This document shows, piece by piece, positions 1-64,000 of a stretch of 64,000 bases of DNA. Position 1 is the first letter of the stretch. Each line of letters starts with the position of its first letter. Source of the stretch: Cloeon dipterum (Eukaryota > Arthropoda > Insecta > Ephemeroptera > Baetidae); the NCBI RefSeq assembly GCF_949628265.1, contig NC_088789.1:2170001-2234000 (forward strand). The letters are read 5' to 3'. The position numbers and the translations under genes were made by a program. A model generated the notes under the pieces. That model had not been told where the DNA came from, ran no database searches, and saw nothing but the letters and a program-made list of their open reading frames with translations.

Positions 1-171
1 GTAATATGAGCTATATATCGTGCAAGGAAAGAAATTATATTTTAGCTGTTGTTATAGCCAATCCATACATCTATCTGTAGCCTGTGCGCATGCTTCCAAA
101 CTAAGAAGTCAGATTAAAATAAATAATTGGGCTTATGGCAAAGGAAAATTTTCAAAGATGCCTAATTTCAG

Positions 172-979
172 GGCAGCACCTGCAGACGAGCGCGTTGCCT
201 GCGATTACTGCCCAAAAAGCTTCTGCAGCTTGTCCACGTTGCGGCACCACCTGAAACAGTTCCACAGAAACGCTGTGGCGAACAAACTCACTTGCGGCCA
301 ATGCAATAAAGCATTCGCGGCGAAAGCCTTGCTAGACGATCACATTCGGAAGCACTCCGATTTGCGCTCTTTCGTCTGCGAGGTCTGCGGCAAGAGCTTC
401 TTCACATTTTACGACCTGAAAAAGCACCGGGTCCGTGTGCACGTAAACACGGAAAAAATTCACACGTGCCACATATGCGGGCTGGGTTTCTCGATGAAGG
501 CCACGCTGGACAACCACGTGCAGAGGCACGACCAGACGGAGCGCAGGTTTTACTGTGACCTGTGCGGCTACGGCGCGTACAAGAAAACCGACCTGGCGAT
601 GCACCTCGCGTCCACGCACCTCAAATCGAAACAGCACTCGTGTCCACACTGTGACAAGCGCTTCGGCTGGAAGTCGACCCTGCAAAAGCACATAAAAAAT
701 CTGCACAAAGAGGCGCAGCAGAGCAAGCAGTGTCCGCTGTGCAGCAAAGTGCTCAAGCACTGGTGTTTCGCCGAGCACCTCCAGTCGCACACGCAAAATT
801 TCGAGTGTGATATTTGCAAGGCTAATTTTGGCCGCAAATTGCTGCTTCGGCGGCACAAGTTGAAAGCGCACAACGTTTTGATGCACGAGTGCGAGTTTTG
901 TGAAAGACGGTTCGCTCGGAGAACGGAATTAAATGTACACCGCTACAGTGACCATAAGCTAGAGGTCTCGAATAAATGA
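172..979 (+). CDS. ZE1: C2H2 zinc-finger terminal exon, 9 fingers
   Basis: The exon opens after the acceptor CCTAATTTCAG at 161-171 and codes 268 residues to a TGA stop. Nine C2H2 fingers are visible, from CDYC to CEFC. The seventh (CPLC, then KHWCFAEHLQSH) has a compact helix. An upstream ATG at 20 is in frame, but the sequence between it and the acceptor is AT-rich and non-finger, so it is probably intronic. An AATAAA at 971-976 overlaps the last codons and stop, and an ATTAAA follows at 1015. The next acceptor lies only 156 bp past the stop. The likely role is nuclear DNA binding, inferred from the finger array; targets are unknown. Confidence 0.85.
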
Positions 980-1135
980 TTTAATGGACAATTTACACAT
1001 ATTTACATACATCAATTAAATATCAAATCCGAATAAGACTGAATGAAAATGTATTCGATTATTTTTTACAAAAACCGATTTCAATGAATCACCTGGTTGT
1101 ATATTTAACAAAGGGCTACATGATTTCACTTTCAG

Positions 1136-2381
1136 GTGGTCTGTTGTTGCTGATCGTCGCGTCTACCACTGCCAATTCTGCCAACGGGAGTATAAGTCCC
1201 ATGAGAGCAGATGTACGCACCAGAATTATTGTGAGCAAAACCCGAACCATGCTCCTCTGAAGCAAAAAACACAGGCCACTAAAAAGGTTGTCGGCAACGC
1301 CGCTGGTTGCAGCAATAATTGCAAATCCCGAGAAAAAGACTGCGAGCAAAATCCAAACCGTGCTCAGCTGTCAAACTCGGAAACACAAAGCGAGCAAAAT
1401 AATTGCGATCTCCGTCAGCTAGAATCAAATCAAAAAACACCTCTCACGGAAATGCCAATTATTAAAGCGAAACCAAAAACGCAGATCCAGCCCAAAGTGA
1501 ACGGCAAGTACGCGTGCCAGTTCTGCCCGCGGCAGTACCTATCCCGCACCAGCAGATGGGCGCACCAGAGATCCTGCTCGCTAAACCCAAACTTGGACGC
1601 GGCCACTCTCCCAAAGCCGAAGAAGCAGAAGGAAAGCAAGGTCGGCGGCTATATCTGTCAATTCTGCGAGCGCGAGTACAAGTCGCGGGTGAGCAGGTGG
1701 TGCCACCAGCGCAGGTGCCCGCTCAACCCGAATCCGGCGCCCCCGCAGCCGAAGAAACAGCCAAAACCAAAGGTCAGCGTCACGTGCGACCTGTGCGGCA
1801 AAACGCTGTGCAAGGCGTCATTGCAAGAGCATCTCAAGATCATGCACGACATCGGCACCCGGACGAGCGTGTGCCACATCTGCGGCAAAAGTTTCTCGTA
1901 CAACTCGGCCCTGCTGGTGCACCTGAGCCGGCACGACGTCGACAGTCGCAAGTGGCAGTGTGACATTTGCGGTCTGACCGCCGTCGTCAAGTCGGAACTG
2001 GAGAGGCACATCCTGGTGTCGCACCTCAAGAAAAAACAATTTGTGTGCGCGCAGTGCGGAAAGCGGTTCGGCTATTTGTCCAGCCTGAAGAAGCACTCGT
2101 CGGCCATGCACAGCGCCGTGAAGCCGACCAAGAAGTGCGACGTGTGCGGCAAGGAGGTGCTGCCCTGGCGGATGGGCGAGCACATGCAGCTGCACGGGCA
2201 GACCAAGCTGCACACGTGCAGGGTGTGCGGCCTCTCATACAAGCGGATAGGCCCGCTGGTCCAGCACCTAGATAACGCTCACGGCCAATACATTAATGCG
2301 TGCGAGCTGTGCGACATGAGTTTCAGCAAAAGGGGCGATTTAAGAGAGCACAAGTTCAACGAACATAACATAGGAAAATGA
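1136..2381 (+). CDS. ZE2: terminal exon with three C2HC and seven C2H2 fingers
   Basis: Reading from the acceptor at 1131-1135 (CTTTCAG) keeps the frame open, although the first ATG is only at 1452. The 414 residues therefore include finger-like sequence upstream of that ATG. The first three modules have the pattern CX2CX12HX3C (for example CQFCPRQYLSRTSRWAHQ, then RSC) and are repeats of one another, joined by Lys/Pro/Gln-rich linkers. Seven ordinary C2H2 fingers follow. The C2HC trio is unlike any other exon here. An AATAAA lies at 2494. DNA binding is inferred; the C2HC modules could instead serve protein or RNA contacts. Confidence 0.85.
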
Positions 2382-2975
2382 AAAGACTTCATCAACGATC
2401 GAATCCTTTTTTCTGTAATTTGAAATTCATTTATCACTGCCATCAGCATTTATAGTTGTAATGAGATGTTTGAAACAAACTTCGCCAAATACTAATAAAA
2501 ACAAACATGACCACTGAATTTTTCTCTATTCATTATTTTTTTCAAATATATTCCAGTTAAGAATTTAGGGTTGAACTGTGCAGATCACACAATTCCGTAG
2601 CTACTTAACGAAAAATTAACATTAAAATCAAAGATCCCCGGAGCGCATAATCCACACCGCAACATTAACTTTGGTCCATGAAAGAGGCTTTTAAATTTTT
2701 AAAAAATCCGAATTGTCAGATTTTAATTGAGTATGAGTACCGCTCTAAAAAAGATAACGAGAGGAAAATGAGAAAAGTTAAAAAATGAAATTCCCCTGAA
2801 CCCTGGGATTGCTACTCAATGAACAAATAAATTATTAAAATCAGCAGTATAAAATCCGCCTTCTAAAATGAACAGTACAGTTTTACGTAAACCACTTTTA
2901 GTATTAAAAATTAAATCCCCTCTGATGCCATTATTTAGTTTCGGGAGGCTGACGCACACGAATTTTTTATTTCAG
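2382..2975 (+). other. Non-coding gap between ZE2 and ZE3
   Basis: This AT-rich stretch holds the ZE2 3' untranslated region with AATAAA at 2494, then intron-like sequence ending in the polypyrimidine tract before the ZE3 acceptor. I see no promoter, no coding frame and no recognisable repeat. Confidence 0.6.
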
Positions 2976-4029
2976 GCTGAGGGACCCGCTCAAACTGTAC
3001 CAATGTATATTTTGCCAGCAAATGTTTGCGACCGCTGAATCTCTTCCGATCCACATCGAGATGCAGCATCCGAAAAATATGCAGTGCGAGTTGTGTGCTA
3101 TGAGATTCCGTTCAAGTGCCACCTTGGACCTGCATATGGTTCTAACACACTCAAGTGAGCCAGCCACGACTCCGAGACCGAAAACAGCGTGCCTACCGAG
3201 TGGCTCTGGTGGCAGCAATACACCAAGTCAGAAGGCTCAAAAGCCAATTACAACTTTGGCCAAAACTAAAGATTGTGGTAGCGAGAAAAGCGGAGTCGTC
3301 GTGAAGCATGGAACCGTCACTATGAATCAAAGTGGGATGGGCAAGAATGTTGTGATTAGCTTAAACAATAGTGCTGAGAAAGATGCGAAAATTGTAAACA
3401 GTAGTGCTAAGGAAGGTGAAAATACTATACGATTTTCTGTAAACAGGGAGAAAGATAAAGTTATTACAATTCGGTTGAACAATAGCGTGGAAAACAGCAG
3501 TGCCAGCTTGAGAAGCGAGGACAAAACTGTAAAAATCTGCTTGAAAAATAAAGTTGATGATTGTCCTATCGAGGAATACGATTATACAACAGATAGTGAA
3601 ACTGATGAAACGAGTAGTGGAACGGACGAAATAAGCAGTGAAACTGAGGAAAAAAGTAGCGAAACTGAGGAAAAAAGTAGTAGTGAAACTGATGAGTCGG
3701 AGTGTCACGCAGAAGATGATGCTGCACCACGTGAACAAAATGACGGGGACGATTCATGTAGCGAGAGTAGCGAAGAAAGTGAGGAAAATGAGCCCATTGA
3801 AGGGCAAAAGGAAAACGAAAGCAAAAATGAGTTTAAATGTCAATATTGCTACAAAGTGATGCATAGCAAAGCTTCTCTTGGTCGCCATGAACGCCTGCAC
3901 AATGTAGAAAAACGTTTGATTGAGTGCCAATTGTGCGGGCAACCTTTTTTGTCTAAAAAGAGTCTTGCCAATCACCAGGTTTTCATGCATGCCTCAAAAT
4001 CGGTGATGCCAAAGCCAGGTCCTAAATGA
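2976..4029 (+). CDS. ZE3: four-finger exon split by a long acidic Ser/Glu linker
   Basis: The exon follows TTTTTTATTTCAG (ending 2975) and codes 350 residues. Two fingers (CIFC, CELC) occupy the first 50 residues. A linker of about 220 residues comes next, rich in Ser, Asn, Lys and Val and ending in a strongly acidic SSETEE-type repeat (codons near 3590-3720). Two more fingers (CQYC, CQLC) close the protein. The paired layout, with two fingers at each end, differs from the contiguous arrays around it. The acidic Ser/Glu/Thr run could be an activation or casein-kinase-type target region; that is inference from composition only. AATAAA at 4157. Confidence 0.82.
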
Positions 4030-4387
4030 AACTAGTGATTACAATTACTCGGCACAGTGTAAAATCTAACTGTAAAATAATCGTTATCACATCACAATAT
4101 GTTCAATATCGAATGTGTCAACACAAAAATTAATTCTGAAAATTATAAGTTCAACAAATAAATATCACTTTGTAAATTAAAATAAAAGTGTTTTCAACAT
4201 TGAAACCACGGAAACTGTTTATTCTAGATCAATGTTGATATAAACTTCTAAAAACGTTAAGTTGTAGAAACACCCACAGTCGCCAAAAATATGAATTGTT
4301 TCAGGCCAACTTCAAAGCGTAGATTTAAATACTTAGTAATTCGTGATAAATTTCCATATCTTTGATGGGGAAATGTTATTCTTTCAG

Positions 4388-4580
4388 AGGGGAAGTGCCA
4401 GCAGCTTCCATAAAGCAGGCTCACCAAAAAACTATCTGTTGGGAAACTTTTCGCTCTAAACTTGGTCTCACCGCTCATTTCAATGAAACAAAAGATGAAC
4501 CAACAGCTAAAAGGTTAGGGGTCACGACAAACTGTTATAAATTGCTGAAATTTAGATTCATTCTTCCAGAGATCAAGTGA
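4388..4580 (+). pseudogene. ZE4: degenerate single-finger exon, decayed twin of ZE5
   Basis: After the acceptor TTCTTTCAG (ending 4387) a 63-residue frame opens in the same phase as the other exons. It reads KQAHQKT, ICWETFRSKLGLTAHF. This aligns with the ZE5 finger KQAHENN, CHFCGENFRSKRSVTSHI, but the CX2C knuckle has become IC-W and the second His is lost. The frame runs across the ZE5 acceptor to a TGA at 4578. It looks like a tandem copy of ZE5 that can no longer bind zinc. Whether it is still spliced is unknown. Confidence 0.55.
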
Positions 4581-4765
4581 ACGACCAAGTAAAGCAGGCT
4601 CACGAAAACAACACGACTAAATGCCATTTCTGTGGCGAAAATTTTCGCTCTAAACGGAGTGTCACCTCGCATATCATCCAAACTCACACGAAAGCGGTGA
4701 ATGGATATAAAGCTCAACCTACAGTTGCAAGGTCAGGGTCTGAAATACCTGTAGTCGAATGCTAA
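4570..4765 (+). CDS. ZE5: short terminal exon with one C2H2 finger
   Basis: Acceptor CATTCTTCCAG ends at 4569. The exon codes 64 residues with a single intact finger (CHFCGENFRSKRSVTSH, then IIQTH) and a short unstructured tail ending VVEC. It is the shortest intact exon in the series, and closest to the one- or two-finger exons of known alternative-exon loci. A hAT-like MITE begins 4 bp after the stop, and its 8-bp target duplication overlaps the stop codon. The nearest AATAAA (5027) lies inside that MITE. Confidence 0.6.
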
Positions 4766-4768
4766 AAA

Positions 4769-5113
4769 CAGGGTTGCAAAAAATGCAGTGGTAAAAAAAA
4801 CGGGTTTCTTTTCAATTTTTACCAGTTTCTTACAGGCAATGTTTTCACCTTATTTTTAAATAATTGTCTAACTCTTAGCTTATAACCTCGACTTGCAAAA
4901 ATTGTCAGAATCTTTTTTGGAGAAATTGTGGCAGAAAATTGCAATTTAATAGAAAAAAATCTGCACAGAAGAGGAAATTTTGCCCACTCCCACCGAAAAT
5001 TTTAGATTTTCTCGGGATGAAAATGAAATAAATTCATTTCTTGCAATCCCTGCGCAAGAAATTTGTAAAAATTGAGTTATAGAAAAAAACAGTTAGTAAG
5101 CAAATGCAACCCT
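4769..5113 (+). mobile_element. hAT-like MITE, copy 1
   Basis: The element starts CAGGGTTGCA and ends TGCAACCCTG, a perfect 10-bp terminal inverted repeat. It is flanked on both sides by the 8-bp direct repeat GCTAAAAA, the target-site length of the hAT superfamily. It is 345 bp long, AT-rich and has no coding capacity. Related copies lie at 9335 and 63690. It sits between ZE5 and ZE6. Confidence 0.85.
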
Positions 5114-5174
5114 GGCTAAAAATCAGATTTGAACGTTTTAAATTGGGCAGTATTAGCAATTGTCATTCTTTCAG

Positions 5175-6027
5175 GGCTCGACCTGATCCAGACGCGAAGC
5201 AACTAAAACCGTACCGCGCAATCCCAGCGTCTTGCGAGATTTGCAAGCAAGTCTTCCCCTCGAAAACAGGCATGCGGAAGCACATGTCGGAAAAACACAA
5301 TTTGCGCGCCGAGATCTGCAAGTGCCGGCTGTGCGACAAAAGCTACATCGGCCGTTGTGGACTGAACCACCACATGAGGACAAAACACTCGAACGAAAAG
5401 CCCTACATGTGCTCCTTCTGCGGAAAGTCGTTTCAAACTGGCAACCAATTATCGCTTCACGAGGCGAACCACGCCGAGAAAACAATCGAGTGCGACGTGT
5501 GCGACAAAAAGTTTCCCAGCAAAATGGCTCTGCGGTCTCACAAACAAAGTGTGCACGGCCCGTTTAAATACATCCAGTGCGAAATTTGCGGCAAGACTTA
5601 CAAAACGATCGACATCGCGTCGCACAAAAGAGCCGTGCACATAGACGATTCGAAAAAATACGTGCACGAGTGCGTGATTTGCGGCAAAAAATATGCGGGG
5701 GTCGGCGGTCTGAAATTCCACTTGCTCAGACACGAAAACGCGCTGAGATTCGAGTGCGATATATGCAGCAAACGCTACAATACTAAAAACTCGATCCAGT
5801 CGCACATTTTGATCCACCTGGACGACCGCAAACACAAGTGCAATCTGTGCGACAAGGCATTCGTAATGAATCACATGTTGAAATCACACATGCTCACTCA
5901 CACCCAAGAAAAAAGATTTGCTTGCGAAGTCTGCGGCCAAAGGTTCAGGTGGAAGCACGACCGAGACAAGCACCAGAACCGGAAACATTCCATTCCAATC
6001 CCTAAGTCAAATAGGCAGCTAAATTAA
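5175..6027 (+). CDS. ZE6: nine-finger terminal exon, paralogue of ZE8
   Basis: The acceptor ATTCTTTCAG ends at 5174. The 283 residues contain nine C2H2 fingers, starting CEICKQVFPSKTGMRKH and ending CEVCGQRFRWKHDRDKH. Finger-by-finger similarity to ZE8 is strong throughout, including the unusual fifth finger (GKTY/TFK, then ATEIA or TIDIA, SHKR) and the IHLDDRK linker. The two are therefore duplicates, now separated by the unrelated ZE7. No AATAAA is visible in the 71 bp before the ZE7 acceptor, so its 3' end must lie in or beyond ZE7. Confidence 0.85.
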
Positions 6028-6098
6028 AACTAAGTTTAAATACAGAACTAAAAAAAACTCCCTCGTTAAGCTTTTACTTAGTGATATTTTTATTTCAG

Positions 6099-7149
6099 GC
6101 TGGAACCCCCATGTAAATTGCTGCTATACCAGTGCGTGTTTTGCAATACGCTGCTCGCATCCAGCGAGCTGGTGCGGACCCACATTGAGAAGCTGCACCC
6201 TAAAACCATCAAGTGCAGTTTCTGCGATGCCAAGTTCCGCTCCGAATCTTTTCTGGCCGAGCACTTGCACGTTTGCGAAAAGAACAGGTCTGAACAGCCG
6301 CGGCCAGGCGTGCCTCTGCTCTTGATCGTCGAGCCACCCCGCGAGGAACCGCCGCCAGCCACGAAGCCAGTTATCAAATGTTCTATTGATGGGGAGGAAA
6401 TCAGCCAGTGCGAGATCTGCAATAAAGCTTTCGCTGGAAAGGACCGAATTAACAACCTCAAGGATCACATGATCAATGTACACGAATTCGATAGGCCTTT
6501 CAAGTGCTCCATTTGCGGCAAGAGCTACAGGAGCAAATACGCTCTCAAACTTCACATCGAGCTGCACCAGGAGAAGACCATTCCTTGCGACATATGTGGC
6601 AAGAAATACGTCAATGATTTGACTCTCAGGGCTCACGTCAGGCTTGTACACGGCCCCCAGAAATACGTCAACTGTAACCTTTGCGGCGAAACATTCGCCT
6701 GCAAAAATATTGCCAAACACAAAATGAAAGTTCACAAAGACCCGAAATGTATGGATTACGAATGTCCCCATTGCGCCAAGAAATACAATTGCTTTACGCA
6801 GTATAAAAACCATTTGCTTCTGCATGTGAACTTGATAACCTTTTTGTGCAACTTTTGCGGAAAGGGATTCAATTCCAAAGAATCGCTCGAGGTCCACATG
6901 ATTCCACACCTGGGGGAACAAAAATTGAAATGCAAAGTTTGCCATAAACGTTTCACTGTGAGCAGCATCTTGAAAAAACATATGCGCAATCATATTGGTT
7001 GCAATGTTTGCGACCAAAGATTCAGAAGCGATTTTGATCTTGAAGAGCACATGAAAAAGGGACACGAGCCCAAAAAACATCCTTTAGAAATTTTTGTGAC
7101 CACAGAGAAACCTGCGTGGTTCAATTACCAATGTAAAATCTTGACGTAG
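6099..7149 (+). CDS. ZE7: ten-finger terminal exon
   Basis: The acceptor GATATTTTTATTTCAG ends at 6098, only 71 bp after the ZE6 stop. The first in-frame ATG lies well inside the array, so translation must enter from an upstream exon. The 349 residues hold about ten fingers. The second is CX2C...HX3C (ending HLHVC) and is followed by a Pro/Glu-rich spacer. The third has an extra two residues before its helix (NNLKDHM). The opening residues (LEPPCKLLLYQCVFC) resemble ZE3 (LRDPLKLYQCIFC), suggesting a common origin. AATAAA at 7255. Confidence 0.85.
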
Positions 7150-7299
7150 CATGTTGCTCTACTGGAGGAGGAACATAAGATGATGTAATTGATTGACAAT
7201 TAATTAGAATTTAAATTTAGTTCGTCGACACAACCAAGATGTGCGTATTTCAGTAATAAAGAAACATCAGTATTTTTATTTATTAATATAATATATAGT

Positions 7300-8253
7300 A
7301 TATGTGTGTGTTCAGGAGACTTTTAAGGGTAATTGTCAATTTTACCGACTTTATTTCTCCATCCTGAATTTTACATATGTGGTTAGGGGTGTTTCATAGT
7401 GTGTAACCTGAAATTTTGAGCAAAAAATTCGGGGGCTTTTTTGGGAAATCACGATTCTCGAAAACGGAAAATTTCAGATAGTAAATCCGAAATATCAAGG
7501 TATCTTCGGTTCAGATTGGAATTTCGATGTGGTTTTTTCACCTCCACACGTAACTTTTTCAGTAGAACAAATTTTCCAATGGTCAAAAATTTGTAGGTCA
7601 AAGGTCAAGGTCACAAATTCGCGTGCAAAATGTTCAGTTAAAAATATCGCAAAATACGCCCCCTCGGATTTTTTTCATGAAAACGTAAAAAATCTAGCCC
7701 TGAATTTGTAGAATCGAATGGTGAAGAGAAATCGATGGAGACTCTGATAGATCGCGAGATATTTTGAATTTAAGGATTCGTGTCGCGCGTCCGGCACGAC
7801 GACAATATCATCCGGCGATTTTACTTTCGCAATTTACGTCGGAATTTGATATGTAACCCACATGTTATGCATATGATTACCTAGAAAAATAAACGAGCTT
7901 TCCAGTGGTGTGCTTACATTTTGTTTTGGTTTCAAACTTCTCAAGAAATAGCGGCGCGCGAAAAGAAAATATAAATTTTTCAAATATTGACATTTTTACA
8001 AATCTCAAATCTCGGGTTCTAACCATCAGAATTGCAAAAACTACCCACCGTTGGACTCGTCTCGACCTTCCCTGACCAGCTGAAAGGTTTAGGGGTGTTT
8101 ACCCTCCACCCCTAAGTTGCTGAACTTCAACCCCCAAGAAAAAAAACAAAAATGTAGCATCTTACGGTTAGGGGTGGAGGTTAAACACCCCTAAAGAAAT
8201 AAAGTCGGTAAAATTGACAATTACCCTTAAAAGTCTCCTGAACACACACATAT
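7300..8253. mobile_element. 954-bp foldback element with 59-bp terminal inverted repeats
   Basis: Positions 7300-7358 and 8195-8253 are perfect inverted copies of each other by eye, beginning ATATGTGTGTGTTCAGGAGA. Inside, a further inverted motif (GGTTAGGGGTGT near 7381 and its complement near 8190) extends the symmetry imperfectly. There is no transposase frame; a 60-codon frame at 7529 has no recognisable content. It is a non-autonomous DNA transposon of unassigned superfamily, inserted in the interval before ZE8. No clear target duplication was identified. Confidence 0.8.
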
Positions 8254-8408
8254 TTGGTTTAATTAATGATCATACCAATACCAGCGGAAAAATTCAAAGC
8301 ATGATAATATGTTGATTTTTTAGACTTACCAAATTAAAAAGTAGAGTGTGCAAATTCGTATTTTAGTCAGTCACACAGTCCGGCAATCAGCCAATTTAAT
8401 TCTTTCAG

Positions 8409-9240
8409 AATAGCCGAAGCACCATCTAACTTAGACGGGAGACAATTGAAGCCATGCCAGCCGGTTCCATCCTCTTGCGGCATTTGCAAGCAGATATTCG
8501 CCTCGAAAACTCTCATGCGGCAGCACATGAAGTCAAAGCACAATCTGAGAGCTGAAATCTGCACTTGCCAAATCTGCGGCAAGGCGTTCATCGGCCGCAA
8601 CGGGCTCACCGCGCACACGAGGGCGAAACACAGCGACGATAAACCCTTCATGTGCTCGTTCTGCGGCAAGTCTTTCCTAACCGAACTCCAACTATCGCAG
8701 CACGAGGCCAACCACGGCGAGAAAAAGTTTAATTGCGTGTCGTGCGAACGGAGTTATGCGAGTACTCTGGCGCTTAAAAATCATACACTGAAAATTCACG
8801 GACCTTTTAAGTACGTGAAGTGCGAGATCTGCGGCAAAACGTTCAAATCGACTGAAATCGCGACGCATAAAAAGAGGGTGCACATAGACGACGCCTTAAA
8901 ATACGTTCACGAGTGTCTCATTTGCTTTAAAAAATACTCGTCGGCAGGCGTGCTGCGGAATCACATGCTCAGCCACGAAAACGCCCAGAGATTTGAATGC
9001 GACTTTTGTTCCAAGAGATTTAACACAAAAAACACTTTAAAATTCCACATGATCATTCACTTAGACGATCGCAAGTTCAAGTGCGAGCTCTGCGATAAGA
9101 GCTTTGTATTTCGCTCATCTTTGGCCCAGCACATGCTCACTCACACCAAGGAAAAGCGGTTTGCGTGCGAGGTGTGCGGTCAGAGATACAGACAAAAGTT
9201 TGATAGGAACGAACATCAAAGAAGAAAGCATAGATTATGA
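8409..9240 (+). CDS. ZE8: nine-finger terminal exon, paralogue of ZE6
   Basis: Acceptor TAATTCTTTCAG ends at 8408. It codes 276 residues with nine fingers (CGIC, CQIC, CSFC, CVSC, CEIC, CLIC, CDFC, CELC, CEVC) in the same order and spacing as ZE6. Linkers such as IHGPFKYVKCEIC and SHENAQRFECD are shared. The pre-finger segment also matches ZE6 loosely (…DPDAKQLKPYRAIPASC versus …NLDGRQLKPCQPVPSSC). The AATAAA at 9329-9334 directly abuts a MITE. Its role as a sequence-specific DNA-binding end is inferred. Confidence 0.86.
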
Positions 9241-9334
9241 TTTATAGAGTTGACATTCTCTTAAAACATTAAATTTAAATAACTTTCTCCACAATTTATA
9301 TAATTTGAACTTGTATTTTTTATGATCAAATAAA

Positions 9335-9694
9335 CAGGGTTGCAAAATGCCGCATTTAAAAAAAGTGCAGTGGTAAAAACATTTTTTTTAAATTTTTACC
9401 AGTTTCTTGCAGGCAATGTTTGCACCTCAGATTTCAATAATTTTCTAGCTAATATTTGCTCATGACCTCTGACTTGAAAAGAGTTGTCAGAAACAATTTT
9501 TTTTAAATTGAGGCAGATAATGCCAATGAAAAAGAAATTATGCATTGTATAGGAAATATTCGCCACTCAAGCCGCAAGTTTAAGATTATCCCAGGGGGAA
9601 AATTTTGAAAAATGCATTTCTTGCATTTCTTGCGCAAGAAATTGGTAAAAATTGAGTGGTGAAATAAACCGGGTGGTAATAAAATGCAACCCTG
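9335..9694 (+). mobile_element. hAT-like MITE, copy 2
   Basis: Starts CAGGGTTGCA and ends TGCAACCCTG, like the copy at 4769, and shares internal sequence (for example TTACCAGTTTCTTGCAGGCA). Flanks are CAAATAAA on the left and CAAATGAA on the right, a 7/8 target duplication. The left flank is also the poly(A) signal of ZE8. Confidence 0.83.
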
Positions 9695-10028
9695 CAAATG
9701 AATGCCAACAAAATCTTTTATTTATCATAATCAATAATTTAAAATCATCAAAAAGATGGAAAAAAATTAAGAAAGCCGCAAGGGAGAGTAAATTGTTTCT
9801 ATAGACGGAGGTGTTAAATTGATTGGTTATTAAAAAATGCACAATGAAATTATGGATGCGCACAGATAAATGGGCAAAAACATTATAATGGCTCAAGCTG
9901 CGTTCGTTGAAAAACAAAAAGGAATTTTGTTCCATATGTTCGAGTGTTTCAAGCTCATAATGGAATGGAGCCGAAATAAGTGGAAAAGCCGCTGAAAAAC
10001 TTGCCAAACATAAACAAAAACACACATA

Positions 10029-10057
10029 CAATCTGAGGAATGCCTGCCTTATTTCAG
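10029..10057 (+). promoter_or_regulatory. Conserved pre-acceptor motif before ZE9
   Basis: CAATCTGAGGAATGC followed by TTATTTCAG. It shares ATCTGAGGAATGC with the ZE16 site 13.7 kb away. A branch-point or splice-selection role is possible. Confidence 0.45.
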
Positions 10058-11066
10058 GAGGAAACGGGGCCGGCCGCGCGGAGCTCGGAGCGCTCTGCGC
10101 GAGCGCTGCGACATCTGCGGCACGCGGTGCGCGTGCCAGGCGCGGCACGTGCGTTCGGCCCACCCTGACGCGCGGTACTTGGAGTGCGAGGCGTGCGGCG
10201 AGCGGCGCTGGTCGAGGACCGGCATGCGGCGCCACTGGCTGTCGCAGCACGGCGGCCGCGACGTCGACGGCGCCGGCGGCCACGAGTGCAGCGTGTGCGG
10301 CCAGCAGTTCGCCACCTACAGCAGCCGGCGCTGGCACCAGATCGTGGCGCACGAGCCGGAACGCTTCCGCTGCAACTTCTGCTCGCAGACGTTCAAGCGC
10401 GCCGAGACGCTGCGCGTGCACGAGCGGCGCCACACGGGCGAGCGGCCGTTCGTGTGCGCCCAGTGCGGCGGCCAGTTCATCTCGAGCGCCACGCTGCGCT
10501 ACCACCTCAAGACGCACGAGCCGCAGGCCGAGAGCTTCACGTGCGAGGTGTGCGGCAAGAGCTTCGCGTTCGGCCACTACCTGGCGCAGCACCGCAAGAC
10601 GCACTTCGCCGAGGCGCGCAAGGTGCGCTGCGGCGTCTGCGGCTGGGTCACCTACAGCCGCTCGCACCTCAAGAACCACATGGTGACGCACACGGGCGAG
10701 CGGCCGCTCACGTGCGAGCTGTGCGGCAAGACGTTCGCGCACGGCTCCGGCCTGCGCAGCCACCGCGTCAAGCACAGCGCCGACAAGCGGCCGCACAAGT
10801 GCAACTACTGCGGCAAGGCCTACACGTCCGGCTTCATCCTGCGCAGGCACATCAAGCTGCACCAGGGCCTGCGCCCCTTCGAGTGCCACGTGTGCAACGC
10901 GGCCTTCACGCAGCGCGAGTGCCTCCGCAAGCACCAGTGGGTCAAGCACAAACTGATGCCGTACAAGTGCGACGAGTGCGACGCTACTTTTATGCTTATG
11001 AACGAGCTCAAAAAGCACAGGGTCGAGGTGCACTTCCGTCTTTCCCAGGACGGGCTCTCTGACTGA
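10058..11066 (+). CDS. ZE9: GC-rich eleven-finger terminal exon
   Basis: The acceptor CCTTATTTCAG ends at 10057. A basic start (RKRGRPRGARS, AT-hook-like GRPRG) precedes eleven fingers over 335 residues. The first is divergent (CDICGTRCACQARHVRSAH). Canonical HTGERPF linkers occur between several fingers. Third codon positions are almost all G or C, in sharp contrast to ZE8 and ZE10. Finger seven (CGVCGWVTYSRSHLKNHM) is the GWxTYxxxxLKxHM type shared with ZE16, ZE17, ZE23 and ZE24, placing it in that subfamily. AATAAA at 11156. A long open frame on the opposite strand is a GC shadow. Confidence 0.87.
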
Positions 11067-11618
11067 CCAAACGACTCAAATTCTTGTTCCTGTGTACGAA
11101 ATTGGAAATCGTTGCTTGTAAGAAAACTAGTGTAAGACAAAAAACAAAGGGTACAAATAAAAAGCAAGCGTTGCTATTTGAAATATATGGTTCAATTAAT
11201 TTATGTAAACCTTGCGCCGCTAGGAGCTAAACACGGAAAACACATCTGTGATAATTAGGAATACTAAAATATCGTTTACCTATTTTTTCTATTGCATCAA
11301 AATATGAAAACTGCGATTTTAATTTATTCCGCCAAATCAAATTTTGAAAGCATTAATTCACGAGAATTTAGGCACAATAAAATATTATCAATATTGTTGA
11401 AACGTCTCATGGACCTGTTTTTCCTTAAAAAAGCGCACGAAAGGGCACCGCCAAAATGCTTGAAATGCGAAACAAAATTAAAAAAAAAAACGTATAGTAC
11501 CAGTCAATTTTAGGCCTTAATATTAATTTTTCTCTATAAATATCAAATTAACGGATAAAATATTTTTATTGAATTATTTTACTGTGGAACAAAGATCGTC
11601 ACGCAAATATTTTTTCAG

Positions 11619-12534
11619 GCAAGGCCAGAAAGGCGACATTCAGGGGCCATGGCGGCAGGTGCTCCCAAGAAAACAACACCCACCTGCCAAATGCGGAATT
11701 TGTCAAACGACATTTGATGAGCTGAACGTCCTGTCTGCGCACGTCAAATTGCACGGGAGAAAGAAGGGAGAAATCTCGCTTGACTTTATTTGCGACATGG
11801 CCAAATGCACTGCCAGCTTTTACCACTATGGCGACCTGATGAAGCACATGCGAATGTACCACGACTTCAGCTTGGATGTCGATAAACTCAAGTGCGTGTT
11901 TTGCGAAAAGAAATACATGTCCAAAGATAATTTGCGCATGCACTTGGAGAAGCACCTGAAACGATTCGATTGTATAAGATGCGGAGTTACCTTGCACTCA
12001 GAGGACAAGCTGATCGCGCATCTCGCGAGCCACTACAACAAGTGCGACATATGCGATAAAGATTTCGACTCCAAAGCGGAGCTGCTGCAGCACGATGCGA
12101 CCGAGCACGAACTGACTGAAGTCGTCACGAAAGAAAGTCGGGTTGACCCAAAGGATGCATGCAAAATTCACACATGTAGCAGGTGTGATGCGATTTTTGT
12201 GAACAAATTCTACTTGGACGAACACATCAAGTCGCAACACGCAATTTCACTCATTTTAACCAATCAATGCGATGTGTGCTCGAAACAAGTGCACGTGAGA
12301 TTCATGTGGAGCCACCAAATGTCCCACACTAAGAAAGCAAGCGAGCACCAATGCTGCTGGTGCCCCTGTAAATACACAGACCTGGACGAGCTGAGCAAAC
12401 ACTTGTCTCAAATGCATAATGCCATTCCTTTCGCTTGTACAAAGTGCAGTGCGACTTTTTTGACAGCACTGAAATTGCGCCAGCATACTATCAAGGAGCA
12501 CGGACAGCCTGCTCAATTTGTGCTGACAGAATAA
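11619..12534 (+). CDS. ZE10: nine-finger terminal exon with variant fingers
   Basis: The acceptor ATATTTTTTCAG ends at 11618. The 304 residues include about nine fingers, several non-standard. One has a CX4C knuckle (CDMAKC). One has a compact helix (CDVCSKQVHVRFMWSHQMSH). One begins CCWCPC. A spacer near codons 185-200 (ELTEVVTKESRVDPKDACKI) separates the halves. AATAAA at 12630. No close paralogue is evident in the window, so this looks like an older member. Confidence 0.83.
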
Positions 12535-12937
12535 CTCGAAAACTGTAGAATTAACTCTTTGATTCACTCTTTATGTATGGGAATTATTTAATTGAACTTA
12601 AATATATTGGTATTGAATCGAATTAGAAAAATAAAACTCGCTTAAAATAAATTTAAATTTTTAATGAAACGAAACCCACTATTTAAGAAAAGACCCAACA
12701 GATGAGAAGCCTGCAGCGTTGACGAAAAGGAAGGACTGTTTTTGTGAGGAATAAAAATTAAAATATTCCTCATCCTCATCACAGTTAAAAATTAAAGATA
12801 GAAATAATAATGCGCTGCCCTTGCATATTAATGCATTTCATAGGTCCTAAAACTTATAATTTGAATGTAAATAATACACGCTTACACAAAAAAAGCATTC
12901 ATTACAAGAGCACCAAAAGACTGATATTTTTTTGCAG

Positions 12938-14315
12938 GCGGCCGGCTAAAACACTGTCCTGGTGCCAGATGTGCAGCAAATTCATTTCGAGCTTGTCCGA
13001 GCACATGAAAACAGTCCACCCCAGCGTGGGAGTGAAATGCGGCGTGTGTAAGAAACTTTTCGCAAACCTGGAAACATTCCAGCTGCACATGCCCGAGCAC
13101 GAGGCGGGTCCTTCCTCGGCCGACGCCGACGGTGCCTTCGTCCAGGAGGAGTACCCTTGCGACAGGTGGGTGTGTGACAAGATCTGCGCCACCGAGGCCG
13201 AACGCACCACCCACCTCGTGCGGCAGCACGTGTGCGACCTGCACAAGCCCGTGATGAAGTGCAACGCGTGCAGCGAGATTTTCCTGCTCAAGTACTCTCG
13301 CGAGCTGCACTTTCAGGAGTACCCTGACCACTTTATCGACGAGCAGGGCAACACGCTGCCGCGGCCGCAGTCGCTGCTGCAGTGCCAGCTGTGTCTGGAG
13401 AGCTACCGGCATGAGAGCTGCCTGCAGGAGCACCTCTCGTGGCACGCCGACGAACGCGGCCTGCTGTGCGAACTTTGCGGCTACGCGCTGGGCTCGCTCG
13501 AGCTGCTGCAGCAGCACCTGCAGTCGGCGCACAAGTTCAAGAAGGAGACGCAGAAGCCGACCTGCGAAGAGTGCAGTTCGGGCCAGTGCGTGCACACCGT
13601 CGCCACCGCCACCGGACTCGTGTGCGACTTCTGCGGCGAGGTCTTCTCCTCGAAGCAGTTCATGGATTTCCACATTCGCTGGCACTTCGGCCTGCCCAAC
13701 GACTCGAGGCACTACGAGTGCGACATTTGCGACCAGGTGCTCGTCTCGGCCGCCAACCTGGCCAGCCACCGCGAGTTGCACTTCCGCGACAAGCGCATCT
13801 CGTGCAACGTGTGCGGCTACGTTACCAACAACGTCATCTACGCTAAAAAACACAAGGCGCTGCACAAGGGCGACAAGGACACGGTGCACTGGTGCAAGGC
13901 GTGCAACCGCAGTTACGGCAGCGAGACCAGTTTGAAAATGCACATCCGCACGGCGCACACACACCGGGGGCGGCGCGTGGCCAAGCAGTACGAGTGCTCG
14001 GTGTGCCAGCGCAAAATGCCGAGCCGCTCCGCGCTGAGAATCCACATGTGCTCGCACACGGGCAAGTACCCGCACCGCTGCAAGGTGTGCCGCGGCGGAT
14101 TCGCCATCAAGGTGCAGCTGCGCAACCACCTGTGGAAGGAGCACCACATCGGCTCCTTCCAGTGCACCATGTGCAACGAGTCTTTTGGACACATAAAAAC
14201 CAGGACGGAGCACTACAAAATAGCTCACCGCGGATTTAAGACCCCCGAGGAAGAGGCTGAACATTTGTTGAAACTAAGAGTGGGCCGCAAATATACCAAA
14301 GCTAAGAAGGAATGA
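12938..14315 (+). CDS. ZE11: about thirteen-finger terminal exon
   Basis: Acceptor GATATTTTTTTGCAG ends at 12937. An ATG at 12810 is in frame, but it lies in AT-rich sequence before the acceptor and is not a likely start. The 458 residues begin with a compact finger (CQMCSKFISSLSEHMKTVH), then CGVC...HMPEH and a knuckle of CX4C type (CDRWVC). This is the same opening order as ZE12, ZE13 and ZE15, so it is a divergent member of that group. A spacer with extra cysteines (CEECSSGQC) sits mid-array. The central part is GC-rich. AATAAA at 14404. Confidence 0.86.
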
Positions 14316-14542
14316 TAAATTTTTATCAATGTTTGATTTGGAAATTAATATTATAAGTACACCTGTTAATTGTGTTAAGTGTTTTTGACTTGTTTCTTGG
14401 AGGAATAAATGGTTTGTATTTAAATATCAATAAAAATAACAATAATTACAACCCATCCGTGAAATAGTTGAGTTTTCAATTACGAATGCAGAGAAAATTA
14501 GCAAAATCATTCCATCCAATCGAATTATTGCTGTTCTTTCAG

Positions 14543-15821
14543 ATCGGTGGTTTGCCGCATTTGCTCCGAAAGAATGACTAACTTTCAAGCCCACATGATT
14601 GAGCGACACGCAGAGACAATGAAGTACAAGTGTGGCTTGTGCAACGACCTGTTTTTCGGCATGTCCTCCTTCCAAGCTCATATGCCGATACACGAAAATA
14701 GGGTGAAGCAGAGTGCCAAGTACCAATGCGACTTCAAAGAGGGCTGCATGCGATTCTTCGAAAGACGGCATTTGCTGATGCACTTGGCTAACGATCACTC
14801 GATCAAAAACAAAACTCAGTACAATCAGTGCACGCTGTGCGATCTAGTTTTTGCGTGGAAGCACAATTTAGAAAAGCACTTGGATAAAATTCACAATGTC
14901 GTCATATGGCATAAAAAACCAGCGAAATTGGAAATAACGTGCACCGTTGATGGCACCTTGAGGTGCAACTTTTGCCCTGAAAAATTCTCCAGCAAAGAAA
15001 TTATCGAGAAGCACATTGAGGTGCATTTGCGAGCTCTCGAATGTTCCGGTGTGCCATTCGGTTGCAGCGCTTGCAACTTCTTCAGCAGAGCTTACGGTAG
15101 GCTCACTATCCACTATGCACAGGTCCACGACACTGCTTGGCCCAGGTTTCCTTACGAGTGCGATTTGTGCTCCAGAAAGTTCAACATCAGCACCTATTAC
15201 AAATATCACATGCAACGTCACAGTGGTGTGTTTCAAAAGTGCAATATCTGCGGCAAACAATGTCCATCAACATTAGCACTTAAAAGACATCATGAGTTCT
15301 GTCATAGTCAGAAAAAACATGTCTGCGAGGTTTGCGGGGCCGCTTTCAGGCGTTCGATAGAATTTAAAATGCATAAACACTTTCACAATGAGCAACTTTT
15401 GAAGTGTCTGCTCTGCGACTACACCACATACAATCTGATTCATCTCAGGGGTCACATGGAAACTCATTTCAAACAGAAAAAGAAGTGCAACATCTGCACA
15501 AGGACCGTCTACAATATGAGGAGCCACATGAAATGGAAACACAGCAGCGAGAAGCGGGAACACCCGTGTAAAATTTGCGGCAAGAAATATTCCACTTCGA
15601 CTTCGTACAAATATCACATGGAATCGGTACACCTTGATAGGAAGGCCTTTCAGTGTGATGTTTGCGCTGAATTCTTTCACAGCGTGGCCAAAATGAGAAC
15701 CCACAGGCGGAAAGAGCATGGTATCATGCCGCATGAGTGCACCATTTGCCAAGAAGGCTTCATGACTCCGACGCAGCTGAAATCGCACAGAGCCAAAACA
15801 CACCGCAACAAAAGCGATTAG
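14543..15821 (+). CDS. ZE12: fourteen-finger terminal exon
   Basis: Acceptor TGCTGTTCTTTCAG ends at 14542. The protein segment starts SVVCRICSERMTNFQAHM at once after the splice, with a compact first finger, then CGLC...HMPIH and a CX5C finger (CDFKEGC). In total there are about 14 fingers in 425 residues. Finger ten reads CLLCDYTTYNLIHLRGHM, and finger eleven is compact (CNICTRTVYNMRSHM). The same order recurs in ZE13 and ZE15. AATAAA at 15885. Confidence 0.88.
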
Positions 15822-16681
15822 ATCGTATTCTATGTGAATTTTTGTCTTTAAATGTGTGCAGAAACTGTACTCACTCGTGACGGAAATAAAAAAAACTGCA
15901 GTATAATCCAGGAAATACGCGGCTTTTCTTGATTCGGTAAAAATAAATGTGAATAATTTCCACGGATTGTATAAGAGTCAGTTTTTTACATAGTAATTTT
16001 CAAAACTGAACTGTTAAATAGTTTTCAGGTGTCACATATTATATTAGCAAATATCAGAAGTGAATAAATTGAACACTAAATATCAATCAATATTTTTACT
16101 TACAGAGGAATCACATAATTAGAGTTAATAAAATTGGAAAAAGTTGCTTATTAGCTAGAAAATTATACTACATTTTTTTCTACCATTATTCAGCGCAGAA
16201 AGTAACAGATCTGTCACGAACGAAAAAATGATAGTATTATCCTAAAATTAAGTATATGTGTTTGTAACTCCCCAAGAATGACTATAAAATCTTTAAGATA
16301 TATTTTCAAGTCAAAAAAGCAGCGAAAGTCCACGAGGCTCATATTGGCGGAGCTTTTACTATAAAATCACTGCTGCGCAGATAATATTGCAACAGGAGCC
16401 CAGCATAGAGTTGAAGGCGAAAATTCCAACATCCTTACTGCAATTTGAAACACTAATCAGCGATCATTTATGAGATATAAATACTTAAAGAGCTTAAATA
16501 ATGTTATTGAAGTGAGCAAGGCTAGTGGAGATGAGATAATTAAAGAGGAGTCATTCAGCGGAAAAATTAATTTAAATTGTATTTTAATATAGCTATTTAT
16601 TTTGTACTAAAAAAATCTGAAATATTCCGGTTTTATTTCCAAAGCATTGATTTCAATCAGTCCTATCACTTATTTTTTCAG
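15822..16681 (+). other. Non-coding gap between ZE12 and ZE13
   Basis: Holds the ZE12 poly(A) signal at 15885, then about 700 bp of AT-rich sequence with no coding frame, no finger relic and no repeat that I recognise, ending in the ZE13 acceptor tract. Confidence 0.6.
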
Positions 16682-17957
16682 ATTGGTGGTTTGTCGCATC
16701 TGCCGCACCAAAACGCATAACTTGCAAGTTCACTTGATAAATGAGCACTCGGATAACGTGAAATTGAAGTGTAGCCTTTGCAACAACCTTTTCGCCAACA
16801 TGGCCACCTTCCACGCCCATATGCCGCTGCACACAATCAAAGCAAAGGAAACTGCCAAGTTTCCGTGCCCTAGACGAGATTGCAAAAATCGATTCTTCAA
16901 GAGAGAGCACTTGATCCTGCACTTGTCCAACGACCACGCGATCACCAAAAAAAGTATGATCATTAAGTGTCCTCACTGCGACGATATCCACGTCTACCAA
17001 GAAAAATTCAGAAGTCACATGAAGAACTCGCACGGTGTGATTCTTCCCACTCAGAAGAAGCCAGATTTGGAAATTACGTGCAGCCTCAACGGACACTTGA
17101 AATGCAACTTTTGCCCCGATAAATTTACCAGCAAGGCGTTCCTCAAGAAACACATTCTGGTGCATTTGCTCGGACTCGAAAAATTCGCTTGTCCTTTTGC
17201 TTGCGCCGGTTGCGGCAAAAATTTGCATTCCTACCCCAAACTCACACTCCATTACAAGAACGCTCATCACACTGTGTGGCCAAAATTCCCCTTTGAGTGC
17301 GAACTTTGCCCTAAGAGCTTCGCAAATATGAATCTCTTCAGGTGTCATTTTAAAGTTCACAACAAAAAATCTTGCATTTGCGACGCTTGCGGCATGAAAT
17401 TTACAGATAGGAAGCGCGTAGAAACTCACATTAGAAACAAACATTTCCCGAAGATCTTTATTTGCGAGGTTTGCGGCGTTGGACACTCCACGAAAGAGTC
17501 ATTCCGGTCGCATATTACGATCCACAATACCGACACATTGATGAAATGCTTGCTGTGCGATTATACCACTCACAATAAGCGAAATCTGCGTGTCCATATG
17601 AAGAAACACTTCAGGAGGAGGATCAGGTGCAAGATCTGCCACAAAGCTGTGTTTGACTTGAAAGCACACATGAACTTCATGCATAATGGCAAAAGGCCCG
17701 AATATTCTTGCCACCTGTGCAGCAAGAAATTCAATGTGAGAAAAACGTACGAGTACCACATGGGAACTCACTTTGGAACAAATTACCACCAGTGCGAAGT
17801 TTGCGGAAAGGAGTACAATGTGCAAGAAAATTTGAGAATTCACAGAAAGAACAAGCATGGCATCTGGCCTTACGAGTGCACGACTTGCAAGAAAGGCTTT
17901 GCAGATAGCCTGAAGCTAAAAAGGCACAGGGCTAGGGCACACCGCAACACTGATTAG
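16682..17957 (+). CDS. ZE13: fourteen-finger terminal exon, sister of ZE12
   Basis: Acceptor ACTTATTTTTTCAG ends at 16681. The 424 residues start LVVCRICRTKTHNLQVHL and follow the ZE12 plan: CSLC...HMPLH, CX5C finger (CPRRDC), CPHC, CNFC, CAGC and so on, ending CTTCKKGFADSLKLKRH and a shared tail RARAHRNTD. Exon length is within 3 nt of ZE12, so the duplication kept the full array. AATAAA is far downstream at 18406. Confidence 0.88.
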
Positions 17958-18984
17958 CCTGATGAGCAAAACTCACTTACTGAACCCTTTAATTTAATTA
18001 ACGGCATTGATAAAACTGGCCGTGCTTGAATACATGTATTAAATTAGTAGATTTTGCTTCCAAAATCCATGAGATAAATGATGCTGAGCGATTTTTTAAT
18101 TTGTATCAGGATAGAGAATTTAATCCTACTTTTGGTTTGACTCGAATCGAATATCAGTGTAGATAAAATAGTCAAATTTCATCAAAGCTCTCAGCGGTTT
18201 CTTGACATTATTCCTCAGTTGAGTGTAAAATTATTATGATAATTTTAATTTGACATGTAGATGAGGAGAATAACATTTTCGTGCAAATTCACCTTACAAT
18301 GGGTAACATCCTTTAGTTTGTAACTTTACTATTGTAATTCTCTGCTTGCGTAGAAAACTGCCTGTATGATTGATTTCCTTTTAAATGTAAACTCCATAGT
18401 TAAAGAATAAAGCTGAATTAAAAATTAGGTTATGGAGAAATTACGTTTTTTTATTTTATTTGTGACTTAATGCAATTCGATAAATTAGGTATACTATCCG
18501 ATGCAAGATTTGCTAAGCGTCATATATTGATCGATAGGGCTAAGGAGAGGGAACTTGAAACTACTGAAAAGGGTAAAAAATGTCTTGAATCGCAGATTTT
18601 TGCGGGAAAGAAAGGGTTTGTCAGATGTGCAACGCGAAAGTGGTCAACAAGCAACACCACGTGCTAAACAAACATGCAAATAATTCCTGCATGATAGCAC
18701 TCTGGCAGCCTACAAAATTGAATTATATAAAATTTACTTTTTCATTAATTTTGAAAAAAATACAACTGAATTTAAACTCTTAAAATCAATATTTATAACA
18801 ACCACTGTTTTTTTAAAATATGCAATTTCTTTAAAAAAAACTGAACCGTGGGTAAATTAAATTTAAACTTGAAATCGTAAATAAACGAGGCTACTACAAA
18901 TATTAAAATAAATTTCGCACTAGATTAAAAAAAAATTAATTTGAATTCGTAATCACCAACCCTATCACTGCTGTTTTCTTTCAG
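17958..18984 (+). other. Gap between ZE13 and ZE14 with one finger relic
   Basis: About 1 kb of AT-rich DNA. It contains the distant ZE13 poly(A) signal (18406) and a finger-like relic at 18613-18690, listed separately. Nothing else is identifiable before the ZE14 acceptor. Confidence 0.5.
18613..18690 (+). pseudogene. Relic first finger of the ZE12-ZE15 type
   Basis: In one frame the sequence reads RVCQMCNAKVVNKQHHVLNKH. This matches the compact opening finger of ZE12, ZE13 and ZE15 (VCRICxxxxxNxQxHMxxxH). A CAG at 18593-18595 lies where the acceptor should be, but the finger is in a different phase from it, and no further fingers follow before stops. It is best read as the surviving 5' end of a dead exon. 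Confidence 0.45.
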
Positions 18985-21067
18985 AACGGGACTGGTTATG
19001 CACCTCCGCCCTGTCAAAACACCAGACTTGCGAGACCACATTATTAAAAAGCACGGCGATAGATTAGTTATCAGGTGCCGCAAATGCACCGAACTGTTCG
19101 CAAGCTTTGCCGCTTTCAGTGCCCACATGCCAATGCACGAGGGAAATCCTGGGGTTAGCGGCAAGTACCCGTGCGACTTCGAATCTTGCACCAGACGCTT
19201 CTTCGAGAAGGACCATCTGATCGAACACATGAAACACGATCACGAATTCCTAAACAAACGTGAGATCTGGGAATGCGCCGACTGCGACCATGTCTTCAGT
19301 CAGCGGAGGAATTTCAAACAGCACGTGAAAGATGAGCACAACGCAAATCCACCATCAACACAGAACGACGCCCAGTTCAAAACAGCAGAGAATAAGCAAG
19401 TGAAAGGCGGCAATCTCCGCGTCAAATCACCGTACAAGTGCGGCCTCTGCCTTCAAACTTTCCTCGGCTTGAATGCCATCAAGGCTCACTTTCCGGTGCA
19501 CACAGGAGAGTCGGTGCAAACTGGGAAATACGCTTGCGACTTTGAGGCTTGCACCAAGCGCTTCCTTATGAGAGACCATCTGATTTGTCATTTTGAGAAA
19601 GACCACCAAATCCATAACAGAACTCTGCTTTTGGAATGCTCCTTCTGCGACCAGGTTTTCATTCATTTGGCAAGTCTCAAAGCTCACCTGAAAGAAAAAC
19701 ACTGCGATGATCCACCTGCTCCCCCGCCGACAGAGTCGGAGACTCCACCACTCAGCCTCAACACGCTAACTATCACGCCAGAAATGCAAAAGCAAGGCCA
19801 CTCAGTTTTAAAACTCGGCGATAAATCTATTCTCAGGTGCGGCTTCTGCCTTAACTTTTTCGCCAGCACCGACGACCTCTTGGACCACGTGCAGACGTTG
19901 CACGTAGAAAAGTACTTGTGCGATTTTGAGGCTTGCACTGAACGCTTTTTGAGGAGAAGGCTATTGATTCAGCACATTTACCAAGATCACCAAACCGAAA
20001 ACCGTACTCTGATTTTGGAGTGCACCTTCTGCGATCTGGTTTTCACTCAGAAGGCAAATTTCCAAAGCCACCTGAAAGAAAAACACAGCGGTGATCCACC
20101 TGCTCCCCCGCCGACAGAGCCAGAGACTCCACCACCCAGCTTCAACACGCTAACTATTACGCCAGAAATGCAAAAGCAAGGCCACTCTGTCGTAAAACTG
20201 GACGATAAATCAATTCTCAGGTGCGGCTTCTGCCTCAACTTTTTCGCCAGCACCGACGACCTCCAGGACCATGTACAGACGACGCACGTAGAAAAGTACC
20301 TGTGCGACTTTGAGGCTTGCACCGAGCACTTTTTAAGCAGAGGGCTATTGATTCGGCACATTCAGAAAGATCACAAAATCGTAAACCGAACTCTGATTTT
20401 GGAATGCTCCTTCTGCGACCAGGTTTTCATTCATTTGGCAAGTCTCAAAACTCACCTGAAAGAAAAACACTGCGATGAGCCACCTGCTCCCCCGCCGACA
20501 GAGTCGGAGACTCCACCACTCAGCCTCAACACGCTGACTATTACGCCAGAAATGCAAAAGCAAGGCCACTCTGTCGTAAAACTGGACGATAAATCAATTC
20601 TCAGGTGCGGCTTCTGCCTCAAATTTTTCGCCAGCACCGGCGACCTCCTGGACCACGTACAGACGACGCACGTAGAAAAGTACCTGTGCGACTTTGAGGC
20701 TTGTACCGAACACTTTTTAAGGAGAGGGCTATTGATTCAGCACATTCAGAAAGATCACAAAATCGTAAACCGAACTCTGATTTTGGAATGCTCCTTCTGC
20801 GACCAGGTTTTCATTCATTTGGCAAGTCTCAAAGCTCACCTAAAAGAGAAACACTGCGGTGATCCACCTGCTCCCCCGCCGACAGAGTCGGAGACTCCAC
20901 CACTCAGCCTCAACACGCTAACTATTACGCCAGAAATGCAAAAGCAAGGCCACTCTGTTTTAAAATTCGGCGATAAATCAATTCTCAGGTGCGGCTTCTG
21001 CCTCAACTTTTTCGCCAGCGTCGACGACCTCCTGGACCACGTGCAGACGTTGCATGTGGAAAAGTAA
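18985..21067 (+). CDS. ZE14: sixteen-finger exon built from 128-residue tandem repeats, truncated by a stop
   Basis: Acceptor TTTTCTTTCAG ends at 18984. The compact first finger has lost its CX2C (GLVMHLRPVKTPDLRDH). About 16 fingers follow in 693 residues. From 19634 onward the same 384-bp unit repeats, its CSFC/CTFC finger recurring at 19634, 20018, 20402 and 20786. Each unit holds three fingers (CGFC, a CX5C finger CDFEAC, CSFC/CTFC) and a Pro-rich spacer (PPAPPPTESETPP). The frame ends at TAA (21065), where sister units read TAC (Tyr). Coding-like finger sequence continues beyond it, so the exon carries a recent nonsense change. Confidence 0.86.
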
Positions 21068-21180
21068 CTGTGCGATTTTGAGTCTTGCACCAAGCGCTTT
21101 TTAAGGATAGGGCTATTGATTCAGCACATTCAGAACGATCACAAAATCAAACCGATGTACGAATGCTCTTTCTGTGACTT
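19634..21180 (+). repeat. 384-bp tandem repeat within ZE14, four copies plus a partial
   Basis: Successive copies of the GAATGC/GAGTGC knuckle codons lie exactly 384 bp apart (19634, 20018, 20402, 20786), then 375 bp to 21161. Copies are nearly identical over most of their length, including the spacer codons, so the expansion or its homogenisation by gene conversion is recent. The unit preserves frame (128 codons). Confidence 0.88.
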
Positions 21181-21307
21181 TGTCTTCACTCAGAAGGCGA
21201 ATTTTCAAAGACACCTGAAGGATGCACACAACGCTGACCCACATGCTACGAATAAACTGGAGGTTATGTGCAGCCTCGACGGACACTTGAGGTGCTCACG
21301 GTGGTAA
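21068..21307 (+). pseudogene. Stranded 3' end of ZE14 after the nonsense codon
   Basis: Directly after the TAA the same frame continues LCDFESCTKRFLRIGLLIQH and then a CSFC finger and LEVMCSLDGHLRC, closing at TAA 21305-21307. The sister exons ZE12, ZE13 and ZE15 continue from this point with nine or ten more fingers, so ZE14 also lacks the distal half of the ancestral array. AATAAA at 21450. Confidence 0.7.
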
Positions 21308-21727
21308 AAGACGCGAGTACACATACTGCACATCAAGACATAGTAACTGAACCAAACCCAGCTGTATCTCATGTTTGACCAAATCTGTACTGCAAAAACT
21401 ATCAATTGGAAATATGATCTAAAAATGATATGCTTTGATTTTTCTGAAAAATAAATACTCTCACTGCAGCGTAATTCTATTTCTCGTTATTTACCAAAAT
21501 CCGGTGACATGAATTGTTGAACCTTAATAATTACAAAATTGCTTATATGCCTGTAGAGTGGCCGAGATTAATTTTTAATTCCTGAATGTTTTGTCATTAC
21601 TATTCAACTTCGAAAACAGCAGGCATTTTGCAAAGAATTGAAATTTGTGCATTAATTTAAAACGAAAAATGTCCATTCTAATTTTGTTATGTTATTACAA
21701 CCAACCCTTTCACTGCTGTTTTTTCAG

Positions 21728-23018
21728 AAAGGAACTGGTTTGTCGCATCTGCCTCATCAGAACAACAGACATGCAGGCCCACATGATCGCAAATCACTCG
21801 CAAAATTTAAATGTCAAGTGTGGACTTTGCAACAAATTGTTCACCGGAATGGCCACCTTCCAAGCCCACATGCCGACTCACGCAAATCGAACCGAGGTGC
21901 CTGCCAAGTTTCCCTGCGACTTCCAAGATTGCAACAAGCGTTTTTTCGAGAAAGAACACTTGATGCTGCACTTGAAGCACGAGCACAAAATCAAAGACAA
22001 AAGGCTGATATTTGACTGCAGCTTCTGCGACCAGGTTTACGCCCGCAAGACGAATTTTGTCGACCATATGAGAATTAAGCATTACGCCATGGATTGCGTG
22101 GTTGCCATCTCACCCGCGAAAATGCTCAGCTCGCTCGACGGCCACTTGAAGTGCAATTTTTGCCCTGAGAAATTCTCCAGCAGAGCGAACCTGGAAACGC
22201 ACATCATGTGGCACCTGCGTTGCATGAGACAAAGCAACGGGATATTTATATTCGGATGCGTTTTGTGCCCTTACAAGAGCAAGAAATACCGCACAACTGA
22301 AAGGCACTATCGTGATTCGCACAAAATTGATTGGCCCTTTTTCCTGTTCGAATGCGATTATTGCCCCATGGGCTTTATTCACGAGAGCAAGTTTGTGCTT
22401 CACATGGATCAACACAATGGTAAAAAATACAATTGCGACCATTGTGACAAATCTTTTAAATGCAAAGACGGCATTTATAGACATATATTAAGAAAGCACG
22501 TTACTGAGAATCAATGCAGATTTGTTTGCGAAACGTGCGGTGCAAGGTATTACGAGAAGTCTAAATTTGAAGACCATACAGCACGTCACAGCAATGACAG
22601 ACCTTATAAATGCTTGCACTGCGATTACACCACTTTCAGAGAAAAGTATCTGGTATTGCACAAGAAAACCCATCTCGCAAAAAGATCCAAATGCAACATT
22701 TGCAAGAAGTATTTTCTCAACCTGCCGGGGCACGTTTCCGCGAGTCACAATAAACGAGAGTTCCCTTGCCAACTGTGCGGGAAAACATTCAAAAGAAAGG
22801 CCCAATGCCAACGCCACTTGGACGCTCACTTGGGCAACAATTATTTTCCGTGTGACATTTGCGGCAAAGTGTACTCTGCTGCAGAATCAGTGAAAAAACA
22901 CAAGTTTGACAAACATGGCATCATGCCGTATGAGTGCAAAACTTGCAAGAAGGGATTTGCTAAACACATTGAGCTGAAAAAGCACAGGGCCAAGGCGCAC
23001 CGCAATAAGACCGAATGA
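21728..23018 (+). CDS. ZE15: fourteen-finger terminal exon of the ZE12 group
   Basis: The acceptor CACTGCTGTTTTTTCAG ends at 21727. The preceding intron sequence (ACCAACCC, then TTTCACTGCTGTTTT) nearly repeats that before ZE14. The 429 residues start KELVCRICLIRTTDMQAHM and keep the group plan: CX5C third finger (CDFQDC), CLHCDYTTF finger, compact CNICKKYFLNLPGH, and the tail KAHRNKTE. The ATG at 21645 lies before the acceptor and is unlikely to be used. The nearest AATAAA is at 23493. Confidence 0.88.
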
Positions 23019-23739
23019 AAATTTGTTTTCAGGAGCTGTATCGTTACCACAAAGTAGCATAAAATTATCTCAACATGATCTGTAAAAAGTAATGACAGAA
23101 AGAGAGACTATAAAAGAGAGAGATAAATTATTTTTCAATTCCAGAGAACAAAAGAGATGCGAGAGCGATGGTCAGGATCACACACGTGCATATCGCAAGG
23201 CAATCATTAAAATAATTTGGATGGAAAATGAATCTCATGATAATAATTTATTTTTTCCTAATTTGAACTGCGGCTATCTGGACACAAGCTGTTTTCTCAC
23301 GATTAGAACGGCTTTGTTTGTAGTTTTGTAATAGAAGCGAAGTAAAATCACGTGCCAAATATTTTGCCATGTTAAAGAGCACTAAAAAATGGTTCCTAAT
23401 TTAGTTATCACAGGTGTAAGAAAATATACCGATATTTCGTTGAACGATAAATTGTCACGTTGTATCAATTGATGTTAATATGACCTAGGAAAAATAAAAC
23501 CATTGATTTTCCCGAACAAATTCTTGCAGTTTCCTTGCACGCGATGCAAACAAAAAGCGAAACTAGAAAGAAATACACACGAGAAGCTGCAGGGTGGAAC
23601 AAAAAGGCAAGTTGACTAACCTCTGACGAATTATAGAATTGCATTAACCGGCGAACTGATTTGATACCTATTTTTGACATGAACAAACAAAAAAAAAACA
23701 AATACCAAGCAGGCAGATCTGAGGAATGCGTTTTTTCAG
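23019..23739 (+). other. Gap between ZE15 and ZE16
   Basis: AT-rich spacer with one AATAAA (23493). A 79-codon frame at 23092 is low-complexity and has no recognisable domain. No start exon for ZE16 is visible. Confidence 0.5.
23711..23739 (+). promoter_or_regulatory. Conserved pre-acceptor motif before ZE16
   Basis: AGGCAGATCTGAGGAATGC then GTTTTTTCAG. It matches the sites before ZE17-ZE20 and, in part, ZE9 and ZE23. Confidence 0.5.
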
Positions 23740-24658
23740 GGCGTGGCTGCCGAGAAAGTGCGAGATGTGTGGCGAAGCAGGCCACGATGAGAGAGACCAC
23801 GGCGACCTTACGCCCCTCGAGTGCGACTGGTGCGAGCAGCTGCTGTGGACCAAGCACCAAATGGAGAGCCACCAGCGGCGGCACCTGCGCGAGGCGAACA
23901 AGTCGCGCGGCGTGGGCCGGCCGCGGCGGCGGCCGCTGCACAACGGGCCCTTCCCGTGCAGCATCTGCGAAAAGACGTTCAAGCACCAGGGCCAGGTGAA
24001 GATCCACATGCGGCTGCACACGGGCGAGCGGCCGTTCGCGTGCAGTCAGTGCGACAAGGCGTACGCGACGCGCAACAGGCTCAACCTGCACGTCAAGCGG
24101 ACGCACATGGTGCTGAAGAAGGAGCACAGCTGCGAGGTGTGCGGCAAGCAGTTCGAGAACCACAGCACGCTCATGTTCCACCGCAAGATCCACTTTCCGG
24201 ACTCGCGCACCGAGAAGTGCGAGGTGTGCGGCTGGAGCACCTACAGCAAGGGCAACCTCAAGAAGCACATGGCCACGCACGCCACCGAGCGGCCCTACGT
24301 GTGCGACGAGTGCGGCAAACGCTTCACCGAGAAGTTCATCCTGCAGAAGCACCGCGAGGTGCACCGGCCCGACCGGCAGGTCTTCAAGTGCCACCTGTGC
24401 GAGAAGACCTTCTCGACGCAGCACTCGCTCAAGAACCACGTCAAGCGGCACCAGGGCCTGCTCAACTACGAGTGCGACCTGTGCGACGCGGCCTACTCGC
24501 AGATCAACTACCTGCTCAGGCACAAATGGGAGAAGCACAAAGTCATGCCCTACAAGTGCGAGACGTGCGACAAGGGCTTCACGCACCTGCGTCTGCTCAA
24601 GAACCACTGCATCGAGGAGCACTTCCGCGGCGACGTCATTCACGAAGTGCCCTCCTAA
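23740..24658 (+). CDS. ZE16: GC-rich terminal exon, about nine fingers
   Basis: The acceptor GCGTTTTTTCAG ends at 23739. An ATG just before it (23726) is in frame but sits inside the pre-acceptor motif. The 305 residues begin AWLPRKCEMCGEAGHDERDH, an atypical Cys/His cluster, then CDWC and eight regular fingers with HTGERPF-type linkers. Finger CEVCGWSTYSKGNLKKHM marks the GWSTY subfamily. Third codon positions are nearly all G or C. No AATAAA is close; ATTAAA occurs at 24879 and AATAAA near 25100. Confidence 0.86.
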
Positions 24659-25208
24659 AACTTGCATTTTTAAAATCAGGACATTTACAAAAACAATTAA
24701 TCGCCTTAAGGACAGAGAGACAATTTTAACGTTTTAGATTTTAATTTACCCTTTACGAACTAGTATTTATCATACTAGAGAATTTCTCGTTCCTTGTATG
24801 TGCATGTGGTTAAGATCGTTCAAATGAACTACGTTTAAAAAGTGACGATAAACATCAGTTTTACTGTACAGTATTGCAATTAAATTAGCAAATGAAGCTG
24901 AGAACACTGTTTCACTACTAGTATAGTATCCCAAATTTTAAGGAATAATATAATGCAGCTTTAAGTAAGATAAAAAATTATTAAAATATTTGATGATTAC
25001 AACGGAGACTTATTTTCATAAAATATTATTTTTATCAGCCCTACATCCTTAAAATATCTGGAGAAAAGCAGGAAAGTGTCGATGGTTTCAGGCGGAGAGA
25101 GGAAATAAAAATTTGAGACTTTGAGACTGAGGAGATAAAAAATTGATAGTTTGAGAAATTTTAAATGAAAAAAACAGGCAGATCTGAGCAACGCACCCAT
25201 TTTTTCAG
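24659..25208 (+). other. Gap between ZE16 and ZE17
   Basis: AT-rich 3' untranslated and intronic sequence with no coding content recognised. The last 33 bp (25176-25208) carry the conserved pre-acceptor motif. Confidence 0.55.
25176..25208 (+). promoter_or_regulatory. Conserved pre-acceptor motif before ZE17
   Basis: AGGCAGATCTGAGCAACGC followed by CCATTTTTTCAG. The motif is conserved with ZE16 although the exons themselves have diverged strongly. Confidence 0.5.
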
Positions 25209-26385
25209 GTGGAGGAAATCTCCCCGCGCTGAGCAGAGCAACCTTGAATCACTCACTCAGCACTCGGTGGGCCGAAGACGCCGGAAAACCTCCTTCGAGT
25301 GCCACTTCTGCAACGAAGGGTTCAAGCGGAAAAACGCCCTTCAGGTGCACATGCGAGCCCACCTGAGAGTCCTCTTCCAATGCCACCTTTGCCAGGTGGG
25401 GCTGCCGTCGCGCGGCCACGTCCGCGCCCACCTGCGTAGGGAGCACCAGGTGCACGACCTGTACCCGTGCACCATGTGCAGCCGCAAGTATCGCAGCAAA
25501 GCCGCGCTGGAAATCCACCTGCGCAACCACACCGGCGAGCGACCCTTCATCTGCCCCACCTGCGGCAAAGGGTACATCTCGTTCCACACGCTGAAGGAGC
25601 ACCAGACGACCCACAGGGAACGCGATAAGACCTTCATATGCGAGGTGTGCGGAAAAGGCTTCCCGAAAAACGCGAACTTGAAAAACCACAGAAAAATTCA
25701 CTTCGAGGAGGCTCGGACGGAGAAGTGCGAGATCTGTGGCTGGAGCACGTACTGCAAGTACCACCTGAAGAGCCACATGCTGACGCACACGAGGGAGAAG
25801 ACGGTCATCTGCCACGAGTGCGGCCAGAGTTTCATCCACCAGGCCAGTCTGCGCCACCACATGTCCCTGAAGCACAACCCCGACCGGCCACCGGACAAGT
25901 GCGGCCTGTGCGGCAAGGTGTGCAGCTCGGCCTTCAACCTGCGGAGGCACATGCTGACCCACTCGGGCATGAAGGACGTCGCCTGCGAGATTTGCGGCAA
26001 CACGTTTGCGCAGAAGTCGACGCTGATCAGCCACATGTGGATCATGCACAAGGCCCTGCCGTACAAGTGCGCCGAGTGCGACGAGCAGTTCCGGCTGCAG
26101 ATCGAACTCAAGCAGCACCGCGTCGCCGCGCATTTGAATAACGAGGAGCACGCCCGCCCTGACAAGGAACCCTACCGCTGCGAGGACTGTGGAAGGAGTT
26201 TCATCCACGAGACCAGCCTGAAGCACCACCAGGCCAAGGCGCACAACAAGTACAAAAACCTGCAGCGCCAGCAGCACATTTGCGACTTTTGCGGCAGGGA
26301 GTGTCTGTCCGCCTTCAACCTGAGGAGGCACGTCGAAAAGCACCTGCGCCAGGAGGCAAAGCAGAAGAGTTTAAATAAAACATAG
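25209..26385 (+). CDS. ZE17: twelve-finger terminal exon
   Basis: The segment begins WRKSPRAEQSN after the splice and codes 391 residues with twelve fingers, from CHFCNEGFKRKNALQVH to CDFCGRECLSAFNLRRH. Finger order and linkers match ZE23 closely (for example CTMCSRKYRSKAALEIH and CPTCGKGYISFHTLKEH), so the two are paralogues flanking the ZE18-ZE22 block. Composition is GC-rich. AATAAA at 26374-26379 lies inside the last codons, before the TAG stop. Confidence 0.88.
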
Positions 26386-27136
26386 GGTGTTGTTGCGTTC
26401 TGCCATTTTAAAATTTTTTAAATATGTGTAAAAGGGAGTCAAGTAGCATTGCTGTAAAATTTCCAAAAACTTTAAATTGATTATGATTTGATTGAATATC
26501 CATACAAATGAAAATTATGCAGTGCTTTTTACATGTTGAATTAATATTAACATGAAAATTTTACATGTTAGCGCGGGAGGATATGAAATTATGCATATAC
26601 CAGTAAAAATTGATAAAAAATTCCAAAGGTGGAAGAGGAAATTTTCGATTCCCTTGTACGGTCAGGACAAGACATTTTTTGGCTTGGTAATGGCCGAAAT
26701 AGCTATGCAAACCAGTGCTCCAATTAATTTTGGACTTGATCTCCTTGCATAATTCCTAAATTTCTCATCCTGCCTCTTCCAACATGAGAAAATGTCCATT
26801 TTAAAAATATTTTTCATGGGTTTTACATCTTGAGTTCCTATTTTATTTTTAAGTGCTACATATTATTTATCTGAATCTAGAAAAATTATACGAAAGCAGC
26901 TTGTAATCCAATATGTATAATAAAAGAAAACCTGTAAATTCAAAGCATGCATAATATGTATTTGTAGTGCAACGGATTTAACAACCTAATAGATAAATTA
27001 TCAAGACCAAATAGCTATAATATAAAATTATTAGAATTCTAAAATCATATCTCCTCGCACTCAAGCCAGCTAATCAGCTTTTAAGAATAATATTTGATAC
27101 ATAGGCAGATCTGAGCAAACACACCTGTGCTTTCAG
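26386..27136 (+). other. Gap between ZE17 and ZE18; start of the tandem-unit flank
   Basis: The first half has no recognisable content; a 66-codon frame at 26552 is unsupported. From about 26845 the sequence (for example TTATACGAAAGCAGCTTGTA) recurs at about 28655 and 30785. This marks the left edge of the duplicated unit carrying ZE18, ZE19 and ZE20. Confidence 0.6.
27103..27136 (+). promoter_or_regulatory. Conserved pre-acceptor motif before ZE18
   Basis: AGGCAGATCTGAGCAAAC then ACCTGTGCTTTCAG. It is nearly identical before ZE19 and ZE20. Confidence 0.5.
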
Positions 27137-28097
27137 ATGCAAAGAACAGGACGGCGGAAAAGACTTGGACATGGAGCGCCTCCGCTATAACTTAAGGACC
27201 GTCCTGCAAACGGACGAGAAAAAACAATTGAATGTTTTCTACGAGTGCACGCATTGCCTGTTTCGCGATCCATCTCTCGCCTCGGTCTGCGCCCACGTGC
27301 TCGAGGAGCACAATGAAAGACTACTCAAAAACGTGGAACAGGAGCATCCATGCACCGTTTGCGAGCGCATATTTAGCTCCAAGACAAAACTGCAGGTCCA
27401 CATGCGCAACCACACCGTTGAGAGACCCTTCATCTGCTCCACCTGCGGCAAATCTTTCAGAACAAAAGAATTGCTGAAAAGTCACATGAAGATGCACGAG
27501 GATCGCGTCAATTGGTTCACCTGCGAGGTGTGCGGGAAGCATTTTCCCCTGATTAGTCGCCTGAAGGCTCACAGAAATATCCACTTTCCGGAGTCTCGCA
27601 CGGAGAAGTGCGATATCTGCAGCTTTAGTACCTACCGCAAATCGCAACTGAAAAATCACATGCGGACGCACACCAGGGAGAAGACGGTGACCTGCAAAGA
27701 ATGCGGACAAAGTTTCGTCCACGCTTCCGGTCTGCTCGCTCACAAGCAGAAGCACACAGCACCCTTTTCACACAAGTGCAACATTTGCGGTAAGGCTTTC
27801 GGCCAAGCCTTCAATCTGTGGATGCACATGGCAATCCACACAGGCAAGAAGGAATTCGAATGTGACATTTGCCACAAATTTTTCACGCAGAGCTGCACCC
27901 TGATCCAACACCAGTGGCTGGAGCACAATAAGTTTCAAATGATCAAGGCATACAAGCAGGTCAAGGAGGACCGAAAAATTCAGACGCTCATTTGTGACTT
28001 CTGCAAAAAAATCTATACGATTCCCTCTTACCTAAGGAAGCACATCGAAAAGCACCTGCAAGTGGAGGCGGAGAAGAGAAATTGGACTAAATCATAA
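27137..28097 (+). CDS. ZE18: nine-finger exon of the tandem block, with an internal deletion
   Basis: The segment starts CKEQDGGKDLDMERLRYNLR, a non-finger leader shared with ZE19-ZE22, followed by VLQTDEKK and CTHC. Nine fingers are present in 319 residues. Where ZE19-ZE22 have two more fingers between the HQWxxHN finger and the last CDFC finger, ZE18 reads EHNKFQMIKAYKQVKEDRK. An in-frame loss of about 60-65 codons has fused the start of one finger's linker to the helix end of another. AATAAA at 28125. Confidence 0.87.
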
Positions 28098-28869
28098 AAT
28101 TTTGTGCATTCTGCCATAACAGCAAATAAAATGAATATAGCATTGAATAAAGTATAGTTTATTTAAACCGGCAAGATTTAATTTTCCAACTCTTGTTTAA
28201 ATATTACTGCATCCACTACTGATGAATTTAGGGATATCCATTGATTAAGTTTAGTTGCAGTTGGTTCTAGAAAATTAGACTTACAATTTAGACACTTACA
28301 ATTAGACCTACAACTTACAATTGGAATAATTTATGTAATTGCTAGAATGAAATCTGATGACGAGTCAGGAAAAAACTAAATTAAATTTGCAGGGTTTATA
28401 GCACTTAAAACGAAATGGTGAATATGTGAGTAGCTTTTAAAATCAGGACAAATATATTACAAAATTAAAGGGTCGTTGCAACATTAAAGGTTAAAAATGT
28501 GTAAAGGTGAAATTAAATTGGATAATCGCAAAAATGCATAATATTCTTAGCGCATTTTTTTACTTTAGTCGATAATGACGTCTTTACATATATTGAGTTC
28601 CTATTTCTTTTAAGTGATACATATTTGCTAAAATTATTCATCTAAATTTAGAAAAATTATACGAAAGCAGCTTGTAATCCAATATGTATAGTAAAAGAAA
28701 ACTTTTAAATTCGAAGCATACATAATATGTTTTCCTAGTGCAATGGATTAAAAAACCTGATAGAAAAATTATTAAGACCAAATAGCTATAATATTATATT
28801 ATTCGAATTTTAAAATCATTTCTCTTCGCACTCATACCAGCTAAATCAGCTTATGAATAATATTTGACA
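28098..28869 (+). other. Duplicated flank between ZE18 and ZE19
   Basis: Contains the ZE18 poly(A) signal and AT-rich sequence. About 28215-28560 recurs after ZE20 (32625-32900) and in part after ZE21 (34805). The part from about 28605 recurs before ZE18 and ZE20. These shared flanks delimit tandem segmental duplications of roughly 2 kb. Confidence 0.7.
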
Positions 28870-28877
28870 CATAGGCA

Positions 28878-29475
28878 TAAACTTTTCAATCTTGCAATAG
28901 CTCCAATCGCAAGCTACGGAATAGAGGCGATTTGGCCATTTTTAAATCTCAAAGTCTTGAATAACTTAGAATCGTCCAAATCAAGATTCCTAAAAAGAGC
29001 TCTATCTGTATCTAAATTAATGAAATATAAATTAGCAGACACCCATTTTTTGTAAAAAAGTTGATAACTAGATTTTCACTGCCGCAGACTGACTCATTTA
29101 AAAGGTTCATGGCTAACCAGGATTTTAAGGCCTCCGAAATCGACCCGGGGTTTTTCGTCACCCCCGCCATGGTCAACCAAAATTGGAAGGGAGCCATGTT
29201 TATTAACAGACATATGTTCACGAGACACGCTTGTTACGGTTTTCACTATTTGATCTGTAAAAAATTGACCTCTCACTCCTGCGCGAGTATGAGGACTGTG
29301 AGTGCAAATTATGTGATAAACCAATCAAGTTTCTACCATTTTCTCGAATGTGACAAGAACACTTTGACACTGTGCCAAGCCGCCAAAGCAAAAACTAGCA
29401 TGAACCTGTGATTTAATTATTTTATGTTATATATGTCTGTTGTTGTACGCCTGTGGTGTCTAATAAATATTTCAT
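28878..29475 (+). mobile_element. 5'-truncated LINE fragment (end of reverse-transcriptase ORF)
   Basis: One frame (28879-29055) reads LFNLAIAPIASYGIEAIWPF then LNNLESSKSRFLKRAL, the post-reverse-transcriptase thumb segment typical of non-LTR retrotransposons. Further on, after frameshifts, MFINRHMFTRHACYGFHYLI precedes a Cys-rich end (CECKLCDKP…CDK) like the zinc-knuckle terminus of such ORFs. The fragment is flanked by the 8-bp direct repeat CATAGGCA (28870-28877 and 29476-29483), so it is an insertion. It lies immediately upstream of the ZE19 pre-acceptor motif and is inactive. Confidence 0.85.
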
Positions 29476-29478
29476 CAT

Positions 29479-29514
29479 AGGCAGATCTGAGAGCAAACAC
29501 ACCTGTGCTTTCAG
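29479..29514 (+). promoter_or_regulatory. Conserved pre-acceptor motif before ZE19
   Basis: AGGCAGATCTGAGAGCAAAC then CTGTGCTTTCAG, with a 2-bp AG insertion relative to ZE18. The LINE inserted directly next to it and the target duplication left the motif complete. Confidence 0.5.
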
Positions 29515-30676
29515 ATGCAAGGAACAGGGCGCTCTAAAAGGCTTGGACAAGGAGAACCTCCGCTCCAATTTGAAGACCGTCCTGCAAACAGACGAGAAAA
29601 AACGATTGAAAGTTTTCTACGAGTGCGCGCATTGCCTGGACCGCTTTCCAACTTTCGGCTCGGGCTGCGCCCACATGCACAAGGAGCACAATGAAAGACC
29701 ATTCAAAAACGTGGAAGAGATAGAGAAAAATTCATGCAATATTTGCGACCGCGAATTTAGCTGCGAGTCAAAACTGGAGGTCCACATGCGCGACCACACT
29801 GGGGAGAAACCCTTTCTCTGCTCCACCTGCGGCAAATCTTTCAAAAGAAAAGACACGCTGAAAACTCACATGCAGACGCACGAGGATCGCGTCAATTGGT
29901 TCAAATGCGAGTTGTGTGAGAAGCTTTTTCCCACGATACATCGCCTGAAGGCTCACAGAAACATCCACTTTCCGGAATCTCTCACGGAGAAGTGCGATCT
30001 CTGCGGCTGGAGTACCGACTGCCAATCGAAACTGAAATATCACATGCGATCGCACAGCAAGGAGAAGACGTTGAGCTGCGACGTATGCGGGGAAAGCTTT
30101 CGCCACAATTCCGGTCTCTTTAATCACAAGCAGAAACACAAACCCCCTTCACAAAAGTGCGACATTTGCGGAATGGCTTTCATCTTTTCGTTTAACCTGC
30201 GGAGGCACATGGCAACCCACACAGGCAAGAAGGAATTCGAATGTGACATTTGCCACAAATGTTTCGCGGATAAAACCACCCTGATCAACCACCAGTGGCG
30301 GAAGCACAATAATCTGCCGTACAAGTGTGACGAGTGCGACGAGCAGTTTCATCTGAGTGTCGAGCTGGAGCAGCACAGTATGCATCTTACAATTAAGAAA
30401 CAGGTCGACGATATCTCTGACAAGGATCCTTTCTCCTGCCAAGACTGCGACAGGAGTTTCCTCCACGTAAGGAGCCTAAAGTTTCACATGCTCAAGGTGC
30501 ACAACAAAGGAGGCCGAAAACCTAGCAAGCTCATTTGTGACTTCTGCAACAAAATCTATTCGGCTCCCTTTCACCTTAGGAAGCACATCAAAAAGCACCT
30601 GCAAGTGGAGGAGAAGAATCATTTGATTAAATCGGTATTCCTTGCCCCGACTCTTGCGCGGTGTAAACAAAAATAA
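29515..30676 (+). CDS. ZE19: eleven-finger exon of the tandem block
   Basis: Leader CKEQGALKGLDKENLRSNLK, then eleven fingers from CAHCLDRFPTFGSGCAH to CDFCNKIYSAPFHLRKH in 386 residues. Relative to ZE20-ZE21 the tail is extended past KNHLIKS by VFLAPTLARCKQK, as if the original stop had been lost. The stop overlaps an AATAAA at 30672. Finger five reads CDLCGWSTDCQSKLKYHM, showing the GWSTY type also underlies this block. Confidence 0.88.
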
Positions 30677-30854
30677 ATTAATAAATCATTTTCCTAATTT
30701 ACGTTTACTGTGATACTATAATGTATTATGACTAAATGTGAGATTAAACAAACCTTTATATATTATTTTTTATTTAGAAAAGTTATACGAAAGCAGCTAG
30801 TAACCCAATATGTGTAGAAAAAGAAAACCTTTAAATTTGAAGCATACATAATAT

Positions 30855-31242
30855 TGTAGCGGTTCCCGCATATCTGGCGTTAACTAAGTTTGTATCGATC
30901 TCAACCTATAGATGTCGCTATTACTATGATAAGTTTTTCTCGTTCAACCTGTATGATTCTCATTACTGACCGCTCACCCTCACTCGCAACCGGTCATGTT
31001 ACTCTCATGCTCCCTGGCCAGGAGCCACTCAAGCGAGAAGCTAATACTGATATGTAATTGTTAGACCCGAAGACTATACCGGGGTAAGACTGTTATTTTA
31101 CTGTGATAATTGTTATTAATGTTGACTTGCTATTTGCATGATTGTAATTGTTGTCTAAATGTCTAATTTCCTATCTACAATAAACCAACTACTCGAAGGA
31201 ATTCGCATATTTTGATTCCGCTGGATGACGCACCCCACAACA
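30855..31242 (+). mobile_element. Solo-LTR-like insertion
   Basis: This 388-bp block interrupts the duplicated flank before ZE20. It begins TGTAGCGGTTCCCGC and ends CACCCCACAACA, the TG...CA ends of a long terminal repeat. A TATA-poor interior carries a CAATAAACC poly(A)-like signal near 31180. Flanking unit sequence resumes at about 31245, but roughly 90 bp present in ZE18 and ZE19 flanks is missing, and no target duplication is seen. It could alternatively be another transposon fragment. Confidence 0.45.
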
Positions 31243-31322
31243 TAAAAATATTAGAATTTTAAAATCAAATCTCCTCGCACTCATGCAAGCTAATCAGCTT
31301 TTAAGAATAATATGTGACACAT

Positions 31323-31356
31323 AGGCAGATCTGAGCAAACACACCTGTGCTTTCAG
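31323..31356 (+). promoter_or_regulatory. Conserved pre-acceptor motif before ZE20
   Basis: AGGCAGATCTGAGCAAAC then ACCTGTGCTTTCAG, identical in form to the ZE18 site. Confidence 0.5.
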
Positions 31357-32503
31357 ATGCAACGAACAGGGCGGCGGAAAAGACTTGGACAAGGAGCGCC
31401 TCCGCTCCAACTTGAGGACCGTCCTGCTAACGGACGAGAAAAAACGATTGAAAGTTTTCTACGAGTGCGCGCATTGCCTGTTTCGCCTCCCATCTTTCGC
31501 CTCGGTCTGCACCCACATGCTTGAGGAGCACAATGAAAGACCATTCAACCTTAAGGAAGACAAACAGGAGCATCCATGCACCGTTTGCGGGCGCAAATTT
31601 AGCTCCGAGACAAAACTGGAGGAACACATGCGCGACCACACTGGTGTGAGACCCTTCCTCTGCCCCACCTGCGGCAAATCTTTCAAAACAAAAGACATAC
31701 TGAAATGCCACATGAAGACGCACGAGGAGCGCGTCAATGCGTTCACGTGCGAGGTGTGCGGCAAGCTTTTTCCCATGATAAGTCGCCTGAAGGCTCACAG
31801 GAACATCCACTTTCCTGAGTCACGCACGAAGAAGTGTGATATCTGCGGCTTTAGTACCTACTGCAAATCGAAACTGAAAAATCACATGCGAACGCACACC
31901 AGGGAGAAGACGTTTAGCTGCGACGAATGCGGAAAAAGCTTTCTCCACAATTCCGGTCTCTTTAATCACAAGCAGAAACACAAACGCTTTTCACACAAGT
32001 GCTTCATTTGCGGAAGGGCTTTCAGCATTGCGTTTAACCTGCGGAGGCACATGGCAACCCACACAGGCAAGAAGGATTTCGAATGTGACATTTGCCACAA
32101 TTTTTTCGCGCAGAAAAGCACCCTGATCCAACACCAGTGGCTGAAGCACAATAATCTGCCGTACAAGTGTGGCAAGTGCGACGAGCAGTTTCAGCTGAAT
32201 CTCGAGCTCAAGCAGCACAGGATTACCGTGCATCTTAAGAAACAGGTCGACGATATCCCTGACAAGGAACCTGTCCCCTGCCAGGAATGCAACAGGAGTT
32301 TATTCCACGAGAGGAGCCTCAAGTTTCACATGCTCAAGGCGCACAACAAGGAGGTCAAAGGAGTTCGAAAAACTCAGAAGAAGTCTCAGAAGCTCATTTG
32401 TGACTTCTGCAACAAAGTCTATGCGGTTCCCTATCACCTGAGGAAGCACATCGAAAAGCACCTGCAAGTGGAGGTGGAGAAAAAGAATTTGACTAAACCA
32501 TAA
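31357..32503 (+). CDS. ZE20: eleven-finger exon of the tandem block
   Basis: Leader CNEQGGGKDLDKERLRSNLR, then eleven fingers in 381 residues (CAHC, CTVC, CPTC, CEVC, CDIC, CDEC, CFIC, CDIC, CGKC, CQEC, CDFC). This is the fullest version of the block's array and a good reference for the losses in ZE18. The last linker carries a Lys/Gln stretch (KTQKKSQK). AATAAA at 32531, preceded by the shared 3' flank TTGTGCATTCTGCCATAACA. Confidence 0.9.
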
Positions 32504-33601
32504 AATTTTGTGCATTCTGCCATAACAGCAAATAAAATGAACATTGCATTGAAAAAAAGTATAGTTGATTTAAATTGGTAAGAGTTAATTTTCCAATTCT
32601 TCTTTAAATATTACTGCATCCACTACTAATGAATTTAGGGATATTCATTGATTAAGTCGAGTTGCAGTTGATTCTTGAAAATAAGATTATAACAACTTAC
32701 AATTGGAATAATATGAAATTACTAAAATGAAATCTGATTACGAGTCAGGAAAAAACTAAATGAAATTTGCAGGGTATATAGCACAAAAAACGAAGTGGTG
32801 AATTTTAGAGAAGCTTTTTAATCACAATAATAAAGGGCCATTGAAACATTAAAGGTGTAAATTAAATTGGATTCTTAGCGATTTTACTTCAGTCGATAAT
32901 GACGTCTCGTCGCTTTCATGTCAGTTGGTATACGCTGCAAACTTTGAAAAATGTTTTATGTCACAAAAGAGCTTACTTAGCAAAGTCCAGGAAGGTGCTG
33001 TACGTCGACCGTCGGTGTTGCGGGTACCACACTGCCCCGCAAGACACCTGAAGGTGGTTTAGTTGCCACTGCACCCGTAATGCACTAGCAGCCACAGCCG
33101 ATTACAGAGGCAATTCTAACAGTTTGAAAATGACCCAAGATTCGCTTGATGGTAGAAGGCCATGAAAAAATAATTGATCTTTTTTACATTAGTACAAAAT
33201 CGAGATCGTAAAGATCGGATCATTAAAAGAACAGCGCACTAGACGTGACACCTATTACATTATTCCCTGTGCGTACGCGGAGAATCATAATTTAAAAATC
33301 GGCGCGCACTGGCTGTACAAATTATTTTTAATATAAAAAGAAAGAATCCCCGTTTGGGAACAAATATCTTTTCAAATTTCAGTCAATGGCAAATTAACTA
33401 AAACGTACACTTAAACCTTAATTGGTGTGCCCTTATTAAATTAAAAATTAAGTATCGTAAAGCTTTTTAAACCAATATTGATTAAATAAAAAGTTCAAAC
33501 ATATTTTTCTTCGCTCTTATGCCAACCAAAAAGTGCTTTACAATAACATTAAATACATTAATGTATAGGAAAACTAAGCATTTCGTCACCTGTGCTTTCA
33601 G
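32504..33601 (+). other. Gap between ZE20 and ZE21
   Basis: The first 400 bp is the duplicated 3' flank. About 32900-33350 is unrelated to the other units and includes a GC-richer patch near 33000-33110; I cannot identify it. The last part (from about 33490) resembles the sequence upstream of ZE22 (for example CTCTTATGCCAACC). The AGATCTGAG motif is absent before ZE21; instead GTCACCTGTGCTTTCAG is present. Confidence 0.5.
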
Positions 33602-34736
33602 GTGCAAGGAACAGGGCGTCCGAAATTACTTGGAAAAGAAATTTATCAGGATCTTCGATTTTAGGAGTGAACTGAACACGGACGAGAAAAAACCATCGAA
33701 GGTCATCTACCAGTGCTCGCATTGCCAGTTTCGCGATCCATCTTTCGACTTAGTGCGCGCCCACATGCTCAAGGAGCACGATGAAAGACCATTAAACAAA
33801 GACAAACAGGAGCATCCATGCACCGTTTGCGAGCGCAAATTTAGCTCTAAGACAAAGCTGGAGGAACACATGCGCGACCACACTGGTGTGAGACCCTTCC
33901 TCTGCCCCACCTGTGGCAAATCTTTCAAAACCAAAGAATTGCTGAAAAACCACATGAAGACGCACGAGGAGCGCGTCAATTCGTTCACGTGCGAGGTGTG
34001 CGGGAAGCTTTTTCCCATGATTAGTCGCCTGAAGGCTCACAGGAACATCCACTTTCCTGAGTCCCGCACGGAGAAGTGCGATATCTGTGACTTCAGTACC
34101 TACTGCAAATCGAAACTGAAAAATCACATGCGGACGCACACCAGGGAGAAGACGGTGACCTGCCACGAGTGCGGAAAAAGTTTCGTCCATGCTTCCGGTC
34201 TGCACGCTCACAAGCAGAAACACACACCCTTTTCATACAAGTGCAACATTTGCGGTAAGGCTTTCGGTCAAGCCTTCAACCTGCGGATACACATGGCAAT
34301 CCACACAGGCAAGAAGGAATACGAATGTGACATTTGCCACAATTTGTTCGCGCAGAAAAGCACCTTGAGTGAACACCAGTGGAAAAAGCACAACAATCTG
34401 CCAAACAGATGTGGCGAGTGCAATGAGCAGTTTCATCTGAATCTCGAGCTGAAGCAGCACAGGATCACCGTACATCTTAAGAGACAGATCAATGCAATCC
34501 CTGACAGGGTGCCTGTCCACTGCGAAGAATGCGACAGGAGTTTCCTCCACGAGAGGAGCCTCAAGTTTCACATGCTCAAGGCGCACAACAAGGTCAAAGG
34601 CGGTCGAAAAACTCAGAAGTCTCGCAAGCTCATTTGTGACTTCTGCAACAAAGTCTATTCGGCTCCCTATCACCTGAGGAATCACATTAAAAAGCACCTG
34701 CAAGTGGAGAGGAAGAAGAATTTGATCAAATTTTAA
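33602..34736 (+). CDS. ZE21: eleven-finger exon of the tandem block
   Basis: Leader CKEQGVRNYLEKKFIRIFDF then TDEKKPSK, followed by eleven fingers in 377 residues. Fingers two to six are almost identical to ZE20 (CTVCxRKFSSKTKLEEH, CPTCGKSFKTKELLKNH), while fingers seven and eight are closer to ZE18 (CNICGKAFGQAFNLRIH). That mosaic suggests gene conversion or unequal exchange within the block. AATAAA at 34761. Confidence 0.9.
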
Positions 34737-35327
34737 AATGTTGTGCATTCTGCCATAACAAATAAAAAACCGGTGTAAGAGTTAAATTTCAAATTTTTGC
34801 CCTAGTTACTGATGAATTTAGGGATATTCATAGATGAAGTCTACGTCTATAATTGTAGAGTTGCAATTAATTCATGAAAATTAGATTATAATTACCTACA
34901 ATTGGAAGATTATTGGATATGCAGCAGAAGTCAGTTTTAATGAAATAAATCTGATGACGATTCATTAAAAAACTAAATTCAATTTTCAGGGTTAATTGCA
35001 CTTAAAACCAAATGGTGAATTTACGATTATATAGCTCTCTAATCATAGCAATTAAACTTTTAAAAGAAAAAAAATCACTGTTTGTGAACAAATAACTTTT
35101 CAAATATCAGTCTAATGCAAATTAACTTATACCTAAATTTGTGATTACGTGAGGTGAGGCCTTAATAAATTAAAAATTAAGTATCGTAAAGCCTGAAAAA
35201 ATTAAATTTAGTAACAGCCTTAAATAAAAAGTTCAAACATATTTTTCCTCGCTCTCAAGCCAACCATAAAGTGATTTACAAAAATATTCAATAGGCAAAC
35301 TAAGCATTTCCACACCTGTGTTTTCAG
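34737..35327 (+). other. Gap between ZE21 and ZE22
   Basis: Duplicated AT-rich flank (GATGAATTTAGGGATATTCA at about 34811 recurs after ZE18 and ZE20), then sequence resembling the ZE21 upstream region, ending CACACCTGTGTTTTCAG. No coding content. Confidence 0.6.
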
Positions 35328-36450
35328 GTGCGAGGAACAGGGCGCCCGAAATGACTTGGACATGCAACGTATCAGCACCAATAATAATGTGAGGACCGTC
35401 CTGCAAACGGACGCGAAAAAACGATTGAAAGTCTTCTACCAATGCGCGCATTGCCTGTTCCGCCTTCCATCTTTCTCCTTGGTGCGCGCCCACATGGTCA
35501 AGGAGCACAAAGAAAGGCCATTCAACAACGTGGAACAGGAGCATCCATGCACCGATTGCGATCGCAAGTTCAGCACCAAGACAAAGCTGGAGGTCCACAT
35601 GCGCGACCACACCGGTGATAAACCCTTTCTCTGCACCACCTGCGCCAAATCTTTCAAAACAAAAAAGCTGCTGACAAGTCACATGAAGACGCATGAGGAG
35701 CGCGTCAAGTCGTTTACGTGCGAAGTGTGCGGGAAGCTTTTTCACCAATATCATAACCTGATGAATCACAGGGACATCCACTTTCCGGAGTCTCGCACGG
35801 AGAAGTGCGAAGTCTGCGACTTCAGTACCTACAGCAAAACCGGACTGAAAAATCACATGCTGACGCACACCAGGGAGAAGACGGTGAGCTGCAAAGAATG
35901 CGGACAAAGCTTCGTTCGTACTTCTTCTCTTTATATGCACATTAAACAGAAACACCTACCCCCGTCAAGCCAGTGCACCGTCTGTGGAAAGACCTTCGGG
36001 CAAGCCTTCAACCTGCGGAGGCACATGGCGACCCACACAGGCTTTAGGGAATATGAATGTGACATTTGCCACAAATTAAGCACGCAAAAATCCGAACTGA
36101 TCGGACACCAGTGGGGTAAGCACAAGGTTCTGCCGTACAAATGTGGCGAGTGCGACGAGCAGTTTCATCTGAATGTCGAGCTGAAGCAGCACAAGATCAC
36201 CGTGCATCTCAAGAGACAGGTCAATGCAATCCCTGACAGGGTACCTGTCCCCTGCCAGGAATGTGACAGGAGTTTCCTCCACGAAAGGAGCCTCAAGTTT
36301 CACATGCTCAAGGCGCACAACATGGGGGCCAAGGTTAATCGCACCCGAGATAAGCAGTACATTTGCGACATGTGCAATCAGAGCTGCATGTCCAAATTCC
36401 ACTTGATGAAGCACATTGACAAGCACCTGCGCATGCAGGCAAAATGTTGA
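35328..36450 (+). CDS. ZE22: eleven-finger exon of the tandem block, most diverged
   Basis: Leader CEEQGARNDLDMQRISTNNN, then eleven fingers in 373 residues. Finger three is CTTCAKSFKTKKLLTSH. The final finger CDMCNQSCMSKFHLMKH differs from the CDFCNKxYxxPxHLRKH end of its neighbours. The protein ends DKHLRMQAKC. AATAAA at 36506. Confidence 0.88.
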
Positions 36451-36748
36451 AAAAATCTAAAAACCATATGAGATAAAAATTAAATTTGTTGTATGTATTT
36501 CTCTCAATAAAACATCTATTTGAAAAATGTATTTCAACAAAAATTGAAATTTTTCAGACTGATCAATGTTTAAAGTGAAAATTTATTGCTGTCATCGAAA
36601 ATTTGAATTTTTGTATTGTATGACTGAAAATCGTGAGGTTTTAAACGTTGAGAAATCTGTTAAGATAACTTCCACCACTTGCCTAAACACAGCAGTCTCA
36701 TCAAAGTCAAGCACAAGGAGCAAAATGACATGTACCTGATTTAAATTG

Positions 36749-36850
36749 TTCCACGAGATACGCCTAAAGTATCACAAGGTCAAAGCGCACAATAATGAGA
36801 TCATGAAATTAATCGTAGAGCATTTCTTAATAAGACGTATTTCTACCAAA
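36749..36850 (+). pseudogene. Relic of the 3' part of a ZE23-like exon
   Basis: Translation reads FHEIRLKYHKVKAHNNEIMK and then IVEHFLIRR. It matches ZE23 FLHEISLKYHRVKTHNEIL and VIRNKTYICDF, but the CX2C knuckles before and after are missing. At DNA level CACGAGATA...CTAAAGTATCACA and AATAAGACGTATTTCTACC are clearly shared with ZE23 (38355-38455). It is a dead duplicate fragment. Confidence 0.6.
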
Positions 36851-37373
36851 AAATTCCTGCTTTATAGAAATACGGAAAAGTGAAAGAATTCGATATACTT
36901 CAAAGGAAGCTTAAAAAATATCACGAGTTATGATGCAGTTGCAAAATTTATTTTTCAGACTTACTCCTTCTGTACTGACTTGGAAAAGTGCCTTGATAAC
37001 GGTTAATTGAGTTCGGAACTTTTATTAAAAGAATCTAAAAAATTAATCACTGCGGAGTCCAAAATTACTTTATAGAAGGAAATTTCTAACATTCCACGGT
37101 ACCAGTTTCGGCTGCCCTAATTCGTGGCAAAAACTCACTTTTTTGTCTTCACCTGCCAGCAAATCGGTATTTTCAAACAAATTATGAATCCTCAAGTGTG
37201 ACCTTCAATGAAAAAAAATTCATTTTGCAGGATTAGAGGATTTTTGCTTGGATTTTATAGAAATATTGACTTGTTTTGGAGAAATAAACTAAATTTAATT
37301 AAAGAGAGTTAAAAATTGAAGTCTTTTTTATCAAGTACGTGTCTCTCACAAAGAATTCTTGCATTAAAGCACA

Positions 37374-37405
37374 AGGAAGATCTGAACAACGTCCCGTGTT
37401 TTCAG
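37374..37405 (+). promoter_or_regulatory. Conserved pre-acceptor motif before ZE23
   Basis: AGGAAGATCTGAACAACGT then CCCGTGTTTTCAG, a diverged copy of the ZE16/ZE17 site. Confidence 0.45.
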
Positions 37406-38549
37406 GTGGAAGTATCTTGCCTGTGACACGCAGCTGGAAGTGCCAACCTTCCAGTGCCACTTTTGCTGCGAATGGTTCAAACGGAAGAACACCTTTGAAA
37501 AGCACATGCAGGATCACCTGAAGGTTCTCTTTAAGTGCCACATTTGCCATGCTGGATTTTCCTTTCGCGGCTACCTGCACGGCCACCTGCGCAGGGAGCA
37601 CCAGCTGCTCAACCAGATACCGTGCACTATGTGCAGCCGCAAATTCCAAAGCAAAGCCGCGCTGGAAATCCACCTGCGCAGCCACACCGGCGAGAGACCT
37701 TTTATCTGTCCCACCTGCGGAAAAGGGTACATCTCCTTTTACACGCTGAAGGAGCACCAGGTGATCCACAGGGAACGCGTCAATTCGTTCATCTGTGAGG
37801 TGTGCGGCAAGGGATTTGCCAAGAACTCGCAACTGCTGCGTCACAGAAAAATTCACTTCAAGGAGGCCCGCACGGAAAATTGCGAGATCTGCGGCTGGAA
37901 AACCTACTGCAAAACTCTGCTGAAAAGGCACATTGCCACGCACACGGGGGAGAAGACGAAGACTTGCGACGAGTGCGGAAAAAGTTTCGGTCAACAAACC
38001 AGTCTCACTTTGCACAAGATGCACAAACACAATCCACCGTCGAGCAAATGCAACATCTGCGGAAAGGCCTTTGCCCATGCGTTCAACCTACAGCGACACA
38101 TGGCGACCCACACGGGCGCCAGGGACTTCGCTTGCGATATTTGTGGAGATAAATTCTCGCAGAAATCCACCCTGATCCAACACCAGTGGCTGAAGCACAA
38201 TAATCTGCCGTACAAGTGTTGCGAGTGCGACGAGCAGTTCCAGCTGAATTTCGAGCTGAAACATCACACGATCACAGTTCATCGCAACAAACAAATCGCC
38301 TTCCCTGACAAAAAACCCATCCCCTGCAAAGACTGCGACAGGAGTTTCCTCCACGAGATAAGCCTGAAGTATCACAGGGTTAAAACGCATAATGAGATTT
38401 TAAAACGGAAACGTAGAGTAATTCGCAATAAGACGTACATCTGCGACTTTTGCAACAAGAGCTACGTTTCCTCCTTCCACATGAGGAATCACATTGAAAA
38501 GCACCTACGTGAAGGAGTCAAGCGGAAGAGGAAATTTAAAAAATCTTAG
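37406..38549 (+). CDS. ZE23: twelve-finger terminal exon, paralogue of ZE17
   Basis: The segment begins WKYLACDTQLEVPTFQ after the splice (compare WRKS in ZE17), with twelve fingers in 380 residues in the same order as ZE17. Finger six is CEICGWKTYCKTLLKRH. Fingers nine to eleven (CDIC, CCEC, CKDC) instead resemble the tandem block (HQWLKHNNLPYKC). The exon is thus intermediate between ZE17 and ZE18-ZE22 and may reflect the ancestral form. A basic tail (KRKRKFKKS) ends the protein. AATAAA at 38590. Confidence 0.89.
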
Positions 38550-38664
38550 GGTCTTTTATTTTAAAATCCAAACATTTAAGATCATTTGAAATAAAATTAA
38601 AAATCCAAGTGGTAGATTAACCAGTTTAAGAATCTAGTTAAATCAAATGAAGCTATTTTTCATC

Positions 38665-39045
38665 TTAAAGACCGTCTTTGACGAAGTTTCTGAGCACACC
38701 AATCGATTCTTGAGGGTCGAATTAGGTAGAGTGGACATTTTTTCCGACCAAAAGGTCCAGCGCGACGTGCGACCTTTTTTTACCGCCAAAACATTATGAT
38801 TGCGAGAAGTGCGCATGCGTCAGAGCTGGCTGGATCTGACAAAGAAGTCATTCGTACAGGCGGTCTCTCTGCAAGTGCTCAAACCAGCTCTGACGCATGC
38901 GCAATTCTCGCATTCATATTGTTTTGGCGGGAAAAAAAGCTCGCACATCGCGCTGCACTTTTGGTTAGAAAATATCTACTTTACCTATTTCGACCCTCAA
39001 GAATCGATTGGTGGGCTCAGAAACTTCGTCAAAGACGGCCTTTAA
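38665..39045. mobile_element. Palindromic MITE, copy 1 (complete)
   Basis: The two ends (TTAAAGACCGTCTTTGACGA and its complement at 39026-39045) are inverted copies, and the complementarity runs inward through AGTTTCTGAGC, AATCGATTCTTGAGGGTCGA and GCGAGAAGTGCGCATGCG. This leaves a short asymmetric centre (about 38822-38880). It is a 381-bp foldback element with no coding capacity; a 142-codon frame across it is spurious. A second, partial copy is at 45715. Confidence 0.8.
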
Positions 39046-39121
39046 TCTATTTCGAAATCCAAAATTGTCGGACTTATAAATGCAGCTTCCTTGGTGTATT
39101 CCGAGCTGTTTATTTTTCCAA

Positions 39122-39224
39122 AGAGCTTGAGGTGCTTAAGCCCAAGAAGCTCGAGCACATTTGCCAGTTCTGCGGCAGATGGTTTCAGTTCGTTTATACC
39201 CTGAGCCTGCAAATACTTTTGTGA
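39122..39224 (+). pseudogene. Relic of a zinc-finger exon
   Basis: The frame reads LEVLKPKKLEHICQFCGRWF then QFVYTLSLQILL and a stop. A CX2C knuckle with the expected aromatic residue is present, but the helix carries no His pair. The candidate acceptor (CCAAAGAG) is poor and the frame is not in the common phase. It immediately follows the palindromic MITE. Probably the remains of a dead exon; an unrelated chance match cannot be excluded. Confidence 0.4.
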
Positions 39225-39861
39225 AAAAGCGAAATTGAAAAATGTAGACATTTTGAATCGTTTTTTTTATTTTGACATGAAATTGACAAATGGGATTTGT
39301 TGATTTTTCCTTCACTAATAAAAATGAATACTTATTAAAAATATACATTGCATTTTTGTTCTTTAAATTTATGTCCTTTTCATGGTGACAAATTAAAAAC
39401 TTCATATAATACCGTATTTTCTCAATTCTTTCCCTTTAGCTTGGATTAAAACTGTAACAGCTTGAAATGTGCATCACAAGAACACCTTAACTACTTATTT
39501 TTAAATAAAGAATACGCTCTTAAAGCGATAAAAAGGCTCTTTCTATGTTTAGACCCACGCTTGAGGAACCGAAACAGAAATCGAATTTAATGTAAATCAA
39601 TGGATTACACTATTTATTTTGCTTTGAAAGACAAATTAGGTCCGAAAATTGAAATTTAATAATTAACAACTTACATTAGATTAATTCTAATTAAATTTAA
39701 TTAATTTGGAAATTTAATATCTTTCGAAAACCAAAAAGCGCCATGCTCAGACACTGTTAAACTTAATTCAATTGTATCCATAAAAAATGCATGGGTGTAA
39801 TGAAGAGTAAAAATGCAAAGGCCCGTTTGGACAAGGCACTGAGGCGCTGACGTGATTTCAG
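39225..39861 (+). other. Gap before ZE24
   Basis: AT-rich sequence with no coding content or repeat recognised, ending in the ZE24 acceptor GACGTGATTTCAG. The motif ATCTGAG is not conserved here. Confidence 0.55.
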
Positions 39862-40876
39862 GGAGAAACGGAAGCGCGACGAGAAGGCGGTGCGGTGCGA
39901 CGTCTGCCGAGCGAAGCACGCCAACGCGGGCTGTTTGGCGCGGCACATGCTGTGCGAGCACCGCGAGTTCAGCAAGCTCAAGTGCGAGCAGTGCGGCAAG
40001 CGGCTGTGGTGCAGGGGCCACATGCGGCGCCACTGGCGGGCGCACCTGCAGGTGCTCGTGTACAGCCACCCGTGCAGCGAGTGTCCGAAGGCGTTCAAGC
40101 GGCTGCGCAGCCTGCGGCAGCACATCAAGGTGTCGCACCCGGACAAGGCGGAGCCGCGCCGCTGCCGCTTCTGCCTGCTGGCGTTCAGCAGCACCGACAA
40201 GCTCGAGTACCACGAGCGCAAGCACACCGGCGAGCGGCCGTTCGTGTGCGCCACCTGCGGCAACGCCTACATCTCGGACTACGCGCTCAAGCAGCACGAG
40301 CGGCTGCACGACCCTCCCGAGGACGCGTTCACCTGCGAGATCTGCGGCAAGTGCTTCGCCTTCCGCAACTACCTCACGCAGCACCGCAAGATCCACTTCG
40401 CGGAGGCGCGCACCGAGAAGTGCCACCTGTGCGGCTGGAGCACCTACAGCCGCGCCGTGCTCAAGAACCACCTGCTGACGCACTCGGGCGAGAAGAACGT
40501 GACCTGCGAGCAGTGCGGCCGGTCGTTCGCGCACAAGGCGCTGCTGCACGACCACCGGCTGCGCATGCACAGCGACACCAAGCCCAGCCACCTGTGCACC
40601 TACTGCGGCAAGACGTTCGCCACCGGCACCAGCCTGCGCAGGCACATCGCCCTCCACCAGGGGCTGCGCCCGCACGAGTGCACCCTCTGCGGCACCACCT
40701 TCGCGCAGCGCTACACCCTCAGGACGCACCAGTGGCTCGTGCACAAGGTGCTGCCCTACAAGTGTGACAAGTGCGACCAGTCGTTCAAGCTCAAAAACGA
40801 GATGCAGCGGCACAGGGTGCACGCGCACCTCACCGCCGCCGACAAGGGCGACGACACAGACTCGCAGCCAAACTGA
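39862..40876 (+). CDS. ZE24: GC-rich eleven-finger terminal exon
   Basis: Begins EKRKRDEKAVRCDVCRAKHA and carries eleven fingers in 337 residues. Its layout matches ZE9 almost finger for finger (compare ZE9 CEVCGKSFAFGHYLAQHRKTHFAEAR with CEICGKCFAFRNYLTQHRKIHFAEAR, each quoted here only to show the shared run). GC-rich third positions are also shared. ZE9 and ZE24 are thus paralogues 29 kb apart with matching composition. AATAAA at 41155. Confidence 0.88.
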
Positions 40877-42133
40877 AAATTGTTCATCTAGTCGTAATTA
40901 ATTGTAACTAAGCTAGCTGAAAAGAAAATTATCAGCCGTCCTTTGAGTGCGTCTCCGGGCTAAAATATCGCGACTGACTGAGATATGTACTAGCAAAAGA
41001 CTTTCTGGAGGGAGGAGGGAGCCAAAAGAGACGAGACTATGTTAAGGTTAGAAAGAACGGAGTCCAATTCGTGGATTTCATTTTTTTATCGAAGGATTTG
41101 ATAACTAAATCCATCCCCTGATTGTAACAAACTCCCAAATAATATTGTTCTTGAAATAAAGGACACTAAGAAGTAAAACGGAGGAAATTTCAATATGCAA
41201 CAACTGCTATCCCAAACGAACTTTTTTCTATTTTTTTCCTATATTTTGAACTTTTTTCTCACCGTAAAATGTAAAAAATTGTGAAATTTATTTGAGCACG
41301 TGAATATCTGAGTCCAAAAAGCATTGACAAGCACGCTATGGACCTAAAAATAAATAAAAATTTCATTGGTTGACCGTTGCCACTCCTAGGGCCAAATTAA
41401 TTACAAAATGGCGTAGCAGTAAAACTAGATATTTTGCTGAAGGCTGAAAATCATCTACATTTTAAAATCCCAGAAAACATGAATACAAAAAATTTAATCC
41501 ATGGGGTTTTGTGCCCTTAATGGCAGTTTCATTTCATTTAATTATTTTTTCCACGTAAGTCAAGATAATTACAATGTGACTTTAGCAGGGTTCACCAATT
41601 TTGCAAGGCGCAAAAATGCACCACTGGTTTTTGGCGCAAAAATGCAGTTGGAAAACCCCACCAGTTTCGGGGGTTTCCGCATTTTTCCGAATTGAACCCC
41701 AAACAGGTCACATTTCGCGCTAAAAACGATTTCTAGAGTTAGAAAAATTTTCTACAAAAATGCTTGAGTTTCCGAATAATGCGCAAAATTACAGAAAAAA
41801 ACAGTTTTCCAGGAAAATGCAGACTTTTGCGTACCCTGGACCTTTGGAGAGCGTCATTCTTACGTGCCACTACACTAAATAAATACAACTAAACTGTCGC
41901 TAGGAAATAACATTTATTTAGGCCACAAAATTGTTAGTGGAAAAGTACAGAAAAATATTGAAACCGTAGAATCTCAAGATTATTTATCTTAATTTTTTAT
42001 AAACCTAGAGGATTTGTGCTTGGCATCGCAATTAAACAAAAATGCTGCAATTGAAGAGCTTGTTGCGACGGGCAGCTTTCAGTGTGGTTGACGAACAGCG
42101 CAGCCTGATATGACGCGTTTCCTTTGTTGCCAG
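40877..42133 (+). other. Gap between ZE24 and ZE25
   Basis: Contains the ZE24 3' region (AATAAA 41155), AT-rich sequence and one hAT-like MITE (41586-41838). A 64-codon frame at 41501 runs into the MITE and is not a gene. ZE25's acceptor CCTTTGTTGCCAG closes the gap. Confidence 0.55.
41586..41838 (+). mobile_element. Small hAT-like MITE, second family, copy 1
   Basis: Begins CAGGGTTCACCAATTTTGC and ends GCGTACCCTG, a short imperfect inverted repeat. Flanks GACTTTAG and GACCTTTG match at 6 of 8 positions with small shifts. An inverted copy ends at 43619. Distinct inside from the family at 4769. Confidence 0.6.
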
Positions 42134-43025
42134 ATGGGAGGAGCCTGACTGGGACGCGGACGCCGACGACTCGAAAGACGCCGACTACGAGCCCCCGAAG
42201 CTGAAGATGCGTCTGCGGCTGTCCGATATCGGGCCGGGACGCCGTCGGCGCGGCCGCCCACGCATCGCGGAGGTCATCGAGAGCCTCCGGGTGCGGAAGG
42301 TGAGGGCGGAGGACGAGGAGGTGGCGGCGGCGGCGGTGCCGCGGAGGCGCGGCCGCAAGCACTTTTCGCCGCCCGACTGCGTTCTGCAGGCCGAAGCGGA
42401 GGCGGAAGCGGAAGCGGAGGCGGAGGCCGAGCAGCTGCTGCTGGAGCCGAAGCGGCGGCCGGGGCGGCGCTCCAAGCTGGAACTGGCGCGCGACGGGTGG
42501 CACGAGCGGACCTACATGTGCGAGCTGTGCGGCAAGCACCTCAAGAGCAGCAAGTCGCTGGCCAGCCACCGCGAGATCCACTTCGCGCGCCGCTACAACT
42601 GCGAGCTGTGCAAGCGCGCCTTCCACTTCAAGGACACGCTGCGCAAGCACATGAACTCGCACCTCGGGCTGCGCGACTACCAGTGCGAGTACTGCGCCAA
42701 GGCGTTCAAGCTGCACTCGACGCTGCAGGCGCACATCAACGTCGTGCACCTCGGCTCGGTCAAGACGGCCTTCGAGTGCATCGTGTGCAAGAAGAGCTTC
42801 CACAAAAAGGACCATTACGACCGGCACACGCGCACCCACACGGGCGAGCGCCCGTACGCGTGCGAGCTGTGCGAGTGGAAGTTCGCCAACGTGTTCAACC
42901 TGCGCCAGCACAAGATCAGCATCCACAAAGTGATGCCCTTCCCCTGCCAGCACTGTGCCGAGGGCTTCAAGGCAAAAAAACTGCTCGCCGAGCACTGCGT
43001 CGTGGCCCATGCCATCTACATATGA
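42134..43025 (+). CDS. ZE25: six-finger exon with acidic leader and Glu-Ala repeat
   Basis: After the splice the segment reads WEEPDWDADADDSKDADYEP, strongly acidic, then a basic stretch with GRRRRGRPR (AT-hook-like), a second basic run RRRGRKHFSPP, and an (AE)n repeat near codons 85-95. Six fingers occupy the C-terminal 175 residues, with CELCEWKFANVFNLRQHKIS resembling ZE27. The 296-residue segment is GC-rich. The AT-hook-like motifs could add minor-groove contacts; inferred. AATAAA at 43201. Confidence 0.86.
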
Positions 43026-43048
43026 TTCCTGATTGTTACTATATGGAC

Positions 43049-43711
43049 TAGAGCGTATTCCAAGACAGGAAACAAGAAGTCCTGCTTGTTCCTGAAACTA
43101 CGGCAGAACAGGAAAATAGTTTTCGTGAACAGGACTAGACGGAAATTTTGTTTCAAAACAATTAAAATCATTTTACATTTGAAAAACTATTTGATGACAT
43201 AATAAAATTTCAATTTTAACGACGTTTACTTTCTTTCGTGTGCTTAAATGTTTAGCCTAAAAAGTTCTCACAAGTTAACAAAAGCCCTATGGTAGTCATG
43301 GCCTGCAAAAACACGCATTTTTCCGAAAAAAAACACTGCATCGTAAAAAAACTGTTGATTTTTTCCGCATTTGATGCATTTTTTTCGAAATATGAATATT
43401 TTAAATGGATGCTACAGGGCTCACTTTCAAGTGGCTCTCAATTGATGCATCTGTATAATTTTGTCTTCCTTGAAGATTTGGATTATGTTCCACAAAAAGT
43501 TATATTGTTTTTAATGCTAAATTTATAGTTTTGTTGCAGAAAACTTTGGAAAAAGGCTTTTTATATTTTTGCCTAAAAACAATGCTGCATTTTTAGCATT
43601 GCAAAATTGGTGAACCCTGATAGTAGAAGAATTTGAAAAAATAGGAAAAACAGGAATATGACGGAACAGGACAGGACAGGAACAGAAAAACCTTTCTTGA
43701 ATACGCTCTTC
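43049..43711. mobile_element. TIR element with a nested MITE
   Basis: Left end AGAGCGTATTCCAAGACAGG and right end CTTGAATACGCTCT are inverted copies, and the sub-ends are both rich in AGGAACAG-type repeats. The interior contains a separate hAT-like MITE (about 43298-43619), so one element inserted into another. It also includes the ZE25 poly(A) signal region, so it may be an older insertion into the 3' flank or a chance pairing. Confidence 0.5.
43298..43619 (-). mobile_element. Small hAT-like MITE, second family, copy 2 (inverted)
   Basis: Its right end GCAAAATTGGTGAACCCTG is the complement of the start of the element at 41586, and interior AAAAATGC-type stretches are shared. The left end is only loosely defined. 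Together the two copies bracket ZE25 in opposite orientations. Confidence 0.5.
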
Positions 43712-44352
43712 TATGGATCGCTGAGACTGTGAATTTTAATAAATATATATTACAATGCAGAATTGCGTTAATGTTTGTATAAAATGTGTAGCTGTCTTTT
43801 ATGAGGCGGTTGAAATTAAAAGAAAAAAATTAATAACACTTAAGCATCGTTTTACTGACTGAAAACTCAAAATTCAATCAAATAACAACCAGATATTTTA
43901 TGCTGTAACACATGGGTGTTCCGTAACCTGTCACAATTATCACTCCAAAAATATATTTTGGCACATTAACAGGAATTTATATCATAATTTATCTTCATTT
44001 TAATCTTCAGTTCCAGTTAAGGGTATAAACGCCTGCAAATTTCATTATTAGGCTTCCCGCTCCACATTCTCGTTGTGCCGGTTGCATAGCTTTTAAATTC
44101 TATAAACCAGGACACAATTTTCCTTAACAAATGTATATTATGTGTATACATCATTTCAGTTAATAAAATTTCAAATTCGATTAGAAAAGGAACATCTGAC
44201 TGTCTCAATTATTGTGACGGAAAAATCTAGTAATTTCTCTGGAAACGCAACGACTTTCCTCGCGTGGATTTTGAGAAAATAGCCCGAGGGGATGGGTAGC
44301 AAGCGCGGACCGAGACTAACGCAGCGCTCCGGCGATTCTTTTCTGTTCGCAG
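43712..44352 (+). other. Gap before ZE26
   Basis: AT-rich sequence without coding content or a repeat that I recognise. It ends TTTTCTGTTCGCAG before ZE26. Confidence 0.55.
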
Positions 44353-44935
44353 CAGCAAGAAGGAGCGTCCGAAGCGCGACCCGCGGCGCCTGTGCTGCGA
44401 GATGTGCGGCAAGGTGTGCCGCGACACGTACAAACTGCGTTCGCACTGGGTGCGCCACTTCCCGGAGCTGTGCAGCTTCTCGTGCGACATCTGCGGCTCG
44501 CGCTTCTTCGAGAAGCAGAACCTGCGCGAACACATGATCCGTCGGCACCACTTCGGCCTGGCGCCGCTCTACTGCCAGCACTGCGCCCGCCAGTTCTTCT
44601 GCCCGCGCCTGCTCGACCGGCACGTCAACCGAATCCACTTGGGCATGGCGGCGCCGGCGCCGCACTTGTGCGCCGTCTGCGGGCGCCGCTTCCAGCACCG
44701 CTTCCACCGCGACCGCCACATGCACACGCACACCGGTGAGAAGCCGTTCAAGTGCGACCTGTGCGACGTGCGCTTCGCCGACCCGTCCACCGTGCGCAGG
44801 CACAAGATGGGCGTGCACAAGTGGCTGCCCCACCGCTGCGACGTCTGCGACGTCGGCTTCTCGAACAAGAACGGCCTCAGCACGCACAAGCTCAGCGTCC
44901 ACATCACCAAGAGCAGCGACCCGGATGTCTGTTAA
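44353..44935 (+). CDS. ZE26: GC-rich six-finger terminal exon
   Basis: Begins SKKERPKRDPRRLCCEMCGK after the splice and codes 193 residues with six fingers (CEMC, CDIC, CQHC, CAVC, CDLC, CDVC). It is the only exon whose first base is C rather than G or A, so the junction codon would be AGC if the donor exon ends in AG. An alternative CAG three bases on would keep the frame. Third codon positions are strongly GC. AATAAA at 45272. Confidence 0.85.
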
Positions 44936-45338
44936 TTCCGTCTCACTTCGAGAATTATGCCAAAGTCTGACTTAAACAATTCCGAGGAGATAACAAAATT
45001 AATTTTATTAGATAGGCAGCAATAATATATATATTCCTAATTCAGTTTTATACGTTCAAATGAATGCATTTCTATTTTTCTGAATAATCCACAATGAGAA
45101 CAGAAGTTCCTTCAGAGACATTCTCAAGCCATTAATGTTGAATCAAGAGAATTTTGACTGAGTGTAAAGTAACGCACACAATTAAAGCCGGGCATCTTCC
45201 TACATTAGGATAAACCTGATTTTTCATACACAACCCATATTAAAAGTCAGATTATTTTATGCCACCTTAAAATAAAATAAGGTAAAGTCAATCAAAACGC
45301 ATTTCATCAGACTGATTGGAATGTGGTGTGCATTCCAG

Positions 45339-46481
45339 GTCGAGAAAGTGGCGCCGAGGGCAACCGCCGTACATGTGCCACGAGTGCGGCCGGACGTACA
45401 TGCAGGTTAGATCTTTCACCGACCACCTCCAGAGGCACAGACCACCGCAATTCCAGTGTGATTTTTGCGGCAGGAAATTTTGTCTCAAGGTAACAAGTAA
45501 TTTCAAATCCAGTCAAAATTAATCAAATGAGTTGGGGACATCAATGACTGCAATTTGTGAAGAATGTTGTTTTAAGGCTCTTCGACCTGATGAGAAATAA
45601 TTGTGACTTAGTTCTTTGGGTCAATAATTTTAAAAGGCTAAAACGTAGGGTTGTGAAATTTTTACGATCGACTATTTTTCTGAGCTTAAAATCATTGTGA
45701 GACCATCCAATGAGCGAGAAGTGCGTATGCGTGAGAGCTGGTTTGAGCCCTTGCAGAGAGATCACCCGTACGAATGACTTCTTTGTCAGATCCAGCCACC
45801 TCTGACGCATGCGCACTTCTCGCATTTATATTGATTTGGCGGGAAAAAAGTTCGCAAGTCGTGCTGGACTTTTTGATCGGAAAAATACCCTTTTTACCTA
45901 ATTCGACCCTCATGAAGAATCGATTGGTGTGCTCAGAAACTTTGTCAAAGACACATTTTACGTCAGTCTGATGACAAATAACAACTCAGATGTGAACTTC
46001 TCCGCTTGATTATAAAAATATCCCTTAGTCTAAATTTTGAATTTCCTAATTTCAGAGTTTCCTGACGAGTCATATCAAGCACTCGCACCTAGAAATCCGT
46101 TTCCAGTGCCACTTGTGTGGAAAGCAGCTGAGCACGCACGGCAACCTGTCGCGGCACCGTTCGCAGGTGCACCAGGCTCACGAGCGGCCCTACCCTTGTG
46201 TCATGTGCAATAAACGCTTTGACACGCCCGACTGCCTGGCGCGGCACACGCGCACCCACACCGGTGAGAAACCATACGCGTGTGACCTGTGCGACTGGAA
46301 GTTTGTGCAGGCAAGCCAACTAAGGACTCACAGGATCGGCAAGCACGGCATCCTGCCCTACCAGTGCAACTTCTGCAGCGCAGACTTCAGGACAAAACGA
46401 AACCTCAAACAACACTGTATTGATAAACACGGCACGCACCCACCATACGTGGAGGGCGCCGAGCCTGCTGTGAAAGTTTAA
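45339..46481 (+). CDS. ZE27: six-finger terminal unit made of two exons
   Basis: Exon one (45339-45489) follows GTGCATTCCAG, codes RKWRRGQPPYMCHECGRTYM and the knuckle of finger two (CDFCGRKFCLK), and ends AAG|GTAACA. Exon two (46056-46481) follows TTCCTAATTTCAG and continues SFLTSHIKHSH, completing finger two. Total 191 residues and six fingers. The intron is phase 0 and splits a finger, unique in this window, and it contains MITE fragments (45646-45955). CDLCDWKFVQASQLRTHRIG resembles ZE25. AATAAA at 46698. Confidence 0.82.
45646..45708 (-). repeat. Partial inverted copy of the TAGGGYTGTGAAA element
   Basis: Starts TAGGGTTGTGAAATTTTTAC and matches, in reverse complement, the ends at 46680 and 58380 (CACAGCCCTA, with TTTTTCTGAGCTT against AAGCTCAGGGAAAAAA). 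Only about 60 bp is preserved before another MITE begins. Confidence 0.55.
45715..45955. mobile_element. Palindromic MITE, copy 2 (left arm missing)
   Basis: Shares GAGAAGTGCG, CGCATGCGCACTTCTCGCAT, TTTGGCGGGAAAAAA and the outer arm CTCAGAAACTTTGTCAAAGA with the copy at 38665, but lacks that copy's outer left arm. Its central segment is in reverse orientation relative to the outer arm. It lies within the intron of ZE27. Confidence 0.75.
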
Positions 46482-47322
46482 GGATAGTAGAGATCAGGAT
46501 CTTGTCAGTGGACGTAGCTGATTTCTGCTAGCGAAGCAAAATCACGCATTTACTTCAGATTTTAAGTCAATTTAAACGATTTTAGGTATGGTTCAAGTGG
46601 CTTAAGATTGCATGATTCGTCCCGCAACGATTGGAAGCTCAGGGAAAAAATCGATTGTCTAAATTAATTTCACAGCCCTACTTACGCCCGTTCAAAAAAT
46701 AAAAAATATGGACTGCAAAATATATTTAAATTGATCTCCTCTGGTGGTTGCAATTTCTTTTCAACACACCGGTTTCATCTTCATTCATAATAATTTGATA
46801 TGCTCAAAATTAGGAAAAAATTGCAACTCTGTCCGCTTTGTCCTGATCTCTATCTATCTTCTTTAATAAAAGTGATAACTTTAATGACTGTTTCAATGAT
46901 CGACGAGATAATTTAATGACTCGTCATGAAAGTATTATTTGCAGTAAATCAAATTTTGTGAATTCTCTTTGCTCATATTCAACTTTACTCTATCCTTAAC
47001 ATGTTGTCTCTATCAAACTGTCGAAATATCTCTGAGTTTTTTGTTTAGTCTTGGAGATTGAATTGAATTTGAGTACTTAGGACTAAAGAACTGATTGTGA
47101 GAGGAAAACCACTGCCAAAAACTTTCCTCGGTCTACAATTCCACATGGAAGTCCAAATGTTATGTTATCTCAACCTCCATCCAACAAAAAAAAAAATCTT
47201 GCAATTACTCCTGCACACTGGATGGTAGAAAACAATAAATATTTTCATCAAATATTGAAGATTCTTAAAATGTCGGTATTTTCCTTAATTCAATCCCTTA
47301 CATTTATTTGAGAGCGTTAATA
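46482..47322 (+). other. Tail-to-tail interval between the zinc-finger locus and the transporter gene
   Basis: Holds the ZE27 3' region. 46529-46680 is a fragment of the TAGGGYTGTGAAA repeat (ends CACAGCCCTA; related to 58239-58380). The poly(A) signal (46698) and a second AATAAA (about 46864) lie beyond it. On the other strand AATAAA (complement at 47303-47308) serves the transporter gene. No coding frame is seen. Confidence 0.6.
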
Positions 47323-50273
47323 TCACATAATCAAACTTTGTCTTTGCACTTCCCACGACTGGTATTGGTGAAAAACTTTCCGCAAGATTGTCCACAACAG
47401 GGCTCCAGCGCCCATTGTTATTTGCAGATAAGAGAGGCCCAAAAACACGTTTTTGAAGTCTTCAACGCCGTCCACGTACACTGGAAGCAATATTTGTATA
47501 GATAAGTAAATTTACTAAGGGCCTTAAAAATAGACTCTGTGACTCACAGTTGGTCAACGCGACAAAGGGTATTATCAGAAGAGCAGTTAGCACGTCAACG
47601 GCGTTTTGCACTGAGTTTTTGATTGAAGCGCTGCCCCACAGCGAGCAGAGAATCGACGGCGTCATGTTTATCAGCGCGCCATGCGTCATTCCCACTAACA
47701 CGCTGCCTAACGTGAGGCGGTCGTGAGATCTTGAATCGGAGAGCACTGCGAAAATGTTATTCATGAATTTACTTGTTGTTTTTGAAGCCGCTAATAGATG
47801 GCGCCAGAGTATACTTTAGATTTTAAGACAATTTCCACTGCGATTTCAGATTCAATCCTGCCACTGAGCAATCTTCACTTAATATGTTTTCTTTTGAAGT
47901 GCTGAAAACAAAATTGGTTCAGCCAATCGCCGTATAATCGAGAAAACAGAATGCACAGCAGGATTGAGTCTTAAATCACAGCGCAAAGTTCATTAAAAAT
48001 CGAAAGAAACCACTGGCGCCATCTATTGGTGGATTCGATGAATTATAAGAAAAATGTATTTCTTACGCGCAAATCCTACACTTGAGAGGAGATAGATTGC
48101 TGAGAAAATGACGCCTTTTTGCCTTTTCGCGTAAGACATGAGGAAACAAGGCGTGCAGACGACCATACACGCCCAGCCAAACCCGGCGAGGGCCATGGAA
48201 AACGCTCCCTCTTGTCTGCGATAGGTCACCATTTGGTTCGCGACTGTCGGAAGCGCGGCCAGAAATCCAAGATGAGTTAGTTTCTGCGCCAGGTTTATTA
48301 GGACCGTGGGCAACAGTCGGGATTTGCAGATGTCCTTTAAACACTATAAATTGAATAAATTAAATAGTTGTAAAAATCTCAAAATACACGTACGTGCAAC
48401 ATCTTTGTCGAAAATTTGCGAAGTGCGTCTCCACAATTGCAACATTTTGTCCTTTGTTGATTAAACGTAAATGCTGCGGCTCTTTCCCCAGTCAACGATG
48501 AGGGCGTTAGAAGGGGTAGTGGTGAATCGCCCTCCACGGTAGAATCTTGTTGGTTGGACGAATAATGCTCGAGAGGCGGCATTGGCAGCCAACTGTCCCT
48601 GTTTGTTCGAATCTGTATACGACACAAGTTTAAAAATTTTATTTACGATTACTTCTTTGGCTATCTTTACACTTGACATTCGTCTTTTGGACAAGTCAAA
48701 GATGACATTCTCTCCTCTTTCCTCCTCGTCTTCATCCTCTTCGAGGATTTGAGGGAGAATTTCCACGCCCATGTGATTCCTTGGTCTTCCGTCATCCGAG
48801 ACGTCCGCCCCAGACTCTTCCCCGCCAAAGCCGTCAAAACTAAAATCATCCGTCACGAGTTCTCCAGCTTCGGCATTGTCCAGGGGGTCCGAGGCAGGGT
48901 TCTTCCAGCTCCTGAACGAGTCATTGTTTCTGTTTGGCCTTGGACTGGATGGCACGCGACTGTAAACGACAAGCTCCTCGTCATCGGCAACTTCAGGAGC
49001 TCTGTTAAAAAATTAATTTTTGAATCAAATTGGCTTGACTGTTTGAGAAAATATTGATTAATCCTTTCACAGTAAAAATGAAAAATTTGAATCAGATTTT
49101 TATTCAACCTCCCAAAATTTACAACTTACGGCGTTGATATTTGTATGGTGCCATTTTTCTTTTTGCAGAGGAGGAGAGCGCCGACGACGCCGTTGAGAGT
49201 AATGCTGGCCTGCACGAGGAGCGCTCCGAACGAACCGTATTTTGAGACTAGTACCATCATTATCAGAGGTGCGGCGAAGTGGCTCAGAGATTGAGAAACA
49301 CCGGCGAGGCACAGACTAACCGATGGGCGGAAATGCAAAGTCGCCTGCGCTTCGCTCTGAGTCATGGCCATACTGCACCCTAATCCTGCGATATACAAAA
49401 TTAAAAATTAAACGTATAATGCCAGCCAGCGATAAGCAAAATTAACCTCCTATCAGCCCAAAAGTTACGATTCTGAGTTCTGTGCTTCGCACGAGGCAAC
49501 TGGCGGCCAGGCCGATCGCCAGGACTAGAGTGCCGCAAGCTGCCAGTATTTTGCAGTACGACCCTTGCCTCCGCATACCGAGGAAGCGGAATATCGGCCC
49601 TGCTCACGAAATGGAATATTTAAAATTGTTTCACTGCTATAATAAAGGTGTATGTATGTACTCACGTGTCATGCACCACGTGAAAAGGAAAATTGTTGGC
49701 GGCCAGACGACCGAGAAAGGATTCCAATAATTTTCTTGAAACAACAAATGGTTCAGGTAGACGCCGTGTGAAACCAACACGCCCGAGACGAAAAACTGTT
49801 TGAAAGAAAACATAATGATAAAGATAAAGAATGGATTTTGGAATAAACACTTCCTGTTAAATGTAAATTAAAATAAAGACATGATAATTATATCAGACCG
49901 GTGTAAAACCAGTTTAATTTAGATAAGAAAATGAGTGTCAATACATAATAAATTCAAATATTTGCTACATGTCTCTCACAACTATGTTTGTCGTACACCA
50001 GTCAAAACAAGCAAAATAATAAGTACACACCTGTATGATAAAAAATCCGCTCAATATGGACCAAGGCGGGGTTTCTTTCGAAACGGGGCTGCTGTTGCGC
50101 TGGGCGTCCCGAAAGCACACACCGTCCCCGGTTGGTGATGTCACCGACGTTCTGTACCTTCCGCTGCTCCTCCGCAGATCTTGCAGGTGCCACTTTTGCA
50201 GCGGAGAGGCCCCCTCTGATCCGAATCGTTGCTGGTCCATTTCGAAAAAGGATCGCGCCACAGAAACAGTCAC
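47323..50273 (-). CDS. SLC16 (monocarboxylate transporter)-like MFS transporter, 9 exons
   Basis: I joined 50031-50273, 49666-49795, 49447-49599, 49130-49385, 48653-49001, 48394-48612, 48067-48343, 47548-47745 and 47323-47480. Phases match at all eight junctions and the total is 660 residues. Two hydrophobic halves (for example SILSGFFIIQFFVSGVLV; LLPTVLINLAQKL) flank a large polar loop of about 200 residues encoded by the fifth and sixth exons, with acidic and Ser-rich runs, as in the cytoplasmic loop of monocarboxylate transporters. Introns are short; one is only 40 nt. The substrate cannot be predicted; the family call rests on topology and general resemblance. The start at 50273 is the first in-frame ATG of the frame. 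Confidence 0.75.
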
Positions 50274-51861
50274 ATTATTGCGGAAGGCCGCGTGGAATGA
50301 AAACTATTCTCGGGTCGAGCCGCGGCCGATGGAACGAACGCCTAGAGACACGCACAAGCGAACCGTGAAAATGCACTAAACAGGGACGACGAGTGACTCT
50401 CCTGATAGCGACGGCTGCTTGCTCACAAGCTTATCAGCAAATAAACATATCATAACGCGCACGATATTCCCTTTTATGAGGAAGAATGCGCGGCAGCTTT
50501 TTACCTAGTTGAGTCGATTCTCGCGCTCATTGATTTTCAAATTTAATGACCTAATTATTTTTACATTCAAATCAAATTTTTTTTTCTAATTGATCACATT
50601 AAAGTGGATTGATAAAGGGCAACAATTAAAAATCATTTGAATTGTTGCAGTTCATCGATAAATAAATGTAATAATCAAAAAAGGAGCTTGCTATACAGGT
50701 AAAAATTCAACTTTTCTTTAAAATTTACAGCGTATGACCACATTTTCTTGTCAGATTTCGATTCCTCTCGTCGAGATCCGTACTAAAGCGGAGGAAACAT
50801 TTTCGGGAATAAACTCTTTGTTGTGAAATTCGAGTCAGGAGACAGTCCTCACCATTTGAAAAGCATATATGCTAATTTTGCATCCACTTTTTTTTCCAAA
50901 ATTGAAGCTGCAAAATTAATTACTGTTTGAAAAATTAGCAAATAAAGTACAGTCAAAAATATTAATGGATGAGGAGGATCGAAAAAAACAGATGAAATTG
51001 TGATCTATACCTGCAGATATTTCCAGCAAACCATGAGATCAATTAGACGAGAAACGGCACTATTCACCCTCCGAGACGACGATAATAGCAATCTGGTAGC
51101 AAGGAGAGGCAAACAATCACCCAACCGCGAGCTTTATGAATGACAGCAGTGGATTCACGAGAGAAACTTTCGCGGAAGAGGAATTTCCGGTGCGGCGGAG
51201 GTCAACTGGGCCTTACCTTTTTGATATCGGCGGTAAATGGATCGAAGAAAGCACTGCAAGTGAACAGTGTCATAGTGGGTGGCAAGCAACGGACATCCTG
51301 CGTCCTGCGTTAAAATTTTCACGTTTTGTTATATGAAATATTTTTTATTTTGCCTGCCTAAAAATTCACTTTGAAAGTACTGAATCAAAATTATTTATTT
51401 TTTGAAACCAAATCATATTTCTTAGAAATACAACAAGCAATCCTTTTTAATAAAATAAATAAGTAGGTTGATTTCTCACGAAATTTACTGCGTCAAATAC
51501 CATTTTAACTACATAAAAATCACCTCTCTCCCATTGTTAATTATCAAAATAGTAATTAATTTTGTTTCCAGCGTTCAACCATCATCTGCCTCCATTCTCA
51601 CATTCGGGAATTGATAAAAATAGTTTGTGCGATAGCAACTGATATGGATTTTAACTCCAACTACAAAAATAAACAAGAACTGAAGATTTGCCTTCTTCTT
51701 TGTCATAGGAAGTTAAGCTCTTTTGCTGCTTCTGGTAGGCCAAAAACGGTTTTTATTTAGACTGATAAAAAGCTGAGCTGTGTGATTATTCTTTTATTAA
51801 AAACTATAAAATGAAAACAATTAAGAATGAAATTTTTTTATTCACTTCAAAATATCTTGAT
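50274..51861. other. Intergenic region between transporter and glycosyltransferase
   Basis: Upstream flank of the transporter (promoter expected near 50300-50600 on the - strand) and 3' flank of the glycosyltransferase, with TTTATT (AATAAA on -) near 51793 and 51837. A 66-codon frame at 51136 is unsupported. No repeats recognised. Confidence 0.5.
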
Positions 51862-53750
51862 TTAGTTTTTCTTTTTCTTCTTGGATACTTCTGTTTTATT
51901 CTGTGGATTAGAGTTTCTGTCCTTCTTTGAACAACACAATTTCTTGATGATGCAGCAAGTAAGTATCAGAGGAATGGACGCGAACGCGATGAGGAACGCA
52001 TACACATCTAGCAGATGCAGTTGGTACCACTCGAGATCGACGGCTGCGGATCTCAAATGGGGTGCACCGTTGTGCCTCAGAACGTATTCGGTCCAGAAAA
52101 CAGCTCTTTCCAACGGCGTCTGCGGCTGATCGTGAACTCGAGTCTGCAACTCCTTAGCTTTTGCCAGGAACCTATTTTTATTCCAAAATATTATACAATA
52201 TTTTATTTCCGACTGTGAGATACTCACTTTGGCTCATTCAAAACCCTTTTAACGGTGCTGAGGATCGATTCTTTGGAAATGTTTGTGTATGAAAGCTGCA
52301 GCGCGTATCCCATATTCTCAGACCTGAGTACATTGAGCAGTTGATCTCCCATCATGGGGATTCCAACGAGTGGGATTCCATTGTACGACGCCTCCTGCGT
52401 GCTTAGCAAGCCACCGTGGGTAATGAAGAGCTTCAAATTAGGGTGAGCTTGAAATTCATACGATTTTATCATTTTTGTTGATGATTAACGCGAGTTCAGC
52501 CAACCTAAAATAGACTGCTGCGGCAGCCAGGCCCCGGTTTTCACATTGTCCGGCTTTCCTGGCAAAACCTCTGGCTCCCATTTCCAGATGACCCTTTGCG
52601 GCAACTCAGCAAATGCAGATGTGAATGCTTCGACAATTTCTGGAGGCATGTCTTTTGCTTTGAGAATAGAGCCCATTGAAAAGAAAATAGCGCCATCCTT
52701 GGCTCCATCCAAAAACTCCTGGAGATCCTACAATTCCGTATTATTTGGATTAAAAAGGGGGAAAATAATTTCGCTTATATTTACTTTTGGCAAGGGACTG
52801 GCATTTTTCTTAATCTGCATGCCTCCAGCTTCAATTATTGCGGGTATGAATGGACGAGGATAGTTAAGACTGAAATGGCCGTTGATAATTTGGAGGCTAG
52901 CGGATTTCTGCAATTCCGCTACTGTCGGCGTGTCCGGTCCGAAAATTTCTTTCGTCGCTGCGTCCACCGCAGGGAAATGGAAATAAAATCTTAAACATAC
53001 AAAAATAATAATGATTGTGCTTTGATTGCAATTGATTTTTGCACCTGATGAAATTGACGATGTGAGTGACGAGAGTGTTAATCAGTCGCTCGGCGAAGGT
53101 CATGTGGTCTGTAAATGGCAGAAAGAGATTTGGCACGTACGAAGTCGGCTCGGGGTTCCCGTTGCCCAGCTCGTAAAGCGAAGCCACTCCAGTCGGAGCG
53201 AGCAGAATCAAAGGCGCTTTATTCAGCCACGCGAACGGGTAGCCACACTCGTTCAGGAACATTGGCACGAGGACCAAGTCGAACTTTTCTTTCATCAAAT
53301 CTTTCACCTTGAACATTGCGGTGTGTTACCAATAAAATGAGATTTAAAATGTTCACTCACCTCAGTCATATTAATAATTTTTGTGCACAACATAAAAAAT
53401 TCTGCCGATTCGCGCCACTTTCCCAGCCTCTCCACGACGGATTCGGTGCTCGCCTGCACGGTGTTGAATTTGCTGAAAAGATCTCGTGCCACCTTGGCAT
53501 CGATCTGTTTGTAATTCTTTGACGGAGGATTCTTCATCGGATACGAAGTGACCACGGTGAGGTCGTGGCCCCTTTCGGCCAGTTCCGTGGTCAGAGCATT
53601 GTAGAAGTTATTGTGGCTCTGCGAGGAAAACCCAAAGAAGGCCAAAATCTTGACTCCTGGCACATTCGGAGGAGGCTTGGCGGCGGCGCACGAAAAGCAC
53701 AGCACCACCAGCGCTAGCAACACCAAGCTGCCGCTCGTTGACCTCGCCAT
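51862..53750 (-). CDS. UDP-glycosyltransferase (UGT), 6 exons, complete
   Basis: Joined from 53361-53750, 53045-53307, 52785-52989, 52505-52727, 52228-52447 and 51862-52171; all junction phases agree and give 536 residues, the usual UGT length. An N-terminal signal peptide (LVLLALVVLCFSCAAA) is followed by the acceptor-binding half. The C-terminal half has WLPQQSILG and the UGT signature (FITHGGLLSTQEASYNGIPL, MMGDQ), which binds UDP-sugar, with the HGG His. A single transmembrane helix (VYAFLIAFASIPLILTCCII) and a lysine-rich tail (KKKKKN) indicate ER membrane anchoring. It likely conjugates small lipophilic compounds or pigments; the substrate is unknown. Introns are 50-60 nt. Confidence 0.93.
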
Positions 53751-55198
53751 CTTTCAAGAACTAATGTGAAATACGATTCTCTATCGTATCATCGCCTCTA
53801 GATGTCTGATGAAAGAATTAGCTAGTGTTAAGCAAGTCATTCAGCCAAAGATAAGTATAGCCGCATGAGCGTTTTTAATGATAAGGATAATATTTGTTCA
53901 GTTTGTTAAACCGTTATGAGATGCTTAACTTTGAATCAAAATAGATTTTAATGAGCCTAATATATTAACATATCAATTTTACTGTGATGTTCAAGAAATT
54001 CACGGCAACTGGATGATAATACAAAAATACTACACGCAGTATTAGCTTCATTTTAATGCCTTATGAATTCCTGATTTGAGCTTTCAAACGTAAATTTTGT
54101 TCTAGATATAACCTACTTTTTGCTCAAGAATGATAATTTTCAATAATGAGAGTCACATTGTGTAAAGGATGAGGTTCATTTTATTTCAATAATATATATC
54201 GTAAATTTATGAAATTAACAAACATTATAATTATAATATAATTATCTCTTTAACCTCTCTTTTGTATCAACCGAATTCTCTGCGCACCCTCTTCGATAAA
54301 AACACATTTTACTCACTCGAAACTCATGCACAAATGTCTGCGTTTACGTCTCCTTATACATCGTTTACTTTTATGCTCTCTGTACACGACACAATAATCT
54401 CGTCAGTATGTAGTGTATGTAATTTTTATTTTTAATGTTTGGTTCGCAACAACTTTGGGCTTCGTGTTTACATCATTATTTCGCATCTCGAAATGACGTA
54501 CCAGCAGGAACAAACAGCTTCTCTGGTACAGAGCGCGTACGAGGGCAAATATTTTGAGAAGAAATTTGTCTATAATAGAGGGAGAGAGAGAGAGTGGTTC
54601 AAAGCTGAGAATGTACTTTATCGTCGTGAGAGTTGAAAAATTATCAATGGCGATTTTATCACGAACGAAATTGTGGAAACCCAGCGTGTCTGGATCAAGA
54701 GTCGTGTTTTGAGCAGCTATTTTTTGGGATTAAGAATGACGAGGAGGTTTTATTTGCAATTATGACTATTGTACGCGAAAATCAGAAAGTTCTGGCGTTG
54801 CATTCGTAAATAGAAAGTACACTTATTGCGCGCAAATAATCTCTCTGAACATCAATCAAACAGCCGTGTGTGTGTGTATAACAACAATTGCACCTAAAAT
54901 TATCAGTATGTAAACAGCATTTAAAACGCGCGCCTCGCACTGCAATATAATAAAAACAACGGTACAATAGTAAGCACGAGAGAGCGAGGAGAAACAGGGT
55001 CGACAGGCAATATTGAAGCTAATCATCGATCTCGTCTCTCAAAATCGGACCATTTTCATCTCGTAGGATTAATCATCAGCACCTGCTAGAGTAGAGAGTG
55101 TGGAGTGGAACAACGGCCAATATAGAGTCAATACAAGCGTCTTGGCAGGGGGTGGTCTCACGGGGGGCAAATGCAAAAGACGCAGCAGTCGGTTGGGT
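53751..55198. other. Interval upstream of the UGT gene and 3' of the MYND gene
   Basis: AT-rich. TTTATT at about 54182 and 54427 gives AATAAA on the - strand and may end the MYND-gene transcript, which would then have a 3' untranslated region of about 0.8-1 kb. The UGT promoter should lie just right of 53750. Two small frames (54439 +, 54782 -) look spurious. Confidence 0.5.
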
Positions 55199-58100
55199 TC
55201 ACTCGGCGGCGCCGCCGTCGGGCTCGGCGCCGACGTCGATCGTCCGCACGCGGCTCGAGTCGGTGGGCACGTCCTGCAGGCGGGCCGGGTCGGCCACCGG
55301 CATGATGATGCACATGAACGTGCGTCCGCTGGCCGCGTCGCGCGGGTAGATGGTGGTCGGCGTGAACGGCTCGCTCGACTCGACGTAGGCGCCCAGCTTG
55401 CGGTAGACGTCGGGGAACTGCTTGCGCAGCGACACGCCGCGCTGCTTCAGCTGCCGCTGGATGTTGGCCGCGACCGTCTCGCGCCGCCGCCCGGCCTCCT
55501 GCTGCGTCAGCGACATTGGCGTCAGGATCAGGGTCTCCGGGTTGTCCAGGTCCCTGGTGATGGCCTCCTGCTGCACCGGCGGCGACGAGTGCTGCTGCTG
55601 CTGTTGTTGCTGTTGTTGCTGCAGCTGCGCGTGCGCCGTGTGGCTGCGGTGCAGCCGCACCTTGGCGCACCTGGTGATCACCTGACGCTCCCACTTGACC
55701 GCGCCCGAGCTGGGCACCTCGCTGACCACGCAGGTGGCCACGTAGACGACGAAGCGTGTGTCCGGATTGTAGCCCTTGCAGAGGCGCAGCAGCTCCTTGT
55801 ATTGCTCGTTGCCCATCTCGGTGGGCAGCAGGTCGGACCAGCGCACGAAGCACGGCTCGCCGGGCAGCAGCGGCTCGGCGGCGGCCGAGCCGGCGGCCAC
55901 GGCCGCCGCGAACCGCTCGGCCAGCTCGGGGCTGGAGAAGAAGACCTTGACGCAGCCGCGGCCGTGCGACAGGTAGCCGCGGCGCGCCAGCTTGGACAGC
56001 AGCTCGAGCGACGGCTGGTGCTCCTTGCAGGCGTTGGCCACCCGCCGGCAGAGGGCGCCGATGCGGCCGTGCAGACACGTCTTGCGGTGGCCCTTCTCCC
56101 AGTGCGCGCGGCGGCACTCGCGCGAGCAGTACACCTGCGCGTTGCAGTTGTGGCACGTCTTGAAGGTGCGTCGCGCCTCCGCCAGGCTGGCCACCTTGCC
56201 GCACTTGCTGTACCGGCACCGCACCGAGTTCTCGTCCAGCGCGGCGCCGCCCGCCGGCGTGCTGTCCAGCGACACCTCGCGCGGCGCCGACAGCGTCACC
56301 GGGTCCATGTCGAAGCTCACGCGCCGCGTCTTCTCGGTGACGCCACCGCGGTGGATGGTGCCGCTCGAGTGGCGCCGAATCGTGCCGCCGACCGGCGCCG
56401 CAAAGCCGCCCACCTCATTAGCTGACCCTGCGGAACACAATACGCGGATTAGAAATTTCGCCTCTCGCCACGCGTGCCGCGAAAACTAAGAAGAAAAGAT
56501 TGTTGCTGTGTGTTTGCGACTGCAAATTTTTTTACATCTCACTTCTTTTGGAAACGCCGGAAAATATTTTGCTGTTTTCTAACTAATTTAGCGAGTGCTT
56601 CGATATTTTTTCTTAGTGCAAAAAGAGAAAGAGGTGCCGTGGAAAGTGGAGTTTCACGAATGGGTAATGAATTGCGGTGCGCCAATTGCGGTGATCATTT
56701 CAATGGCTCTCGAGCTAATTTGCGGGCTCTACAAATGTGACACATTTGCATAGCCCGCATCGCATGCACAAGTGCGTCTTTCGTTAGTAAAGATTAGCAA
56801 TTCAACCAAGCCTCCTCACGCATGGCCTCTAAAAGTCTCAAACGGTCCAAAGTTAAAATTACTCTCGCAACTATCAAAATTACAACATGAAAAAGCGTCC
56901 AATGATGGTAATAAAATATGCACCAATCGGAATACGGTGAAAAATAAAGAAGCAGTCTCAAATCTGATGCCAATCATAACAAACTCGTTAGTTTATACGA
57001 ATATAAATCGAATAAATTGCAGCCATGTGTACGTGTGTGTGTCTGGTGTGTGAGAGTCTCTCGTTAATCTGTTATATATTTAGTTTGTTCATGCCGCAAC
57101 ACACTCCTGAGTAAGTGTTGCAATGACAATAATGTAGAGTGTGTATATTTGAAAATGGCGGATAGAGTTAAGTTGCTGTTTGTTTTCTGTGGTGCGTCGA
57201 ATGCTCTGGTATACGGCACACATGCAGAGTCGGTCTCATCTCAATGAGCGTTTGTTTGTATCTGTCTGTTTTGGGTTCGTTTCAAGAGGGGAGCATTTGG
57301 AATAAATCAGCAGCAAACTGTGAACACAGAAAACTCGTTACCACATCCAGCACATAATTTGCGAGTTGGGAATTAAAGCGGACAATGTTAACACACGTAT
57401 TCAAATGGTAAAAAGCAGCATTTCTACAAGAATCAGTATGTAAAATGTAATGCAACCAACAAAGCTCGTCAATCTAAAGCTCTAAATCGAGATGGAATTG
57501 GTTACTTACTGTCGCACTAGAATTTTGAGTCAATGGAAGGATATTAAATTGGTAAACAACATGCTGAAACCAACATTCACTTTTTATTGATGATTTTGAT
57601 TGATGGAGGGGGCATTCAGGGGTTCATAACGTTTGCAAGGAGGCCAGCACAAGTTCCTGACACTGTATTAAAATATCTGCCTTGGCCTTTTCCCGTTAAA
57701 CTGTCACAAATCTATGATTTTAGTAGTTTTTTGTATCACAACATATTCTTCTAAAATACAAACACTGATAGGACAACATCGAGTGTTCAGTTATCTACAA
57801 AATCTGCTGTGCTTTTAAAAGACACCCAAACTAGAATATTTTAAGCACTCCAAATTCGGTATAAATCTTTTTAGATTGTAAAATAGCTAAATCGTTATCA
57901 GAATTTTTGTTTTTAAACAGCAAAATCAGGAACTCAGGTAACTCTTTAATTTTAATGAAGCAAATTAATAATTAATAGGGTTGTGAAAGTAAGACGTTTT
58001 TTCGGGAAATTATATAATAAAAAATTCACTAGAGCAGGTAATATTTTAAAATGCAATAGTTAAAAATTTCCAGTTAAAGTTGGGAATACTGTTGAATGGT

Positions 58101-61100
58101 GGTTAGGGGGATGTTTGGAGGGACGTCTGAATTGATACCCACCCAAGCCACTGAAAAACAGCGACAAAGAAAGCATAATTTTTATTCTCTTTGCATGAAA
58201 ATGTTCCTTAATTTTTAATACTGTGGCCAAAATTTCTAATAGCGAAGCAAAGTCATGCACTTATCTAAATATTTTGAGTCAATTTAGACGGTTTTAGACT
58301 GTTTTCAGACGCTTTAGACGGTTTTACATGATTTTGGAAGCTCAGAAAAAATAATTGACCACCTAAATTTCACAGCCCTAATAATTAATTACATTAATTT
58401 GGCAAAAGCTCTTTAATCCTTTAAAGAGATTTATTTTGGCACATCTTATTTTGATACGCTCCAAAACTCGTATCATCCCTCTAACCAAAAACTTTAATAT
58501 ATTTATTACAAACTCTAATTTTGCTGTTCAAAATAACTCTGTAATTAACTGCTCACATCCTTTTAAGTTTTAGTATTTTTACTTTGCAGACATCTCATTT
58601 TGCTATCGCGGTTAGTTCCGCTTTCGCGAAATCTCACCCCCAGTGAATGCCAGCGGCGGCGGCAGTCATGGTGGCCGAGTTGAATTTGAGCGCGGCCGGT
58701 TGGTGTCCCGAGACAGCGGCTACCTGTAAGATGCGCTCCTTGTGCATCCGGCGCTGCTCCTTGCGCTGCTGCTGCTGCCGCTGGTCACTGTCTGCGGCCG
58801 GCGACGCTGCTGCTTCTGTACTGTCAAATAACGTCGGCAAAAGAGAGCTTAGCAAAGGCAAAACAGGCCAACAGCGCAACACACACGACAATCAGCTGGA
58901 ATATAATATAGAGGTCAGGAGACGAGACATAATATCTTTCTGCCGCAAATGAAATTGGACTGCTCAAAGAACGCTTCTCATCAAAACAAAAGTAGTGGCA
59001 ACAAGAGGAAAACTGGTGCTGAAAGATTGCTGGCGCGTGCGTGATAGAGATTCAAAGCTACTTGATGGTTCCATTGTGGCCAAAATACATAATACGCAGG
59101 TCGGCACAAATCACAGGCTACTCTTTACTAATAATTATTTTGGTCTGTTGTCTGTCGTGTCTCTGTTTTCACGTGTTTCATCCACAGAGGAACTAAAAAC
59201 TAGGAAACGAGCTAGCCACGTGCCGAGAGGGTCGGCACGCAGCTCGGGGGCACACCGAAAGACGCGGTCGGAAAGAACGCCTGGCGTTGCCCGTGTATGC
59301 AACCTGCACCTCAACCGAGTGCAGCCGGTTGCATCTTTGCTGTTGAATTGATTGAAAGATAAGAGAGACCTTTAAAAATGATTACTCTTTTAATGCGTGT
59401 TTTAATCATTGAAACAAGTGGTTTCCACCCCTTGGGTCCGTCGAAGGAGCGACATTCCTCAGGTCACGCAACCGAAGGAAAGTCGGTGACAAGCAAGAAT
59501 TGCCGCCGAGTATCGCCAAACGTGCTCGGAAGTACTAAAAAAGCATTAAAAACCAGCCTGGGAACGGATCTCAGGTCGGGATACCCTGAAAAAGGTCGTT
59601 TGGGTATCCCAATTTAAAGTCCAATCAAAGACCTGTCCGATGAGGGGTCGTGGTCGATTATCGGACATACGGCCGAATTTAAATAGAAAATAAAACGATT
59701 ATTGGAAAATTTGGACTTTTTCGGAAAAATAAGCTGAAAAAATCATAAAAATTCGAAAAATGATCCGATTTTGGAAAACCGCATATGGACGGACGCTCCT
59801 TACAAAAGGGCATCTAAAATCAGCACTGTCCGGCCCATAGGGTCCCGCCTGGGCCCCGAAAACAAAAGTTTGAAATGTCACAAATTTCGTGTTTTGGACT
59901 TTTAAAATTCATATCTCAGCTGCTATGGGTCGTAGCGATAAAAACCAAAGTTTTTCATACTCGCCGTAAAATTTTGCGTGTTTTAGGTCCAATTGCCGCA
60001 GCCGCCCAAATTCCGCGCTATTTTAAAGTGTTTGGTTTTATTTTTTTTAATTCACCTACTGGTCAAATTTAGTTTTTTACTTGAAAAAACGCGTCCCCGG
60101 AACGAAACGCTCTTTCATCTTTCAATCCTTCCAATCGAAAATTGAATGTTACAAATCCTCACTGAATCGAATTTTTAACTATTGTTGCAGACGCCAGGTT
60201 TCCCGCGAATCGAGTCCGGCGGTGGTCACCCGTTGGAAGCGGTTACTAGGAAGAAGACACGGACTTACACTGATCTCCTACCTTGGTCGGCAGCGTCGTT
60301 CTGGTCACGGTGTCTGCCGGCGCTGTTGAGCAGGGTCATCGAGTTTCCCGGCGAGATGACCGGCGAGGGCGACCGCGAGGCGGTCGGCAGGCCGAGCAGC
60401 GAGTCGAGCACGTCCTCGATCGTGGCCGACGGCGGGCTGGCGGACGAGTTGCCGAAGTTCTCCAGGAGCTCCTTCAACTCGTCCTGCAGCTTGGGCTTGC
60501 CCGGCGGACCCAGCAGCGGCTCCAGCTCGACGTCGGACACGTCGGACGCGTTGTCCTCGCACGTCGACGGCTCGATGTTGAAGTTGATGTTGATGTACTG
60601 CTGGTACTTGCTGGTCATTTTGCTCGGCGGCAAACACGGTTTGAACTCTGGCGAGGGCGTGACGACGACCTTGGGCTCCTCCTCGTCCTCGGCTGCAAAG
60701 CGAGCGCCAGATTTGTAGTTGCGCGCATTCTTGTTTGCACGCAGAGCTTTACTCTTGGCATACGCAGGGGAACTCTTTTAATACTTTAATGGCTAGGTCG
60801 TAAAAGCGGCTGGGATCAAAATTATACAAAAATAATGCACTGTTTGCTAATGGGTTGCGCAAATAATAAAATACCAAGTCAAAATTAAAAACTCGTTTTA
60901 CGGTGGAGGGAAGGATTTAAATTTAAATTATAGGTCTTTCCTTCTTGTGCATTAAAATTTAGTCGTTACGTTGTTGGTTAAAATAAACTGGCTGCAAAAT
61001 TTCTTTTTTTTTGTAACTGGGTTTGGTTAGTCTGCAAACTGTCATGCTGTGAGGCCTGTTGTTAGTCGACTGGCCTTTCGACTTGCAATATCGACTTACC

Positions 61101-63284
61101 GCGGTCTGCTGATTTTTTATTGTGAGAGATTAAAAAAACGGGTTGCGCCACGTCGCTATAAAACAACAAAACTGTATCATTTTACAGCCTTTGATTCAAT
61201 TCGATATTATTCGTGTGTTCAATGGAAATAATGTTGTTTCGTGTCAGATAGAAAAAATGTGTTCTGCTAAACTATTAAAAATGAAGACACACAGATGCCA
61301 AAAATAATAAAAACAACAACATCAATTACGGGTCATGCTAGGAGCAAAGGAGAAAACAAAACTCAAAGGGTTAAATGAAAATAATCGTCACTTTTATTTT
61401 ATGTACACATTTGACAGAGGATTAAATTAATAAGTGATAAAATAATCATTAGCACGCTTACATTTCAAAATGGTTAGTGTGTGTGTGTTGATAATTATGC
61501 ACATAGGTATTTTTATCTCTCAGCTAAGAAATAATTGAATCGTTACGCGGAGACTCCAAATTAACAATAATGTACATGCCAAAACAGTAACACAGGTCAA
61601 ATAAATCAAAAGTAGCTCATCATCCAAAGAAAAGATAAATCTGCAATAGCGGGTACAGTGAATGTGCATTATTTTCTCGCCATCTCACGGTTAAACTGAA
61701 CTAAAAATCGAAAATACACAGTACAGATCGGTATGGACAGCACACATCATGCTCAACTTATAAAACAGTAATTAAAGGGTGTTACATTCAACTCAAAATT
61801 GAAATGAATACACGGAATAACAATGGAAGACGTTGGATTTGCCTCGTTTCGCGAGCACTCTCAATGATTATCTGTATCGCAAGATAAAATTGAAAACGCC
61901 GGCCAACAAAAGCCGAGCTAACATTACCAAAAGTTACAGTCTACGGGGGCCAGTTGGCTGAAACGGACAGGGGGACTCAGACTAGGGTTCAGCCAACAGT
62001 CAACTTAAGTAGGGCAATTATATTTATTAGTCTAGCTATATAAGTAAGGGACACTTGGGTCCGGAGTGGCAGCCGCCGACGGCCGACGAGGGTGGCTCGG
62101 CCCCGTTTTGGACCAGGGGGCCAGGCCCCGTTCGCGGCCACGACGACGACCCACCAAGCCTGAGACCCGAGTCGACCTGCGTCTCAATTTTGAAGAATAT
62201 TCGGCCTGGACGGGGTCACTCAATCTAATTGGCAAGCGGCGGGGCGGCCACTGCACCGGAAAAAGTCACTTATTTGACCTAATGCAGCGGCTCCAGAGCC
62301 CGCGCCGCACCCTACGCCTATCTCGCATCACGACGCCTAGAACTTGCACAGACAAGGTCAGTGATGCTCGTGCCGTCGGGGGGTGGCAGGGGGATCAGGG
62401 GGAGCACGACGTACAGTGAATTAGGAAAAAATTAAGAAATCAAAACAAAAGCACTCGCTACAGGAGCGGTTTCTCCTAGCGTGTGTGTATGTGTGTGTGA
62501 TTCAATTATTGTCACATTAGCACAAGCAGTAAGAATCGAATCGGTGAAAAGAGAGAAAAAACAACTGCTGAGGAGTGTGGAGCCTTTCTATAGAGACTCG
62601 AAAAACAAAAGAGAGAGGTGAGGGGAGAGGGTCGAGAAACTCTGAATTTGTGCAAACTTGCAGATTTGCATGGGCTTTAAGATTACTATTCACAAACGAT
62701 TTACACAGCACTTCTGAAGAGTGAATTACTTTAAATTTACTGCCGGGTTACGAAATGAGCGCCGTGCCAAACTCGTGATTTCTACGTTTGGCCAGGCGTG
62801 TATATATTAAATCCTGTGTCAGTCCTCGTCACGCCAGCAAATACTCACCATTGCTCAGCCTGCCGTTGGCGTGGTTGATGATGACGCCGCCGGTCTGCAT
62901 GCGCTCCGGCTGCGCGCAGCCCGGCGTCTCGTCGGGCATGCTGGGCGTCTCGGGCTGGTCGATGGGTCTGCTGCCCACGAACGACGACTCAACCCACAGC
63001 CGCGTTTTGCTGCCGCGCGGCGACGGCGACCTACCCGGCCGCGCCGGCGACAAATTCTTCTCGTTGACGTAGTGCACGATGGCGCTGGTCACTTCTTTGA
63101 TGGAAGATCGGACCTCGGCGTTGTTGGGCGTCGTCTGCGGCGTCGACGTCGGTGCCGCGTTCGCTGCGTGCGGAGGCTGGATGCTGAAGGCGGGGTTCGG
63201 CAGCGGCGGCTTGGTGGTTGTCGCCGCCAGCCGCTCTGCTGGGGAACGGTAGTACGTGGGGGTGTTGTTGGCCAGCAACTTTTC
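55199..63284 (-). CDS. MYND-type zinc-finger protein, 3' part (AJM1-like?), three exons in window
   Basis: Exons 62849-63284, 60282-60692 and 55199-56427 join at phase 1 twice and end with TGA; the gene continues past the right edge (acceptor TTTTCAG at 63285, phase 0). The first two exons code Ser/Pro-rich segments (NLSPARPGRSPSPRG; PPGKPKLQDELKELLENFG). The last codes a Cys/His cluster typical of MYND (CHNCNAQVYCSRECRRAHW, preceded by CRYSKC), then a conserved-looking domain (RGCVKVFFSSPELAERF; YNPDTRFVVYVATCVV), a polyglutamine run near 55595-55625, and a C-terminal block ending in acidic residues. The arrangement recalls apical junction component AJM1 proteins; I hold that assignment loosely. 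Introns of 2-4 kb contrast with the neighbours. Confidence 0.7.
57976..58380. mobile_element. hAT-like MITE with TAGGG ends
   Basis: Left end TAGGGTTGTGAAA and right end TTTCACAGCCCTA are inverted copies with one mismatch. The element is flanked on both sides by the identical 8-bp ATAATTAA. It is 405 bp with no coding capacity. Related ends occur at 45646 (inverted) and 46680. Confidence 0.8.
58724..58820 (-). other. Possible small alternative exon in the MYND-gene intron
   Basis: On the - strand TTTGACAG precedes, and CTTACAG|GTAGCC follows, a 97-bp stretch that reads TEAAASPAADSDQRQQQQRK then EQRRMHKERILQ, a charged, coding-like sequence in an otherwise AT-rich intron. Its phases (2 in, 0 out) do not fit the phase-1 junction it sits in, so it would need a partner exon, an internal poly(A) end (a frame continues to a stop at 58634), or another transcript. 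Confidence 0.35.
60693..62848 (-). other. Intron of the MYND gene (2.2 kb)
   Basis: Bounded by donor AGCAATG|GTGAGT (reading -) and acceptor GCTTTGCAG. Mostly AT-rich, with a GC-rich patch at about 62050-62410, a TTTATT (AATAAA on -) at about 62026, and a (TG)n run near 62480. The patch has frames on both strands but no recognised domain. An alternative terminal exon of the MYND gene is possible but unproven. Confidence 0.5.
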
Positions 63285-63689
63285 CTGAAAATCGTCACCA
63301 AATTAATAATACAAAGAATTTGGAGAGTGAATATTGGTAACTATACATAATGAGAAAATTAATTTTTTATAACAATTTAAATCAAGATTTTTGAATAATC
63401 ATTAATAATTCAAACATGTTTAAAATGTTCCCAATAATTTAAGCCGACCCAGAGAAAAAGGTATTCGTGATAATAAGAGGCCCATAATATGTGATATAAT
63501 TCTGTCAAGCTTTTTTCACGTCATTTATGAGTTAAAAATAATGGATGGGTGGCATTAAGAGATAATTTTCTCATACTGGACAGAACCTGTTTGGCCCCTA
63601 AGGCCTCATTTTTACACTCTAGACACCCATCCATTAATGTAATAAAAGCCATAAACTATTTTCAGACTTTAAACCTTTGCTCGTATTTT
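63285..63689 (-). other. Intron sequence at the right edge
   Basis: AT-rich sequence upstream (on the - strand) of the first MYND-gene exon in this window. No coding content or repeat recognised before the MITE at 63690. Confidence 0.55.
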
Positions 63690-63994
63690 CAAGGTTGCAA
63701 AAAACCAGAATTTTTTTAATGCAGTGCACTGGTTAGCCCTGCTTTTTTCAATTTTTCCAACTTCTCGCAGGCAATGTTTGCAGCTCAGAAATTCCAGTAA
63801 TTTTTCTAATCATGACCTCAACTTGGAATATTTTTAGAGGCAGAAAATGGCAATTTAAAAGAAAAAATCTGCTCGGTAGAGGAAATTTTAACCACTCGTC
63901 CGCAAATGTTAGATTTTCACAGGGGAAAATGGAAAAATTCATTTCTGGCGCAAGATATTAGTAAAAATTGAAAGGAAAGCTAAATGCAACCCTG
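63690..63994 (+). mobile_element. hAT-like MITE, copy 3
   Basis: Ends CAAGGTTGCA and TGCAACCCTG match the copies at 4769 and 9335 with one mismatch, and the interior shares CTCGCAGGCAATGTTTGCA. The left flank is CGTATTTT and the right flank starts CGTA before the window ends, consistent with a target duplication. It is 305 bp long, shorter than the other two. Confidence 0.78.
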
Positions 63995-64000
63995 CGTAGA

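Follow-up and report, generated by a model that had tools for sequence, protein, structure and literature searches.

A candidate alternative-terminal-exon locus with one ZAD start and about 40 zinc-finger endings in the mayfly Cloeon dipterum

The finger array and its shared start

The window analysed in this work is a stretch of 64,000 nucleotides of the Cloeon dipterum genome (NC_088789.1, positions 2,170,001 to 2,234,000); positions below are counted from its first letter, negative ones lie to its left, and seven-digit positions, or those prefixed C4, are contig positions. The 240 C2H2 pattern matches fall into 28 clusters between 200 and 46430, without exception on the + strand. Fingers are encoded by 28 ORFs of this strand; for one of them (21068-21307), which continues exon 18985 beyond its stop, there is no candidate AG. 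The original prediction described 27 co-oriented finger exons, each entered by a phase-2 acceptor. The common strand holds for all of them and the acceptor that leaves one base for 26/27, but the acceptor of the 27th (46056-46481, in ORF 46050) is a phase-0 one. This last exon of the array is the second exon of an ending whose first exon, 45339..45489, has a one-base acceptor and the donor AAG|GTAACA; joining the two rebuilds a split C2H2 finger, and therefore the window holds 26 endings, not 27.

Nine endings, all on the + strand like the others, are reproduced with exact junctions in NCBI isoform models: 2976..4029 (X18, P0034), 6099..7149 (X19, P0033), 14543..15821 (X7, P0036), 18985..21067 (X2, P0001), 21728..23018 (X6, P0003), 23740..24658 (X25, P0029), 25209..26385 (X12, P0031), 31357..32503 (X14, P0030) and 39862..40876 (X20, P0035). 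Exon 18985 carries 16 fingers, as had been stated for the largest exon. One-base acceptors also open the terminal finger exons 172..979 (8 fingers), 1136..2381, 4570..4765 (one finger), 5175..6027, 8409..9240, 10058..11066 (10 fingers), 11619..12534, 12938..14315, 16682..17957, 37406..38549, 42134..43025 and 44356..44935, for the last of which a one-base AG at 44353 is just as good, and three young tandem copies, 27137..28097, 29515..30676 and 35328..36450. The finger exon at 33602..34736 is modelled by NCBI as a separate gene (P0041), with the same acceptor and a local five-residue start at 33519.

The isoforms have a common start, 23.8 kb to the left of the window, in three exons (C4:2144524-2144664, 2145692-2145829 and 2145888-2146207) that comprise 199 codons and two bases. 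The original prediction had expected a common exon there, with BTB or ZAD and a phase-2 donor at its end; it is present, is of the ZAD type, and its donor is GG|GTGAGT at C4:2146207. The ZAD (PF07776) was found at the N-terminus of P0003, P0034 and P0038 with 40.8 to 41.6 bits (cut-off 28), and the isoforms carry C2H2 fingers at the C-terminus, the two features that define ZAD-ZNF proteins. BTB was rejected as the constant domain, as Pfam scans of the same three proteins returned none, and none of the BTB matches listed for the genome falls within C4:2.01-2.25 Mb. In searches for solved structures the ZAD had weak matches to CG2712 (E 0.11) and LD15650p (E 0.64); designed repeat proteins (E 4.5e-9, 1.8e-8 and 1.4e-4) were taken as spurious, as no stretch passes alone.

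The shared start is single copy within the locus. A profile built from seven ZAD proteins found the halves of both ZADs known in the region, that of this locus and that of a second locus described below, and no third convincing one in C4:2010001-2254000 (244 kb). Two weak candidates were taken as chance: ORF 23637 (+), with E 0.31 in full and 0.018 for the first half, whose frame differs from the one used by exon 23740, and an ORF at 49091 on the minus strand, with E 0.69 for its first half. When the genome was searched with the Pfam ZAD model, the locus's own split ZAD went undetected, and another ZAD that is split and diverged could therefore have been overlooked among the endings. Between the shared start and the window there are 14 more finger ORFs.

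Splice acceptors and isoform models

With a pyrimidine-tract score blind to phase, a one-base AG was chosen in 25/27 finger ORFs of the window (binomial P = 1.9e-10 for an expectation of 1/3), compared with 65/184 ORFs of the window that lack fingers (scored by the best AG within the first 150 nt) and with 2/10 finger ORFs, each with at least two fingers, from eight other stretches of the genome, one cluster supplying four of these 10. In ORF 29417, the one-base acceptor 29515 ranks second, short of the best AG (29481) by 0.2, and was preferred by hand. The same was done for 172, the acceptor named for the first ORF, which indeed leaves one base but scores lower than the rival one-base AG at 58. 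Among the 14 upstream ORFs, which lay outside the view of the original prediction, a one-base AG is present in all and best in 10; the lower-scoring one-base AG was taken for 2151911, 2157371, 2162906 and 2166230 (4/14), and the acceptors for 2162906 and 2166230 are used in NCBI models. Choosing the nearest upstream pyrimidine-AG, as the rule was first worded, recovers the named acceptor in only 5/26 endings, and a pyrimidine tract is also needed. The accompanying argument, that independent genes would not be forced into one phase, is weak. Since tandem copies inherit the phase of the parent gene, phase agreement is demoted from proof to support, and the decisive evidence for a common-start locus is the shared start.

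The first 200 residues are identical in 12/12 NCBI isoform models, whose numbers reach X25, and from residue 201 onward each of these shared-start isoforms maps exactly to a one-base acceptor, nine in the window and three upstream. One constant part is thus joined to many alternative 3' exons in 12/12 retrieved C. dipterum isoforms, which are NCBI models, not reads, and such models may be partly computed. The acceptor used is the top-scoring AG in 11/12 and the second in X4. In total, the isoforms use 9/26 window acceptors and 5/14 upstream ones. Finger exons can also be chained: P0038 was rebuilt letter for letter from the joined finger exons -8554, -7094 and -6393, and the model of isoform X3 chains three finger exons consecutively. 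Outside the retrieved ZAD-bearing models are 17 window acceptors, among them 33602 with its separate model, and 25/40 acceptors match no retrieved model. Isoform numbers fall in length order in 12/12, and the predicted lengths occupy slots X1 to X25 when 29515, 33602 and one of the equally long 27137 and -22865 are omitted; the length predicted for 12938 fits slot X5, that for 16682 slot X8, that for 37406 slot X15 and that for 35328 slot X16.

The giant alternative-terminal-exon locus first proposed as a candidate is supported by the shared ZAD start and the exact junctions in 12 NCBI models, and with this geometry and these matching phases the locus is very probably one transcription unit, in which the ZAD start is spliced to one of about 40 alternative finger endings. 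The window would then be the 3' two thirds of a unit of about 72 kb (C4:2144524-2216481), whose three short 5' exons encode the ZAD and an acidic, lysine-rich linker up to the phase-2 donor. This donor would join one of about 40 downstream head-to-tail finger exons, all of which have a phase-2 acceptor and a stop, and a poly(A) signal lies near most of them; the ZAD would thus be common to all mRNAs and the finger array (1 to 19 fingers) would differ from one to the next. Finger exons may also be chained, as modelled for X3. We infer a single promoter from which the whole array is transcribed, with cis splicing and polyadenylation in competition, a DNA site of its own for each protein, and pairing of isoforms through the common ZAD.

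It could be argued that these are simply independent zinc-finger genes in tandem, each with a first exon of its own, that share their phase by duplication and were wrongly fused by NCBI to the nearest ZAD. In D. melanogaster, 13 clusters account for 37/91 ZAD-ZNF genes, and intron structure is often common to neighbours (PMC7655104), and single endings are modelled without a ZAD in P0041 and in P0002, a stand-alone protein of another annotation that is a relative of exon 18985 (81% identity). However, the 244 kb searched hold no convincing third ZAD, 12 models have the identical start with exact junctions, the gaps between endings are small, and layout and donor phase recur in the second locus. 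We consider independent genes very improbable.

Gaps, growth of the array and the second locus

The gaps from a stop to the next acceptor span 71 to 1417 nt. AATAAA occurs within 150 nt after the stop in 22/40 endings, against 5/40 in the reverse complement, and within 500 nt in 35/40 against 17 in the control. No poly(A) signal precedes the next acceptor for endings 5175, where the 71 nt hold neither AATAAA nor ATTAAA, and -16830. The best common 7-mer upstream of the acceptors was present in 18/40 regions, with up to 22 in shuffles, and the score for a donor-pairing element upstream of the acceptors equalled that of shuffles. The gap lengths and the search for common elements bear on the possibility that some or all endings are transcribed from promoters of their own within the gaps and spliced in trans to a separate ZAD pre-mRNA, an explanation that overlaps the preferred one except on cis splicing. 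Trans joining has precedents in lola and mod(mdg4) (PMC1947980, PMC11426971), the farthest acceptor is about 69 kb from the ZAD donor, and one NCBI model gives ending 33602 a local start. Nevertheless, each gap would have to fit a 3' UTR, a promoter and a branch point, neither a shared motif nor a donor-pairing element was evident upstream of the acceptors, and nothing in the data requires trans splicing, which we find unlikely here.

Under the preferred reading, the array grew by tandem duplication of finger exons. For 14/35 endings with a best match inside the same locus, that match is the neighbouring ending, while shuffles gave a mean of 1.7 and a maximum of 10 in 2000. Seven related endings with open frames have pairwise dN/dS of 0.28 to 1.02. 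DNA-contact positions change faster than the remaining finger positions in related copies, and contact dN exceeds whole-exon dS in 6/10 pairs of 27137, 29515, 31357, 33602 and 35328, with one tie; because the pairs are not independent, positive selection at contact positions is only suggestive. It is also conceivable that the shared-start gene uses a minority of its endings and that the others are decaying copies. Such decay could be read in the one-finger endings 4570 and -6393, in the absence from the NCBI series of 29515 and of 27137 or -22865, and in the in-frame stop of exon 18985, behind which lie two further fingers. The open frames of the seven related endings, with dN/dS under 0.7 in 19/21 pairs, and the excess of AATAAA within 500 nt of the stops speak against it, and we regard it as rather doubtful.

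The paralogous second ZAD locus, 118 kb upstream, is laid out in the same way, with a separate ZAD and again the donor GG|GTGAGT, and P0040, from another contig set, joins that ZAD to the first finger exon of the same locus. Twelve of its 15 finger ORFs were used as endings (2028407, 2028577 and 2049428 being omitted), with the lower-scoring one-base AG taken for 2035046, 2037455 and 2047951, and the reciprocal best match of ending 42134 is one of them. A third ZAD copy, at C4:28352408, has eight finger ORFs nearby, and the best AG is a one-base one in 6/8.

The shared start is 75% identical in the mayfly Neocloeon. A single Neocloeon triangulifer protein with this start was found; it lacks an isoform number, and in 78 alignments its finger part matched none of the endings above 34% identity; for that reason, the layout is known from C. 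dipterum alone. Among the best 120 of 406 protein-search matches there were general finger proteins and P0041, and none from Neocloeon.

Comparison with known loci and significance

BTB starts characterise lola and mod(mdg4), the two best-known loci of this type, and their variable exons carry one or two fingers or a FLYWCH domain. The mayfly locus appears to work like Drosophila lola, with a ZAD replacing the BTB and entire finger arrays as ends. Lola has 20 isoforms, 17 of them with C2H2 fingers, and splices a constant N-terminal protein-interaction domain to alternative C-terminal exons (PMC1947980, PMC11426971). The mayfly locus shares this plan but has a ZAD as its constant part and about 40 endings with up to 19 fingers each. 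Mod(mdg4) likewise yields at least 30 isoforms with different ends from one locus (PMC11426971), but from a BTB start and with mostly FLYWCH ends. The insect ZAD-ZNF family shares the N-terminal ZAD, the C-terminal C2H2 array, clusters grown by duplication and rapid turnover (PMC7655104, PMC5509000); in the available text of these sources its members are described as separate clustered genes, whereas one ZAD appears to serve the whole mayfly cluster. The cucoid gene of culicine mosquitoes is a C2H2 gene with three transcripts unlike at the 3' end (PMC6783274), related to ZAD-ZNF genes according to the title of PMC9810180, but it offers three ends where the mayfly locus has dozens of separate arrays of fingers. 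Our literature searches found no published description of the mayfly locus.

ZAD homodimerisation has been described for Grau (from a crystal), Pita, ZIPIC and Zw5 (PMC5509000). If any isoform could pair with any other through the ZAD, a cell in which k endings are expressed would have up to k(k+1)/2 dimers. We tentatively suggest, as a possibility still short of an even chance, that at least two mayfly loci of one ZAD and many finger arrays combine a conserved homodimerising start with about 40 and 12 fast-turning, chainable arrays that pair combinatorially from one promoter. If this is true, dimers would bridge unlike DNA sites, with combinatorial DNA-binding or chromatin-contact specificity under one promoter. 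Should reads confirm the locus, a single promoter would command dozens of specificities, and a new one could arise by the duplication of one exon, with no need for a new promoter or dimerisation domain. With a start 75% kept in Neocloeon, the one ending seen there at no more than 34% identity, and contact positions that change fast, the locus may serve as a test of how the ZAD-ZNF repertoire diversifies.

Finger exons and their acceptors

All 28 clusters formed by the 240 C2H2 matches in the window (C4:2170001-2234000) lie on the plus strand. Acceptors were scored blind to phase, taking the best AG ahead of the first finger of each finger ORF, and in 25 of the 27 window ORFs this was a one-base acceptor, i.e., an AG leaving one base for codon completion, compared with 65/184 non-finger ORFs and 2/10 finger ORFs from other parts of the genome (190 Mb in 10 contigs). 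One exception, 29515 (exons are named by the window position of their acceptor, negative to the left), has a one-base AG that is a near-tie for best; the other belongs to an ending made of two exons, 45339-45489 plus 46056-46481, of which it is the second, and joining the two restores a proper finger. The original prediction of 27 one-base finger exons is thus reduced to 26 endings so entered, 46056-46481 being only the second half of one. Exon 18985 is contained in an NCBI protein of the mayfly Cloeon dipterum with 100% identity and 100% coverage. Its finger units are in part repeated in tandem, and its frame meets a stop at 21067, beyond which two further fingers lie (region 18985-21307); P0002, a relative on another contig, is only 81% identical.

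A further 14 finger ORFs lie between the shared start and the window, with a one-base acceptor present in all 14 and scoring best in 10. Counted as one-base acceptors in both parts, the 40 endings hold 356 fingers (the three exons chained in isoform X3 counted apart). The four DNA-contact residues, whose positions we take to be those of the canonical finger, occur in 338 distinct combinations, and the order of combinations differs in 40/40; the biggest ending, -21391, has 19 fingers. In keeping with terminal exons, 22/40 endings have an AATAAA no more than 150 nt past the stop (5/40 in the reverse complement); the count is 35/40 (17) for 500 nt and 37/40 (24) for the whole stretch ahead of the next acceptor, the gaps between endings being 71 to 1417 nt. 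No convincing additional ZAD was found among the endings by sequence search, including a ZAD model, and no finger ORF in the 37 kb past 46481. Both Pfam-recognised genes right of the array, UDP-glycosyltransferase gene fragments (51862-53325) and a MYND-finger protein ORF (55199-56485), are on the opposite, minus strand.

The shared ZAD start and its isoform models

The BTB or ZAD exon predicted left of the window was found there as a three-exon ZAD start (C4:2144524-2144664, 2145692-2145829 and 2145888-2146207; window -25476 to -23793) with donor GG|GTGAGT. This start comprises 199 codons plus GG and encodes a ZAD scoring over the Pfam cut-off. The proteins P0001 (isoform X2) and P0003 (isoform X6) share their N-terminal residues and continue into exons 18985 and 21728, respectively. 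Among proteins about 346 to 1100 residues long, a search with the start alone found 12 isoforms from C. dipterum (X2, X3, X4, X6, X7, X12, X13, X14, X18, X19, X20 and X25), together with a protein of Neocloeon triangulifer at 75% identity and a paralogue from C. dipterum at 49%. Residues 1-200 are identical in all 12 isoforms, and the variable part starts exactly at a one-base acceptor in each (nine in the window, three upstream). Joining three finger exons reproduces X3 exactly; the first donor of this chain, AA|GTAA, is overlapped by the exon's stop codon, which may represent a choice between splicing on and stopping. A stop overlaps a possible GT donor (last codon ending in G) in 6/39 main-locus endings, -7322 among them, and one such donor is used in the X3 model.

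NCBI isoform numbers follow falling length in 12/12, and the predicted lengths of the remaining endings fill the free X1-X25 slots exactly if -8554 is counted in X3 and three are omitted, namely 33602 and, post hoc, 29515 and one of two 519-residue endings (27137 or -22865). Ending 33602 is a separate NCBI model, P0041, with the same acceptor and a five-residue local start, and this is the main evidence against one locus for all endings.

Related endings and related loci

The best match of 35 of the 40 endings is in the same locus, and of five in locus 2, a paralogous locus upstream. Since the adjoining ending is the best match in 14/35 (shuffle mean 1.7), the main-locus array grows by tandem duplication. 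Among seven related endings, pairwise dN/dS ranges from 0.28 to 1.02, and dN at contact positions exceeds that at other finger positions in 21/21 pairs. Locus 2 (C4:2026415-2049847; window -143585 to -120153) has its own three-exon ZAD start, with the donor phase of the main locus, and 15 finger ORFs (one-base AG best in 11), giving about 12 co-oriented endings with the same acceptor phase. Reciprocal best matches link two of its endings, 2027657 and 2033163, to the main-locus endings 45339 and 42134, which suggests that several endings predate the split of the two loci or were exchanged since.

A third related ZAD start, at C4:28352408-28359750, accompanies eight finger ORFs, the best acceptor leaving one base in 6/8, and is possibly another locus with one ZAD and many endings. 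Another co-oriented finger cluster lies at C5:29259501-29300238; all four of the arrays that were read have a leader in common, with GQRLFG or GQIVFR at its end, and the best acceptor is of phase 0 or 2 in 4/4, so this cluster is probably of a different architecture.

Proposed expression and comparison with known loci

Most likely, a single pre-mRNA would cover the ZAD start and the finger array, the ZAD donor would be spliced in cis to one acceptor, and the transcript would be cleaved after the selected ending. Beyond the observed anatomy and the NCBI models, each ending would be expressed and have distinct DNA targets, and isoforms would pair. The main locus works like Drosophila lola and mod(mdg4), according to excerpts of their descriptions (PMC1947980, PMC11426971), but lies outside their BTB group, being by its domains a ZAD-ZNF gene. 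No description of a ZAD gene that has numerous finger arrays as alternative ends was found in the titles and abstract openings of the matches listed from the open PMC literature. In excerpts of one account, the ZADs of Pita, ZIPIC and Zw5 are homodimers, and the holding together of distant sites is attributed to ZAD dimerisation (PMC5509000). A shared ZAD would extend such dimer-based holding of distant sites to unlike finger arrays.
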